A DNA stretch of 54,601 nt, taken from an uncultured Eisenbergiella sp. Its GTDB lineage: Bacteria > Bacillota > Clostridia > Lachnospirales > Lachnospiraceae. The first letter of the stretch is position 1. Every line of letters starts with the position of its first letter. The DNA lies in assembly GCA_947627215.1 (NCBI GenBank), contig CANQVD010000025.1, positions 1 to 54,601 of the forward strand. The letters are read 5' to 3'. Made by a program: the position numbers and the translations under genes. Positions 1-54,601 of this stretch are shown in pieces. The notes beneath the pieces were generated by a model. That model was not told where the DNA came from. It saw only the letters and a program-made list of their open reading frames with translations, and ran no database searches.

Positions 1-76
1 TCCACTGCTTTTTGTAAGAGTAAATGCCACTTTTTTTCTAGTGCTTTTCAAAGTGGAAATAAACTTTTCACTTCAC

Positions 77-117
77 CCCCGGGATCGCTGTCCGGTCCGG
101 GGGCAGCGGTCCCGGGG
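77..117 (-). terminator. G+C-rich hairpin after the GH5 gene
   Basis: An 8-bp CCCCGGGA/TCCCGGGG stem, extended by CGCTG/CAGCG around a G+C-rich loop, lies about 30 bases past the stop of the minus-strand GH5 gene. No T-run follows directly; the next bases on that strand are GTGAAGTGAAAAGTTTATTT. It could be a terminator or a 3' end stabiliser. Confidence 0.4.
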
Positions 118-145
118 CGCTGGCCTGGCTCAGTACTCCACAGGG

Positions 146-1294
146 TTACTCACAATAGCGCATGATGGCTTCGACGATCTCCGGATAAGGGAACGTGCAG
201 TCGCTTCGGCGGAAGATGCCGAAATTCTCCCCTTTGCCCGCAAACGCGTTGTTGTCCCACCAGCAGCAGCTAATCTGCCTCGCGCGGGCCGCCGCCACAT
301 AGTAGGTCGTGAAATCGACCCGGGCCTGCGTATTGCCGCCCTTGTCCCTGGCGCCGTACTCGTCGAGAACGACACCGGTCCCGTTTTTCACATATTTTTC
401 AAACAGGGCGTCCATCAGCGCGTCGATCTCGGCTGTGCTCTCCGGACGGTCCAGGCTCCACTGATCCGTGCTGCCGCTCTCCTCGGGAGACTGGAGGGCG
501 AAATTGTAGGGCGTATAGGCGTGGACCTCCACCAGGATCCGGTTTTTGTTCCCCGCCGTGTCCTTCGGCAGTTGAAAATATTCGTTGACCGCGCCGTGCA
601 GGGATGCGTCGTAGCCCGGCACCAGCAGATATCTGTCCGCGTTTCGGGCGCCCGAAGCGCGCACCGCGTCCACAAACACCTGATTGTATTCATTGATCAG
701 CCGAACCGCGTCCACGCATTCCTCTTTGCCCAGGTCGAGCTGCCATTCATATTCCGTCCCCACCAGCCGCGGCTCGTTCAGCGACTCCAGGATCAGACGT
801 TCATCATATGCCGCAAAGCGCTGTGCCAGTTGGGTCCAGACCGCCCGCAGGTAGGCCTTCGACTGCTCCGCGTATTCCGGGGACGGATACATATACCGAA
901 CGGAATTGTCGTGATGGATGTTGAGGATCACATACATATCGTCAGCTATCGCGTAATCCACCACTTCCTGCACGCGGTCCAGCCACGCCCCGCTGATCGT
1001 ATAGCTGCCGTCGTCCGACACATGGTTGTGCCATGACACCGGAATGCGCAGCGTCTCAAAACCGGCGGCCCTGACGGCGTCGATCATCTCCTTCGTCGTC
1101 CGGACCCCGCACCAACTGGATTCATAGGACATTTCATCCGCCGCGTTCACGGCGGAGCCTGCGTCAAACGTATTGCCGAGGCACCAGCCGGTCTTCAGCC
1201 TCCGGACGAAATCGACGGCCGACGCGTCCGCCCCCGCATCCAGCGCACGCTTCTCCATACTGACCATCGGCACACGAATCTTTCTCTTTTCCAT
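146..1294 (-). CDS. Glycoside hydrolase family 5 endoglucanase, cytoplasmic
   Basis: This is a GH5 (cellulase) enzyme, a retaining beta-glycanase with a TIM barrel of the usual length (382 aa). Family marks are WCLGNTFDAG near residue 37, the acid/base Glu in SLNEPR (about E174), HAYTPY near 258 and the nucleophile Glu in VVLDEYGA (about E312). No signal peptide is present, so it should act on imported oligosaccharides such as cello-, xyloglucan- or glucan-derived chains; the substrate cannot be told from sequence. It resembles the secreted GH5 at 20881-22158 in motif order, so the two may be paralogues. An internal Met at residue 13 is an alternative start. It sits alone after a two-component regulator gene, with its own candidate promoter and a downstream hairpin. 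Confidence 0.9.
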   Translation of the reverse strand: MEKRKIRVPMVSMEKRALDAGADASAVDFVRRLKTGWCLGNTFDAGSAVNAADEMSYESSWCGVRTTKEMIDAVRAAGFETLRIPVSWHNHVSDDGSYTISGAWLDRVQEVVDYAIADDMYVILNIHHDNSVRYMYPSPEYAEQSKAYLRAVWTQLAQRFAAYDERLILESLNEPRLVGTEYEWQLDLGKEECVDAVRLINEYNQVFVDAVRASGARNADRYLLVPGYDASLHGAVNEYFQLPKDTAGNKNRILVEVHAYTPYNFALQSPEESGSTDQWSLDRPESTAEIDALMDALFEKYVKNGTGVVLDEYGARDKGGNTQARVDFTTYYVAAARARQISCCWWDNNAFAGKGENFGIFRRSDCTFPYPEIVEAIMRYCE

Positions 1295-1333
1295 TTCGTA
1301 TCAGCCTCCCTTTCCTGCCGGATCTCATGCCCT

Positions 1334-1362
1334 ATTTTACTCTGTGCGGGCGGCGGGCGCAA
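1334..1362 (-). promoter_or_regulatory. Candidate sigma-A promoter for the GH5 gene
   Basis: On the minus strand, TTGCGC (1357-1362) is 17 bases upstream of TAAAAT (1334-1339). The -10 matches five of six consensus positions, the -35 only three. It lies about 40 bases before the GH5 start, so the gene is probably transcribed apart from the regulator operon upstream. Confidence 0.45.
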
Positions 1363-1429
1363 GACGGAGAATAAATTTTCCGCACTTTTTTGAACGGAAA
1401 AACGGTGTTCGGCCGCGCGGACAGCCAAA

Positions 1430-1464
1430 GGCCGCCTGCCGGGGACATCTGTCGGCAGACGGCC
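1430..1464 (-). terminator. G+C-rich hairpin after the LytTR regulator
   Basis: Two 12-base arms (GGCCGTCTGCCG and CGGCAGGCGGCC on the minus strand, one G-T mismatch) enclose an 11-base loop, about 30 bases past the stop of the response regulator gene. Only TTTGG follows, so U-run termination would be weak. Confidence 0.4.
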
Positions 1465-1495
1465 GGACGGCGGATCACAAAAACACGTCTGTATC

Positions 1496-2239
1496 CTATG
1501 AAAACCGCCGCTTCACTTCCTCGTATTTTTCCTGCGTCATCAGCGCGTCCCGGTCCGTATCCTGAAACGTCACCACATAGGTCCATCTGCCGTAGGGCTC
1601 GATTCGCCTGATCCGGGACAGGTTGATGATATAGGATTTGTGACTGCGCAGAAACAGCTCGGGATCCAGCTTCGCCTCGATCTCTCCCATTTTCGCGGAG
1701 GTGACGAAGCTGTCCTTCGCCGTATAGATCACCGTAGCGCCATTCTCCCGCTGAACGAGCAGAATGTCGGCCATATCCACAAAGCACATGCTCTCCCGCC
1801 CTTTCACCAGCAGACGGGAAAGTCCTTTTTTCGTCCGGGAGATCCGCTCCGGCTCCTTTTCCGGCTCGAGCGAACCCTGTTCGCCGATACGGCTCAGCGT
1901 TTTTTCCACCCGCGCCACATCGAAGGGTTTTACCAGATAATCGAAAGCATACAGTTCAAAAGCCTCCGGCATATATTCCGCGTGAGCCGTCGCAAAAATG
2001 ATCTTCGTCTTCGGAGCGATCTCCGTCATGATCCGGGCGCACTCCACGCCGCTCTCGCCCTGGATGCCGATATCCATGAACACCACATCCGGCAATAGCC
2101 TCCGAAACTGCACGATGGCATCGGAAAAGCCAGCGCTCTCGCAGACGATCTCAAAACCGTCCTGTTTTTCTATGATCTTCCGAAGCAGAAGGCGCACGCC
2201 GTCCTCGTCCTCCACCAGCATCACTCTGTTTCCCGCCAT
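1496..2239 (-). CDS. LytTR-family response regulator
   Basis: An N-terminal receiver domain (about residues 4-125) has the acidic cluster VEDED, the phosphoacceptor Asp in VVFMDIG (about D56) and the conserved Lys in YLVKPF. A C-terminal LytTR DNA-binding domain (about 145-247) carries LLRSHKSYIINL-type residues (here LFLRSHKSYIINLSRI). The length (247 aa) is typical of AgrA/LytR-like regulators. It is the last gene of a run histidine kinase, NfeD, FloA, regulator, so the kinase at 3965-4888 is the natural partner. LytTR regulators usually bind pairs of short direct repeats; no target site was identified here. Confidence 0.92.
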   Translation of the reverse strand: MAGNRVMLVEDEDGVRLLLRKIIEKQDGFEIVCESAGFSDAIVQFRRLLPDVVFMDIGIQGESGVECARIMTEIAPKTKIIFATAHAEYMPEAFELYAFDYLVKPFDVARVEKTLSRIGEQGSLEPEKEPERISRTKKGLSRLLVKGRESMCFVDMADILLVQRENGATVIYTAKDSFVTSAKMGEIEAKLDPELFLRSHKSYIINLSRIRRIEPYGRWTYVVTFQDTDRDALMTQEKYEEVKRRFS

Positions 2240-2264
2240 CTGTCCTCCTCATGCTGCGGCCCGT

Positions 2265-3260
2265 TCAGGGCTTCTGCTCTTCCGCACCGCCGCCCAGCTC
2301 TATGCTGACGCTGCCGCCGCTGCCCAGCGATTCCCGCAGCAGGGTATCGGCCTTCACGTTCTGCATCCGGTAGTAATCCATCACGCCCAGGTTGCCGTCC
2401 CGCAGCGCCTGCGCCATGGCCTTGGGCACCTCTGCCTCCGCTTCCACCACATAGGCGCGCATTTCCTGTTCCTTCGCCACCGCCATGGCCCTGCGCTCCT
2501 CCGCCTTGGCCTGCGCGATGTTTTTATCCGCCTCCGCCTGCAGCGTCTGGAGCTGCGCGCCGATGTTCCGGCCCACGTCGATATCGGCGATATCGATGGA
2601 AAGGATCTCAAAGGCGGTTCCGGAATCCAGCCCCTTGGACAGAACGAGCTTGGAAATATCGTCCGGATTTTCCAGCACCGCCTTGTGCGTCTCCGCGGAG
2701 CCCACCGTGGTCACGATGCCCTCACCGATCCTGGCCAGGATCGTGGCCTCGCCCGCGCCGCCCACCAGACGTTCCAGATTGGCCCGCACGGTGACCCTCG
2801 CCTTCACCAGGAGCTCGATCCCGTCTTTGGCCACCGAGGAAATATTCGGCGTCTCGATGACCTTGGGGTTGACGCTCATGCGCACCGCATCCAGCACGTC
2901 GCGCCCGGCCAGATCAATGGCCGCCGCCTTTTCAAAGGGGAGATCGATGCCGGCCCGCTCCGACGCGATCAGCGCGTTCACCACATTGTCCACATGGCCG
3001 CCCGCCAGATAATGGGCCTCCAGTTGATTCACCGACAGCTCCAGCCCCGCCTTGCGCGCCTTGATCAGCGGCAGCACGATGGCGGAAGGCACCACCCGGC
3101 GCAGACGCATGCCAATCATGTTGAAAATGCTCACCCTCACGTTCGCCGCCAGGCAGGAGACCCAGAGTCCCACCGGCACAAACACGAAAAACAGCACGAT
3201 GAGCAGCAGGATCACGCCGCTTAAGATCACGATTCCGAAAACAGACGCCGCAGTATTCAT
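2265..3260 (-). CDS. floA: Flotillin-like protein FloA
   Basis: A membrane scaffold protein of the FloA (YqfA) family: a hydrophobic N-terminal hairpin (about residues 7-36), a prohibitin-like domain with the family stretch [17 protein letters not shown] near 140-156, an Ala/Glu-rich coiled coil (about 235-290) and a short polar tail. Length (331 aa) matches Bacillus FloA. Bacterial flotillins organise membrane microdomains and influence fluidity, secretion and signalling complexes. It follows an NfeD gene by 24 bases, the usual partnership, but here the pair lies between a histidine kinase and a LytTR regulator, suggesting that the signalling system controls or senses the microdomain pair. 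Confidence 0.95.
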
Positions 3261-3284
3261 ATTCTTTCCCTCACTTTCTCAAAC

Positions 3285-3812
3285 TTACACTTCCCGCACC
3301 ACCAGCCGCAGACCGTCCACCCGGATGATCTCCAGCGGGGTATCCTTCGTGATGTATCCGCCCTCCGTCACCACATCGAACTTGATATCGTCGAAAATAC
3401 CCGTTCCGGACGGCCGCAGATCCGTCAGCGCTCTCCCGCGCTTCCCCAGCAGATAATTCAGATCCGCCGAACTGATGTAGCCCTCCGTCCGTTTCTGCTC
3501 TTCCTCCAATACCAGAGGCGATTTCAGCTTCCCCCTGGAAAACAGCCAGAGAACGACGGCGAGCATGACGCCCAGAAGCGCCAGCACCGCCAGCGTCACG
3601 ACGGCGCCCTCCGCCAGCGAATCCGTCGTGCAGAAGACTCCGATCACCAGGCAGACGATACTGCCGATCCCTGCCGCGCCGAAGCCCGGCATCGCCATTT
3701 CCACGGCCGCCAGCAGAAAACCCACGATCAGCAGCAGGATCCCCAGAACAAATACCCAGTTCAGTTCCAGAACACTTATCCAGTTCATCCCCGGCGTGTA
3801 TATCTGCTCCAT
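3285..3812 (-). CDS. NfeD-like membrane protein, flotillin partner
   Basis: A short NfeD protein (175 aa) without the protease domain of long NfeDs. About three hydrophobic segments lie near residues 18-42, 48-65 and 70-92. A C-terminal OB-fold-like domain (about 120-175) has the family pattern GKRGRALTDLRPSG followed by FDVVTEGGYI. The start at 3812 is preceded by GGAAAGGAGGGAAAAA, an excellent ribosome binding site; the frame stays open upstream but that part lacks family similarity. Short NfeD proteins are thought to assist flotillin localisation and assembly, in line with its place just before floA. Confidence 0.88.
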   Translation of the reverse strand: MEQIYTPGMNWISVLELNWVFVLGILLLIVGFLLAAVEMAMPGFGAAGIGSIVCLVIGVFCTTDSLAEGAVVTLAVLALLGVMLAVVLWLFSRGKLKSPLVLEEEQKRTEGYISSADLNYLLGKRGRALTDLRPSGTGIFDDIKFDVVTEGGYITKDTPLEIIRVDGLRLVVREV

Positions 3813-3964
3813 TTTTTCCCTCCTTTCCCGGAATGCCCGTGCAGAAAAAAACGACCTGCCCGCACCGCCCGAAAACGCCCGGGCGCCGTCCCTTTCTTTT
3901 TCCGATCCTATCCCCTTTGCGCCGAAAAGGAAAGGGATATCCCGCAAGTTATACAGATATCCCT

Positions 3965-4888
3965 TCAAACTGTCATATTTTTGGCCGTCTGCGCGTCCTT
4001 CTTCACAACGGGCAGCTCCACCAGAAAAACGGTCAGCCCGTCTGCCGAATCCACCGACACCGTGCCGCCCGCATCCTTCACCAGACGGGACACAATGGCC
4101 AGCCCCTGTCCGTGCCCGTCTTCCCGTTTCGTGGTGAACCCGGCCTGAAAAATGTAAGGCAGAACAGGAGGCTCGATCGCCGGTCCGTTGTTCTCCACCT
4201 CCACCCGGTAAACGGATGCGGCCTCCTTCATCCGGACCGTCAGGCGCTTCTCCCCCTCCGCAGCCTCCAGCGCGGTCATGGCGTTATCCAGAAGATTGGC
4301 CAGCACCCGGCAGAAATCCCATGGCTGCATGGGGAGACCGGCCAGTGTGGTCCCCACCTCCAGATAAAAATCGATGCCTTTTTGCTCTGCAGTGTCCATC
4401 TTGGCCTGCAAAAGCGCGTTCACCGCAGGCTGCGCGGTCTTCAGGGCCCGGTTCAGCTTCTGAATGCTTTTGAAAACCGGCCGGATATAGGCCCTCGCCT
4501 CCTCATACTCCCCGAGCTCCATCAGACCGTACACCACCTGAAAATGATTCATCAGATCATGCTTCTGTTCCCGCAGCTTCCGGTTCAGCTCTTCCAGATT
4601 TCCCATGGCTTCCGCATAATTCCGATCCCGGTATCCCGCCGCAGCCGCCAGACCGGCAATACTCAGAAGGCTGGACAGAAGGATGAGTCCCACGCAGATC
4701 CGCGCGATCTGCAGAAGGCCGCTGTCCCGGATCCCCTCCAGCGACGCGAAGAGACAGACTGAGGCCACAAGCTGACCGGCGCTGACGACCAGAAGCGCTC
4801 CCGTCAGCTTGCCCGGCACAACGCCTGCGGCGCGTTTCTTCCGTTTTTCTGTCCTTATTCCGCTTCTCCCGGCTGCGTCCCGCTTCAT
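3965..4888 (-). CDS. GHKL sensor histidine kinase (Spo0B/AgrC type)
   Basis: Two hydrophobic segments (about residues 27-50 and 60-84) form a minimal sensor with almost no extracellular part. Next come a short coiled coil and the phosphoacceptor region EQKHDLMNHFQVVYGLME (His about 110), typical of Spo0B-like dimerisation. The GHKL ATPase domain follows, with NLLDNAMTALE (N box) and GHGQGLAIV (G box). Few loops outside the membrane suggest it senses something in the bilayer or a partner protein such as the NfeD/FloA pair encoded next. The predicted target is the LytTR regulator at 1496-2239. The start has GGAGG eight bases upstream. Confidence 0.9.
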   Translation of the reverse strand: MKRDAAGRSGIRTEKRKKRAAGVVPGKLTGALLVVSAGQLVASVCLFASLEGIRDSGLLQIARICVGLILLSSLLSIAGLAAAAGYRDRNYAEAMGNLEELNRKLREQKHDLMNHFQVVYGLMELGEYEEARAYIRPVFKSIQKLNRALKTAQPAVNALLQAKMDTAEQKGIDFYLEVGTTLAGLPMQPWDFCRVLANLLDNAMTALEAAEGEKRLTVRMKEAASVYRVEVENNGPAIEPPVLPYIFQAGFTTKREDGHGQGLAIVSRLVKDAGGTVSVDSADGLTVFLVELPVVKKDAQTAKNMTV

Positions 4889-5009
4889 TCCGTTTCCTCC
4901 GGCTTCGCTCCTCTCTTCCTTCTGTTTCCTCCGGCCGTATCCTTCTCCTCATCCCGTTCTTTCAGGTTCCGTCGCTCTCTTTCTCCCGTTTTCCCGCCTG
5001 CGTCCTTTT
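4889..5009 (-). other. Purine-rich leader before the histidine kinase
   Basis: The minus strand here is strongly purine-biased: long runs of A and G, with CCGGAGGAAAC occurring twice near the kinase start. The final copy supplies the ribosome binding site of the kinase. I see no hairpin or clear promoter. Confidence 0.4.
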
Positions 5010-5708
5010 TTATTCCGTTCCTTCGACCCGGCAGGCGGTCAGCACATATCCCGCCGGCGCCGCACATTCGTACAGCCGCGCCATCGGCCACCGGCCGTCC
5101 GGGCAGCACACCGTCCCCGCCTCCCAGTCCGCCCGGATCCGGTCAAATCCCAGGGACATGCCCTGTCCCGTGAGCTTCATATAGCTCTCCTTGGCGGAAA
5201 AAAACCGCAGGAAATCCCGCTCCGGTCCCGGCAGAAGCATGCCTGTCTCCTGATCCGCGTTTTTCCATTTCCGCGTCAGGGCAGTCCGCTCCGCTTCCGT
5301 CAGGCAGCGTTCCGGCATCCCCGTCCGGATGCGGCGCAGCTCCTGAATATCCACCCCCACAGGGCATTGGTCCAGCACACAGGCCGCGTAGACGCCGGAA
5401 TGGGAAACGCTGATACAGCCTTTTTCGAGCACGGGTTGTCCCAGCGGCGTGTATTCCACGCGCGCGCCCGCCTGCCCGTCCTGCTCCAGCGCATACCGCA
5501 TCAGAAGTCCCGCCGCCGCGCAGGCGGCCCTGCCCGCGGCGGTCCCCAGCGCATCCAGCTTTCTTCGGCGCGCCTCATCCAGCAGGGCATACGCCCTTTG
5601 CAGCATCTCTTCCTGAAAAAGAGGGCGGATGTCAGCCAGATAAATCCGCAGCATCCGCTCTTTTCCGACATCCGGCGTGCCGCCGAAGGCGGGCATTCTC
5701 CCGCTCAT
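5010..5708 (-). CDS. Sfp-type 4'-phosphopantetheinyl transferase
   Basis: This enzyme moves phosphopantetheine from CoA onto a serine of acyl or peptidyl carrier proteins. The three family motifs are clear: ISVSHSG near residue 110, the Mg-binding VGVDIQ near 128 and FFSAKESYMKLTGQGM near 181-196 (a WxxKES-like block with Phe for Trp). Length 232 aa is normal for the Sfp class. The frame overlaps the lysozyme stop by 4 bases; a second start at 5654 (MLRIYLADI) is closer to the usual N-terminus. No carrier protein or synthase gene lies in this window, so its client is elsewhere. Confidence 0.9.
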   Translation of the reverse strand: MSGRMPAFGGTPDVGKERMLRIYLADIRPLFQEEMLQRAYALLDEARRRKLDALGTAAGRAACAAAGLLMRYALEQDGQAGARVEYTPLGQPVLEKGCISVSHSGVYAACVLDQCPVGVDIQELRRIRTGMPERCLTEAERTALTRKWKNADQETGMLLPGPERDFLRFFSAKESYMKLTGQGMSLGFDRIRADWEAGTVCCPDGRWPMARLYECAAPAGYVLTACRVEGTE

Positions 5709-7759
5709 CCTTCCACCGCCGTCAGATAGTTGGTCACCGCGTATACGATCTGACCGTTATAGGACAGCTTCGTCCAGCCCTTGTCCGCGTCCACGGCGAG
5801 CCGTTCCGCGGTCTCCTCTCCCGTGAGCTGGGCCGCCACCTCGGAAGGCGGCTCCGTGGTGGGCAGCGTCCGCAGATTGGTCCGGCCGTCCTTGGCCTTC
5901 ACCTTTCCGGAGGCCGCGGTAAAGCGCCGGCCCGCCTCCGGGTTTTCCGGCGTGGGCTTTTCCTGCTCCTTATAGTCCATGCTGGTGGCCAGCAGCCGGG
6001 AAGAGGCGTAGACCACCCGGCCGTTCACCTCCAGCCGGGACCAGCCCGTATCGCTGCTGCCGCTGATGCCGGTGCGCACCACCGCTTCCCCGTAGCTCAA
6101 AGTCCCCACCACGTTTCCGGTCTCCGTGCTGGGAAAATCCCGCAGATTGACCTTATCCCTGGCCGTCACGGCCTCGCTGACCGTCCGGAACGTCATGCCG
6201 CCCACCTGTACGGTATCCGAACCGCTCTGTCCCTGGCCCGCCGTGCCGCTGTCCTCTTGGCCGCCGCTCCCGGACGGAGCGTTTTCACCTGTCTGCCCAT
6301 CCGCACCGGAACCGGCCGGGCCGCTTTCACCCGTCTGCGCGCCGTTTCCGCCCGCCGAGCCCGACAATTCATCCGTCAGATAGCTGTGCACGGCGTACAG
6401 GCGCTGTCCTTCCCAGATCACCCGGTCCCAACCGTTGCTCCCAATGCCTGTGCGCTGCACCTGTTCCCCGTTTTTCAGCAGGTGGATCACAGAGCTCCCC
6501 ACCGTGGTGGGGATGTTGCGCAGGTTCGTGGAATCCTTCGCCGTCACCAGATCGTTTACCTCGGCGAATTCAAGCCCGACCTCCGGATCGGCCGCCACAG
6601 GCGCCGGCGCCGTGGGATCCTTCGGGTCCGCCGGCGTCCAGTCCGCGCCGAACCAGGCCAGATCGAGATCCGCCTTTCCCCTGATCCCGGCCACCGTTCC
6701 CTGGCTGGTATACTGCCACATGACATATTTCCCGCTGTAATCGGGGGACGCCGTCTGCGGATAGGGCAGATCCGGATACTGAGAGACCCAGACCATACAG
6801 CGGTCCTCCAGCACGCTCATATCCCACTGGGCGCTTCCCTCCATCTCATTGCGGGAGGCATAAAACATGCCGGTATAGCCGAAGCCCTGCACCGCATCCA
6901 GAAAGGCGCAGGCGATCTTCGTCCGCATTTCCTTATCCAGCGCGTTCTGACGGCTGTCCGGCGACTGAAAATCCTCGCAGTTATAGGCCACGGGATAGGT
7001 GATCGGATACCGGGAGATCAGCCCCGCCACCCAGGCCGCCTCTTCCACCGCCTCCTGTTCGCTGACCGCGGAGGAAAAGAAATAGACGCCGATGCGGATG
7101 TCGTTCTTCGCGGCTTCCTGCAGATTATAGCGGGCGCCCGGATCCTCATAGAGAACGCCCGTGGTCTTGGCACGGTAGCCCACGCGGATCATGGCGAACG
7201 CCACGCCCGCCTCCTTTACGGCAGCCCAGTCGATGACGCCCTGATATTTGGAAACATCGATGCCCAGGGTGGCCTCCCCCTCCGGCACATATGTATCTTC
7301 AAAGGCGGTCTGTGCGCCGCCCGCATCTTCGGAAATGCCGCCCTGGGGATCCTCCGCGTCGTCGATGCCGCCCAACTGCGCCACCGGCGCTTCTGACTGC
7401 CCGCCTGCGGAATCCGACGGTGCATTCGCCTGATCGGAAGGATCCGTCGGCCCGTCCCCGGACAGCATCCCCACCGCTCCGGATTCCTTTTCTTCTAAAC
7501 CGCCCTTTTCGTCCGGGGAAGCGATTCCGTCACCGAGGGCATATGGAGCATCCGCTTCCTCTCCATAACCGCTTCCAGTCATTTCTCCGGACACGGTTTC
7601 CGCCGGGCCGTCAACAGATACCGCGGAACGTTCTTCTTCTCCGATCCACAAAAACACAGTCAGCAAAATCACCAGCACGACCGCGAGTCCCGCCGGGACC
7701 GCGATGGGCCAGACGGAACGCCTGTATTTTTTTCTCCGTCTCCTTCTTTTCTTCGACAC
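5705..7759 (-). CDS. Membrane-anchored GH25 lysozyme with three SH3-like repeats
   Basis: A basic N-terminus and one membrane segment (about residues 17-40) are followed by a long Gly/Ser/acidic spacer, a GH25 muramidase domain (about 165-371; GIDVSKYQG start, WQYTSQGTV near the end) and three bacterial SH3 repeats, each with NLR and W/L-V-Y marks, probably binding the wall. The place where GH25 enzymes normally carry Asp-x-Glu reads AYNCED, so the first Asp is Asn while the Glu remains. The start is taken as GTG at 7759, with GGAGGG seven bases upstream; a GTG at 7777 lacks such a site. It sits between the isomerase-like gene and sfp, apparently in one operon. Confidence 0.88.
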   Translation of the reverse strand: MSKKRRRRRKKYRRSVWPIAVPAGLAVVLVILLTVFLWIGEEERSAVSVDGPAETVSGEMTGSGYGEEADAPYALGDGIASPDEKGGLEEKESGAVGMLSGDGPTDPSDQANAPSDSAGGQSEAPVAQLGGIDDAEDPQGGISEDAGGAQTAFEDTYVPEGEATLGIDVSKYQGVIDWAAVKEAGVAFAMIRVGYRAKTTGVLYEDPGARYNLQEAAKNDIRIGVYFFSSAVSEQEAVEEAAWVAGLISRYPITYPVAYNCEDFQSPDSRQNALDKEMRTKIACAFLDAVQGFGYTGMFYASRNEMEGSAQWDMSVLEDRCMVWVSQYPDLPYPQTASPDYSGKYVMWQYTSQGTVAGIRGKADLDLAWFGADWTPADPKDPTAPAPVAADPEVGLEFAEVNDLVTAKDSTNLRNIPTTVGSSVIHLLKNGEQVQRTGIGSNGWDRVIWEGQRLYAVHSYLTDELSGSAGGNGAQTGESGPAGSGADGQTGENAPSGSGGQEDSGTAGQGQSGSDTVQVGGMTFRTVSEAVTARDKVNLRDFPSTETGNVVGTLSYGEAVVRTGISGSSDTGWSRLEVNGRVVYASSRLLATSMDYKEQEKPTPENPEAGRRFTAASGKVKAKDGRTNLRTLPTTEPPSEVAAQLTGEETAERLAVDADKGWTKLSYNGQIVYAVTNYLTAVEG

Positions 7760-7773
7760 TGGCGTTCCCTCCG

Positions 7774-8634
7774 TCACCCGAGAAGCCGTCCGAGCGCCTC
7801 ATACGCCTGACAGAAGGCCGCCTCTCCATCCGTCCGCCCGCGCCGGACCGCCGTGCGCTCCAGGAAATTCAGCCCCGCGAAATCCGTCAGATGCGGTTCC
7901 AGGCTCAGGAAACCGGCATAGCCCTCCCGGTCCAGTTCGTGCAGGATCTCCGCGACATGTCCGTCGCCCTCTCCCGCAGGCCTCACCTCTCCGGTTTCCG
8001 CCAGCGCATCCTTGACATGGACATAGGCGATATAGGGCCGCAGCATCTCATAAGCCTCCAGCGTATCCTGCCTGCACTGCACGAAATTGGCAAAATCAAA
8101 GGTACACCGGAAATTTTCCCCATAAAACTGCCGCATCAGATCCAGGCACCGGTCCGCGCTGTCCCCGTAGATCCCCTTCTCGTTCTCATGCAGCAGCACC
8201 GCATTTCTGCCCCGGGCCAGCTCCACCATTTCCTCCATGCGGGTGAGCACGCCGTCGCGGAAATCCGCCGGATCCTGTCCCTTCGGGAGGTAAAAGCTGA
8301 ACATCCGGATATAAGACGTACCGAAAATCTCCGCCAGATCCAGCACATGGAGCAGGCTCTTCCGGTGACTTTCAAAATCGTCCCCGATCCCGATCTTTCC
8401 GATCGGCGAACCGACAGCGGAGATCCGGATGCCGTTTCGGTCCAGCTTCTCCCTCAGGGCACGCGCGCGGGCCAGATCGTAATCCGCCACGCCGATCCCG
8501 TCGCCGCTGCGAAACTCGATCCAGGCAATCCCCAGCTCCTTCAACAGAGCGATCTGGATATCCATATCCGGTCCGATCTCATCTGCAAAACAACTGATGG
8601 GACAGTTTTTCAGGATCCTGCGTTCTTTTTCCAT
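7774..8634 (-). CDS. Sugar phosphate isomerase/epimerase-like TIM barrel protein
   Basis: A 286-aa AP endonuclease family 2 / xylose isomerase-like barrel, the fold of inosose dehydratases and tagatose or hydroxypyruvate epimerases. Visible metal-site candidates are the Glu in LLHENEKGIYGD (near 155), the Asp in CTFDFANF (near 190), the His in YVHVKDAL (near 215) and the Glu in FLSLEPHL (near 260). The substrate is unknown; the family often acts on sugar-derived polyols in catabolic operons. It is followed closely by the lysozyme gene and preceded by the RyR-domain gene, with GGCAGGAGAGAAGT just before the start. Confidence 0.8.
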   Translation of the reverse strand: MEKERRILKNCPISCFADEIGPDMDIQIALLKELGIAWIEFRSGDGIGVADYDLARARALREKLDRNGIRISAVGSPIGKIGIGDDFESHRKSLLHVLDLAEIFGTSYIRMFSFYLPKGQDPADFRDGVLTRMEEMVELARGRNAVLLHENEKGIYGDSADRCLDLMRQFYGENFRCTFDFANFVQCRQDTLEAYEMLRPYIAYVHVKDALAETGEVRPAGEGDGHVAEILHELDREGYAGFLSLEPHLTDFAGLNFLERTAVRRGRTDGEAAFCQAYEALGRLLG

Positions 8635-8676
8635 ACTTCTCTCCTGCCTCCGTCTTTCTGCCGCCGGGAATACGTC

Positions 8677-10479
8677 TTATCTGGTCCCCACCCGGCTGTC
8701 CTTTCTCTTTTCCTCTTCCGTCAGAGCGGCGTAATCCACCAGATCATGGTGCATCTTCGCCAGATCGTTCCGGCTGCTCTTCTCCCTTGAACCGCTGTAA
8801 ACGTATCCCTCCGCGCGCATATAGGCGTTCCATCTGCGATGCTCCAGCCGTTCTATGCCATCCCGTTCTGCCTCGGTCAGCTCACTTTCCGGCTTGTCGG
8901 CGCCCGGGATCCCGCACGCCGTCCGCGCGGCCCGATGGAGGGCCGAAGCGGTGGAGGAACGGTAATTATACTCATACTGCCAGAACTCTTCTTCTTTTCC
9001 CCATTTCTTATGGAGCCGGAGCGCCTCCTCCTCCAGTTCGGAATTGAGGATCACCTTTTCGGAAAAAGAGGACGCGATGTCCCCGATCCAGTCGATGTCA
9101 TAACGCTGTCCGCGGTAGTTCGTAAGGTCCCGCAGGGCCTCTTTTTCCTCTGAATCATAGACCACCGTCTGGATCACGGGCCTTATCCCCGCCCGCTCAA
9201 ACAGCATTCGCAGGTTCACTGCGGCTTTGACATTCACCGCGTCCGAGCCCAGCGCGATAAACACATAGGTCGCGTCCCGCATTCCGGCGATCTGATCCGC
9301 AAAAGTCCTGGTATCCGCATCCATTCCGGAATGAATCCGGATCGTATACTCCGCCTCTCCGAAGCGGATCACGCCATTATAGGCCTCCGACATCAGCTCC
9401 GGACAGAGCGCCTCAAACCGTTCTCCGGCCAAATCATCCCTGTCGAACGCGTCGATCCTGATGTGATAACCGTCCATCTGACAATACCAGGCCAGAGCCT
9501 TGACCATTTCGGTGCCGTGCAGGCCAAGGCCCAGCACCACCGCATGGATATTCCTGCCGTCCTCCGCCCTTTCGGCAGGGACCGCGTTTCGGAACAGCTC
9601 GGGGCCGTGCTCATAGAGCGTGCGGTTGATCAGCGACCGGACCTCATTGATCCGGCGCACCTTCATCGGGATGCTTCCCGTATGCGCCAGCAGAAGCTCT
9701 CCCTCGATCCCCGTTGAAAGAACATAGAGCCGGGAATGCGGAACGTTTCCGTAAGCCTGGATCAGCTTCAGCGCCTGCCCGATGTTTTCCGCCTCGTCCC
9801 CGCTGACCGCGAACAGATACAGGGGACACGACGTACTGTGAAGCTTCAGATTCAGCGCGAGGATATCCTTTTTGAAACAGATCCCTCCGATTTCCCCGGC
9901 CCTGTCCGACAGCGCCTGAGAATTCTCCCCGTCCCCGGGGAACACATCGGTAAAGACGATCAGCGATCCGGGATGATGCTTCCGGATATCGCCTGCCAGC
10001 GCCAGAGATTTTTCGTTCAGCCGGGAAAACAGATAAAGCGGCCTCCTCCTGCCCAGGAAAAAGCGGATGCGGGCGCCGGTATTCTGAAAGAGCAGCACCA
10101 GGAAGCCGAACGTGAAGACGGGATCGACGACAAACAGGACCGTCACCGCCGCAGAATACAGAGGCGCGATCCGCCCGACGGAGCCCGAAATGTATTCGAT
10201 GACGATTTCCGAATCGGCATCGATCGTAAACATCTTAAAGGTCCCCTGCAGCGCGAACAGAGCCGTTTTCAGTCCCCAAAGCTGCGCTCCCTCACAGATC
10301 AGGCCGTAGACGGGAAGCAGCAGGATATAGGAAGCGAGAAACAGCCCGACGAAGACAAGGTTGTATGGGGTGACGAGGGAAGCCGCCCTGAAATATGATT
10401 TTTTCCCGACGGCAAACGCGCCCGCCGCAGCCGCGGCGAACACAAGAAACGCCGCCGTCAGATAAACTGTCCAGTCCAT
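8677..10479 (-). CDS. Membrane protein with Rossmann-like domains and a C-terminal RyR domain
   Basis: A 600-aa protein of unknown function. Three hydrophobic segments are near residues 4-24, 38-60 and 105-131. Two Rossmann-like (TrkA-N-like) regions follow, near 145-260 (RPLYLFSRLNEKS then LIVFTDVF) and 310-460 (VVLGLGLHGTEM then DAFDRD). The last about 65 residues (from 534) form a RyR domain with the marks ERLEHRRWNAYMRAEGY, HHDLVDYAAL and EEEKRKD. No K+ channel filter (TxGYG) is seen, so channel activity is only a guess. Bacterial RyR domains occur with nucleotide-sensing and ion-transport modules. AGAGGT precedes the start. Neighbours are cell-wall enzymes (Ddh, amidase, lysozyme). Confidence 0.75.
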   Translation of the reverse strand: MDWTVYLTAAFLVFAAAAAGAFAVGKKSYFRAASLVTPYNLVFVGLFLASYILLLPVYGLICEGAQLWGLKTALFALQGTFKMFTIDADSEIVIEYISGSVGRIAPLYSAAVTVLFVVDPVFTFGFLVLLFQNTGARIRFFLGRRRPLYLFSRLNEKSLALAGDIRKHHPGSLIVFTDVFPGDGENSQALSDRAGEIGGICFKKDILALNLKLHSTSCPLYLFAVSGDEAENIGQALKLIQAYGNVPHSRLYVLSTGIEGELLLAHTGSIPMKVRRINEVRSLINRTLYEHGPELFRNAVPAERAEDGRNIHAVVLGLGLHGTEMVKALAWYCQMDGYHIRIDAFDRDDLAGERFEALCPELMSEAYNGVIRFGEAEYTIRIHSGMDADTRTFADQIAGMRDATYVFIALGSDAVNVKAAVNLRMLFERAGIRPVIQTVVYDSEEKEALRDLTNYRGQRYDIDWIGDIASSFSEKVILNSELEEEALRLHKKWGKEEEFWQYEYNYRSSTASALHRAARTACGIPGADKPESELTEAERDGIERLEHRRWNAYMRAEGYVYSGSREKSSRNDLAKMHHDLVDYAALTEEEKRKDSRVGTR

Positions 10480-10543
10480 GACTACCTCTGATCGTTTTCA
10501 TCGTGCGGACGCAGCGCGATGGGAAGCGTCCGCTCCGTCAGGA

Positions 10544-11530
10544 TCACAGCAGATGCGCCCGCAGCTCCTCCCCGCTCTTCGCGCTCAGATACGCAGGCGG
10601 AATATCGAACAGCGTCTTCGCGCCGCTCTGCCCTTCTGTGGACATCCGGTATGCCGCCCTGGCGCAGGCCGCCAGCACGGAGCCCGTGAATTCCGGATTG
10701 GAATCCAGCTTCAGGCTGTATTCGATCACCTGGGTGTGCTCCCCGCACAGGCCGGTCTTCCCGGTGCGAATGACGCTGCCGCCATGGGGCAGTCCGGCGT
10801 GATCGCGCAGCAGCTCCTCTTCGCTGATGAAATGCACCGTGGTGTCATAATCGGAAAAATAATTGGGCATGGTGACGATCTCCCGTTCAATCCGGGCTTT
10901 GTCCGCGCCCTCCTTCGCTACCACAAAGCATTCCCGCGTATGCTTCTGCCGCGTGGTCAGCTCCGGTGTCTCGCCGCGGCGCACCGCCTCCAGCGCCTCC
11001 GGCACCGGCACCGTATACTGTCTGGCGTCCGCCACGCCCTCGATCCGGCGGATGGCGTCGGAATGCCCCTGGGAAACGCCCCGGCCCCAGAAGGTGTAAT
11101 CCTTTCCGTCTGGAAGAATGCAGTCCGCATACAGCCGGTTTAAGGAGAACATGCCCGGATCCCAGCCGCAGGAAATGACGGCTACCTTACCGCCCTCCCT
11201 GGCCGCCTGATCCACCGCCGCGAAATGCGCCGGGATATTGGCGTGGGTATCGAAGCTGTCGATCACATTGTAATGGCGGGCGTACAGAGGCGTCTGCACC
11301 GGCAGATCCGTTGCGCTGCCGCCGCAGAGCATCAGGACGTCGATCTCCTCCCGCATGGTCCCCAGCGCATCAGCGGAAAGCACCCGAACGCCCTCCGATA
11401 CAGTCTTCACCGTTTCCGGCGCGCGGCGGGTAAAGACAGCCGCAAGCTCCAGATCCGGATTCTGCCGGATGGCGCTCTCCACGCCCTTTCCCAGATTTCC
11501 GTAACCCAAAATACCGATCCTTATCTTCAT
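10544..11530 (-). CDS. ddh: meso-Diaminopimelate D-dehydrogenase
   Basis: A cytoplasmic NADP-dependent enzyme that makes meso-diaminopimelate in one step from tetrahydrodipicolinate, feeding lysine and peptidoglycan synthesis. Marks are the nucleotide-binding IGILGYGNLGKGVE at residue 5, LCGGSATDLPVQTP near 90, SFDTHANIPAHF near 118 and SCGWDPGMFSLNR near 150. The start at 11530 has GGAAG close upstream and gives 328 aa, as expected for the family; the frame is open further upstream but without similarity. It follows a wall amidase gene and precedes the RyR gene. Confidence 0.96.
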   Translation of the reverse strand: MKIRIGILGYGNLGKGVESAIRQNPDLELAAVFTRRAPETVKTVSEGVRVLSADALGTMREEIDVLMLCGGSATDLPVQTPLYARHYNVIDSFDTHANIPAHFAAVDQAAREGGKVAVISCGWDPGMFSLNRLYADCILPDGKDYTFWGRGVSQGHSDAIRRIEGVADARQYTVPVPEALEAVRRGETPELTTRQKHTRECFVVAKEGADKARIEREIVTMPNYFSDYDTTVHFISEEELLRDHAGLPHGGSVIRTGKTGLCGEHTQVIEYSLKLDSNPEFTGSVLAACARAAYRMSTEGQSGAKTLFDIPPAYLSAKSGEELRAHLL

Positions 11531-11634
11531 CTCTTCTTCCTTTCCGCTGCCGGAGAAGCTCTTGTTCCGCCGCCGGAGAAAGCCGGCCTCTTCCCACTTA
11601 TGGGCAGCACCGGGCATTCCCTGCCCTGTTTTTC

Positions 11635-12462
11635 CTATACGCCCGCAGGGGCCTCCGCCCCGCCCGCAATATAATCCGCCAGATCCTTTTTCAACTGCTC
11701 CCAGGCGTCCTCGTGTTCCACATAATAGAGCGGGCATTTCTTCCCGCCCGCGTCGTAGTGCCGGCGAATATCCGATATGCTCAGGTCATATTCCTTCAGC
11801 AGCCAGCCCAGCAGCCGGATCAGCGACTGATAGGTGGCGTCCTCGAATTCCCCGCTTTCCTTCAGGTAACAGCATTCGATGGAGAGAGAATTGTAATTAT
11901 GCTCCTTCACCGCATAGCCGATCTCATCCAGCGGCAGGCACTGCACGATCTCGCCCTCGTAACCGATGACGAAATGAGCCGAAGCGGAGGTTTCGCCGGT
12001 GACGCCCAGATTCTCAAAATAACTCCGGTTCTGGGCCGCGCTGGTGCCCGCATTGGCCGTATAATGCACGAACAGCTCCGTCACCTCCGGCAGAGGCTCT
12101 CCCGGCCGGGAATATTCGTTGGGGGTGAGAAAATTCTCCTGGATCTCCGGCTTTGCCGAGCGGTTCTCGACGGGAGGCTCCGTCTCCTGCCGCATGACCT
12201 CCACCGCGTCCTCCTTTTGCTGCCGGTCCCACAGGAGGCTGCTGGCCTTCCAGATCCCGAAAACAGCGCCGGCCAGGATGAGGACAAAAACCGCCGCGGA
12301 CACGCACCGGACGATCATCACCTGCCTGCGCCGCTTTTTCCGTCTGGCTTCCCTTCTGGCCCTCTGCCTGGCAATATCTCCGGGATGCGTCTCCCGGCGC
12401 TCCCGTTTCGCCCCGTTTTCCCGCCCAATAATCTCCAGCTCGTCCCTATCCTGTGTACGCAT
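11635..12462 (-). CDS. N-acetylmuramoyl-L-alanine amidase (Amidase_2/PGRP fold), membrane-anchored
   Basis: A very basic cytoplasmic N-terminus (RRKKRRR cluster), one membrane segment (about residues 50-70) and an outside amidase_2 domain. The zinc ligands are visible: His in LFVHYTAN, His in RRHYDAG and Cys in GKKCPLYY; SASAHFVIG and DEIGYAV are further family marks. It would cut the bond between muramic acid and the stem peptide. The ATG at 12462 has GGGGAG seven bases upstream; an ATG at 12477 is possible. A GTG at 12534 is excluded by the promoter placed there. Confidence 0.85.
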   Translation of the reverse strand: MRTQDRDELEIIGRENGAKRERRETHPGDIARQRARREARRKKRRRQVMIVRCVSAAVFVLILAGAVFGIWKASSLLWDRQQKEDAVEVMRQETEPPVENRSAKPEIQENFLTPNEYSRPGEPLPEVTELFVHYTANAGTSAAQNRSYFENLGVTGETSASAHFVIGYEGEIVQCLPLDEIGYAVKEHNYNSLSIECCYLKESGEFEDATYQSLIRLLGWLLKEYDLSISDIRRHYDAGGKKCPLYYVEHEDAWEQLKKDLADYIAGGAEAPAGV

Positions 12463-12524
12463 AAAACCGCTCCCCATCATAAGCAATTTCCCGCCGCTGT
12501 CGAAAACAGTCGGTCTCTGAAAAT

Positions 12525-12533
12525 ATTTTATCA
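12525..12533 (-). promoter_or_regulatory. Extended -10 promoter for the amidase operon
   Basis: The minus strand reads TGATAAAAT, an extended -10 element (TGn plus TAAAAT), with no good -35. A start of transcription near 12518 would leave a leader of about 55 bases before the amidase ATG. The surrounding DNA is A+T-rich compared with its neighbours and includes a TTCTTAAGAA palindrome. Confidence 0.45.
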
Positions 12534-12609
12534 CTGGAAGCGGTACGAGAATTTAAACAAATCGTAAATATTTCTTAAGAATACGGTTTCGCATGACGGT
12601 CCGGGACCT

Positions 12610-12657
12610 CCCCGCGCCGCCTCCCGGGTCCTCCGGGGTCCAGGAGGCGGCGCGGGG
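12610..12657 (-). terminator. Perfect 15-bp G+C hairpin after aspS
   Basis: The arms CCCCGCGCCGCCTCC (12610-12624) and its exact complement (12643-12657) enclose an 18-base loop, 12 bases past the aspS stop. No T-run follows on the minus strand. It probably ends or stabilises the hisS-aspS transcript. Confidence 0.5.
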
Positions 12658-12669
12658 GACAGCCGGGCG

Positions 12670-14457
12670 TTACTGCGCTTCTGTGATCCCGATCCCCAAT
12701 TCCGCAAGCTGCTTTTCGTCCACCGTATTCGGGCACTCCGTCATCAGGCAGGAGGCGTCCTTGACCTTCGGGAAGGCGATGACGTCGCGGATGCTCTCCG
12801 CGCCGGTCAGCTCCATGCACAGACGGTCCAGCCCGTAGGCCAACCCCGCGTGAGGGGGCACGCCGTATTTGAAAGCGTCCAGCAGGAACCCGAACTGCTC
12901 GTGGGCCTTCTCTTTCGTGAAGCCCAGCGCCTCGAACATCCGCTCCTGCACGTCGTCCTGAAAGATACGGACGCTGCCGCCGCCGATCTCCACGCCGTTT
13001 AAGACGATGTCATAGGCCTTGGCCCGCACGCTGCCCGGATCGCTCTCCAGCCGGTCCAGATCCTCCTCCATGGGCATGGTGAAGGGATGGTGCATGGCCA
13101 CGTAGCGCCCTTCCTCCTCGGAATATTCAAACTGCGGAAATTCCACCACCCAGAGGAAATCGAACCGGCTGTGGTCGATCAGGCCCATCTGCTCGCCCAG
13201 CTCCAGGCGCAGAGCACCCAGCACGCTCCAGACGATATTGTTCTTATCCGCGGCGAACAGCAGCAGATCGCCAGGCTGTCCGTCCATGGCCTTTACCAGC
13301 GCGGCCAACTGCTCTTCCGTCAGGAATTTGGCAAAGGAGGATTTGTAACTGCCGTCCTCCTGCACCGCCAGATACGCCAGTCCTTTGGCCCCGTACCCTT
13401 TGGCGAAATCCACCAGCGCGTCGATCTTCTTTCTGGGCATGGCCGCCTGTCCCCTGGCGTTGATGCCGCGGACGGAGCCGCCCGCCGCCAGCGCGCCCGT
13501 GAACACGGAAAAGCCGCAGTCCTTCACGGTTTCGGAAACATCCACCAGCTCCATGCCAAACCGGGTGTCCGGCTTATCGGAGCCGTAACGGTTCATAGCG
13601 TCGATCCACTTCATCCGCGGGAAGGGAACCTTTACCTCCAGGCCGATGGCCTCCCGGCAGAGATACTGGAGCAGACGCTCGTTCACCTCGATGACGTCGT
13701 CCACATCCACAAAGGAAAGCTCCATATCGATCTGCGTGAACTCCGGCTGCCGGTTCGCCCGCAGATCCTCGTCCCTAAAGCACCTGGCGATCTGGAAATA
13801 ACGGTCATAGCCGGAGCACATCAGAAGCTGCTTGAAAAGCTGCGGGGACTGGGGCAGCGCATAGAACGTGCCGGGATGCACGCGGCTGGGCACCAGATAA
13901 TCCCGGGCTCCCTCCGGCGTGGACTTGCACAGGATCGGCGTCTCGATCTCCAGAAAGCCCTCATCCGTCAGGAAACGGCGCACCGCCGCGCAGATTTTGC
14001 TGCGCAGGATGATCTTCTCCTGCAGATCCGGCCTTCTCAGATCCAGATACCGATATTTCAGACGGATCTCCTCCTTGGTCCTGGAATTGGACTCGATGGG
14101 GAACGGCGGCGTCAGCGCCTCGGAAAGCACCCGTACCTCTTTGGCCCGCACCTCGATCTCGCCGGTGGCCAGGTTCTCGTTCACCGCGCCGGAGCGCCTT
14201 TCCACCCGGCCCACCACGGCCACCACATATTCGCTGCGCAGACGCTCCGCCTTGGCGAAGCTTTCGCTGCCGCAGTCCGCTTCTTCAAAGATGATCTGCA
14301 AAAGTCCCGAGCGGTCCCGCAGATCCACAAAGATGATGCCGCCCTTATTCCTCTGTTTTGCCACCCAGCCCATGACGGTGACCGTCTGCCCCGCATTGGC
14401 GGCGGACAGTTCCCCGCACCGGCAGGTGCGCTTCAAACCTTTCATTGTCTCTGCCAT
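12670..14457 (-). CDS. aspS: Aspartate--tRNA ligase
   Basis: A bacterial-type class II aminoacyl-tRNA synthetase of full length (595 aa). It has an OB-fold anticodon-binding domain (about 15-105), class II motif 1 near 150-175, motif 2 in FQIARCFRDEDLRANRQPEF (near 215-235), a GAD insertion domain (about 290-420) and motif 3 with GLAYGLDRLCMEL near 555. It charges tRNA-Asp, and in organisms without AsnRS may also charge tRNA-Asn. It lies 10 bases after hisS in one operon, a common clostridial arrangement. Confidence 0.98.
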   Translation of the reverse strand: MAETMKGLKRTCRCGELSAANAGQTVTVMGWVAKQRNKGGIIFVDLRDRSGLLQIIFEEADCGSESFAKAERLRSEYVVAVVGRVERRSGAVNENLATGEIEVRAKEVRVLSEALTPPFPIESNSRTKEEIRLKYRYLDLRRPDLQEKIILRSKICAAVRRFLTDEGFLEIETPILCKSTPEGARDYLVPSRVHPGTFYALPQSPQLFKQLLMCSGYDRYFQIARCFRDEDLRANRQPEFTQIDMELSFVDVDDVIEVNERLLQYLCREAIGLEVKVPFPRMKWIDAMNRYGSDKPDTRFGMELVDVSETVKDCGFSVFTGALAAGGSVRGINARGQAAMPRKKIDALVDFAKGYGAKGLAYLAVQEDGSYKSSFAKFLTEEQLAALVKAMDGQPGDLLLFAADKNNIVWSVLGALRLELGEQMGLIDHSRFDFLWVVEFPQFEYSEEEGRYVAMHHPFTMPMEEDLDRLESDPGSVRAKAYDIVLNGVEIGGGSVRIFQDDVQERMFEALGFTKEKAHEQFGFLLDAFKYGVPPHAGLAYGLDRLCMELTGAESIRDVIAFPKVKDASCLMTECPNTVDEKQLAELGIGITEAQ

Positions 14458-14467
14458 GACTTCCTCC

Positions 14468-15730
14468 TTATTTCAGCGGGTCCCGATAGAACTCCACGAA
14501 TTCCTCATAGCCCTCTTTGGTCAGTTGCTCCTTCTGGAACTTTTTATTCTTGTTCATGCGGGCCACCAGCACCTGAGAGCCGTCCTGTCTGGCCCGCTGC
14601 GCCCCGGCGATGACCTCGCAGAGCCGCTGCCCCGCCACGCCCTTTTCCACCAGATAGGCGATCTTCTTCGGCTGCCCCGGAATCGTAAAGCCGCTCTCCT
14701 GCAGGAGCAGGATGATCCGCTCGAAGCCGATGGAAAAGCCGCAGGCCGGCACGTCATTGCCCGTGAATCTGCCGATCATCTTATCGTAACGTCCGCCGCC
14801 CGCGCAGCTTACGCCCAGACCCGGCATGACGATCTCAAAGATCGTGCCCGTGTAATAGGACATGCCCCGCACCAGCGTGGGATCGAAAACGATCTCAAAA
14901 TCAGAGGAGCCGGTGGCCTTCACGCCGTCGATGATCTCCCGCAGGTTCTGCCCGATCTCCGGCTCCAGGAAATCGCCCAGCCTCTCCGTCAGCCACGCGA
15001 TGCCGTCCGCCGTCCCCTGCTCCAGCCCGGAAAACAGCGCCATGTATTTCTCCACGGATTCCTTTGAAAAGCCGCTCTCCTCCAGCTCCCTCGCCACGCC
15101 TTCGGCGCCGATCTTGTCCATCTTGTCCAGAATGATGAACACCGTATCATAGAAGTCCTCCGGGAAACCGCTGTAAGCGGCCATGGCTTTCAGGATCCGC
15201 CGTTCATTGATGCGGACCTGAAACCCGCGAAAGCCCAGCCGCCCCAGCGTGGTGGTGGTGGCCAGGATCAGCTCGATCTCCGCCAGATTGGAGGGTTCTC
15301 CCAAAATATCGATATCGCACTGCATGAACTGGCGGTAACGCCCCTTCTGCGGCCGATCCGCCCGCCATACATTGCCGATCTGCAGCGCCTTGAAGGGAGA
15401 CGGCAGATCATTGGCGTGATTAGCGTAAAAACGCGCCAGCGGCACGGTCAGATCGTAGCGCAGACCGCCGTCCGCCAGATCCGCCTCCTCCTGCGCCGTT
15501 TCCAGATTCAGCTTTTCTCCCCGCTTTAAGATCTTGAAGATCAGCTTTTCGTTCTCTCCGCCCTGTTTGCTGCTCAGATTGCCGATGCTTTCCACACAGG
15601 GGGTCTCAATGGATGTGAAACCGAACTTTCCGTAGGTGTCCTTGATCACGCCGATGCAGTAGTCCCGCAGTTGCATTTCCGCAGGCAGAATATCCCGCAT
15701 GCCGGTGACCGGTTTTTTATTCAGTGCCAT
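14468..15730 (-). CDS. hisS: Histidine--tRNA ligase
   Basis: Class II synthetase for tRNA-His, 420 aa from the ATG at 15730, which has AGAGGA upstream. Visible are the N-terminal PVTGMRDILP block, motif 2 (YRQFMQCDIDILG, near 120), the HisRS-specific LVRGMSYYTGTIFE (near 255) and AGGGRYDKMIGRF, motif 3 with FSIGFERI, and the C-terminal anticodon-binding domain. The stretch upstream shows no T-box antiterminator sequence. Transcription can start from a consensus promoter lying inside the end of the GH115 gene. Confidence 0.98.
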   Translation of the reverse strand: MALNKKPVTGMRDILPAEMQLRDYCIGVIKDTYGKFGFTSIETPCVESIGNLSSKQGGENEKLIFKILKRGEKLNLETAQEEADLADGGLRYDLTVPLARFYANHANDLPSPFKALQIGNVWRADRPQKGRYRQFMQCDIDILGEPSNLAEIELILATTTTLGRLGFRGFQVRINERRILKAMAAYSGFPEDFYDTVFIILDKMDKIGAEGVARELEESGFSKESVEKYMALFSGLEQGTADGIAWLTERLGDFLEPEIGQNLREIIDGVKATGSSDFEIVFDPTLVRGMSYYTGTIFEIVMPGLGVSCAGGGRYDKMIGRFTGNDVPACGFSIGFERIILLLQESGFTIPGQPKKIAYLVEKGVAGQRLCEVIAGAQRARQDGSQVLVARMNKNKKFQKEQLTKEGYEEFVEFYRDPLK

Positions 15731-15846
15731 AGTTCCTCTCATTCCGCCGCCTGCGCGGCCTGACTTTTCATCCCGTCCGTACGCTCCGGAAGGAAGCCGC
15801 AGGAAACACGCCGTGCCCGGCACTGGCGGCCCCGCTTCTAAAGACC

Positions 15847-15874
15847 ATTATATTTTTGCAGGACGAAATGTCAA
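15847..15874 (-). promoter_or_regulatory. Consensus sigma-A promoter for hisS-aspS inside the GH115 3' end
   Basis: On the minus strand TTGACA (15869-15874) and TATAAT (15847-15852) are both perfect and spaced by 16 bases. They overlap the last codons of GH115 (encoding LTFRPAKI and the TAA stop). Transcription would begin near 15840, about 110 bases before hisS. Confidence 0.85.
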
Positions 15875-18800
15875 GCCGGAGTTTTTTTCTGTGCCCCCGC
15901 GTTCTGCTCTGTCCATGTCCGCACACTCCGGTTTCCCCGCGCCCGTACAGACGCTCTCCGCAGGCCCCAGATAAGCGCTCCGACGCGCGCCGTCCCGGCT
16001 GATCACGATCCGCTCCAGCACCGCTCCGGCCTCCAGCGCTCCGACGGTCAGCTCCCACTGCCCGGCCTCAAAGAAGTCCGAAAAGCCCGTGCTCCTTTCC
16101 TGATCCAGCACGCCGGACGACCATCTCGGATCCCCCGGCTCTCCCGCCCGGAAATCCGCGGGCACCAGGGTGAGAATCCGCTCTTTCTTCCTTCCGCCGC
16201 CCTGTGTGCGTACCGCCAGACGGATCGGTCTGCCGTGCTCCGTCGGATTCGTGGGCGCGGCGATGAGATCCACCCGGTATTCTCCGGGCTTTTCCAGATA
16301 AAAACGCCAGGTCAGCTCCGGTTTTTCCCCGTCTTCCGAAAAAGCAGCGGTGGACGGCGCCACCTTGACCGCGCTTCCGTATTTCCCATATCCCTTCAGG
16401 ATCCGGAAGCCGCCCTTTTCCGTGTCCTTTTTTTCGCAGAAACGGGCCGCGTTCATGGCGATCACGCCGTTTTTCTCCAGAAACGTCCGCGGCAAAAGAT
16501 CCCCGGCGGGCGCCTTTCCCCAGATGTCCGCCGCGGCCAGCGTCTCGCCGTCAGAGATCAGAAGCCGTACTTTCTTCGCTTCTGCCGGAAGCGCCTTCGG
16601 CACGCAGATCAGCCAAATCTTTTCCAGCAGAGACGTCCTGCCCGCCGCGGGCAGCGTCCGGAAAAATTCCAGGGATGTCTCCGCGCCTTCCCGCATGGCG
16701 GTCCCTTCCGCTTTCGTCCCGTTTGCGGCAGTCGCTTTCGCCCCGTTTGCGGCAGCCTCCCTCGCCCCATCCTGCGCGGCGTCGGCCTTTTCCCGGGCGA
16801 TCAGCAGCCAGGGCGGAAGCGGCCCGCCGTCCTCGGACCGGATCTCATAGGAAACGACGCCGGTCCCGGTATTGGCGATCTCCAGACATACCTCTTTGCA
16901 GCCCGCGTACTGAAAATCCGGCACCTCCAGAACGATGGGCGCGCCGTAATTTTTCGTGGCCGTCCGTTCCTCATCCGCCCGGGACACGCTCATCCGCGGA
17001 CGGGCAACGGGCTCCACCCGCATGAGGACCGGATAACGGCAGTCATCCTCGTTCCACTTGGTGAAACCGATATGGCTGGCCAACTGCATCCCGTTCCATC
17101 TGCCGCCTCCAAAAGCGCTCCATTCCTCTGCCAGCTCCCGGTCCCGCCGGATGCAGGCCGCGGACAGCTCCGCGTACGCGTTGGCCACGGTCCTTCCCTG
17201 TGCCGCATAATGCTGATTCTTTCCGGCATACAGATGCATTTTCAGAAGGTTCATACTGGCTACGGCCGGATAATGCACCATGCTGTAATAGGCCCCGGCC
17301 GGCGTTTCCGGCCGGATATCCGCGGCCTTCGGCAACTGTGGCGGAAGGGCCTTCTGCCCGGACAGCGCCAGAAGCGCCCGCAGATTTTCCTCCGACCGCC
17401 TTTCCACATCCTTCGCCAGCGCCAGCATCCGGTCCGTTTCCCCATAATGACAGGGATGGTAAATGCCAGCGTGAAGCGCCTCCGGGCGGCGCAGGGCGTT
17501 GATGTCGATATAATCCGTGAATATGCCGGCGATCCGCTCCCGCAGCGCAGCGTCCGCGGCCGGGAAGCAGCGCTGTGCCCACTGCGCTGTATATTCCCGT
17601 GCGCTGTCCGGATTCCCTGTTCCCCATTTGTCAAAATCCCAGGCCAGCGCCATAAAGTAGGTCAGCGGCACCTCATGGAATTTCACATCTCCCACGTTGA
17701 CGATCCAGACGTTCCGGATGCCGTATTCATAGGCCTGGCCCATCTGCTCCCAGATCCGCGTAAGGGGTGTGGAATCCACCCACTCATAGGAAATGGGCGC
17801 GCCGTGGTAGTCGAGATGGTAATACATCCCGAACCCGCCCTTCCGGTCCCGGATTTCTTCCGTCGGCAGGGTGCGCATCTGTCCGTAATTGTCCTCGCAG
17901 AGCATACAGGTCACGCCCTCCAGACCGTCCCAGTCTTTCAGCCCCGGCGTCTTCTCGTCCCCGTAAAAATAGGCCTCCACTTCCTTATAAAGGGCCAGAA
18001 GCAGCGGCGGCTCGCCGCTCTCCCGCTTCACATGCCGCCGGATCAGTTCCCGCTGTACGGTGATGATGCGCTTCAAAAGCTCCACATTTTCCGTCACCGT
18101 GGCCTCCGGTCCCAGCATACAGGAATCGTACTCGCCCCGCATGCCGATGGTGATCATGTTGTCGTATTTTCCGCTTCTTTTGAGGGCATCCTCCCAATAG
18201 CGGGTCAGCCCCTTTTCATTGGTATAAAAATTCCACGCGTCCCCGTAGGGGCTGTCGGGCCCGCAGACCTTTTTCCATTCCTCGCTGGCCCGCAGACAGG
18301 GCTCGTGATGGGAATAGCCCATGACCACGCCGTAAAGGTCCGCCAGCTCCTCGTTGGCGCTGCCGGGCCCGTCCAGCGGGAACGACGCGCTCCACATCGC
18401 CGGCCAGAGATAATTGCCCTTCATCCGCAGCAGAAACTCGAACACCGTATCGTAGCACGCCGCGTTGAAGCCGCCGAAATGCTCCGTCGCCCAGCTTCCG
18501 AAGCAGGGCCACTCGTCATTGATGAAAAATCCCCGATAACGGACGGAAGGCTCTTTGGAAACCGTCTCGATGTCCGGACCGATCGTGACGGATTCCCGTT
18601 TCTGCGGCGCCGCATCCCCAAAGCAGCACAGCGGCGTGACGCCGATGTATTCGGACAGCGAAAACATCCCGTAGATCGTGCCCCGCTTATCGCTGCCGCA
18701 GATCAAAAGAATCTGTTCCAGCTCCCGGGGCCATTCAAAGGCCGCATCCGCTCCGCCGCACAGACCGGCCGCATCCGCCCCGTGCGGCGGCTCCGCATTC

Positions 18801-19111
18801 CCACCGTCCGCCGCGGCGAACTGCTCTCTGGCCAGCAGCCGGATCTGATACGTCTCCCATCCGGGCCGCAGATCCACGAGCCCCCTTCGGGTCAGCTCGT
18901 CCAGCAGTGCGCTCTTCCCGAGGGTCGCGCACAGGATCACGCGCGCATGCCCTTCCAGCTCGTCCTCCGCAATGACCCGTGCCGCCCGGCCGGTCACCTT
19001 TTCCATATCCTTCGCCACTTTCCCGGCGATCCGCCTGACGCCCTCAAAGGCGGTATGCTCTGCCAGCAGCGGCGGCAGTTCCTGCCGCCGGTTCCATTCC
19101 ATCGTTCTCAT
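15848..19111 (-). CDS. Glycoside hydrolase family 115 xylan alpha-glucuronidase
   Basis: GH115 enzymes remove (4-O-methyl-)glucuronic acid from internal and terminal xylose units of glucuronoxylan. The 1087-aa protein shows the family core: SEYIGVTPLCCFGD near 148, RYRGFFINDEWPCFGSWATE near 190 and MKGNYLWPAMWSASFPLDGPG near 232, then GYSHHEPC, LTRYWEDAL, TIGMRGEYDS and a C-terminal beta domain ending at YLGPAES. About 34 residues after that (15848-15952) look unlike the family and run through the hisS promoter. No signal peptide, so it works on imported oligosaccharides. GAGG precedes the start; a Met at residue 4 is an alternative. Confidence 0.95.
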   Translation of the reverse strand: MRTMEWNRRQELPPLLAEHTAFEGVRRIAGKVAKDMEKVTGRAARVIAEDELEGHARVILCATLGKSALLDELTRRGLVDLRPGWETYQIRLLAREQFAAADGGNAEPPHGADAAGLCGGADAAFEWPRELEQILLICGSDKRGTIYGMFSLSEYIGVTPLCCFGDAAPQKRESVTIGPDIETVSKEPSVRYRGFFINDEWPCFGSWATEHFGGFNAACYDTVFEFLLRMKGNYLWPAMWSASFPLDGPGSANEELADLYGVVMGYSHHEPCLRASEEWKKVCGPDSPYGDAWNFYTNEKGLTRYWEDALKRSGKYDNMITIGMRGEYDSCMLGPEATVTENVELLKRIITVQRELIRRHVKRESGEPPLLLALYKEVEAYFYGDEKTPGLKDWDGLEGVTCMLCEDNYGQMRTLPTEEIRDRKGGFGMYYHLDYHGAPISYEWVDSTPLTRIWEQMGQAYEYGIRNVWIVNVGDVKFHEVPLTYFMALAWDFDKWGTGNPDSAREYTAQWAQRCFPAADAALRERIAGIFTDYIDINALRRPEALHAGIYHPCHYGETDRMLALAKDVERRSEENLRALLALSGQKALPPQLPKAADIRPETPAGAYYSMVHYPAVASMNLLKMHLYAGKNQHYAAQGRTVANAYAELSAACIRRDRELAEEWSAFGGGRWNGMQLASHIGFTKWNEDDCRYPVLMRVEPVARPRMSVSRADEERTATKNYGAPIVLEVPDFQYAGCKEVCLEIANTGTGVVSYEIRSEDGGPLPPWLLIAREKADAAQDGAREAAANGAKATAANGTKAEGTAMREGAETSLEFFRTLPAAGRTSLLEKIWLICVPKALPAEAKKVRLLISDGETLAAADIWGKAPAGDLLPRTFLEKNGVIAMNAARFCEKKDTEKGGFRILKGYGKYGSAVKVAPSTAAFSEDGEKPELTWRFYLEKPGEYRVDLIAAPTNPTEHGRPIRLAVRTQGGGRKKERILTLVPADFRAGEPGDPRWSSGVLDQERSTGFSDFFEAGQWELTVGALEAGAVLERIVISRDGARRSAYLGPAESVCTGAGKPECADMDRAERGGTEKNSGLTFRPAKI

Positions 19112-19137
19112 CCGTTTTTCCTCATTCCTTTTACATA

Positions 19138-19165
19138 CAGCCGCCCGGACCGGTCCGGGCGGCTG
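19138..19165 (-). terminator. Perfect 28-bp palindrome between the SGNH and GH115 genes
   Basis: CAGCCGCCCGGACC is followed directly by its exact reverse complement, starting 3 bases past the SGNH esterase stop and about 27 bases before the GH115 start. As RNA it folds into a very stable hairpin with no T-run after it. It may set the GH115:esterase ratio or be a bidirectional stabiliser rather than a full terminator. Confidence 0.5.
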
Positions 19166-19168
19166 CCA

Positions 19169-20884
19169 TCACTCCACATATCCGAATCCCAGTATGGTGA
19201 AATCCAGTTCCTCGTCCCCCGGGCACATCCGGATCTCCACATGGTGGATCTTCTTTTCCTGCTCCCGAAAACAGATCAGCGGATTGCAGTGCGTCCACCC
19301 GATCTGCCTGGGATCGATCAGAAGCACCTGCTCGCCGTCCGCGAACACCTGCGCTCTGCCGGCCCTGACCGAACCGGAATCCTTATAGACCAGCAGCAGC
19401 GTCCGGCAGGAAATCTCCATCCGGAAGGGCCTCGTTTCGCTTCCGCCCTCATGCTTCCAGTTGTAGGGGAACTGCGGCGTCTGCCCCAGATCCATATCCC
19501 GCTCCACGCCCTGGAGCTCCGCATCCGCTTTGTCAAAATCGCCGCAGTCAATGACCGCGCCCGCGGGATTCTGTTTCCGGTCCAAAAGCCTGACGCCCTC
19601 AAAGGCGCCGCCCAGCGGCGGCGCCGGAAGCGCCGTCCCTTCCGGTCCGACAGCCTGCCCGGCGGATCCCTCCGCGGCCTTTTCAAACAGATCGTTCAGA
19701 CAGTCCGCCATGATCCGATGCCCCACATTGGTCGGATGATACCGGTCATAGAAAAACTGATTTTTGCTGACCACCCTGCCCTCGCCCGGCTTTTGGTAAA
19801 ACTGTTCCTTCACCGCATCCCGAACGCTGACCATGGGAAGCCCGTAAGCCTCTCCCACCGGCGACAGCCGCTCCTGCAGGTTCCAGTCGTCCACGAAAAC
19901 CGCGAACAGAAGGATCACCGCCGGACGGTTGGGCGCGTTCAGGATCTTTCTCACCAGGGAATCATAGCACTCTCCCTTCGTCTCGTCCCCCTCATCGTTC
20001 ACCGCGAATTCCACCACGACTACATCCGGCAGCACTTCGCCGTCCCGGCACACATCCCGTTCATACCGGATCATACCCAGTTCGGAGGGCGTTCCGCCCA
20101 CGCCGGCCTTGCAGTAATGAATATTTTCCTCCGTCCCCCTTCCGGCCGCCCGACAGAAGCCGACAAACGCGCGGTACGCATAACAGCCCGTATGGATCGG
20201 CACGGCCCCCGCGCCCTGGGTGATGGAGCCTCCGAGAAAGGCCACCGTCACATCCTCTCCCCGGCGGGCCTTTTGCAGCGCCGCATAAAGCCGCGCCGTA
20301 TTCCCCGCCTGCACCAGGGATTTTTCGATCATCGCCCGATAAGCGGCGGAAGCAAAATCGACCGCCTCCTCTTCCTGTACCGGGGGCGCTTCAAAGCCGT
20401 CCTGCAAAAAGAACCGGACCCAGACCCTGTACGGCATGCCCGCCTTTTCAAAACCGAAGCGGATCTGCCCCGACTCCTTGTCATCCGAAGACCACTGACA
20501 GTCGCCCAGGACCAGCCGTCTTTCCGCCCCGTCCGCGCGCAGCCCCAGCCGCAGCATCGTGCCGGAGCCGTTGGGATCCGTCTTCCCGTACATCTGAAAC
20601 GCGAAGGAAACCTCCGCCGCCGGATCGTCTCCCTCCGCCGTCACGCCGATGCTGTGTACCAGCCTGCGGAATCCTTCCGTTGTCTTCAAAAGATCCAGCA
20701 TCGTTTCATCGGAAATACCGCCCACGATCCGCGCGCTGCTGATCATCCGTCCGTCATTCTGATACAGGAACGAAATGCCGCCTCCGTCCGGCGCGGGGCC
20801 GCCCGCCACTTCCTTGTTCCGCATGATGTAAAAATAACTCCGCTGTTTTTCCGGGTCCTTTGGAGCCCTCGGTCCTTCTGTCAT
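19169..20884 (-). CDS. SGNH-hydrolase esterase, probable acetyl-xylan esterase
   Basis: A 571-aa three-part protein without signal peptide. The middle (about 212-405) is an SGNH/GDSL hydrolase: nucleophile Ser in FLGGSITQGAG (about S220), block II Gly in GVGGTPSE, block III Asn in EFAVNDEGDE and the Asp/His pair in YDRYHPTNVGHR. The N-terminal part (about 40-165) is beta-rich and may bind carbohydrate; the C-terminal part (about 410-571) is a second beta domain of unknown role. Between a GH5 and a GH115 gene, deacetylation of xylo-oligosaccharides is the likely task (inference). The start overlaps the GH5 stop by 4 bases, with GGAGG inside the GH5 gene. Confidence 0.82.
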   Translation of the reverse strand: MTEGPRAPKDPEKQRSYFYIMRNKEVAGGPAPDGGGISFLYQNDGRMISSARIVGGISDETMLDLLKTTEGFRRLVHSIGVTAEGDDPAAEVSFAFQMYGKTDPNGSGTMLRLGLRADGAERRLVLGDCQWSSDDKESGQIRFGFEKAGMPYRVWVRFFLQDGFEAPPVQEEEAVDFASAAYRAMIEKSLVQAGNTARLYAALQKARRGEDVTVAFLGGSITQGAGAVPIHTGCYAYRAFVGFCRAAGRGTEENIHYCKAGVGGTPSELGMIRYERDVCRDGEVLPDVVVVEFAVNDEGDETKGECYDSLVRKILNAPNRPAVILLFAVFVDDWNLQERLSPVGEAYGLPMVSVRDAVKEQFYQKPGEGRVVSKNQFFYDRYHPTNVGHRIMADCLNDLFEKAAEGSAGQAVGPEGTALPAPPLGGAFEGVRLLDRKQNPAGAVIDCGDFDKADAELQGVERDMDLGQTPQFPYNWKHEGGSETRPFRMEISCRTLLLVYKDSGSVRAGRAQVFADGEQVLLIDPRQIGWTHCNPLICFREQEKKIHHVEIRMCPGDEELDFTILGFGYVE

Positions 20885-22158
20885 CTTTCCTCCGTTCTGG
20901 CCGCGGTCAGTTTATCCGCATTCTCCGCCAGCGCGTCCGCGATCTCCGGGGCGTACCAGGTCAGAGAACGCCGGTCGAAGATCCCGAATTTTTCTCCGTC
21001 CGCATCGTAAATGCCGTTGTCCCACCAGACGCACGGGATACCGCGCTGCCCGGCCATCTCCATATAATCCGCCAGCCACGCCAGCACCTGGTCCGTATTC
21101 TCCCGCGCCGTCCCGTCCGCGTCCCGGTAGGACTTGCGGACCGCGCCGAATTCCGTGATGATCACGGGCACGCCCCTGTCGATGAGATACCGGTCCAGAA
21201 GCTTCATATTAGCGGAAAGCTCTCCCTTCAGCGCCGGCGTCCATTCGCTGACGCTGTCCTGCCCGGGATCAAAGGCGAAGAAATAAGGCGTATACATATG
21301 CACCGCCACGGCGATGTTCTCATCATCCGCCGGGATCTCCAGCTCCCCGAGGGTCTGCGCGGTGACCGAATTCCCGTAAGGGCAGAGGATCAGGCACCGG
21401 TCGGCGTTTCTGCCGCCGCAGGAGCGCACGGTTCGCACAAAGGCGGCGTTCAGCCGGTTGACCGCTTCTCTGCCTTCTTTCGTGCCGCCGCTCCATTCCT
21501 CCGGCGAACCCTTGACCCTGGGCTCGTTCATCCCCTCAAACAACAGTTTTTCCCCGTAATCGGCAAACCGCCCGGCGATCTGCTTCCAGACGGCGCAAAG
21601 CTCTTCTTCCACCTGTTCCAGCCCGTCTTCCTGCGGTTTCAGCCAGTAATCCGGCTCATGGTGGGTATCCAGGATCACATACATGCCCTCGCCGTAAGCA
21701 TAATCCACCACCTGAGCCACCCGCTCCAACCAGTCCCGGTCGATCTCATAATCCGGCGCGCCGCCCACATGCTCGCTCCAGGTGACCGGAAGACGCAGCG
21801 TGCGAAAGCCCTGAAGGCGCACCGCGTCGATCATTTCCTTCGTGGTCTCGGGATTTCCCCAATAGGTCTCATCCGCCGCCGGATCTGGCGCACCGTGGGC
21901 GTCAAAGGTATTGCCCAGATTCCAGCCCACACCCATGTCGGCCAGAAGCCGCGCCGTATTTTCCCTGTTCCGCATTTCGTCCCCGGCCTGCACTTCCTGA
22001 TCCTCTGTCTCCGGGAAGCCCTCTTCCTCCGGCGTCTTCTCCGTCCGCTCCGTTCCCGCCGCCATGCCGTCCGCGCCGCCGGACGGCGTGCAGGAAGTCC
22101 AAAGAATGGCGGCGGTCAGCGCCGCCGCGATAACGGTCAACCTTTTTCTCATCCTCAT
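20881..22158 (-). CDS. Secreted GH5 endoglycanase lipoprotein
   Basis: A lipoprotein signal peptide ends at Cys23 (ILWTSC), followed by a short spacer and a GH5 catalytic domain (about 70-415): VGWNLGNTFDAHG, acid/base Glu in GMNEPR (about E212), VHMYTPYFF and nucleophile Glu in VIITEFGA (about E336). It is exposed on the cell surface and probably cuts xylan, xyloglucan or beta-glucan; GH5 covers many specificities and the subfamily is not certain from sequence. It heads a three-gene operon with the SGNH esterase and GH115, divergent from the AraC regulator. The ATG at 22152 has a better-spaced GAGG than that at 22158. Confidence 0.92.
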   Translation of the reverse strand: MRMRKRLTVIAAALTAAILWTSCTPSGGADGMAAGTERTEKTPEEEGFPETEDQEVQAGDEMRNRENTARLLADMGVGWNLGNTFDAHGAPDPAADETYWGNPETTKEMIDAVRLQGFRTLRLPVTWSEHVGGAPDYEIDRDWLERVAQVVDYAYGEGMYVILDTHHEPDYWLKPQEDGLEQVEEELCAVWKQIAGRFADYGEKLLFEGMNEPRVKGSPEEWSGGTKEGREAVNRLNAAFVRTVRSCGGRNADRCLILCPYGNSVTAQTLGELEIPADDENIAVAVHMYTPYFFAFDPGQDSVSEWTPALKGELSANMKLLDRYLIDRGVPVIITEFGAVRKSYRDADGTARENTDQVLAWLADYMEMAGQRGIPCVWWDNGIYDADGEKFGIFDRRSLTWYAPEIADALAENADKLTAARTEER

Positions 22159-22220
22159 AACCTCTAATTTCTACTTTTATTTGCATCAATTCCTGCCGAA
22201 AATTTGTTAAGAACACCCAA

Positions 22221-22249
22221 TTTACTTTTCATGAAAAAAAAGGTACAAT
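22221..22249 (+). promoter_or_regulatory. Candidate promoter of the AraC-type regulator
   Basis: TTTACT (22221-22226) and TACAAT (22244-22249) are spaced by 17 bases in an A+T-rich strip. The start of transcription would be near 22256, leaving a short leader that still contains GGGAG (22258-22262). The divergent GH5 operon has no clear promoter in the same strip; TTGATG followed by TAGAAA is a poor candidate. Confidence 0.55.
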
Positions 22250-22272
22250 ACAAAAAAGGGAGTGTGAAGCAT

Positions 22273-23202
22273 ATGGCAAAGATAAACGCTGATTTTTACA
22301 GCTCCAATAATGATTACTCCGGCACCCGCAAAATCCAGGCGGACATACAGGAGCTGGTAGAATACCGCGGGAACGCCTCCGTGCGCATCTGGTACAACGA
22401 GCAGACGGAATGCTTTGCCAACCACTGGCACAACGCCGTGGAGATCATCCTCCCAATGGAAAACTGGTATGATGCGACCGTCGGAGAGGAGCATTTTCAT
22501 CTGCAGCCCGGAGATATCCTGTTCATTCCTTCCCGCGCTCTCCATTCTCTCACCGCGCCGGAAAGCGGCATCCGCTTCATCTTTCTGCTGGATCCCGTTC
22601 CGCTGGAATCCATCCGCGGATTTTCCAGAATGGAATCGCTGCTCGCCTCCCCGCTCTATCTGACCCGCAGTCAGAATCCTTCGCTTTATGAGGAAGTGTA
22701 TCATATCCTGCTGCAGATGCGCAACGAATACTTCGGCTCCAACGAATATTCCGACCTGTCCGTCTATTCCCTGTTTCTGAATCTGTATGTGGTCCTCGGG
22801 AATGACCGATCCAACAATCAGGCGCTCTCCTCTTCCGGGCAGATCACCCGTCAGAAGGAATACGCCGATAAATTCAACGGAATCCTCGAATATATCGATT
22901 CCCACTATACGGAAGATCTGTCTTTGGAGGATATGGCCTCTTCAGCGGGTTTTTCCAAATTTCATTTTTCCAGACTCTTCAAACAGTATACCGGCTTTAC
23001 CTTCGCCGCCTACGTCTGCCACCGGAAGGTCCGGGTCGCGGAGGAACTGCTGAGCCAGTCTGACCTGCCTATCACCCAGATCGCGATGCAGTCCGGGTTT
23101 TCCAGTCTTCCCACCTTTAACCGCGTCTTCCGCCAGCAGAAGAACTGCTCGCCCTCCGAATTCCGCACCAAAAACGGAATCATGCATCACATGCATAGCT
23201 GA
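22273..23202 (+). CDS. AraC-family transcriptional regulator with cupin sensor
   Basis: The N-terminal half (about 30-130) is a cupin-like sugar-sensing domain (NHWHNAVEIILPMEN, LQPGDILFIPSRALHSL). The C-terminal about 100 residues hold two helix-turn-helix motifs of the AraC/XylS type (LSLEDMASSAGFSKFHFSRL and ITQIAMQSGFSSLPTFNRVF). The ATG at 22273 has GGGAG ten bases upstream. It is the sole intact plus-strand gene, between the two minus-strand arms of the xylan locus, and is the obvious local regulator, sensing a xylan breakdown product (inference). Its 3' end overlaps the GH43 gene coming the other way by 23 bases. Confidence 0.93.
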   Translation: MAKINADFYSSNNDYSGTRKIQADIQELVEYRGNASVRIWYNEQTECFANHWHNAVEIILPMENWYDATVGEEHFHLQPGDILFIPSRALHSLTAPESGIRFIFLLDPVPLESIRGFSRMESLLASPLYLTRSQNPSLYEEVYHILLQMRNEYFGSNEYSDLSVYSLFLNLYVVLGNDRSNNQALSSSGQITRQKEYADKFNGILEYIDSHYTEDLSLEDMASSAGFSKFHFSRLFKQYTGFTFAAYVCHRKVRVAEELLSQSDLPITQIAMQSGFSSLPTFNRVFRQQKNCSPSEFRTKNGIMHHMHS

Positions 23203-24748
23203 ATTCACGGAACACGGCAGAACCGCCCGGCTTCCTGGTGGAATAAACGGCCAGCCCGCAGCGGCAGCCGGTAAAATGATCCAGTCCAAAGTAAAGCTGA
23301 TGCGCCCTGCCCACGCTTTTCCAGTTTTCTCCCTCTTCCGTCTCTCTGCTGGAAAAGGAAACCTGATCCGCCCCGTCGGAAAAATCCGCCTCCATCCGCA
23401 TACGGACGACGGCCCCTTTCAGTCTGATCCGCGCCGTCTCCTCGCCGGAAAGATAATCACTGTTCCGAAGTCCTCTGTCCTTTTCTTTTTTCTCCCGGCA
23501 TAAAAGCACCGCATAATATTGGCCCAACTGCTTTGTGACAGCCAGCATGGCATAGCAGCCCTGCAGCGCGCACAGGCCGGCATAGTCTCCGTCCCGAAGC
23601 GCTCCGGCATCCACCGTCACCTCTATGCGGGATACGGGCATCATCAGCCTCTGGGTCAGCGTATTCACCGCCTGCGTCACATTGGCGCAGATCTTTCCGG
23701 TGGTGATGCGCAGACCGCCTTCCGGTTCTGCCGTCCACAGCTCCGGCTCCGGTTCATGGTTCCACTGCCACTGTTTTTTCAGATGAAAGGCGCCGTTTTC
23801 ATCCGGCTCATACACAAAATCGTCCGAGGTGAAAATCGGCTCATAATGGCATTCCGGCCGCGCGCTTTCCATCGTCAGGACCCGGGGCGCCTTTCCCCGC
23901 TTTCCGAACACCGGGAAACCGTCTTCCCAGTGCACATCGACCAGCACCGGAACACGTCCCACCGCGCCGTGATCCTGCAAAAGCACACTGTACCAGCTTC
24001 CGTCCGCTGCCTGCACCACGCCGCCCTGGGCGACGCCGCAGTTATGATAGCCCAGATCGTCGTCCAGCACCGGGCCTCCCGAGAATTCCCCTTCCAGCGA
24101 ATTGCCGCAGAAGCAGTACTGCGTCCGCCGCATGGTTCCCGTGCTGGGCCAGTCCAGCACGAACAGATAATATTTCCCGCCGATCTTATAAAAATGGGAG
24201 CCCTCATACCCCAGGAAAACCCCGGGGCGATCCTTTACCAGCCTTCGGAAAAGGCCTCCCGGCGCAAACCCGCCAAGATCCGGTGCAAGCTCCCGGATCC
24301 AGATCTCGGAATTGCCGTAGACCAGATAAACCCTTCCGTCGTCATCGAAAAACAGAGAGCTGTCATGATAATACCGGTCCAGCTTCCGGCACTCCCACGG
24401 GCCTTCCACCTGGGGCGCGGAATAGAAAAAGGTCCGGCCGGTGCGTCTGGCCGCAAAACACACGTAAAACCGCCCGTCATGATAACGCAGGCAGCCCGCC
24501 CACATGCCGCAGCCATAGCCGTTTTTTTCATAATCCAGGCTGACCTCCGGAAGATCTCCGAAGCTGTCGAACACATAGGATGCGATCTCCCAGTGCAGCA
24601 GATCATAGGAGCGCAGGATCACGCCGCCCGGCAGAAAATGCATGGTGGAGCAGAGCATATAATAGGTATCTCCCACCCGGATCACATCCGGATCGGGGAA
24701 ATCGGCTCCGATCAGGGGATTCTTTTTTTTCTGTAGCTGCGCTGCCAT
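23180..24748 (-). CDS. Glycoside hydrolase family 43, beta-xylosidase/arabinofuranosidase
   Basis: A five-bladed propeller enzyme. The general-base Asp is in ADFPDPDVIR (about residue 19); the general acid is probably the Glu in GYEGSHFYK, followed by KYYLFVLDW. A C-terminal beta-sandwich of about 200 residues (from about 320), as in many beta-xylosidases, ends the 522-aa protein. No signal peptide, so it releases xylose or arabinose from imported oligosaccharides. The ATG at 24748 follows GGGAGAAGAG; an in-frame GTG at 24760 is less likely. It ends the 13-gene operon and overlaps the convergent AraC gene at the 3' end. Confidence 0.93.
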   Translation of the reverse strand: MAAQLQKKKNPLIGADFPDPDVIRVGDTYYMLCSTMHFLPGGVILRSYDLLHWEIASYVFDSFGDLPEVSLDYEKNGYGCGMWAGCLRYHDGRFYVCFAARRTGRTFFYSAPQVEGPWECRKLDRYYHDSSLFFDDDGRVYLVYGNSEIWIRELAPDLGGFAPGGLFRRLVKDRPGVFLGYEGSHFYKIGGKYYLFVLDWPSTGTMRRTQYCFCGNSLEGEFSGGPVLDDDLGYHNCGVAQGGVVQAADGSWYSVLLQDHGAVGRVPVLVDVHWEDGFPVFGKRGKAPRVLTMESARPECHYEPIFTSDDFVYEPDENGAFHLKKQWQWNHEPEPELWTAEPEGGLRITTGKICANVTQAVNTLTQRLMMPVSRIEVTVDAGALRDGDYAGLCALQGCYAMLAVTKQLGQYYAVLLCREKKEKDRGLRNSDYLSGEETARIRLKGAVVRMRMEADFSDGADQVSFSSRETEEGENWKSVGRAHQLYFGLDHFTGCRCGLAVYSTRKPGGSAVFREFSYACDA

Positions 24749-24796
24749 CTCTTCTCCCACTCTTTCTTACGCGTATTCCGCAGGCGCTGTTTTTGC

Positions 24797-26245
24797 TTAC
24801 TCTCCGATAAACTGATAAAACGCGGGCTTGGGCCGATAAGCATCGTCGAATAGCAGGGGACACTGGGTCAGGCCCGTCGTGTTCCCGCCCCCGATATTGG
24901 AACGGCTCTGAAGCCAGGAATAGTGGTCCACCGTCCCCCAGAAGGTGATGCCCGTCACGTTGACGCCTTCCTTCGCGTTGGCCTGCTGCATAGCCCAGTA
25001 AAGCATCCGGTAGCGCTCCGCCTGCTTTTCGTATTCCTCTTCTTTGGACGCCTCGCTGCCGTCATACCCTTCGCTGGCCCGCATGTCGAACTCCGTGATC
25101 TGCACGTTTCCCACGACCTTCGCGTACCTTTCGATGGAGGTTTCAAAATCGTTCCAGGACGGGGACGACATGTTGTAATGCCCCTGCATCCCCATGGCGT
25201 CAATGCGGGTGCCCTCTCCGGGCGCGCCCTCCAGCGCCCTGACGGCCTCCAGCAGCGCGAGGATCCCCCGCTGTTTATGGAAGGAGCATTCGTTGTAATC
25301 GTTGTAATACAGCTCCAGATCGGCCGGCGCGTATTTGTTGGCGTATAAAAAGGCGTTCAGAATATATTCGTTGCTCTGATAAACCTTCCACCAACTGGAA
25401 TTGCTGCCGTGGGTATCCTGGCTTAAGGGTTCATCGGGATTCTCCCTGTCGGAACGGTAGGTTCCCGTATTGTCGCTGACCGCCTCGTTCACCACGTCCC
25501 AGCCGTAGAACATGCCCTTATACCTGCTGTCCTCCCCGGTGAAGTGGGTCAGCACCGTCCGAATGTACCATTCCAGCCGCTTGTTCATGGTATCCTTATC
25601 CACATAGTCTTTGCTCTTGTCGTAGTCCACATGGAAAAACCATTCCGGCGTCTGGGAGTGCCAGACCAGCACATGGCCCCGCACCATGATCTTCTCGTCC
25701 GGATGGTTCTGATTCCAGCCCATCACCTGATCCAGCATCGATTCCGCTCTGGAGAAATCCATCTTCGGGACGAGGATCGTTTCCCCGTTCAGTTCGTCCT
25801 CCTGGGTGCCGGGGCATTTCCCGTTGCTGTAGCCGAACAGGGCGTCCGGCTTGAGCTCGTTCCCAAAGGTGAGCGCGTTGAAATGCGTCGTGATGATATC
25901 CCAGACCTTTTTGTCCCGCATCTCAAACTGGGTCGCCTCCGCGCCGATCCGGCATCCCATTGCCTTCTGTACCGCATCCTTTAAAACGGGCACTTCGCTC
26001 TCCTCCTCCGACATGCCGCTCTCCTTCGCTTCCGCCGCCGTCTCTGCAAAGACCGTTTCCGCCGCAGGCGCTGTTTCCGCCGCGGAATCCGCTTCCCGCG
26101 CGGAAACGGTCTCATTCGCAGGAGCCGTTTTGTCCGCAGTCTCTGCTTCCTCTGCTGACGCCGCCGCGTTTCTGCAGCCGCCCAGGATCGTTCCCGTCAG
26201 CAGGATAAACGCCGTCCAAAAAGCCAGCTTTTTCTTCATGCCCAT
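24797..26245 (-). CDS. GH10 endo-1,4-beta-xylanase lipoprotein
   Basis: A surface xylanase. The lipobox TILGGC places the lipidated Cys at residue 24, followed by a 60-residue Ala/Glu/Thr-rich spacer and a GH10 domain (about 88-480). Marks are FNALTFGNELKPD near 122, RGHVLVWHSQTPEWFF near 189, the acid/base Glu in GWDVVNEAVSD (about E254) and the nucleophile Glu in VQITEFDMR (about E385). This is the main backbone-cutting enzyme of the locus and fixes its substrate as xylan. AAGGAG lies six bases before the start. Confidence 0.97.
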   Translation of the reverse strand: MGMKKKLAFWTAFILLTGTILGGCRNAAASAEEAETADKTAPANETVSAREADSAAETAPAAETVFAETAAEAKESGMSEEESEVPVLKDAVQKAMGCRIGAEATQFEMRDKKVWDIITTHFNALTFGNELKPDALFGYSNGKCPGTQEDELNGETILVPKMDFSRAESMLDQVMGWNQNHPDEKIMVRGHVLVWHSQTPEWFFHVDYDKSKDYVDKDTMNKRLEWYIRTVLTHFTGEDSRYKGMFYGWDVVNEAVSDNTGTYRSDRENPDEPLSQDTHGSNSSWWKVYQSNEYILNAFLYANKYAPADLELYYNDYNECSFHKQRGILALLEAVRALEGAPGEGTRIDAMGMQGHYNMSSPSWNDFETSIERYAKVVGNVQITEFDMRASEGYDGSEASKEEEYEKQAERYRMLYWAMQQANAKEGVNVTGITFWGTVDHYSWLQSRSNIGGGNTTGLTQCPLLFDDAYRPKPAFYQFIGE

Positions 26246-26264
26246 GCCCTCTCCTTCCGCCGCC

Positions 26265-27170
26265 TTACCGCCTCGCGGGCGTTCTGGCCGCCGGAGCCGT
26301 CAGCGCGGCGATCCTTCCCCGGATGAATTCTCTCTGTTCGTCCTTCACCAGAAAATACAGGTAGGCGTCCAGCACATACTGCTGGGGCATCCCCCGCCCG
26401 GCGATCTTGAAGTTCACGAATCCGCGGCCGATATAATCCCCGATCTCCTCATTGGAGATAAAGGCGGGACGTTTCCTGCATTCCTCGAAGGTCTTGTTGG
26501 GATTCGCGTTGGGACAGGCGAAGACGTCCTTCACGTCGAACTCCAACTGGGCCCTGGACTGCTGGGCGTAGTGCTCCGCCCTTCTGGGGCAGCCCGGCGT
26601 GCAGACCTCATTGACCAGGATCTCCACCCGTCCCGCACAGGGCTCCAGCCGCTTCAGCACGTCCTGATCGTGATTCAGATCGTAGTCCAGCACCACCAGG
26701 TAATAGTCCCGCTCCAGCTCCTCCATCAGCCTTCCCGTCTCCACGATCCGCTTCGTGGTGGAGGAGATCAGCGGGAAGTGGGGATATTCCCGGCGGATGT
26801 AGTCCTCCAGCACCCTGGTGTTGACCAGGACCTGATTCATCCCGTTGTCCGCCAGCCGCATGATGAGGTTGCAATAGGTGTCCTGCAGGTGCTTCTCCTC
26901 CAGACAGGAATTGGTCCAGGTGAAACGCACCGGGACGCCCCTGCTGTTGTACAGCTTCAGGGTCGCCTCGATATCCCGTTTCCCGGCGATTCCCATCACC
27001 ACCCGTCCGCCGTTCCAGATGGCCCCGGGAAAGGTGCCGTAAACCGAGCCGATCCGATACTCTTCCCGGAAACAGTTCGGATATTCCTTCATCAGCGTGA
27101 TCACCGCCAGATTCAGCGCCCGGAAATAACAGAAGCCGGGCAGATGCCAGTATACCTTTCTCTCAGCCAT
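26265..27170 (-). CDS. U32 peptidase-like (UbiU/YhbU fold) protein, paralogue 1
   Basis: A 301-aa protein of unknown role, distantly like the U32 'peptidase' family. The shared marks are a Cys pair in LVNEVCTPGCPRRAEHY (near residue 190), a later Cys in DVFACPNAN and the ending GFVNFKIAGRG, which matches the SFKIEGR block of U32 proteins. In UbiU-type relatives such cysteines hold an iron-sulphur cluster used in hydroxylation or tRNA modification, not proteolysis. It has no signal peptide. Its neighbour 27300-28250 is a clear paralogue. Placement between a binding protein and a xylanase is unusual. AAAAGGAG precedes the start. Confidence 0.65.
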   Translation of the reverse strand: MAERKVYWHLPGFCYFRALNLAVITLMKEYPNCFREEYRIGSVYGTFPGAIWNGGRVVMGIAGKRDIEATLKLYNSRGVPVRFTWTNSCLEEKHLQDTYCNLIMRLADNGMNQVLVNTRVLEDYIRREYPHFPLISSTTKRIVETGRLMEELERDYYLVVLDYDLNHDQDVLKRLEPCAGRVEILVNEVCTPGCPRRAEHYAQQSRAQLEFDVKDVFACPNANPNKTFEECRKRPAFISNEEIGDYIGRGFVNFKIAGRGMPQQYVLDAYLYFLVKDEQREFIRGRIAALTAPAARTPARR

Positions 27171-27238
27171 TTGATCTCCTTTTCATTCCTGGAACATAAA
27201 CGTTCGCGCTCCAGCCGGACAGAGTATCCGCCGAGGCT

Positions 27239-27319
27239 CCCCGCCTCACGACTGTCCGGAAGGACAAAAATCCCCCGCCTGACGGATGAAGTCCCCGCCT
27301 CACGGCCATTTGGAAGGCC
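27239..27319 (-). repeat. Short imperfect repeats between and into the U32-like genes
   Basis: A 27-base unit beginning CCCCGCCTCACG and ending with a small GGAAGG-type hairpin occurs at 27239-27265 and 27293-27319; a partial copy, CCCCCGCCTGACGG, lies between (27272-27284). The right copy encodes the last residues of the 27300-28250 protein. Confidence 0.55.
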
Positions 27320-28250
27320 GGGGCTTCGCCACCGTGATCAGATGACTCGCCGCCAGACTGTTCAGCAGCGTGGTGGCGGCATCCACCCGGTACTCGGGCC
27401 GGATCAGATAATGACAGTAGACCTCCAGGATATAAAAGAGGTTCGCCGTCCGCCCCTCCAGCTTGAAGTTCGTAAAGCCCATGGGCACATACTTTTCCCA
27501 GATGTCCTCCGGGGATACGTAGGTGCAGTAGCTCTGGATCGTGCGGAACTCGTTGTGCTCGCCGTAATCGCAGTGCCAGGGCTCCAGCGGGATCTGACGG
27601 TCCGGCGTGCGGGTCCGGTTTTTCAGCATGATCTTCTGGTTCTTCGCCTCGTTCTCGTAATGCTTTCCCCTTCTGGGGCAGTTCGGCTGGCATACCGCGT
27701 TCACGAGGATCTCGCAGCGCCCCTTGTCCCCGATCTGTTCCAGGACGTCAAAGCGGTTGTTGAAATTATAATCCAGCACCACCAGATGATAGTCCTTTTG
27801 CAGCTCCTCGTTCACGGCGCCGATGTCGCGGATCTCCTTGCAGGTGGAGCTGTTGATCTTGAACCGGGGATAATTCTTCCGTATGTAAGCCTCCAGGAGC
27901 GGAGAAACCACCAGCACCTCGTTCTTTCCATTGTCCGCCGCCTTCAGACAGAAGTTGCAGTAGGGATCCTTCAGGTCTTCTTCGTTCAGGAACGTATTGG
28001 TATAGGTGTAGCGCACCGCCACGCCCTTCGCGTTGATATTTTTTATAACGTTCTCGATATACCCGGCGTCGCACTGATCGTTGGGGGATTTTCTGCCGCC
28101 GTTCCAGAGCGACATGGGGAACTCCCCGAAAAAGGACGCGATGCGCACGCCCTCCCGGAAATATTCCGGCCTCTTCTCCAGCATGGACAAGAGAACCATA
28201 TTCAGGGGATAATTCTGCCGCAGGCCCGGCAGGTGAAACATGACCTCCAT
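27300..28250 (-). CDS. U32 peptidase-like (UbiU/YhbU fold) protein, paralogue 2
   Basis: A 316-aa paralogue of the next gene (26265-27170). Shared features include an opening HLPGLRQNYPLNMV, IWNGG/LWNGG, DPYCNFCLKAADNGKNEVLV, ILVNAVCQPNCPRRGKHY (near 190), a Cys in HCDYGEHNE and GFTNFKLEGR near 275. The conserved Cys set suggests an iron-sulphur cluster as in UbiU/UbiV. The start at 28250 has GGAGG eight bases upstream; the frame upstream of it runs through a hairpin and is not expected to be translated. Its final residues fall in a repeat. A role in sugar handling or in modifying RNA or protein cannot be decided. Confidence 0.65.
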   Translation of the reverse strand: MEVMFHLPGLRQNYPLNMVLLSMLEKRPEYFREGVRIASFFGEFPMSLWNGGRKSPNDQCDAGYIENVIKNINAKGVAVRYTYTNTFLNEEDLKDPYCNFCLKAADNGKNEVLVVSPLLEAYIRKNYPRFKINSSTCKEIRDIGAVNEELQKDYHLVVLDYNFNNRFDVLEQIGDKGRCEILVNAVCQPNCPRRGKHYENEAKNQKIMLKNRTRTPDRQIPLEPWHCDYGEHNEFRTIQSYCTYVSPEDIWEKYVPMGFTNFKLEGRTANLFYILEVYCHYLIRPEYRVDAATTLLNSLAASHLITVAKPRPSKWP

Positions 28251-28277
28251 CGGTCCGCCTCCGCTTTTGTGAACAAA

Positions 28278-28306
28278 GGGGATGGCGCCCGGAAAACACC
28301 ATCCCC
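28278..28306 (-). terminator. Hairpin after the second binding-protein gene
   Basis: Arms GGGGATGG and CCATCCCC enclose a 13-base loop and are followed on the minus strand by TTTGTT, 36 bases past the binding-protein stop. It is a partial terminator or mRNA stabiliser, which would raise binding-protein message over the genes that follow. Confidence 0.55.
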
Positions 28307-28342
28307 AAATCAGTTGACTGTTACAAGCTGTTTCCTCTTCGA

Positions 28343-29932
28343 TCACTGCGCCAGAGACGCGTTGAACTCATCCACCGCGGTCTGCCACTCAGCCAGGTTC
28401 TGCTCCAGCAGAGCGTCCGCATCCGCGCCGACACCCGCCTGATACAGGAAGTTGTCGTTGGGGTTGAAGTTCGGAACGATGGCGTGCACATCGTCAACGC
28501 CTCTGGTGGTCATCATGTCGATGGTCTCGTCCACGGAACGGGTATCTCTCATGCCGCCGTAGAGGTTATCCAGCAGACCGTAGTAGCCTTCCCACTCTTC
28601 GCCGGGAACGTCGTCGGTCCACACGTCATACGCGAACATCAGCAGTCTCGCCTTGTCATCGCTGTAGGAAGAAGGCATCATGGTGACGTTGTTGGACTTG
28701 TTGGTCACATAGTCGTCCATTCTGGGCCCCTTGGGGAACATCACGAAGCCGTAGTCCACCTGCTGGGTCAGCTCAACGCCGTTGACCGCGGTAGGATTGC
28801 CTTCCGCATCGACAGACTGACCGGTCAGCCAGCCGCCCTGATATGCGCAGTAGGCATCGTCAAACATGAAAGCGGCCTCGCCGTTCATGAAGCGGACCTT
28901 GTAGTCCTCCCAGTTGGAACCGTCCTCATTGCTGTAGTTCAGATAATACTTGCTGGTCACCTCGTCCAGCGCGAAATGCAGACCCTCACGGACCGCATCG
29001 CTGTCAGCGGTCAGGGAATAGGTGCCGTCCGCGTTCTTGGTCACCAGAGCGCCGCCGTTGGAACGGATACACTGCATGACCATGCCGCCGTTGTTCTGTA
29101 CACAGCCGTATACGTCGATCTGTCCGTCGGCATCGGTATCGCGCTGTACCTTGTCCATGATGTCGATCCAGGCATCCCAGGTCCAGGTGCCGTCCGCCTG
29201 CATGTCATAGATCGATTCGGGATCGATGCCGGCATCCTTCAGCACCGTCTTATTGAAATAAAGTCCTCCTCTGGGCTCCGAAGGACCGGCATAAAAGCCG
29301 TACTTGGCATCGCCCACGCCCCAGCTCGTCAGCTCGCCGTTGCAGGTCCATTTCTCACGGGAAAGGTCCACAACGTCGCCGTCCAGCTTGGAAATGTCAT
29401 ACGCCAGACCCTGGCTGACATAAGAAGCGGTGGAAGCGGAATTGGTCAGGATGTAAATGATGTTCTCGTCAGAGCCGGAAGTGGCGGCCTGCACGAAAGC
29501 CTCGCCGATGGAGCCTTCACCCCAGCCCCAGCCTGCGTAGTTCTTCTGCACCATGGTGAAATTGTAGGTCTCCTGCAGCCAGTCGCGGTACTCCTTCTGC
29601 GCTTCCTGGAATTCCGTGGTCAGCGGCGCGTCGGGATCGGTCCACCAGTCGGCGATGGTGATCTCCATGCCGCCCAGATCGAAAGGCTCGCCGGTCTGAG
29701 GATCGATCCTCACCTCGGCCATGCCCTCTTCTTCGGGAGCGGCGGTCTCTTCCGCAGCGGTCTCCTCGGGAGCCGCGCTCTCCTCAGCGGCCTGAGTCTC
29801 CGCAGGCTGCGCCTCGGAAGCCGGAGCCTGAGATTCTGCAGGCTGGCTGCTGCTGCCGCAGCCGGCGGTTCCCGCTACCATCAGGGCAGCAAGACCGGAA
29901 GCCATAACTCTGTTAAGCGTTTTGATTTTCAT
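28343..29932 (-). CDS. ABC transporter sugar-binding lipoprotein
   Basis: A family 1 extracellular solute-binding protein (529 aa). The signal peptide ends at the lipobox GTAGC, followed by a Pro/Ala/Glu-rich spacer of about 50 residues. The binding domain begins near GMEITIADWW. Typical marks are ILTNSASTASYVSQGLAYDI, LYFNKTVLKDAGID and GEAAFMFDDAYCAYQGGWL. It delivers oligosaccharide to the permeases encoded just upstream (31058-31972 and 30049-31065). AAGGAGGAG is a very strong ribosome binding site, and hairpins flank the gene on both sides, fitting high expression. Confidence 0.93.
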   Translation of the reverse strand: MKIKTLNRVMASGLAALMVAGTAGCGSSSQPAESQAPASEAQPAETQAAEESAAPEETAAEETAAPEEEGMAEVRIDPQTGEPFDLGGMEITIADWWTDPDAPLTTEFQEAQKEYRDWLQETYNFTMVQKNYAGWGWGEGSIGEAFVQAATSGSDENIIYILTNSASTASYVSQGLAYDISKLDGDVVDLSREKWTCNGELTSWGVGDAKYGFYAGPSEPRGGLYFNKTVLKDAGIDPESIYDMQADGTWTWDAWIDIMDKVQRDTDADGQIDVYGCVQNNGGMVMQCIRSNGGALVTKNADGTYSLTADSDAVREGLHFALDEVTSKYYLNYSNEDGSNWEDYKVRFMNGEAAFMFDDAYCAYQGGWLTGQSVDAEGNPTAVNGVELTQQVDYGFVMFPKGPRMDDYVTNKSNNVTMMPSSYSDDKARLLMFAYDVWTDDVPGEEWEGYYGLLDNLYGGMRDTRSVDETIDMMTTRGVDDVHAIVPNFNPNDNFLYQAGVGADADALLEQNLAEWQTAVDEFNASLAQ

Positions 29933-29971
29933 ACTCTCCTCCTTATGATCTGATCTATAAATTTCAGCCGC

Positions 29972-30010
29972 GGCGCGCTCCGCAAAAACTTTCCGGGTCC
30001 GGAACGCGCC
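29972..30010 (-). promoter_or_regulatory. Leader hairpin before the second binding-protein gene
   Basis: Outer arms GGCGCG/CGCGCC enclose TTCCGG/CCGGAA on the minus strand. The structure lies between the permease stop (30049) and the binding-protein start (29932). It could mark an mRNA processing site; no promoter is evident in this gap. Confidence 0.35.
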
Positions 30011-30048
30011 GGACGAAACTTACTGTGCAAACGATGCGGCATGAGGCA

Positions 30049-31065
30049 TCACATCTTGATGCCGGTGCTGCTTAAGCTCTCCACGAAGCCCTTCTGCGCG
30101 AACAGGTACAGGATGATCAGCGGCACGATCACCATCAGGGTGCCGGTGGCCAGCATACAGTTGCTGTACGGGACGGAAACGCCCGCGGAGCTGGCCGCCC
30201 CGCTGATCCTGGCCATATAGCCGCCGAAGGTATCCGGAAGCTGCTTGAGCTTGATGCTCAGCAGGCTGATATCGCCTAAGAACATGCTGGAATAGAAGCC
30301 GTCCGTCCACTGCCACACGAAGGCGAACAGGAAGCAGGAAGTGAGGATGGGCTTCGCGTCCGGCAGCATGATCCGGATGAAGGTCTTCAGGGTGCCGCAG
30401 CCGTCCACATAGGCGGCCTCCTCCAGCTCCTTGGGGATATTGCGGAAGAACTGGCGGATCATATAGATATACAGTCCGTTCTTTAAGCCCATGCAGCCCG
30501 CGCTCATCAGATAGTACGGAAGCACGGAGGACTTTAAGTTGATGGTCGAACCTGTAAACAGTTTAAAGAGCCCCAGCACATCGAAGAACCGGAAATGCAG
30601 ATGCAGGGAGGTGGAAATGACCTGCGGCGGGATCAGCACCATCACCATGACACAGGCGAACCAGAACTTCTTTAAAGGGAACTGGAATCTGGCGAAGCCG
30701 TATCCCACCAGGGTGCTCACGCTCACCTGAAGAATGGCGATGGTCAGCGAGATCACCAGGGAATGGATGATGGTCGTGCTGTATTCCATCAGGCCCGCCG
30801 CCAGCTTGTAGTTCTGCGTGGTGAAGTGCAGCGGGATGGAGGTCACGATGGGATCGTACAGATCCTGCTCCGTCATGAAGCTCACCGATATTTTGTTCAG
30901 AAGGGGCTGCAGGATCAGGAAGCACAGTCCGAAGAGCAGTATCGCCCGGCAGATGCTGACCGCATAGCCCATCACGGTCTTGCGCAGGAGGTAGCCGCCG
31001 GACTGACGGTTCCTCTCCCAGAAACCCGCGTATTTCGCCGTCGCCGCGTTTTTTTTCTTACTCAT
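30049..31065 (-). CDS. Carbohydrate ABC transporter permease, MalG type
   Basis: An inner-membrane permease of 338 aa with six predicted membrane segments and the cytoplasmic EAA loop that contacts the ATPase (ELEEAAYVDGCGTLKTFIRI, near 210-230). The N-terminus is longer than usual, with a polar 30-residue tail. It ends at KGFVESLSSTGIKM, close to the standard MalG terminus. It overlaps the upstream permease by 8 bases and pairs with it. No ATPase gene accompanies the pair. Confidence 0.93.
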   Translation of the reverse strand: MSKKKNAATAKYAGFWERNRQSGGYLLRKTVMGYAVSICRAILLFGLCFLILQPLLNKISVSFMTEQDLYDPIVTSIPLHFTTQNYKLAAGLMEYSTTIIHSLVISLTIAILQVSVSTLVGYGFARFQFPLKKFWFACVMVMVLIPPQVISTSLHLHFRFFDVLGLFKLFTGSTINLKSSVLPYYLMSAGCMGLKNGLYIYMIRQFFRNIPKELEEAAYVDGCGTLKTFIRIMLPDAKPILTSCFLFAFVWQWTDGFYSSMFLGDISLLSIKLKQLPDTFGGYMARISGAASSAGVSVPYSNCMLATGTLMVIVPLIILYLFAQKGFVESLSSTGIKM

Positions 31066-31972
31066 AGTAGTAAACCCCCTTCGAGATGATCAGCGAGCTG
31101 ACGCCCACAATGGCCATGACCAGCACGAAATATGCCCAGGACATGGCGGAGGCCAGGCCGTAATTCAGGTTTACGTTCATCAGATCGGTGATCTTTTCGA
31201 TGATCTCGTTGTCCGATCTCATGCAGAAGTCCACCACCGTGTAGATCCAGTTGACCAGGAACAGGGAGCTCACCATGGGGAAGGTGATCTTCCAGAGGCT
31301 CTCCCACTTGGTACAGCCTTCGATGTCCGCCGCCTCATACATGCTGGAGGAGATCGTCTGCAGGCCGGAGAGGAAGATGATGATCTGGATGCCGGAGGAG
31401 ATCGCCACATCGTAGATGTTGTCGATGATCTCAAACAACTGTTCGAAGGCCCTGACGCCGACCCCGGTGGTCCGCAGGATGCTCTGAATCGCGTCCGTGA
31501 TTCCGGCAGTCCCTCCCGCGTTCACCTCCACCGTGGCCGCTACGGCAGCCATCAGGGCATTTTCCGAATCCAGCTTCAGCATCACGCCGGAGGCCAGGAT
31601 CACCGGCAGGAAGAACACGGAACGCACCAGCGCCCTGCCCTTGAAGTTCCCGTTGATGATCAGCGCCACAAAAAAGCTGAACACCATGATGGCCACGGAG
31701 TAGATCGCCATCCGGGTGATCTCCTCCGTCAGGAGCCTCGTATACTCCGCATCCACCCGGAAGGCGTAATTGTAATTGAACAGTCCGCGCCATACCGGAT
31801 TAAAGGTTCCCGCTCCCAACTGCACATCGCAGAAGCTCATATACAGCGACTGGAAGAGAGGCTTTACCATAAAGACCAGGAAACCCACGATGAACGGTGA
31901 GATGAACAGATATCCCGAGATGGCTTTCCGTTTCTGAAGACCTGCTAACTTGTTCTTCTGTCGTCTTTTCAT
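31058..31972 (-). CDS. Carbohydrate ABC transporter permease, MalF type
   Basis: A 304-aa permease starting with a basic tail and KAISGYLFISPFIVGFLVF, the usual first membrane segment of UgpA/MalF proteins. The EAA loop is SSSMYEAADIEGCTKWESLW near 225-240. Between segments 3 and 4 it has a polar stretch of about 60 residues (from ENALMAAVAATVEV to FEIIDNIYDV), larger than in typical family members. The ATG at 31972 has AAAGGG eight bases upstream. Its partner permease follows with an 8-base overlap. Confidence 0.92.
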   Translation of the reverse strand: MKRRQKNKLAGLQKRKAISGYLFISPFIVGFLVFMVKPLFQSLYMSFCDVQLGAGTFNPVWRGLFNYNYAFRVDAEYTRLLTEEITRMAIYSVAIMVFSFFVALIINGNFKGRALVRSVFFLPVILASGVMLKLDSENALMAAVAATVEVNAGGTAGITDAIQSILRTTGVGVRAFEQLFEIIDNIYDVAISSGIQIIIFLSGLQTISSSMYEAADIEGCTKWESLWKITFPMVSSLFLVNWIYTVVDFCMRSDNEIIEKITDLMNVNLNYGLASAMSWAYFVLVMAIVGVSSLIISKGVYYYE

Positions 31973-32004
31973 AACCACTACCCTTTCTGATTCCTTTTCC
32001 TGTC

Positions 32005-32048
32005 AAAGCCCCGCGGGAAGCGCTGCCGCGCCGCCCGCAGGAGGCTTT
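32005..32048 (-). terminator. Hairpin at the end of the DUF5696 gene
   Basis: AAAGCC/GGCTTT outer arms and GCGGG/CCCGC inner arms enclose a 16-base G+C-rich loop; the stem begins at the DUF5696 stop codon. Only GACAGG follows, so transcription probably continues into the permease genes. A processing or stability element is likely. Confidence 0.4.
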
Positions 32049-34645
32049 CAGCGGACTACCTTATAATCCCTCGCAGGGACCGCCACGCCGTCCGGCGTCA
32101 CCGCGTCGGTGAAGCTGTAGTTGACATAGACCTTGGTGCCGTCCTCATAGGTGGTGCAGGACAGCTCCTCGCCCAGCTTCTCATGATCGGTCATCTGCTG
32201 GCTGAACACATGGCCCAGCTCACTGTTGTACCGGTTATATGTCTCCAGCATCCTGTCGTGCTCGATGGCATAATCGGATGCATAGTACTCGGTGTAAAGG
32301 GTCTTCTGCAGGGCAAAGGCCGTCTCCCGCATCAGGGAGAAGGAAAGGCCGGCCCCGTATTCCGCGGACTCCAGCAGCTCCTCCTGCTCGTTGCCGCAGA
32401 TATTCAAAGGCGCACCCGTGTAATTCACGAAGCCGTGGACCGCAAGCTGATAGAAAGGAATTTCTTCATCCAGGATGGTATAGCCGCTGCCCGCCAGGTC
32501 CATGTTGGTCACCAGATCCGCATAGGGGATCGCATAGTCGTTGCCCATATTGATCAGGTTCTTCTGGCCGCCGTCCTCGATGTCCCGGAGCATCTGCGCC
32601 TGGGATTCCATGGCGCTCTGTCGGCTCACCGTGTCCTTCAGATAATAGTCGGAGGACAGCTCCATGCCCGTATCCCGGAAGGCCACATTGGCGTTGTATT
32701 TCACCGCCGCCTCCGCCAGGGTCTGCGTATTTTCTCTGATCAGGTCCGGATGCAGCAGGTAATAGCTGTCAAGCCCTTCTCTGGCGCTGTAGGTCACCGG
32801 ATTGTAGACGAACAGCTCCGCCCGCTCCTTGGAAATGAACCGTGCCGCGTCCGTGAAGGAGAAAAAGCCGTCCAGCAGGCCGCTGTCGTATTCGTAGTGG
32901 GTCACGCCCTCCAGGTACAGATCCACGCCCAGCTCCTTCGCAGCATCCCCCAGGGACTGCAGGTCTTTTTTGCTGCCCAGCGCGGAAATGGTCTTCGCCT
33001 TGCGCAGGATCTTCTGGTTCACGCCGCCGTTGCACCAGCCCGTCAGCTTCACGGACATGTTGTCCATACCCTCTTCCGAAAGCTGTCGGATCATCTCCTC
33101 CGCGTCGCTGTATTTCGTCAGCTTCAGCGGCCGGGAAACCGGCACGCCCAGGATCTGCCTGACCTTATCCACCGCGCCCACGATCTCCAGGGCCACGGGC
33201 GTTGAAGCGTCGTCGTTCTGCGCGAAGTAGGTTCCGTACTGATCCTGCAGGTATCCCTGATAGGCCTTGGCCATATCCACATAATCGTTGCTGTCCACAA
33301 AACGGTAGCGCTGGGTCAGCGTCTCATGCGGCAGGGTTTCCAGGAACTTATAGGTATTCTGGCTGCCCAGATCTCCCACCTCAAACAGCTCGCGGGGGCT
33401 GATGCTGTAGACCGCGTTCACATAGTTGTAGCTGCCGCCGTGTCCGGCGATATCCGCCTGCACGGACGCGTACGGGGCGCCCTCCTCCAGGATACAGATG
33501 AAGGAGTCGTCGCCGTTGGCGATGCCGAAGGCGTTGAAATAGATCCTCGTATCGTGCACCACCGCGTCTCTGGACAGCGCCATATCCCAGCCGTACAGGT
33601 TCGCGTAATAGGACGCCTGAGAGAGCTTGTTGTTGTTGAAGTTGATCAGCGCGCCGCCGCCCTCCGGCACCATCATGTAGCCCGTATCCTCCGGGCCGCC
33701 CGCGCCGAAATAGGGCAGCATCACCATCGTATAGATGGGCGTGCTCTTTTTGTACTGCAGATCGTCCAGCGGCATCTCCACCACCAGGTCCCCGCCGTCC
33801 AGACGGTAGGTCATGCTGGCGTTGAACACCAGCTTATTGCTGGACTTGGTCTTATTGCTCAGCGCCTTGTCCGCCTCCAGATCCTCCGCGGTATAACCGG
33901 CCGTCTCGAAGATCTGCTCCAGCTTGATGGTCGCCGCGCCCGAAACCGTGGTATCCCTCAGCACATAGATCGGTTCCGTCTCCAGGATGGGGTAATCGGC
34001 CACCAACTGCTCCGGATCGTCCTCCTCATCCAGGTCGTTGATGTCATACTTCTTATAGTAACGTCTGACGAAGCTGGCGTCCTTCTTGCCCGCCGCGTCG
34101 AACCATTCCTGCATCTTCGACTCCGTGGTGACCGGCGGGATCGCGTATTCCCGCTCCGCCTCACCGATGGAATAATTGACCTTGATATAATCGTCGCCCT
34201 GCTCGATCTCATAGAGCTGATTGTCGATGCCGTAGCTGAAGTTGTCAAAGGTGGTCTGCAGACCCGTGGCCTGGCTGAACGTCAAAAGCAGGGTGGACTG
34301 CAGCCTGCCCTTGTAGGACGCCACCGCCTGTGGGTCGGAGGCCGCTTCCGGCGGATTGGAATACCAGATCTTCCCCGTATCCTTCACTTCCAGCGAAAAC
34401 TGTGTGGTGGCCGGATCCATGGTCATCTTCAGCCTGTCGTTTTCCACCACGATGGGCTCCGTCGTCCCATCGTACCCGTTCAGCTTCACCACCGGCTCCT
34501 GCTCCGTAGTCGTCTGGAAATTGAGGATAACCACAATCGCAGCCGCGATGACGGCCGTTATGATCACGGGCACCGCCAGGCCTTTGAGCTGTCTGACCAG
34601 CGCCGCCTTCATTTCTGCTTTTCTAACTGATTTTTCTTTCTTCAT
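32048..34645 (-). CDS. DUF5696 protein, membrane-anchored, glycoside hydrolase-like layout
   Basis: A large (865 aa) protein with one N-terminal membrane segment (about 22-42) and an outside part. Residues about 60-450 are beta-rich (IVVENDRLKMTMDPATTQFS, then GGGALINF). A helical YQGYLQDQYG linker near 462 leads into a probable TIM barrel (about 485-770; SVKLTGWCNGG, GVDLYLEGVTHYEY, NANVAFRDTGMEL), then a short beta domain. That sandwich-barrel-sandwich order is typical of several glycosidase clans. Glu579 and Asp658 are candidate catalytic residues. Function is unproven. GGGAG precedes the start at 34645. The context is two sugar ABC systems. Confidence 0.75.
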   Translation of the reverse strand: MKKEKSVRKAEMKAALVRQLKGLAVPVIITAVIAAAIVVILNFQTTTEQEPVVKLNGYDGTTEPIVVENDRLKMTMDPATTQFSLEVKDTGKIWYSNPPEAASDPQAVASYKGRLQSTLLLTFSQATGLQTTFDNFSYGIDNQLYEIEQGDDYIKVNYSIGEAEREYAIPPVTTESKMQEWFDAAGKKDASFVRRYYKKYDINDLDEEDDPEQLVADYPILETEPIYVLRDTTVSGAATIKLEQIFETAGYTAEDLEADKALSNKTKSSNKLVFNASMTYRLDGGDLVVEMPLDDLQYKKSTPIYTMVMLPYFGAGGPEDTGYMMVPEGGGALINFNNNKLSQASYYANLYGWDMALSRDAVVHDTRIYFNAFGIANGDDSFICILEEGAPYASVQADIAGHGGSYNYVNAVYSISPRELFEVGDLGSQNTYKFLETLPHETLTQRYRFVDSNDYVDMAKAYQGYLQDQYGTYFAQNDDASTPVALEIVGAVDKVRQILGVPVSRPLKLTKYSDAEEMIRQLSEEGMDNMSVKLTGWCNGGVNQKILRKAKTISALGSKKDLQSLGDAAKELGVDLYLEGVTHYEYDSGLLDGFFSFTDAARFISKERAELFVYNPVTYSAREGLDSYYLLHPDLIRENTQTLAEAAVKYNANVAFRDTGMELSSDYYLKDTVSRQSAMESQAQMLRDIEDGGQKNLINMGNDYAIPYADLVTNMDLAGSGYTILDEEIPFYQLAVHGFVNYTGAPLNICGNEQEELLESAEYGAGLSFSLMRETAFALQKTLYTEYYASDYAIEHDRMLETYNRYNSELGHVFSQQMTDHEKLGEELSCTTYEDGTKVYVNYSFTDAVTPDGVAVPARDYKVVR

Positions 34646-34701
34646 GGTCACTCCCATCCTTTTCGTCCCGGCAGATATCTTTTCTCATGCCGCTGCGCCT
34701 G

Positions 34702-35358
34702 CTATAGTCGGAACATGATTTCCTTGGCCAGGGATATGAAATACGCTACGCCCTGGGAAATCATGCTGAAGAACAGCAGCAGGATAAATATGATCACCAG
34801 CATGGCAAACAGACTGGCCACAATAAAAAGCAGGTTCTTTGCCATCGAGAACTCATGAATCTGTCCCATGGCTGCGATGAACAGCATCGCGGCCCACACC
34901 AGGGACAGGGCGCTTATGACCGAATAGAACTCCGCCTCATCCACTGTCACGAAATTGCTGAAGAACATCAGCGGGAACTGGATCAGCGGGTACGGCGTCA
35001 GCGCGTAGCAGCTCGCCATATATACCTGACCCAGCCTCGCCTTGCCGTCGAACAGGGTGGTCAGTCCCCAGTTGCCGATCACGAAGATGGCGAGCGGGAA
35101 CGCTACGCTGGCGATATACAGGAAGATATTGATGCCCTCCCAGTAGACCGTTATGAAGATGAAGCTGGTATAACGGAGTTTCAGCACCCTGATCAGCAGG
35201 GTGAGAAACAGGATGGTGTTCGCCGCCGCGTAGGTGCCCCGTTTTTCATGGGTGAGGTCCCAGAAGCCGTCCAGCGGATGGGTGATGCAGTACAGCGCGA
35301 ACTTCAGGCTCTTAAGATACCGTTGCATGTCGATTTTATTGTTCAGTGCAGCAATCAT
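34702..35358 (-). CDS. YIP1-family multi-span membrane protein
   Basis: A 218-aa integral membrane protein with about five hydrophobic segments and a short cytoplasmic N-terminus containing ITHPLDGFWDLTHEKRGT, a YIP1-type opening. Yip1 proteins in eukaryotes act in membrane trafficking; the bacterial ones have no settled role. The start at 35358 follows GGGAGG. It sits 16 bases after the NHL gene and before DUF5696, forming a three-gene block set inside ABC transporter genes. Confidence 0.82.
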   Translation of the reverse strand: MIAALNNKIDMQRYLKSLKFALYCITHPLDGFWDLTHEKRGTYAAANTILFLTLLIRVLKLRYTSFIFITVYWEGINIFLYIASVAFPLAIFVIGNWGLTTLFDGKARLGQVYMASCYALTPYPLIQFPLMFFSNFVTVDEAEFYSVISALSLVWAAMLFIAAMGQIHEFSMAKNLLFIVASLFAMLVIIFILLLFFSMISQGVAYFISLAKEIMFRL

Positions 35359-35374
35359 ACCGGCCTCCCTTTCC

Positions 35375-36877
35375 CTAGAATCTGAAGATATCAGCGATAT
35401 CGATTTCATGCTTGATGCTCTTGACCCTGCCGATGGAAAGCGGGATCAAAAACACCGCCAGGATCACGATGACGATCACCACGATATGATCCTCCACCCA
35501 TTCCTTCCGATACTGCTTGTAAGCTTTGGAATAATTCTCAGCGTCATACTTGAGCTCGAAGTAATCCATGGCCTCCCGGTACCGCTCCTGGCGCAGCAGG
35601 GAACGGCCGATGCCGATATAGGCCAGATCGTAGTTGCCGTCCAGGTCCATGACCTTCTGCCAGCTCTCGCCGGAGAGCACGTAGTCGCCGTCATCGAACT
35701 GCTCGATGGCGTCATAGACCGTTTCGCCGAACTCCGTAGGGGTGAACAGCGTCACGCTGCAGTCCTGGGTATCCAGCACCAGCAGATCGTGTCCCATGTG
35801 CTCGATGGCCGCCGGGAGCCGGAAATAGCCGTCCATGTTGCCGTTGCCGCCGAAGCAGAACACCGTCTTGCCCTGGTCGTCGTAGCCGAAAAGACGTCCC
35901 CTGTTCTTATCCAGGCAAACGTAGATGTCGTTGTCCAGTACGGTCACATCCGTGAAATAGGAAGGGCCCTCATAGCCGCCGCCCTCGCCCCAGTACAGAT
36001 CGCCGTACACGGGATACTCGCCGTTCTGGACCAGGATGTCGCTGCCCATCAGGTTCAGCTTGCGCACCGCGTCCGCGGCGCCGGAATCCAGATCCTCTTC
36101 CTCCTGGCCGCCCGCACAGGCGTAGATGAAGCCTTCCTGATCCATATAGATATTGTCATATGCCGTGGGAACAAAGGAAGCCATACGCTGTCTCTGCTCC
36201 TGGGTCGCGAACTTTTTCCAGAGATAGTCCACCAGGTTGTAGGTAACGGGGGTCGCTCCCACGAAACCGGAGAAGGTGCCGTCCGGCTCATATTTGCACA
36301 GGCCCTGGTTGATGCTGACGGCGATGCAGTACACACGGCCGGCCGTGTCCACCACCAGCTTGGAGGGCTTGAACGTGCTGTCCGCACTCACCGTGGAATC
36401 CACGGGGAGATCGAACTGCAGCAGATAGTTCAGATCGCTGTCCAGCTTCACGATCCGTGCATTGCCCTGATCGCAGATATAGATATCCCCTTCCTCCGAA
36501 ACGGCGATATCCGTGGGCTGGGACAGGTCCTTGACATCCGTATCGCCCTGGATGCTGGAGAAGATACGCTCCACGGCGAACTGCTCCGTCCCCGTCCGCT
36601 TCAACTGCACGATCCGGTTGTTGCCGGTATCGCAGATATAGACCATATCGTCCTTTACGAACATGCCCTGCGGGTTGCTGAAATTATCCTCCAGCCCGAA
36701 GGCCTCCGCCGGATACACCTTGGTCACCGTGTAGAAATCCGGAGAGTCCTGCACGTCGCCCCAATAGTCGTAATTGTATGTATAGCTTCTCTCCCGCGCC
36801 GATACGGTCACGGAAGATGAGGCAAGGATCACAGCCCCCAGCGCCAGCGCGCCGATCATTTTGATTCTCTTTTTCAT
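35375..36877 (-). CDS. NHL-repeat beta-propeller protein with C-terminal membrane anchor
   Basis: A signal peptide (about 1-27, ending near VSARE) is followed by a propeller of NHL repeats, for example NPQGMFVKDDMVYICDTGNN and PTDIAVSEEGDIYICDQGNA, spread over about 55-360. A helical TPR-like stretch (about 385-455) and one membrane segment (about 465-482) close the 500-aa protein. The propeller therefore faces outside while the last about 20 residues face the cytoplasm. NHL propellers bind proteins, RNA or glycans. It may present oligosaccharides to the binding protein (inference). GAGGTGG precedes the start at 36877. Confidence 0.85.
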   Translation of the reverse strand: MKKRIKMIGALALGAVILASSSVTVSARERSYTYNYDYWGDVQDSPDFYTVTKVYPAEAFGLEDNFSNPQGMFVKDDMVYICDTGNNRIVQLKRTGTEQFAVERIFSSIQGDTDVKDLSQPTDIAVSEEGDIYICDQGNARIVKLDSDLNYLLQFDLPVDSTVSADSTFKPSKLVVDTAGRVYCIAVSINQGLCKYEPDGTFSGFVGATPVTYNLVDYLWKKFATQEQRQRMASFVPTAYDNIYMDQEGFIYACAGGQEEEDLDSGAADAVRKLNLMGSDILVQNGEYPVYGDLYWGEGGGYEGPSYFTDVTVLDNDIYVCLDKNRGRLFGYDDQGKTVFCFGGNGNMDGYFRLPAAIEHMGHDLLVLDTQDCSVTLFTPTEFGETVYDAIEQFDDGDYVLSGESWQKVMDLDGNYDLAYIGIGRSLLRQERYREAMDYFELKYDAENYSKAYKQYRKEWVEDHIVVIVIVILAVFLIPLSIGRVKSIKHEIDIADIFRF

Positions 36878-36895
36878 AGGCCACCTCATTTCCCG

Positions 36896-37804
36896 TTAAT
36901 CCTTCAGACCGGAGCTCGCCATGGTTTCCAGAATCTGGCTCTCGGAGAAGATGAATATGGCGATCGGAACGACCATCAGCACCACCAGCACCGCGGCGCC
37001 CTGCCCGGTCCTGGCAATACCGCCGCTCTGGATCTGCTGCATGGCGTAGACAAGGGTCTTTTTCGCCTCGGAGTAGATGAAGGTGGCGGCCTTGTTGTTC
37101 CACAGGCCCTGGACGGAGAAGATGATCAGCGTCATCCAGGCGGGCTTTACGTTGGGCATCACGATTCCCGCGAATACCTTCCACTCGTTGGCGCCGTCGA
37201 TCTTGGCCGCCTCGATCAGGGAGGTGGGCAGGCCCTCCATGAACTGCTTCATCAGGAACAGTCCCATGGGGGATGCGAAGGCCGGAATGATGATGGCCCA
37301 ATAGGTATCGATCCAGCCCAGCGCGTTCAGGATCAGGTAGTTGGGGATCTGCGTCACATAGCCGGTGAACATCATGGCCACGGTGACCAGCTTGAAGAAG
37401 CCTGCCCCGCCGGGGAAATCGTACTTCGCCAGCACGAACGCGCCCATGGAAGCCACGATCAGATGGCCCAGCGTTCCCACGAAGGTGATGAACACCGTGT
37501 TGAACAGATACCGGGAGAAGGTCACCCAGGATTTGCCCATGGTCACGAACAGATCGGAGAAGTTATCCGTCGTCGGATTCTGCGGAAAGATCCGCGGCGG
37601 GAATTTGAACAGCTCATCCAGCGGCTTCAAGGCGCTGCTGACCGCGTACACGATGGGGAACACCATGACCACCGCCACGAGCAGAAGGAACAGGTAAAGG
37701 AAAATGTCTCCCCAGACGGAACGGTTGGGTTTCCTTCTCTTGATCAGCTTCTTGTGATAAACCGCTTCCACATTTTGTTGTTGTTTTTTCTTCTTCTTGC
37801 TCAT
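36896..37804 (-). CDS. Carbohydrate ABC transporter permease, MalG type
   Basis: A 302-aa permease with a Lys/Gln-rich N-terminus (KKKKKQQQ), six membrane segments and the EAA loop TSLIEAAKIDGANEWKVFAG near 198-215. It ends with ILETMASSGLKD, the usual MalG-type tail. It follows its MalF-type partner by one base and precedes the NHL gene. It forms the channel for the giant binding protein at 38756-41704. Confidence 0.94.
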   Translation of the reverse strand: MSKKKKKQQQNVEAVYHKKLIKRRKPNRSVWGDIFLYLFLLLVAVVMVFPIVYAVSSALKPLDELFKFPPRIFPQNPTTDNFSDLFVTMGKSWVTFSRYLFNTVFITFVGTLGHLIVASMGAFVLAKYDFPGGAGFFKLVTVAMMFTGYVTQIPNYLILNALGWIDTYWAIIIPAFASPMGLFLMKQFMEGLPTSLIEAAKIDGANEWKVFAGIVMPNVKPAWMTLIIFSVQGLWNNKAATFIYSEAKKTLVYAMQQIQSGGIARTGQGAAVLVVLMVVPIAIFIFSESQILETMASSGLKD

Positions 37805-37805
37805 C

Positions 37806-38744
37806 TCAGGTCCCCACTCTCCTCAGCAGACTTTGTATTGCCTTGTTACAAAGGATCATAATAAGGAACAGTATCGTCGCGATCGCGCACGCGTAACCCA
37901 TTTCGAACCGGGTGAAGCCGTAGTCGAACAGGTGGGTGACGATGGTGCGGGCCGCGTAATCCGTACTGGGATATCCGCACAGAGCCATGGTCACGTCGCA
38001 GACGCCGAAGGCCTGGGTGATGGACATGACCGCGCCGAACATCAGCATGGGCTTCATGTTGGGAAGGGTGATGTACCACAGCTCTTGCCATCTGTTCCTG
38101 ATGCCATCCATGTAACCGGCCTCAAACTGGGAGCGGTCCACGCCCTGTAAGCCTGCCACGAAGGAAAGGAACCCGGTGCCCAGGCTCATCCAGAGGATGA
38201 CCAGCATACAGATGGGAAGCATATACTTCGGATCGATGAACCAGAGGACCGGCTTATCGATGATGCCCAAGTTCATCAGGAACGCGTTCACATAGCCGTA
38301 GGCGTCGCCCCGGAAGAACACGGAGAAGATCACGTAACAGTTGCCCGCGATGGAGGGCGCATAGAACACGACCACCGCCACGCTTCGCACCCAGCGGGGC
38401 AGCTCATTGATCAGCCAGGCGAACAGGAAGGACATGATGTAGCCCAGCGGCCCGGTGATCACGGCGATCATGAACGTGTTCTTCAGACCGATCAGGAAGA
38501 TATCGTCCTCCAGGATCAGGCTGATGTAATTCTGAAGTCCGATAAAGCTGGGCGGCTCCAGGATGTTGTAATAGGTGAAGCTGAAAAAGATGGAGGCCAC
38601 CACCGGCGCTATGTAGAACAGCGTGAACAGCAGCGCGTAGGGGAACAGGAACGCGTAGCACATCTTGCTCCTCTTCGCCTTCTTCCAGGCCACCTGAAGA
38701 TTGTGCTTGCGCAGCGTCAGGTATTTCTTCCAATATTCTTTCAT
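37806..38744 (-). CDS. Carbohydrate ABC transporter permease, MalF type
   Basis: A 312-aa permease with a basic N-terminal tail of about 30 residues, six membrane segments and a divergent EAA loop (SQFEAGYMDGIRNRWQELWY, near 215), where the usual EAA reads EAG. The ATG at 38744 follows GGGAGGAG; the ATG at 38759 lacks a site and would overlap the previous gene. It pairs with the next permease gene. Confidence 0.92.
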   Translation of the reverse strand: MKEYWKKYLTLRKHNLQVAWKKAKRSKMCYAFLFPYALLFTLFYIAPVVASIFFSFTYYNILEPPSFIGLQNYISLILEDDIFLIGLKNTFMIAVITGPLGYIMSFLFAWLINELPRWVRSVAVVVFYAPSIAGNCYVIFSVFFRGDAYGYVNAFLMNLGIIDKPVLWFIDPKYMLPICMLVILWMSLGTGFLSFVAGLQGVDRSQFEAGYMDGIRNRWQELWYITLPNMKPMLMFGAVMSITQAFGVCDVTMALCGYPSTDYAARTIVTHLFDYGFTRFEMGYACAIATILFLIMILCNKAIQSLLRRVGT

Positions 38745-38755
38745 GCTCTCCTCCC

Positions 38756-41704
38756 TCATTCTTCCAACGGCAGGCCGAACTCGATCCGCTTCTTGGTGAG
38801 CTCGTCATTGATAGTTACCGCGTAATCTATGATCGTCTCGCGGGAATCAACCTTTTCGTTGATCACCTTCCGGATGGCGTTGGTGATATGGCGGCCCGTA
38901 AAGTATCCGCCCGGCACCTCCCGGATTCCCACGGTCTGATCCCACTGGTCGCTGAGCACCGCGATATCGTCCGCGCTCCAGGAAAGCTGTTCGAAAGCGT
39001 CCTTGTTCGCCGTCGCGTACCGGGCCGAGGAGCCCAGCAGAGCCTCGATCTCACGGCCGAAGCGCACCTGCGTGTCGGGCTGCGCCCACCACTTCATGAA
39101 CTCCCAGGAGGCGTTCCGCAGAGATTCTTTTTCCGTGGCGATCATCATGGTGGCGTTGCCGGTGATGAAGTCGGAACGGTCAATATAAGTGCTGCCGTCC
39201 GGATTCGTGTATTCCGTGCCGGGGATCAGGGTGAAATCCCACAGGCCGCGGATCTCGGGCGCCGACACCATCAGCGTATTGTAGGTCGAGTACGCCGATA
39301 TGCCGATGGGCATTTCGCCGGAACGGAACCGGCTGACGAAATCATAAATGGTCGGAAGGCCGTAATCGTTGAAGTACCTGACGTAATCCTTGAAGGCCCT
39401 CACGCCCGCCTCGGAATCCACCGTGGTCTTGCCGCCCATCTCGGTGTACATGTCGCCGCCGTACTGATACAGGAGCGTAAAGTACAGGGACAGATCCGGC
39501 GAATTGGAGGCGATCGACGTCGTGGCCGCCGCCGAGCTGCTGCTGCCCGCCGCCGTCGGGATGCCGATGGAGAGGTTGTTGCCCTGGATCGTCGGAAGCA
39601 GCTCGATCAGCTCCTGCCAGGTCTGGGGCACCTCCACGCCCAGCTCCTCCAGCACGTCCTTGCGGTAGAACATCACGTTGAAGGTCTGGGTCTCGGGGAT
39701 GGCGTAAATGTGTCCGTCCAGACCGTACTGCTCATAGGAGCTCTTCGTATAATGAGAGAACACATCCTCCCAGCCCGGGAACTGGGTCAGATCCTCCACC
39801 GCGTTCCGCAGGGCCAGGTTGACCGGCTGGTCCGCGCCCACGGAAAGCACCACGTTGGGGCCCCTGCCCGCCATCACCGCGTTAAGCAGGGCGCTGGGAT
39901 CCACGACCTCCACGTTGACCTTCACGCCGGTTTCGGGGGTAAAGGTATCGTCCACCATGGACTTTAAGATCGTGCCCTGGTCGCGGCCGGTCAGGATCCA
40001 GACCTTGACCACGTCCTCACCGCTCTTTTCGTCATAGACATCTCCTACCGCGTTGTAATCCACCACGAAGGAGGCCGCGAAGGATTTCATCTCGTGCCAG
40101 ACAGAGCTGAAAATGTTCGATTTATCGCTGGCCGGTTTCACGTCGGTGCTGCACACCTCGATGTAATCGATATCCAGTTTCGTTTCGCTTAAGTTCAGGG
40201 CCGCCGTGCCCAGAGAGGTGATATTGTCCTTGAAGGTGGTGAACTCCAGCGTGATCTTCTGAGGCTTCTCGCAGAAGCGCTCCAACTGCTGGGCCACCGT
40301 CTGGGCGGAGGCGATGTTGTCCGCCTTCTGTCCGCTGTAGGCCACCATGTCGTCCACGATCTTGAACAGCCGCTTGGACTCCAGATCCATGGCCTCCATC
40401 ACTTCGGGATAATTTCTTTCAATGAAATAGTCCCTGTACTGGTCTGGGTTCGCGCCGGTATACACCAGGACCCTTCTGTAGATCTGGTTCAGGCGGAAGG
40501 TGGAATCCTCCAGCTCCTCCAGGATGGCGCCCACGCCGCCCAGCGTCGCCTCCAGGCGGATGGTATGCGTTCCGGCCGTCAGATAGAACTGATACGGATT
40601 GCCCGCGCCGTCTCCCAGCACCATGCAGTTCCAGTCATTGCTGTATTCAAAAGCGATCTCCTTCATCTCCGCAAAGGGGACCTGGCCGTCTATGTATACG
40701 GTTCTGCTGCTCACCACGCCGCGGGAGTAGTTCTGACGGCCTTTGACCATGATGTTGTAAAAGCCGTCCTGCGGAACCTCAAAATCCCACTCGATCCACT
40801 GGCCCGAGCTCCTCCAGGCGTCGCCGCCCACATAGTTGAGCACCGTGGTGGTCACGCTGTTGGGCTGGGTCGTGGGAGAAGATCTGTCATATTTCGCATA
40901 GAGAGAGGACTCGGAACGGAAGGTGGAATCCTCGCCCTGAATGATCTGGGAATATCCCGTCACACTGCTCCCGGAGGGCTGCGCCGCCAGATACTCCTCA
41001 TAGGACGGCGTGTCCGTCACCGCGCGCAGCGTCAGTCTGCGCAGCGCCAGGGGCTCGTTCTCCCCCACCAGGGTCAGCTCATTGGTCCCCTTTTCCAGAT
41101 AAAAGAGATAGGGCTCCGTCTCATAACCCATGTCGTCCCGGAAATAGGCCGACTGCCACTGGAAGGACTCTACCTGGACAGGCCGGATCTCATTGCCCTG
41201 GTTATCGACCTTGACCTCGCCGCCGTCGGTCCAGATCCTGCTGAAGGTGATATTGTTGGCCCCGTCAAAGGGAAGCTCGCCGTTGAGATATACGGAACGC
41301 TCTGCCGGCACGCCTCTGGATTCCGGCGCCAGATACTCCATATAGAGATTGTAAAAACCGGTCTCGGGCACCTCTACCTGCCAGGTGACGGTGGAGCCGG
41401 ACTCCGTGAGCAGGACCTTCGCCTCGCCCTCATAGTTCTCACGGGTCTCCACGCCGGCGGCATCGGAATACTCGAACAGATCGATATCCACATCCTGCCC
41501 GGGATACGCCGCGTCCTCATGGGCGAGAAGATATCCGGTATAGGTTCCCTCTCTCTCCATGCCCGCCACATCCCTGGTGAGATCCGCTCCCGCGTACTTG
41601 TCACTGAAATTCTCTACAGTATCCCGCAGGATGAAAAAGGCGAAAAGGGCTGCCGCCGCCACGATGATAACACCTACGATGATTTTTTTAGCAGAATTTT
41701 TCAT
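38756..41704 (-). CDS. Giant membrane-anchored binding protein with two carbohydrate-binding-like domains
   Basis: At 982 aa this is about twice the normal size. An uncleaved-looking membrane segment (about 8-27) replaces the usual lipobox. Two similar beta domains follow (about 90-230 and 285-395), each with a WxxEVPxxGFYN motif and an SVYLNGELPF/TVYIDGQVPF motif, like CBM6 or malectin modules. A helical linker (about 420-480) leads to a family 1 solute-binding domain (about 565-970; VLSVGADQPVN, FNVMFYRKDVLEELGVEVP, EFMKWWAQP). It probably captures long or branched xylan fragments. GGAGGG precedes the start at 41704. It heads the 13-gene run. Confidence 0.9.
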   Translation of the reverse strand: MKNSAKKIIVGVIIVAAAALFAFFILRDTVENFSDKYAGADLTRDVAGMEREGTYTGYLLAHEDAAYPGQDVDIDLFEYSDAAGVETRENYEGEAKVLLTESGSTVTWQVEVPETGFYNLYMEYLAPESRGVPAERSVYLNGELPFDGANNITFSRIWTDGGEVKVDNQGNEIRPVQVESFQWQSAYFRDDMGYETEPYLFYLEKGTNELTLVGENEPLALRRLTLRAVTDTPSYEEYLAAQPSGSSVTGYSQIIQGEDSTFRSESSLYAKYDRSSPTTQPNSVTTTVLNYVGGDAWRSSGQWIEWDFEVPQDGFYNIMVKGRQNYSRGVVSSRTVYIDGQVPFAEMKEIAFEYSNDWNCMVLGDGAGNPYQFYLTAGTHTIRLEATLGGVGAILEELEDSTFRLNQIYRRVLVYTGANPDQYRDYFIERNYPEVMEAMDLESKRLFKIVDDMVAYSGQKADNIASAQTVAQQLERFCEKPQKITLEFTTFKDNITSLGTAALNLSETKLDIDYIEVCSTDVKPASDKSNIFSSVWHEMKSFAASFVVDYNAVGDVYDEKSGEDVVKVWILTGRDQGTILKSMVDDTFTPETGVKVNVEVVDPSALLNAVMAGRGPNVVLSVGADQPVNLALRNAVEDLTQFPGWEDVFSHYTKSSYEQYGLDGHIYAIPETQTFNVMFYRKDVLEELGVEVPQTWQELIELLPTIQGNNLSIGIPTAAGSSSSAAATTSIASNSPDLSLYFTLLYQYGGDMYTEMGGKTTVDSEAGVRAFKDYVRYFNDYGLPTIYDFVSRFRSGEMPIGISAYSTYNTLMVSAPEIRGLWDFTLIPGTEYTNPDGSTYIDRSDFITGNATMMIATEKESLRNASWEFMKWWAQPDTQVRFGREIEALLGSSARYATANKDAFEQLSWSADDIAVLSDQWDQTVGIREVPGGYFTGRHITNAIRKVINEKVDSRETIIDYAVTINDELTKKRIEFGLPLEE

Positions 41705-41887
41705 AAAACCCTCCAAACACCAACTGTAGTTGCCTGACCCATATACAAAATGCCAGCGCATTTTATCTCGTATAATTGAATCATACATAACTTTTGTCGG
41801 CTTTTTCTACATAATCCTTGCCATTGGCTTATCATTTTTTGCTTTTTTCGAGCCCGCCGCGGTCGTTTTCCGCACACTTTTCCTCGC

Positions 41888-41933
41888 AAAAAATAAAAAA
41901 GGCATGACAGCCTGCACAAACTGTCATGCCTTT
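41888..41933 (-). terminator. Intrinsic terminator of the GH43-carboxylesterase operon
   Basis: A perfect 13-bp stem (AAAGGCATGACAG with CTGTCATGCCTTT, 41898-41910 and 41921-41933) with a 10-base loop is followed on the minus strand by TTTTATTTTTTG. This is the clearest intrinsic terminator in the window. The plus-strand side has only TTTCTC after it. Confidence 0.85.
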
Positions 41934-41976
41934 CTCATCTCTGATTCGTCGTTTTTTCCGTCTGCGCTCCGCCGCT

Positions 41977-42047
41977 CCGCAGACCGTGCGCCGCGCTCCG
42001 CCGCAGTCTGCCGCTCAGCCGCCCCGCAGGCCATGCGCCGCGCTCCG
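41977..42047. repeat. Short G+C-rich direct repeat
   Basis: A 24-base unit, CCGCAG followed by CCGTGCGCCGCGCTCCG or its near-copy with CCATG, occurs at 41977-42000 and 42024-42047, 47 bases apart, with two mismatches. It lies between the esterase stop and the terminator. Confidence 0.6.
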
Positions 42048-42073
42048 TCCGCCCGCTGCCCGCAGGCGCGGGA

Positions 42074-43585
42074 TCACTTCAGCTCCCCGATGATCTTTTC
42101 CCGGAGCATCCGGCCGAACGGAGAAATCCGCTCGGTCTCCGGCCTGGCGCCCTCCGCCGTGAAGCGCATTTCGACGGGCGTTTCTTCATCAAAAGGCTTC
42201 CATTCCGGCATCGGCGTCCCGTCCGCGTCGCAGCCGTTGGGATCTCCGGTCTTCACGAAGTTCACAAGATAGTTCGCCATCTGGCGCGCCAGGTCATAGT
42301 GCCGGCCGACAAAGGGCCGCCAGCACTTCGCCAGCGTCTCGAAAAAGAACCAGAGATCGACGGAATGGAACGTCCCCGGATCGTCCCAGCCGGGAATATC
42401 CGGCTCGAAGCGGTAATAATAGCCGTTCATCCCGTTCCCGGCCTTCCTGCGCGCGGCGAAAAGTGCCTTGACGGACTGCTCGATCCCTGAGGTGCGGGCG
42501 GAAAAACCGCTTTCGTCAAACCGCGCTTCCTCCAGCGCCAGGAACGCGTCCGCCCGGTCTCCGAAGATCTGTCTGACCTTTTCGGCATATTCTTCGGGCG
42601 ACTTCGCCGCAATCCCGTTCGGGAACTCATCCGCGGTATTGCCCGCCATCACGGGAACGTTGACATATTTTCCTTCCGCAAACAGCTTAACGGCGTCTCC
42701 CACGGTGAACCGGCCGTCCAGGACGCCGAACATTCTGCGGCCGAACGCGTTGTACTTCGCCAGAACGGTCTTCGCATCGATCCGCCTCGCCTCTTCGATG
42801 GACCGGCAGCCGAGAAATTCGAGAAAGGCCTCGCCGTTCTTCTCGGCTTTCTCCATCGGGATGGGCGTTCCGAAACCGTCAGCCTCGTAAGGATTCCGAA
42901 TGATACCGCTCATGACGAACGCGCGCTGAAACAGCCCGACGTTCTGCGGGCTGGCCATCTGGCTCATGACGCTGCCGCCGCCCGCCGACTGTCCGCCGAT
43001 GGTGATGCTGTGCGGATCGCCGCCGAAGGCCGCAATATTGCGCGCCACCCACCGGACGCCCGCCTGCTGGTCCAGGAAGCCGAAGTTCGCGGGCGCGTCG
43101 GGCTGGTCGCGGGTGAGATCGGGATGCGCCAGAAAACCGAAGACGTTCAGGCGGTAATTGACCGTCACGACGACAATCCCGCGGCGGGCCAGCCGTTCGC
43201 CGTCAAACTCCATTTCGGCGGGATAGCCCCACTGGAATCCGCCCCCGAAGAACCATACGAATACCGGCAGCTTCTCCTCCGCCGACCTCGCCGGGGTCCA
43301 GACATTGAGATACAGGCAGTCCTCATCCATGGCGATCCCGGGATCCACATGCCACTCCCGGCAGTAGATGTCCGTCCCCAGTCCCGGCGTATCCTGCACG
43401 GAGATCGGCGCGAACCGGAAGCAGTCCCGCACGCCCTCCCAGTTCTCGGCGGGCTGGGGCGCGCGCCACCGGTTCCTGCCCACCGGCGGGGCCGCAAAGG
43501 GAATCCCTTTAAAAGCCGTGATCCTCGGGTCTGCGGCCTCTATGCCGCGCACGGTTCCGTTTTCTGTCTGCACGATTCTCAACAT
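42074..43585 (-). CDS. Carboxylesterase type B
   Basis: An alpha/beta hydrolase of 503 aa. Marks are FKGIPFAAPPVGRNRW near 25, EDCLYLNVWTP near 85, the nucleophile Ser in TIGGQSAGGGSV (near 188) and a late His in GTFHSVDLWFFF. No signal peptide is present, so it acts on small esters or acylated oligosaccharides in the cytoplasm. Following a GH43 gene in a two-gene operon, removal of acetyl or feruloyl groups from xylo-oligosaccharides is plausible but not shown. The ATG at 43585 follows GGAGGG; upstream Met codons lack a site. Confidence 0.92.
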   Translation of the reverse strand: MLRIVQTENGTVRGIEAADPRITAFKGIPFAAPPVGRNRWRAPQPAENWEGVRDCFRFAPISVQDTPGLGTDIYCREWHVDPGIAMDEDCLYLNVWTPARSAEEKLPVFVWFFGGGFQWGYPAEMEFDGERLARRGIVVVTVNYRLNVFGFLAHPDLTRDQPDAPANFGFLDQQAGVRWVARNIAAFGGDPHSITIGGQSAGGGSVMSQMASPQNVGLFQRAFVMSGIIRNPYEADGFGTPIPMEKAEKNGEAFLEFLGCRSIEEARRIDAKTVLAKYNAFGRRMFGVLDGRFTVGDAVKLFAEGKYVNVPVMAGNTADEFPNGIAAKSPEEYAEKVRQIFGDRADAFLALEEARFDESGFSARTSGIEQSVKALFAARRKAGNGMNGYYYRFEPDIPGWDDPGTFHSVDLWFFFETLAKCWRPFVGRHYDLARQMANYLVNFVKTGDPNGCDADGTPMPEWKPFDEETPVEMRFTAEGARPETERISPFGRMLREKIIGELK

Positions 43586-43609
43586 GATGCTCCCTCCTGT
43601 CACCGTATT

Positions 43610-44998
43610 TTATAATAAGGTAAACGAACCGAAATGCGCCCCGCTGCCCCGGAACGTGAAGTACAGGGCGTGTACGCCGTCCGGGATGGCGATGGGCTGT
43701 TCGGACCGGAACATATGCCAGATGTTCCAGCTCTCCACCGGGATCTCGCCCAGCACCGGGCCGTCCCACGCCGTCCTGACCTCGACCCTGCCGTGCATAT
43801 AGCCGCGCGCGGTGATCGCCACATCCCGGACGCCCTTACAGTCAAAATATTTGAAGCCGACGGTGACGCCGTCGCAGATCCCGGCCACATAGCCGGTCTC
43901 CCGGTCGCCATCGCGGCCGTCCTGGACGATCTTCGCGTTGCCGAAGCCGTCTCCGTTTCTGTTGAAGAGATTGCAGGCCAGATATGCGGGATACTCCCCC
44001 TTTCCGGCCAGCGGCCCGCCGTTCAGCCCGCAGGAGGTCATCTCGGCCTGCGGAATCCTGCCGTCGGGAAGCACCTCGATCCTTTCGGCACAGCCCTGCC
44101 TGGAAAACCAGGTCCCGTTGGTCTGACGGTGATAAAAAATATACCATTCGCCGTTTATTTCCACGATGCTGCCGTGATTGTTGCCGATATTGCCAACGTT
44201 CATCTGCGCGGGTTTGTAGGACGAGATGCCGATATCGCCGTTGGAAACGAGGACGCCGCCGTACCGAAAGCCCTCCCGCGGAGACTTGGATACAGCGTAG
44301 CAGAGCTCATGCATGACCTGTGAGGAATAGATGAAATAATAGGTATCCCCGATCTTCCGGATAGACGGCGCCTCGAAGAAAGCGTGTCCCTCGAAGCCGG
44401 TGCCCTGCGCGTACATGCAGCCCGGCGCGATGATCACGGGAGCCTCCGCGACCGTCAGCATGTCCTCCCCCAGAACGGTGGCCTGCGCGCCGGTCCGGGA
44501 GCGGTCTCCCTGCCCGCAGAATCCGGTATAGAGATATGTCCTGCCACCCTCGGTGAGAACGCCGGGGTCGAACTGCGGCTCATCCCCCTCCCGTTCGCCC
44601 AGGAGCGTGCCGTCGGGATAATGGACATAGCCCAGGAATTCGTACCTCCCGGCGGGCGTATCGCATACCGCCACCGATACTACGGATACCTTGTCCAGGA
44701 CATAATAAAGATAATATCTGCCGTCAGGCCCCACCGTCACGTCGGGCGCATAGAGGCACATCCTGCCGTCGGGATTCAGGGGATCCGACGTCTTCGGATA
44801 GATGACGCCCTCATAGCGCCAGTTTCCCAGATCGTCCACCGGCGCGGACCAGCACACGTAGTCTCCCATGCAGAAGACGTAGCCGTTGTAAAAATCGTGG
44901 GAGCCGTAAACGTAGACCCGGTCCCCAAACACATAGGGTTCTCCGTCCGGAATGTATTCCCAGGACGGCAAATACGGATTAAAAGCCTGTTTTTTCAT
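43610..44998 (-). CDS. Glycoside hydrolase family 43 with C-terminal CBM6-like domain
   Basis: A GH43 propeller (about 1-320) opening with PYLPSWEYIPDGEPYVFGDR, then LYAPDVTVGPDGRYYLYY, QFDPGVLTEGG and the probable general acid Glu in FFEAPSIRKIGDTYYF (near 205). The last about 120 residues are a CBM6-like beta-sandwich ending VHALYFTFRGSGAHFGSF. No signal peptide. It likely removes arabinose or xylose side groups inside the cell. It is the first gene of a two-gene operon with a carboxylesterase and a well-defined promoter. Confidence 0.92.
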   Translation of the reverse strand: MKKQAFNPYLPSWEYIPDGEPYVFGDRVYVYGSHDFYNGYVFCMGDYVCWSAPVDDLGNWRYEGVIYPKTSDPLNPDGRMCLYAPDVTVGPDGRYYLYYVLDKVSVVSVAVCDTPAGRYEFLGYVHYPDGTLLGEREGDEPQFDPGVLTEGGRTYLYTGFCGQGDRSRTGAQATVLGEDMLTVAEAPVIIAPGCMYAQGTGFEGHAFFEAPSIRKIGDTYYFIYSSQVMHELCYAVSKSPREGFRYGGVLVSNGDIGISSYKPAQMNVGNIGNNHGSIVEINGEWYIFYHRQTNGTWFSRQGCAERIEVLPDGRIPQAEMTSCGLNGGPLAGKGEYPAYLACNLFNRNGDGFGNAKIVQDGRDGDRETGYVAGICDGVTVGFKYFDCKGVRDVAITARGYMHGRVEVRTAWDGPVLGEIPVESWNIWHMFRSEQPIAIPDGVHALYFTFRGSGAHFGSFTLL

Positions 44999-45140
44999 GA
45001 AGATCTCCCTTCCCGATACGAGGCTGCGGATCAGACTGTTCGAGGTTCCTTTCGAAGGCTGACCCGCTCAGCGCTCCTCTCCCGGATCCGTCCGTTCGGC
45101 CTTTCTTTCGCGGATCCGCCCGCTGCGGCGGATTTTCTTC

Positions 45141-45169
45141 ATGATACCAGAATTCCGGTCAAAAAGCAA
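45141..45169 (-). promoter_or_regulatory. Promoter of the GH43-carboxylesterase operon
   Basis: On the minus strand TTGCTT (45164-45169) and TATCAT (45141-45146) are spaced by 17 bases, with TGG before the -10 (extended -10). The leader of about 135 bases contains a small TCCGCC/GGCGGA hairpin. Phased repeats lie just upstream at 45195-45269. Confidence 0.65.
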
Positions 45170-45194
45170 TTTTTCCGCACGGATTTTGTGATAC

Positions 45195-45269
45195 AGGTGC
45201 AAATAATATGCCCATAAACATCGTCGTAGGTGCAAAAAACTTTGAAAATAACTTGGAAAATGGTGCAGA
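45195..45269 (-). promoter_or_regulatory. Three phased TTTGCACCT sites upstream of the GH43 promoter
   Basis: The 9-mer TTTGCACCT (plus strand AGGTGCAAA) occurs at 45195-45203 and 45228-45236, with a variant TCTGCACCA at 45261-45269. The spacing is exactly 33 bases each time, about three DNA turns, so all face one side of the helix. They lie about 60 to 135 bases before the predicted GH43 transcription start, where an activator would bind. They also precede the ATPase pseudogene. Confidence 0.45.
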
Positions 45270-45290
45270 TTATGATAGGAAGTTTCCCGC

Positions 45291-46068
45291 ATGAAACGAA
45301 TCGCTTTACAGAAACTGATCGCCCGAAAACAGGCGGCCGCTGGACGGACCGATCCACTCGCTGGCAATGGAACAGGTATATAAATATCTGCTCGTAGGCG
45401 GTATGCCGGAAGCCGTGGAAACCTATATTGAAGGTGGGAATCTTCTGGAGGCCAGGGAGATCCTGAAGGCTCTGTACGACAATTATCTCGCTGATATGGA
45501 GCTGTATCAGGCAAGTCAGGAGTCCATACTGCGTTCACGGGTCCTGTTCCAGAACATTTACAGGGAGCTGAACAAAGAATCCAGGAACTTCTCGCCCGGA
45601 CTTATCGAGGAAAAGAGCAAAACAAGAGATTTCGCGACATCGATCCAGTGGCTCACAATGGCATATGTTCTCAACCAGTCCTTCCAACTGAAAGAACATG
45701 TCACAATGCCGCTTCGTTTGTCTCCGTCGAAAGAGAAAATGTCCTGTCCGGCATCTTCTTTGAAAATTTTGTCGCCAATGAGCTGACTGCCAAAGGACAT
45801 AAGCTGTTTTTATTGGCGCGGCAAGGCATCTGCAGAACTCGAATTTGTGATCGAATCGAATAACCGGCTGTACCCGATCGATGTCAAAAAAAGCAGAGGC
45901 ACGCTCCGTTCCCTCGAAAAGTTCTCAAACCATAATCCGTTCGAATACGCCGTTAAAGTTTCCAAAAATAATTACGGCTATGATCCCGGACAGAGGCTGC
46001 TCACGATACCGTTTTACTTCATTCCGTTTGCAGCCAAAGATCTTGCCGACGGGACAATGACGGTATGA
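45291..46068 (+). pseudogene. AAA ATPase with DUF4143, internally deleted and frameshifted
   Basis: Remnant of a roughly 400-residue ATP-binding protein. The first codons (MKRIALQKLIARKQ, from 45291, with AGGAAG upstream) match the family N-terminus. They then join, in another frame, to GPIHSLAMEQVYKYLLVGGM, which is the DUF4143 region; Walker A and the rest of the ATPase core are missing. A second shift near 45720 leads to IFFENFVANELTAKGHKLF, and a third piece resumes near 45810 with YWRGKASAELEFVIESNNR and LYPIDVKKS. The stop is at 46066-46068. These proteins often occur near toxin-antitoxin genes and mobile DNA. Here it is dead. Confidence 0.8.
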
Positions 46069-46169
46069 CCGGCTCCGCCGCACATTCCGCGGCTCAGCCG
46101 CCGAACAGCGCGCGCTTCGGATTGAATTCCTCGCCTTTCGTTATCGTCCTTTCCCATACGGCGGCTTCT

Positions 46170-46238
46170 TTATTTTCCGAACAGGTCACTGTGCGTCCCG
46201 GTGCGGGCCAGCGTCAGCACCAGCACATCATCCTTCAT
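46170..46238 (-). pseudogene. Remnant of a YafQ/RelE-type toxin
   Basis: A 22-codon frame, MKDDVLVLTLARTGTHSDLF plus two residues, starts in a 4-base overlap with the antitoxin stop, exactly where the toxin of a RelB/DinJ pair should start. TLARTGTHSDLF is the usual C-terminal end of YafQ/RelE-family toxins. The middle of the protein (about 65-75 residues with the catalytic site) is absent, so it is inactive. Confidence 0.75.
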
Positions 46239-46510
46239 CGTTTCAGCTCCCGGAGTGCTTCTTCCACATCGGAATAGTACTTTACGCCTGGATCACGCGC
46301 GATCCGCTCTGCCTCTAACATGGCGGCAATCGTTTCTTTGTTGGGCTGATCCAGCCGCACCTCAAACGGGAAGCCGCCTGCCCGGAGGGACTGGCGCAGA
46401 AAGACGTTGATCGCGGTGGTAAGGTTGACCCCCAATTCATTGTAAAGACTCTCACACTGTTTCTTGATGTCGCTGTCCATGCGGACGCTGAAATTTGTTG
46501 TGCCTGCCAT
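46235..46510 (-). CDS. RelB/DinJ-family antitoxin
   Basis: A complete 91-aa antitoxin. The N-terminal ribbon-helix-helix part reads TTNFSVRMDSDIKKQCESLY, followed by LGVNLTTAINVFLRQSLRAGGFPFEV, a RelB/DinJ hallmark, and a charged C-terminal helix that would wrap the toxin. It normally represses its own operon. The toxin gene after it is deleted, so this is an orphan antitoxin that may still bind DNA. GAGGGGG lies eight bases before the ATG. Confidence 0.9.
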   Translation of the reverse strand: MAGTTNFSVRMDSDIKKQCESLYNELGVNLTTAINVFLRQSLRAGGFPFEVRLDQPNKETIAAMLEAERIARDPGVKYYSDVEEALRELKR

Positions 46511-46542
46511 GAGACTGCCCCCTCTTTATCGACTGCACATAT

Positions 46543-46571
46543 AGTATATGCCATCTGCATTGCAAAATCAA
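46543..46571 (-). promoter_or_regulatory. Promoter and likely operator of the antitoxin gene
   Basis: TTGATT (46566-46571) and TATACT (46543-46548) on the minus strand are 17 bases apart. The -10 lies in a near-palindrome ATATACTATAT, a plausible site for the ribbon-helix-helix antitoxin to repress itself. Confidence 0.6.
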
Positions 46572-46603
46572 CTCATAAGACAGGAATTTCAAAAATAAAA
46601 AGC

Positions 46604-48136
46604 TCAACCACCGAATAACACACATTTTCGCTCGATCATTTCATCGATCCTGTCGATATACTGAGCGGCTTCCTTGACGTTCTCGCAGCGCTCGATCCGT
46701 CCGTCCGGGTATAACCGCTTGCTGATCGTGCCCGCGCCCAGCGCCAGGATGTCCTCTTTTTCCTCCATGATCAGGATATTGTAGAGGCCGGCCTTGCCGG
46801 ACCGGGCGTATCCCACGTTCTCAAAATTGCCGGACATATTTTTCTGCCGGTAGAGATAATAGGGGGCCATCCCCATGGCGCGGGCGCCCCGAGCGGCGAT
46901 CTCCATGGTCTCATCCGTGTTGTTGAGCATGGAGATCCCGTTTTCCTGGATCCACTGGCTCAAACGGGAGGCCCGCTTGACGGCCAGGGAATGCACGGTC
47001 AGGCTGTCGGGCCCCAGCGCGCTGACCCGTTCCAGGGTGTGGGAAACCTCCGCCGGGCCCTCCCCCGGCAGTCCCAGGATCAGATCCATGTTGATATTGT
47101 CGAAGCCCTCGCGGCGGGCCAGACCGAACGCCTCCTCCACCTGCTCCACTGTGTGCTGCCGTCCGATCAGCCGCAGCGTCTCCTGATTCATGGTCTGCGG
47201 GTTCACGGAGATCCGGGTGACGCCGCGGCGCTTCATCACCCGCAGCTTCTCCGCGGTAATGCTGTCCGCCCGCCCCGCTTCCACCGTGAACTCCTGCACA
47301 TGGGAAAAGTCAAAGGAATCCCGAAGCTTTTGCAGGAGCCGCTCCATCTGCTCCGGCTCCAGCGTGGTGGGCGTACCGCCGCCGATATAGACAGTGTCCA
47401 GGATGCGGCCGCGGCAGGCCTTCTGCACATAATCGATCTCTTTTTCCAGCGCCGCCAGGTAGTCTCCCACCCGCTCCTTCCAGACGCCGATGGGGAAGGA
47501 GGTAAAAGAGCAGTACAGACAGGTGGTGGGGCAAAACGGGATGCCGATATACAGGCTGTAACCCTGCTCGTAATGGATGGGGGCCAGGATCTCACGCTCC
47601 CGCAGCGCGATGTCCACCGAAAGCGCCGCCTTTTGGCGGGAAGCCAGATAGGTTTCCTGCATATACGTGGTGACGGCTTCCTGCTCCCATCCAGCCTCCA
47701 GCAACTGCATGGCGATCTTGGTGGGCCGGATGCCGGTGAGGGACCCCCAGGGGAGCCGCTTTCCGGTGAGTTCTGACAGCACGCGGTACAAAAGCCGCTT
47801 CAGATCGTTTTTCACCTCGACGCGGTCGTCCGGGCGGGAAAGTGTCACCTGAGAACAGCGTTCCTCCGGGCGCGGCCCCACGCCGCCATCCGGCGCATCG
47901 CACGGCCGCCCTCCCGCGCCGCCGTCTGCCGCACCCATCTCCCCGTCCTGTATCCGCGTCCGGATTTCAATGCGTTCTTTTTCAAAGCGAATGAAAAAAG
48001 CTGGCAAACCGTCGTCGCTTTCCAGCTTTTTTTCTCCCTGCACGAAAACCTTCACATCCTGTTCCGGATAGAAAGCCTTCACCAGGGAATGAATATCGTA
48101 TGCGTACTTTTCTTCATTTAAAATGACCGCGATCAT
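46604..48136 (-). CDS. hemZ: Coproporphyrinogen dehydrogenase-like radical SAM protein HemZ
   Basis: A radical SAM enzyme of the HemN/HemZ group, 510 aa from the ATG at 48136. The iron-sulphur motif is GIPFCPTTCLYCSF (CxxxCxxC, near 175). Further marks are YIGGGTPTTLEPEQ, NPQTMNQETLRLIGR and NMDLILGLPGEGP. An N-terminal extension of about 160 residues, typical of HemZ, precedes the core. Whether it oxidises coproporphyrinogen or has another role in clostridia without full haem synthesis is open. It follows the MBL hydrolase gene as in many Clostridia, but hisS, the usual next gene, is some 31 kb away. Confidence 0.92.
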   Translation of the reverse strand: MIAVILNEEKYAYDIHSLVKAFYPEQDVKVFVQGEKKLESDDGLPAFFIRFEKERIEIRTRIQDGEMGAADGGAGGRPCDAPDGGVGPRPEERCSQVTLSRPDDRVEVKNDLKRLLYRVLSELTGKRLPWGSLTGIRPTKIAMQLLEAGWEQEAVTTYMQETYLASRQKAALSVDIALREREILAPIHYEQGYSLYIGIPFCPTTCLYCSFTSFPIGVWKERVGDYLAALEKEIDYVQKACRGRILDTVYIGGGTPTTLEPEQMERLLQKLRDSFDFSHVQEFTVEAGRADSITAEKLRVMKRRGVTRISVNPQTMNQETLRLIGRQHTVEQVEEAFGLARREGFDNINMDLILGLPGEGPAEVSHTLERVSALGPDSLTVHSLAVKRASRLSQWIQENGISMLNNTDETMEIAARGARAMGMAPYYLYRQKNMSGNFENVGYARSGKAGLYNILIMEEKEDILALGAGTISKRLYPDGRIERCENVKEAAQYIDRIDEMIERKCVLFGG

Positions 48137-48230
48137 CCTGCGTCCGTCGTCCTTTCGTGAGCCGCGCCCGTCACTGCCGGCAAAACCGAAGCGGTGTCCC
48201 GTGCCCGCCAATGGCAGGAAGGACCGCCCG

Positions 48231-48863
48231 TCACTGGCAGAAGGGATTATACTGTTTTTCCGCCCCGATGGTAGTGGAATCCCCATGTCCCGGGAACACC
48301 CGTACCTCCTCCGGCAGCACGAACAGCTTCTCCTTAATGGAGCGCACCAGGCGGCTCAGGCTGCCGGTGGGAAAATCCGTCCGGCCGATGGAATATTCAA
48401 AAAGCGTATCGCCGGACACCAGGATATTTGAGCCCTCTATATAATAACATGCGCTGCCGATGGTGTGTCCCGGCGTAGCGATCACGCGGATGGAAATCCC
48501 GGCCAGCTCGATCTCCTGCCCGTCCGAGAGCCACACATCCGGTGCAACCGTGACCTTTCGGCCGTTCTGCGCCGAAAGATTCACATAGGCGTCCTGACAG
48601 ACCACCTTTTCTGGCTCCAGCGCATAGAGCTTCGCGCCGGACAGCTCCCGCAGCTTCTCCACGCCCAGGATATGATCAAAATGCGCGTGGGTCAGAAGAA
48701 TTGCGGTCACAGACAGACCTCTGGACTGCAAGGCCTCATAAATCTCCGTCCCCCGGTCGGCGGGATCCACGAAGATCACCTCCGCGCCGCCCTCCCGGTA
48801 TAAAAAATAGCTGTTCGTCGCGCAGACACCCAGCGTCATGCGCCCGATCTTCACTTCCGCCAT
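48231..48863 (-). CDS. Metallo-beta-lactamase-fold hydrolase (glyoxalase II-like)
   Basis: A 210-aa hydrolase with the full metal-binding set: LTHAHFDHILG (near 58), the His in PGHTIGSACYY, the Asp in VSGDTLF and the late His in FPGHGDSTTIG. It resembles Bacillus YqgX-type proteins and hydroxyacylglutathione hydrolases; the real substrate is unknown. The start at 48863 follows GGAG. It belongs to the apt-rel-MBL-hemZ operon. Confidence 0.92.
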   Translation of the reverse strand: MAEVKIGRMTLGVCATNSYFLYREGGAEVIFVDPADRGTEIYEALQSRGLSVTAILLTHAHFDHILGVEKLRELSGAKLYALEPEKVVCQDAYVNLSAQNGRKVTVAPDVWLSDGQEIELAGISIRVIATPGHTIGSACYYIEGSNILVSGDTLFEYSIGRTDFPTGSLSRLVRSIKEKLFVLPEEVRVFPGHGDSTTIGAEKQYNPFCQ

Positions 48864-48928
48864 AGGATCTCCTTTCCTGTCACAATCACGCCGCGTCCTC
48901 CGGACGCCCGTTGCCGTTTCCGACGGTC

Positions 48929-51262
48929 TCAGCCCGTGGTGCGCTCGATGTCCACGATATTCGGAATGCCGGAAAGCTTCGCCGCGATCTCGTTCAGTTC
49001 GTCGCGGCTGACGATCTCGAAGGAGATGGAAATCGTCGCAAGCCCCTGCTTGCTGGTGCGGGTGTTGAGCGAAATGATATCCACGTTGCGCTCCGTCAGC
49101 GCCTTCGTGATGTCCGCCAGAAGGCCGCTTCTGTCGTGGGCGAATATATTCAGCCCGGCGGCATATTTGCCTCCGGTTTCTCCCTTTTCGGGCTGCTCCC
49201 ACTCCGCCTCGATCAGCCTGGAGCGCTCGTTTTCCGGCAGATGGATGATGTTGACGCAGTCCGTCCGGTGGATGGAAACGCCTCTGCCTCTGGTGACGAA
49301 GCCCACGATCTCATCTCCCGGCACCGGAGAACAGCACCTGGAAAACCGTACCGCCACATCGTGAATGCCCTTGACCACGATGCCGCTCTTTCCCCGGGGC
49401 TGCATCTGCCGGTTCTGCACCGCGTTCTTCCCCGCGATGGAAGCCAGCACCTCTTCATTGGAAACTTCCTTCGGATGATCCTTTTCGTAGAGCTCCTGCA
49501 TCCGGTTGGCGATCTGACCTTCCTTCAGCGCCCCGTGTCCCACGGCCGCCAGCAGAGAATCCCAGTCCATAAACCCGTATTTTTTCTGAACGAGGGCCTG
49601 ATATTCCGGCCGCAGGATCTCGCCCAGATTGATGGAACGGGCCTTACAGTAGGCGTACAGAAGCTCCTTGCCCTTGGTGATGTTTTCTTCCTTCAGCTCG
49701 TTCTTGAACCACTGATTGATCTTATTGCGCGCCTGACTGCTCTTGACCACGGACAGCCAGTCGCGGCTGGGACCCTTGGAATTCTGCGAGGTCAGGATTT
49801 CCACCTGGTCCCCGTTCTGGATCTGGTAATCGATGGTCACCAGCTTGCCGTTGACCCTGGCGCCGATCATCCGGTTGCCCACCGCCGTATGCACGCTGTA
49901 GGCGAAGTCGATGGTGGTGGAGCCGGCCGGCAGCGTCTTGACCTCTCCGGTAGGGGTAAAGCAATAAACGCTGTCCGAAAAGAGGTCCAGATCGCTCTTC
50001 AGCGTGTTCATGAACTCCTTGTTGTCGGACATTTCCCGCTGCCATTCCAGAATCTGGCGCAGCCAGGTCAGCTTTTCCGCCTCCTGCTCCTCGACCTTTT
50101 TGCCGTCCGAAAGCTCCTTATATTTCCAGTGGGCGGCAATTCCATATTCCGCCACACGGTGCATTTCGTAAGTGCGGATCTGAATTTCAAAGGGCTGTCC
50201 CGTGCTGCCGATCAGCGTGGTGTGAAGCGACTGGTACATGTTGGGCTTGGGCATGGCGATATAATCCTTGAAACGCCCCGGGATGGGCTTATACATTTCA
50301 TGGATCACACCCAGCGCCGCATAACAGTCCTTGACCGAGTCCACAATGATGCGGACCGCGAACAGATCGTAGATCTGGTCGATGGTCTTGTTCTGGTTCT
50401 TCATCTTTTTGTAGATGCTGAAAAAATGCTTCACGCGGCCGTCCAGATGAGCCTCGATCCCGGCCTTCCGAATATGCTCCGCCACCTCGGTGACGATGCC
50501 CTGGATGTATTTTTCGCGCTCGCTCTTGCGCATGGCGATCTTTTCCACCAGATCGTAATAGACGTCCGGCTCCAGATATTTCAGGGAAAGATCGTCCAGC
50601 TCCACCTTGATCTTGGAAATACCCAGACGCTCCGCGATGGGCGCGTAAATATCCATGGTTTCCCTGGCGATGCGGATCTGCCGGTCATGGGACATATGCT
50701 TCAGGGTGCGCATGTTGTGCAGCCGGTCGGCCAGCTTGATCAGGATGACCCGAATATCCCTGGCCATTGCCATGAACATCTTGCGCAGATTCTCCGCCTG
50801 CATTTCCAACTGGACCTCCGCCCGGTTGCCCGAGTTGTCCGCCAGATGCAGATGCTCCAGCTTGGTCACGCCGTCCACCAGAAGCGCCACGTCCGCGCCG
50901 AACTCCTCCGTGATCTCCTTGTCCGTCATGATGGTATCTTCCACCACGTCGTGCAGAAGTCCGGCCACCAGCGTCTCCTTGTCCATTTCCAGATCCGCCA
51001 GAATGATGGCCACGCACAGAGGATGAATGATATAGGGCTCGCCGGATTTGCGCACCTGTGTCTTATGCGCCTCATAGGCGATGTGATAGGCCTTCTCGAT
51101 CAGGGAAATATCATCCGAAGGGTGATATTTGCGCACACGGTCAATCAGGTCCTGATACAGCTTCTCGGGGCTCGTGAACTCCTGAATGTCCTCGATCCGT
51201 CCGTCGTCCAGCACCAGACTTGCCTCATTCGATTGTGTGGTCTTTTCTTCTGTCGTTCCCAT
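48929..51262 (-). CDS. relA: Bifunctional (p)ppGpp synthetase/hydrolase RSH
   Basis: A full-length (777 aa) Rel protein controlling the stringent response. In order: the hydrolase HD domain with VAGLLHDVVEDT (near 80), the synthetase domain with YDLFAVRIIVDSVKD and GRFKDYIAMPKPNMYQSLHT (near 260-330), a TGS domain (VYCFTPTGEVKTLPAGST, near 405), a zinc-finger-like region and a C-terminal ACT domain. The intact HD motif indicates both making and breaking of (p)ppGpp. AAGGA lies six bases before the ATG at 51262. Confidence 0.97.
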   Translation of the reverse strand: MGTTEEKTTQSNEASLVLDDGRIEDIQEFTSPEKLYQDLIDRVRKYHPSDDISLIEKAYHIAYEAHKTQVRKSGEPYIIHPLCVAIILADLEMDKETLVAGLLHDVVEDTIMTDKEITEEFGADVALLVDGVTKLEHLHLADNSGNRAEVQLEMQAENLRKMFMAMARDIRVILIKLADRLHNMRTLKHMSHDRQIRIARETMDIYAPIAERLGISKIKVELDDLSLKYLEPDVYYDLVEKIAMRKSEREKYIQGIVTEVAEHIRKAGIEAHLDGRVKHFFSIYKKMKNQNKTIDQIYDLFAVRIIVDSVKDCYAALGVIHEMYKPIPGRFKDYIAMPKPNMYQSLHTTLIGSTGQPFEIQIRTYEMHRVAEYGIAAHWKYKELSDGKKVEEQEAEKLTWLRQILEWQREMSDNKEFMNTLKSDLDLFSDSVYCFTPTGEVKTLPAGSTTIDFAYSVHTAVGNRMIGARVNGKLVTIDYQIQNGDQVEILTSQNSKGPSRDWLSVVKSSQARNKINQWFKNELKEENITKGKELLYAYCKARSINLGEILRPEYQALVQKKYGFMDWDSLLAAVGHGALKEGQIANRMQELYEKDHPKEVSNEEVLASIAGKNAVQNRQMQPRGKSGIVVKGIHDVAVRFSRCCSPVPGDEIVGFVTRGRGVSIHRTDCVNIIHLPENERSRLIEAEWEQPEKGETGGKYAAGLNIFAHDRSGLLADITKALTERNVDIISLNTRTSKQGLATISISFEIVSRDELNEIAAKLSGIPNIVDIERTTG

Positions 51263-51332
51263 ACACATTCCTTCAGACAGCCGGACCCCGCGGACAGCAG
51301 ATGCGTCCGCCCTGCCGCCGGCACCCGCTCCT

Positions 51333-51857
51333 CTATTTCCCGGGATAACTGATCGCGGCATCCAGCCGGTATCCGGCGATCCTCGCTCTCCCTTTCAGCC
51401 CTTCCAGCTCGATCAGCACCAGAACGCCGACCACCTCTCCGCCCTGCGCCTCGATCAGCCGGATCATGGCCTCCGTCGTACCGCCGGTAGCGATCAGATC
51501 GTCCACGATCAGCACTCTCTGGCCGGGCTTCACGGAATCCCTGTGCATTTCAATGGTGGCTGTGCCGTATTCCAGCGCGTATTCCTGCGCGATCGTCTCG
51601 CGGGGAAGCTTTCCCTTTTTCCGGATCAGGACAAAAGGCTTTTTACAATTATACGCGATCGGGGCCCCGAAAATAAATCCTCTTGACTCCGCGCCCGCAA
51701 CCACGTCAAACTCCAGATCCTTCACCAGATCCTGCATCGTATCGATGGCCAGATGCAGTCCCTCCGCGTCCTCCAGCACGCTGGTCACATCGCGGAAGAT
51801 GATCCCTTCCTGCGGAAAATCCGGTATGCTCCTTACATATTCTTCCAGCTTTTTCAT
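51333..51857 (-). CDS. apt: Adenine phosphoribosyltransferase
   Basis: Salvages adenine to AMP using PRPP. The 174-aa protein opens with SIPDFPQEGIIFRDVT, has AGAESRGFIFGAPIAY near 60 and the PRPP-binding VLIVDDLIATGGT near 120. The start at 51857 follows AGAGGT; the frame upstream has no similarity. It leads the apt-rel-MBL-hemZ operon and has its own promoter with a leader of about 140 bases, which contains G+C-rich inverted repeats. Confidence 0.97.
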   Translation of the reverse strand: MKKLEEYVRSIPDFPQEGIIFRDVTSVLEDAEGLHLAIDTMQDLVKDLEFDVVAGAESRGFIFGAPIAYNCKKPFVLIRKKGKLPRETIAQEYALEYGTATIEMHRDSVKPGQRVLIVDDLIATGGTTEAMIRLIEAQGGEVVGVLVLIELEGLKGRARIAGYRLDAAISYPGK

Positions 51858-52002
51858 CCGTTTATACCTCTTTCCCCAAATCCCGCCGCCGCATCCCGTG
51901 CCGGCTGCCGGCACTCCCCGGATGCGCCGGCCAAAAAAGCGCCCCGCGCATCCCTCCCGGGCGGACGCCGCGGGACATCCCGCTCCGCCCGATTCTTGCA
52001 AC

Positions 52003-52031
52003 ATTATATTCTTTCCGCCTCACAAAGTCAA
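52003..52031 (-). promoter_or_regulatory. Near-consensus promoter of the apt-rel operon
   Basis: On the minus strand TTGACT (52026-52031) and TATAAT (52003-52008) are spaced by 17 bases. Transcription would begin near 51996, between the PHP gene and apt. Confidence 0.85.
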
Positions 52032-52125
52032 CAAAAGGCGAAAAAATGGGCGAAACGCTGTTAAAAAAGGTTATAATTCAGAGACAGCGCGCGCCCGCGC
52101 CGGACGCCCGGACGGGGAATCGCGG

Positions 52126-52899
52126 TCACAGAAACGGATTTTTCAGCTCCACCGTGTCCGCCACACGCAGACCGCAGCGGCGCACCATCTCCTCCGCCCG
52201 CGCCAGCGTTTCCGGCTGCCAGACATCCGCCGCACGATGGGCGTCCGCGCCGAAGACGGCAGTGCAGCCCTCCTCCCCCGCGATCCTCCAGAACTGCTCC
52301 CGGGGATAATGGCGGTTCCCCTGCAGCCCCAGGAAGTTGATCTCCAGCGGAATTCCAAGCTGCCTTGCGCACCGGCACAGCCGGCGGTTGGGCGCGTCGT
52401 AGCGCTTTGGGTCTCCCACGAACCGGAGCATATCGGGATGGGCCGCGTAGGTGAAACGCCCGGTCTGCAGCGCTTCGATCACATTTTCACAGTACCGCTC
52501 CAGGATGCGCGGATCCTCTGTGGCCGCACCGCTGTAAACGCCGTCCATTTCATCCTCCACGCAGTGCTGGGCCAGCAGAAAATATTCCACCGGATACTCC
52601 CCCGTGAACCGCAGCAGGTTTTCAAAATGGCGCGGATAATACTCCACCTCCAGCCCCAGACGGATCTCGATGTCGTCCCGGTATTCCTCCCGCAGATCCA
52701 GCACCGTTTTCACATAGCCGTCCATATCCGCAAGGCTCATCCGAATGCCGGAGGTGAACCCGTCCGGATAGGGACAGGGCGTGTGGTCGGAAAACCCGAG
52801 GATCTTCAGGCCGCCCTCGATGGCCCGCTCCACGTATTCCCGTTCCGTGCCGTCCGCATGATGGCACCGGTATGTATGGGTATGATAATTCGCGATCAT
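52126..52899 (-). CDS. PHP-domain histidinol-phosphatase-like protein (HisJ/HisK family)
   Basis: A 257-aa PHP metallophosphatase. Metal-binding marks are YHTHTYRCHHADG at the start, LGFSDHTPCPYPDG near 35, GLEVEYYP near 77, LLAQHCVED near 100, YAAHPDMLRF near 150 and FGADAHRAADV near 220. The family removes phosphate from histidinol phosphate, but many members act on other substrates and no his genes are nearby. The start at 52899 follows GGGAGG. Confidence 0.88.
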   Translation of the reverse strand: MIANYHTHTYRCHHADGTEREYVERAIEGGLKILGFSDHTPCPYPDGFTSGIRMSLADMDGYVKTVLDLREEYRDDIEIRLGLEVEYYPRHFENLLRFTGEYPVEYFLLAQHCVEDEMDGVYSGAATEDPRILERYCENVIEALQTGRFTYAAHPDMLRFVGDPKRYDAPNRRLCRCARQLGIPLEINFLGLQGNRHYPREQFWRIAGEEGCTAVFGADAHRAADVWQPETLARAEEMVRRCGLRVADTVELKNPFL

Positions 52900-52973
52900 T
52901 CTTTCCTCCCTGTGTTTTCTCCCGCGCTGTCCGTCTCCCGGATTTTTCACCCGCTCCCGGCGGCCGCGGCCTT

Positions 52974-54350
52974 TCAGTTTACGATGTTCTGCACCCATAC
53001 CCGCCGCTTCAGCAGCACCGCGCCGATGCCGCATTTGAGGAGATCCAGGCTTTTGCAGGTGAAATAGATCGGCACGATGGGCATATCCGTGAAATGGCTG
53101 AGCAGAAAAACCGCCGGTATGGAACAGATCCATACATACATGCAGTCAAAAAAGAAGGTGACCACCGTTTTTCCGCCCGAGCGCAGCGTGAAATAGGAGG
53201 CGTGTATGAACGCATTGACCGGCATGAACAGCGCCTCGATCAGGATGAAGCTGGCCGCCAGCGCGCGCACGGACTCCGTCGTATTGTACAGTCCGGGAAA
53301 CAACGGCGCCGCCAGCGCCATGAGCGAACCCATCCCCAGACAGACCGCCACGGAAAAGAAAATGAGCTTCCGGTCCTGGTCCACCGCCTCCTCCATCCTG
53401 CCCGCGCCCAGGAGCTGTCCCACGATGATCGCCACCGCGCTGCCCAGCGACATGAACACTACGTTGAAAACGTTGGATACCGTGGAGGAAATGTTCTGTC
53501 CTGCCACCACGTCCAGTCCCCGATAGGAATAGCACTGCAGCAGCACCGCCATTCCGGCCGCCCAGATCGTCTCGTTCAGCATCAGCGGCGTTCCCTTTCT
53601 GACGATCTGCCAGGCCAGCGCTCCCGGGATCTTCAGGGAACGCCAGGCGTGCCGGATAAAAGGATTTTTGTCCGCATGCAGATGGGTCCAGCACACCGTG
53701 ATCCCGCACTCCACAAAACGGGAAAGCACCGTGGCCCAGGCCGCGCCCGCCACACCCATCGCCGGCGCGCCGAAGTGTCCGAAGATCAGGATATAATTGA
53801 ACACCAGATTGACCAGGACCGCCGCCACACCGGCCAGCATGGGGACGAAGGTCTCCCCGCATTCCCGCAGCGTGCCGGAATAGACCTGTACCGCCGTAAA
53901 GGGGATGAGGCCCAGCAGCATGATGTGCAGATACTGTCTCCCGTAAAAGAAGGTGGCGCCGATCTCCTCCGCCGTGCCGTCCCCCCGCAGATAGAGCGAA
54001 ATCAGACCGTTCCCTCCGAACACAAAAACGCAGACCGCCAGCACGAGAAACAGCGCACAGATCAGGACCTTGAAGCGAAAGGTATTGCGCACACCCTCAT
54101 GATTGCCCTGCCCGTAAAACTGCGCGGCAAAAATCCCGGCGCCGGAAACGGCCCCGAAGATACACAGATTATATACGAAGATCAGATTGTTGGCGATGGC
54201 GACGCCGGACATCTGCACGGTCCCCACCTGTCCCACCATGATGTTGTCCAGAAGGCCCACGAAATTGGTGATGCCGTTCTGGATCATGATGGGCACGGCC
54301 ACCAACAGGACCATTTTATAAAACTGTCTGTTCCCGATGAATTTTTTCAT
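52974..54350 (-). CDS. MATE-family multidrug/sodium antiporter
   Basis: A 458-aa exporter with about twelve hydrophobic segments, starting MKKFIGNRQFYKMVLLVAVP. Marks include PIMIQNGITNFVGLLDNIMV, GAVSGAGIFAAQFYGQGNHE near 75 and GSAVAIIVGQLLGAGRMEEA near 300. It would expel cationic drugs or metabolites in exchange for Na+ or H+. The frame is open further upstream, but a promoter and hairpin lie there, so the start at 54350 is preferred. GCGGA lies about ten bases upstream. Confidence 0.92.
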   Translation of the reverse strand: MKKFIGNRQFYKMVLLVAVPIMIQNGITNFVGLLDNIMVGQVGTVQMSGVAIANNLIFVYNLCIFGAVSGAGIFAAQFYGQGNHEGVRNTFRFKVLICALFLVLAVCVFVFGGNGLISLYLRGDGTAEEIGATFFYGRQYLHIMLLGLIPFTAVQVYSGTLRECGETFVPMLAGVAAVLVNLVFNYILIFGHFGAPAMGVAGAAWATVLSRFVECGITVCWTHLHADKNPFIRHAWRSLKIPGALAWQIVRKGTPLMLNETIWAAGMAVLLQCYSYRGLDVVAGQNISSTVSNVFNVVFMSLGSAVAIIVGQLLGAGRMEEAVDQDRKLIFFSVAVCLGMGSLMALAAPLFPGLYNTTESVRALAASFILIEALFMPVNAFIHASYFTLRSGGKTVVTFFFDCMYVWICSIPAVFLLSHFTDMPIVPIYFTCKSLDLLKCGIGAVLLKRRVWVQNIVN

Positions 54351-54424
54351 GCTCCGCCGTTCCGCCGCCCGGCAGCCGCATATGCCGCGCCGCACGGGGT
54401 TTTCTTCCCTTTTTCTTCCATCAC

Positions 54425-54464
54425 AAAAGCGGCCAAAGTCTGACCTGACTCCGGCCGCTTCGAG
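54425..54464 (-). promoter_or_regulatory. Leader hairpin at the 5' end of the MATE transcript
   Basis: Arms AAGCGGCC and GGCCGCTT, with inner AGTC/GACT, form a long hairpin followed by TTTTG on the minus strand. It begins within a few bases of the predicted transcription start, so it is either an attenuator or a 5' stabiliser. It might instead be the terminator of a gene beyond the right edge. Confidence 0.5.
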
Positions 54465-54474
54465 TATGTTTTCC

Positions 54475-54503
54475 ATCATACCACCCATGCGGAACAAATG
54501 CAA
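54475..54503 (-). promoter_or_regulatory. Promoter of the MATE gene
   Basis: On the minus strand TTGCAT (54498-54503) and TATGAT (54475-54480) are spaced by 17 bases, with TGG before the -10 (extended -10). Nothing else is recognisable from 54504 to the window end, which is G+C-rich with GCCGGC-type inverted repeats. Confidence 0.65.
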
Positions 54504-54601
54504 ACAGAATATTCTTCTGATGCTCGCGGCAGATGGGAAATTCCGCACCGATCCCGGCGGCCCTTTGCCGGCCTTCCCGCGCCGCCTCGCCGGCCGGAGG
54601 G

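What the first reader, a model, noticed from the sequence alone, without database searches (positions are those of the whole stretch)
15731..46603. A 31-kb xylan island appears to split a conserved housekeeping gene order
In many Clostridia apt, rel, MBL hydrolase, hemZ, hisS and aspS are adjacent in that order (established gene order). Here the first four end at 46604 and hisS starts at 15730, all on the same strand, and everything between is xylan use, transport, a regulator and a toxin/ATPase scar. That suggests insertion of a catabolic island between hemZ and hisS, with the scar region marking the hemZ-side edge.
Basis: partly seen in the sequence, partly recalled or inferred. Interest (0 to 1): 0.75.

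Follow-up and report, generated by a model that had tools for sequence, protein, structure and literature searches.

The report
Xylan genes filling an insertion hotspot
In a gut Lachnospiraceae genome about 30 kb of xylan-digesting genes sit between two housekeeping genes that are direct neighbours in several close relatives, at a spot where other relatives carry different inserts, one of them a phage-defence system.

Summary
In detail: apt-rel-MBL-hemZ and hisS-aspS flank about 30 kb of xylan genes plus a scar. In 6 of 12 congeners hemZ and hisS lie under 150 bp apart, one of them (G007) inside the window's own clade, so insertion on the stem of the window species and its closest relatives is the best reading. 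G003 has the same genes and both junctions, which argues strongly against misassembly. Two corrections. (1) The joint is a hotspot rather than a conserved order broken once: congeners hold BREX, an ATPase, a BNR protein with EamA, or AraC/ABC genes there, a chicken Eisenbergiella holds GH95-GH2-GH43-GH31 before hisS, and only 10 of 58 informative named loci are closed. (2) The island is not one foreign import: composition is native, and its 21-kb main part (GH5 to SBP2) stands near metA in G008 and G009, while its two end pairs stand at other sites. Relocation plus accretion is most likely; transfer from a congener is not excluded. The scar is the decayed remnant of a separate element: in G002, BREX with RelB/YafQ lies between 24-bp copies of hemZ's 3' end. 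hisS keeps its own promoter.

The parts
12670..15730 (-). hisS-aspS, the downstream flank
   Evidence: TIGR00442 / NF001750 above cut-off; ATG at 15730
15847..15874 (-). hisS promoter TTGACA-16-TATAAT, overlapping the GH115 stop codon; the hisS-side junction lies just upstream
   Evidence: 12 of 12 match, the only such one of 22 promoter-like sites; same in G003; 8 of 10 relatives scanned have TTGAAA-17-TA(G/A)AAT
15848..20884 (-). GH115 and GDSL esterase: hisS-side accretion; the pair stands at another site in G008
   Evidence: Pfam; G008:C3, 55% and 61%
20881..22158 (-). GH5; relatives (50-62%) lie in the metA-site loci of G008 and G009
   Evidence: Pfam
22204..23202 (+). AraC-family regulator; relatives (73-74%) in the metA-site loci of G008 and G009
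   Evidence: HTH_AraC 1.7e-25
23180..26245 (-). GH43 and GH10; present in reversed order in the metA-site loci
   Evidence: Pfam
26265..41788 (-). 15.5-kb transport core: two paralogous unknowns, SBP1-permeases, DUF5696, Yip1, NHL, permeases-SBP2
   Evidence: Pfam; 86-98% aa to G008 and G009
41893..41938 (-). terminator-like hairpin between carboxylesterase and SBP2
   Evidence: 20-pair stem with T tail
42074..44998 (-). carboxylesterase and GH43: hemZ-side accretion; the pair stands at another site in G008 and G009
45325..46065 (+). decayed AAA_14/DUF4143 ATPase (C-terminal part only, frame broken); intact relative in G002
   Evidence: 79% to residues 180-453 of the G002 protein
46094..46117 (-). 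displaced copy of the 24-bp hemZ 3' end
46173..46238 (-). remnant of a YafQ toxin gene (last 22 residues)
   Evidence: longer, open copies in G003 and G002
46235..46510 (-). RelB-family antitoxin
   Evidence: PF04221 2.3e-10
46604..48286 (-). hemZ, the upstream flank; inserts begin at its stop codon
   Evidence: TIGR03994 606 bits
48231..52004 (-). MBL hydrolase, rel, apt

Best explanation
The hemZ-hisS joint is an insertion hotspot in this genus. In the closed state hemZ's last codons run into the hisS promoter; in the open state DNA stands directly behind hemZ's stop codon and in front of the hisS promoter, so both genes stay whole and hisS can be transcribed on its own (shown by comparison; transcription inferred). 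On the stem of G000/G003 (and probably G002) a xylan locus settled there. Its 21-kb main part most likely left the metA site, where G008 and G009 still have it, and was joined by GDSL-GH115 and carboxylesterase-GH43 pairs that stand at other sites in those genomes (relocation and accretion inferred). Separately an element with RelB/YafQ, and BREX in G002, entered behind hemZ between copies of hemZ's 24-bp 3' end; in the window it has decayed. [quoted passage not shown]
For: Joint under 150 bp in 6 of 12 congeners, incl. G007, nested with 99-100% support. Same island and junctions in G003. Main part near metA in G008 and G009. A GH2-like gene that stands at the far end of that locus in G009 is left beside metA without it in G000 and G003 (60-61%), and among 13 genomes a match this close is found only at those places. 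Carboxylesterase-GH43 pair at G008:C12 and G009:C6; GDSL-GH115 at G008:C3. Other inserts in G002, G006, G008, G009. 24-mer: 6 sites in 4 of 14 genomes, all here. hisS promoter kept. Native composition.
Against: G007 lacks the core, so presence in the clade's ancestor needs a loss. G008 lacks the GH2-like metA neighbour above 35%. At four-fold sites the core of G000 is as close to G008/G009 (70-72%) as those are to each other (69%), while seven housekeeping genes are not (64-65 against 70), which favours transfer between lineages; a second sample with bootstrap was inconclusive. The end pairs are 55-74% identical to their G008/G009 relatives and similarly close to those of other genera (G016, G018: 64-65%), so they may be imports. 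A GH43 69% identical to the window's stands before hisS in L083, another Eisenbergiella, so part of the cargo may be older at this joint. In the wider family the joint is mostly open.
Confidence: 0.64

Rival explanations
1. One import: the assembled xylan island arrived in one step by transfer from another Lachnospiraceae and landed at hemZ-hisS.
For: The core of G000 is about equidistant from G008 and G009 at four-fold sites; DUF5696 was not found in 9 of 12 congeners, two of them (G002, G004) incomplete.
Against: Native G+C and codon use; the parts lie at three separate sites in G008; the GH2-like gene left at metA in G000/G003; among 250 family genomes the best DUF5696 outside the window's own genome was 54% (congeners were not in that sample).
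Confidence: 0.22
2. hemZ and hisS were apart first in this genus and the closed state is derived.
For: 48 of 58 informative named loci are not within 300 bp, and GH genes stand before hisS in L083 and L087 too.
Against: rel-MBL-hemZ-hisS-aspS is closed in six congeners and in G015, G034, G049, G033 of other genera; the closed hemZ tails share a promoter-overlapping layout.
Confidence: 0.07
3. Assembly chimera in the metagenome bin.
For: The window is a contig of a 108-contig genome.
Against: G003, another genome (95% identity over six proteins), has the hisS-GH115 and the hemZ-RelB-GH43-carboxylesterase junctions, each on one contig.
Confidence: 0.02
4. The hemZ 3' end is a true attachment site of an integrase-driven element family that also brought the xylan genes.
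For: 24-bp direct repeats bracket BREX+TA in G002 and TA in G003.
Against: No integrase found: the G002 insert's genes are accounted for by defence, TA and ATPase families except one 572-aa protein without a hit; the xylan genes lie outside the repeat pair.
Confidence: 0.12

Closest known systems
Gene-turnover hotspots between core genes (Oliveira et al. 2017, PMC5635113; passages seen)
   Same: A few core-gene joints collect changing accessory genes; [quoted passage not shown]
   Different: Here species of one genus are compared, inserts begin at hemZ's stop codon, and one occupant has a resident relative elsewhere in sister genomes.
Genomic islands integrated at the 3' end of a gene (recalled)
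   Same: The gene's 3' end is repeated on the far side of the insert and the gene stays whole.
   Different: No integrase seen; the repeat pair frames the TA/BREX part, not the xylan genes.
Gram-positive polysaccharide utilisation loci for xylan (recalled; PMC2914790 on Butyrivibrio seen as a listing and start of abstract only)
   Same: GH10, GH43, GH115, esterases, an AraC regulator and ABC transporters together.
   Different: Built around a NHL-Yip1-DUF5696-permease-permease unit that keeps its order in 11 of 11 family loci read.
BREX type 4 (composition BrxP-BrxC-PglZ-BrxL recalled)
   Same: G002 has all four by PADLOC models.
   Different: Not in the window; seen only in the relative G002.

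Membership tests
Insertion hotspot between core genes | closed (empty) state exists in relatives | tested here: met
   6 of 12 congeners under 150 bp
Insertion hotspot between core genes | different inserts in different relatives | tested here: met
   G000/G003, G002, G006, G008 and G009 differ; in named loci some kinds recur (three histidine kinases, two LacI/GGDEF, two LRR, two chemotaxis receptors among 20 proteins of 14 loci), so not every named case need be independent
Insertion hotspot between core genes | more changeable than neighbouring joints | tested here: met
   closed in 10 of 58 against 56 of 72, 25 of 29 and 19 of 24; the last two count only loci with hemZ near hisS; no genome-wide test
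Integrative element at a gene 3' end | direct repeat of the gene's 3' end at the far side | tested here: met
   for the TA/BREX part only
Integrative element at a gene 3' end | integrase or transposase | tested here: not met
   none among 32 window ORFs; in G002 one 572-aa protein is unassigned
Horizontally acquired genomic island | deviating G+C or codon use | tested here: not met
   segments 0.57-0.61 against 0.599 in 101 kb of the genome; codon bias within the 5-95% range of 51 reference ORFs except the spurious x227; the 1.6-kb scar is 0.50
Xylan utilisation locus | GH10/GH43/GH115 with transporter and regulator | tested here: met
   substrate names recalled, activity not testable here

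The most novel reading that the evidence does not exclude
hemZ's 3' end is a specific landing site shared by defence and plant-fibre cargo. All six open congeners end hemZ six residues after its IERK motif (G000 with the variant IERKC), and the 24-mer at that end is 23 of 24 identical between G000's displaced copy and G008 although hemZ as a whole is 72% identical in bases there, as expected if incoming elements bring their own hemZ end. An unrecognised or in-trans recombinase would then pass BREX and glycoside-hydrolase cargo through one site without harming haem or tRNA-synthetase genes.
Probability: 0.17. Interest if true: 0.6.

Novelty: new member of a known kind. Interest (0 to 1): 0.4.

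Why it matters
It suggests how a gut Firmicute regroups scattered fibre-digestion genes at one site, and that one housekeeping joint serves phage defence in one close relative and fibre use in others. It offers a marker site for comparing accessory genes in uncultured Lachnospiraceae and a test of whether hotspots without integrases move by homologous recombination or by site-specific events.

Tried and rejected
Rejected: import from afar (native composition). Rejected: x227 as a gene (amino acids less conserved than four-fold sites; antisense to AraC). Rejected: the xylan genes lying inside the hemZ repeat pair. Inconclusive: the four-fold test of transfer against relocation: (11 core, 7 housekeeping genes) leaned to transfer; (7 of the 11 core genes and 7 others, after dropping genes without reciprocal best triples, with under 30 sites or under 50% identity) had overlapping intervals. 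L138 has GDSL-GH115 relatives near hisS, but downstream of it, not in the gap. Literature: searches returned no paper; some searches were seen as listings with starts of abstracts; of PMC5635113 passages were seen.
Full report
Observation. The window holds apt-rel-MBL-hemZ (46604-52004) and hisS-aspS (12670-15730) on the - strand, separated by GH115, a GDSL esterase, GH5, GH43, GH10, two unknown paralogues, two ABC sugar transporters, DUF5696, Yip1, NHL, a carboxylesterase and a second GH43, an AraC regulator on the + strand, and a scar of RelB, truncated YafQ and a broken AAA_14/DUF4143 ATPase.

Is it an insertion? The genome is a Lachnospiraceae bin; the nearest named hisS records are uncultured Eisenbergiella, Acetatifactor and unnamed Lachnospiraceae. 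Among its 12 congeners hemZ and hisS lie under 150 bp apart in six (G001, G005, G007, G010, G011, G012), 1.6 kb apart in G008 and 3.1 kb in G009; they are on different contigs in G003 and G006, and hisS was not found in G002 and G004 (68% and 58% complete). Of the 47 other family genomes, 28 have a hisS match of at least 62% identity: there the gap is under 150 bp in 12, 0.5-2 kb in 6 and over 2 kb in 4; 5 have the two genes on different contigs and 1 lacks hemZ. Nine with a hisS match of 53% or less and ten without one at the threshold were left out, as were order-level genomes (counted by me). The order rel-MBL-hemZ-hisS-aspS is closed in 10 of the 22 loci read, many of the rest being parts of split loci. 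A tree of six proteins gives ((G000,G003,G002),(G007,(G008,G009))) with 99-100% support for these nodes, the order within the first three being unsettled (62%; G002 by hemZ only). G007 is closed and nested there, so insertion on the G000/G003/G002 stem is the simplest history.

Not an assembly error. G003 has the same genes at 79-100% protein identity; one of its contigs runs from hisS to SBP2, another from the carboxylesterase through GH43, YafQ and RelB to hemZ and rel, and the two contigs share 249 identical bases at the ends that should meet. In half-kb bins identity to G003 is 93-99% in 26 of 27 bins from 26501 to 40000, 83-95% over the hisS-side enzymes, and 88-89% over 40001-42500, so parts of the island evolve faster or have recombined. 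G002 has GH43 at the end of its contig, followed by 169 bases identical to G003; the rest of the island was not found in that incomplete genome.

The joint is a hotspot. In the best 80 of at least 592 named hisS loci, 30 have hemZ upstream (10 within 300 bp, 5 at 0.3-2 kb, 15 beyond), 28 have at least 9 kb of flank without hemZ and 22 too short a flank; so 10 of 58 informative loci are closed. In the same loci hisS-aspS is closed in 56 of 72 (15 have no aspS within 9 kb), MBL-hemZ in 25 of 29 and rel-MBL in 19 of 24. Occupants differ: BREX in G002 (BrxP, BrxC, PglZ, BrxL and a DndA/SspA-like desulfurase), an AAA_14 ATPase in G008, a BNR-repeat protein and an EamA transporter in G009, two AraC regulators with permeases and a likely binding protein directly behind hemZ in G006. 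In the named set 20 of 49 gap proteins were scanned: arabinofuranosidase with GH31 in L087, histidine kinases, chemotaxis receptors, LacI/GGDEF proteins, LRR proteins and others; some kinds recur, so not all need be independent. L083, an uncultured chicken Eisenbergiella, has GH95-GH2-GH43-unknown-GH31-hisS-aspS on one strand, its contig ending before hemZ; its GH43 is 69% identical to the window's hemZ-side GH43 and its GH31 44% to that of L087. Plant-fibre genes have thus come to this joint more than once, or are older there than the tree of this genus suggests.

Where it breaks. In seven closed genomes (the six congeners and G015) hemZ's last codons run into the hisS promoter and hemZ goes on 7-17 residues after the (I/T)xRK motif; in the six open ones (G000, G002, G003, G006, G008, G009) it stops six residues after it (read). 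At most four of these six are independent, and two closed genomes are only one residue longer. The hisS promoter stays with hisS: TTGAAA-17-TA(G/A)AAT is the best match in 8 of 10 relatives scanned (the pattern missed G005, whose sequence shows it; G006 has another best match). The window has TTGACA-16-TATAAT at 15874-15847, overlapping the GH115 stop. Transcription was not tested.

The scar. The 24-bp hemZ 3' end occurs with up to 3 mismatches at six places in 4 of 14 genomes, all here: two in G002 around BREX and RelB/YafQ, two in G003 around RelB/YafQ, one displaced exact copy in G000 (46094-46117; its own hemZ end has 8 mismatches), one at hemZ in G008. In 100 kb of the window's genome the best other match has 7 mismatches. 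Window and G002 align up to hemZ's stop codon and again from just before RelB, with 13.7 kb, holding BREX, extra in G002. The window keeps RelB, 22 residues of YafQ and the C-terminal part of the ATPase; G003 keeps RelB and a full-length YafQ and has no ATPase match there. Open copies thus exist in relatives. In G003 the displaced hemZ end abuts the leader of the xylan GH43 directly, so the TA/BREX element is separate from the xylan genes.

Where the xylan genes came from. The transport core (x301 to SBP2) stands downstream of metA in G008:C25 and G009:C4 at 86-98% protein identity, with one gene between in G008 and two (GH35, GH2) in G009; the order is the same except for a GH5 between SBP1 and x348 in G008. 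GH43 (66%), GH10 (77-80%), AraC (73-74%) and GH5 (50-62%) follow on its other side or within it, GH43 and GH10 in swapped order. So the resident counterpart covers 20881-41788 of the window. DUF5696 was not found in 9 of 12 congeners. Carboxylesterase-GH43 is a pair at a second site in G008 and G009 (66-74%); GDSL-GH115 at a third in G008 (61%, 55%), while G009 has only a distant GH115. At the metA site of G000 and G003 the locus is missing, but a GH2-like gene that ends it in G009 remains (60-61%), found this close in no other place of 13 genomes. This favours departure from metA. Transfer from a congener remains open. G+C and codon use are native.

How it works, stepwise. Shown: empty joint, breakpoint at hemZ's stop, kept promoter sequence, alternative inserts, repeat-framed TA/BREX element, resident counterpart elsewhere. 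Inferred: that congener DNA recombined at the flanking core genes, as proposed for hotspots without mobile genes (PMC5635113, passages), and that grouping xylan genes was favoured. The link to xylan rests on family names (GH10, GH43, GH115), recalled knowledge.

Novelty. A new member of a known kind: a hotspot without a recognised integrase. Three searches of the held library on hotspots or hemZ/hisS insertions returned no paper; a wider one found the general hotspot study.

Noticed in passing
26265-28346: Two adjacent paralogues (39% identical) without a Pfam or NCBIfam hit above cut-off, with invariant cysteines, a CPRR motif and a faint U32 peptidase signal; found in the cores of G003, G008 and G009 too. 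Perhaps a U32-like pair in a xylan locus.
   Followed up: partly
30049-36889: NHL-Yip1-DUF5696-permease-permease keeps its order in 11 of 11 family loci read; no paper in the held library names DUF5696.
   Followed up: partly
L006:2860-8999 and L059:3-7106 (G002): A BREX system with BrxP, BrxC, PglZ, BrxL and a DndA/SspA-like desulfurase directly behind hemZ; its first protein (572 aa) has no Pfam or PADLOC hit.
   Followed up: partly
L083:35-8318: GH95-GH2-GH43-unknown-GH31 directly before hisS in an uncultured chicken Eisenbergiella, a second fibre island at this joint.
   Followed up: partly
L006:2540-2621 and L023:7229-7314: An 80-bp sequence behind hemZ in G002 recurs (86%) between carboxylesterase and SBP2 in G003; possibly a small mobile repeat.
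   Followed up: no
15848-26245: hisS-side enzymes are 79-93% identical between G000 and G003 while the transport core is 95-100%; faster evolution or recombination.
   Followed up: partly
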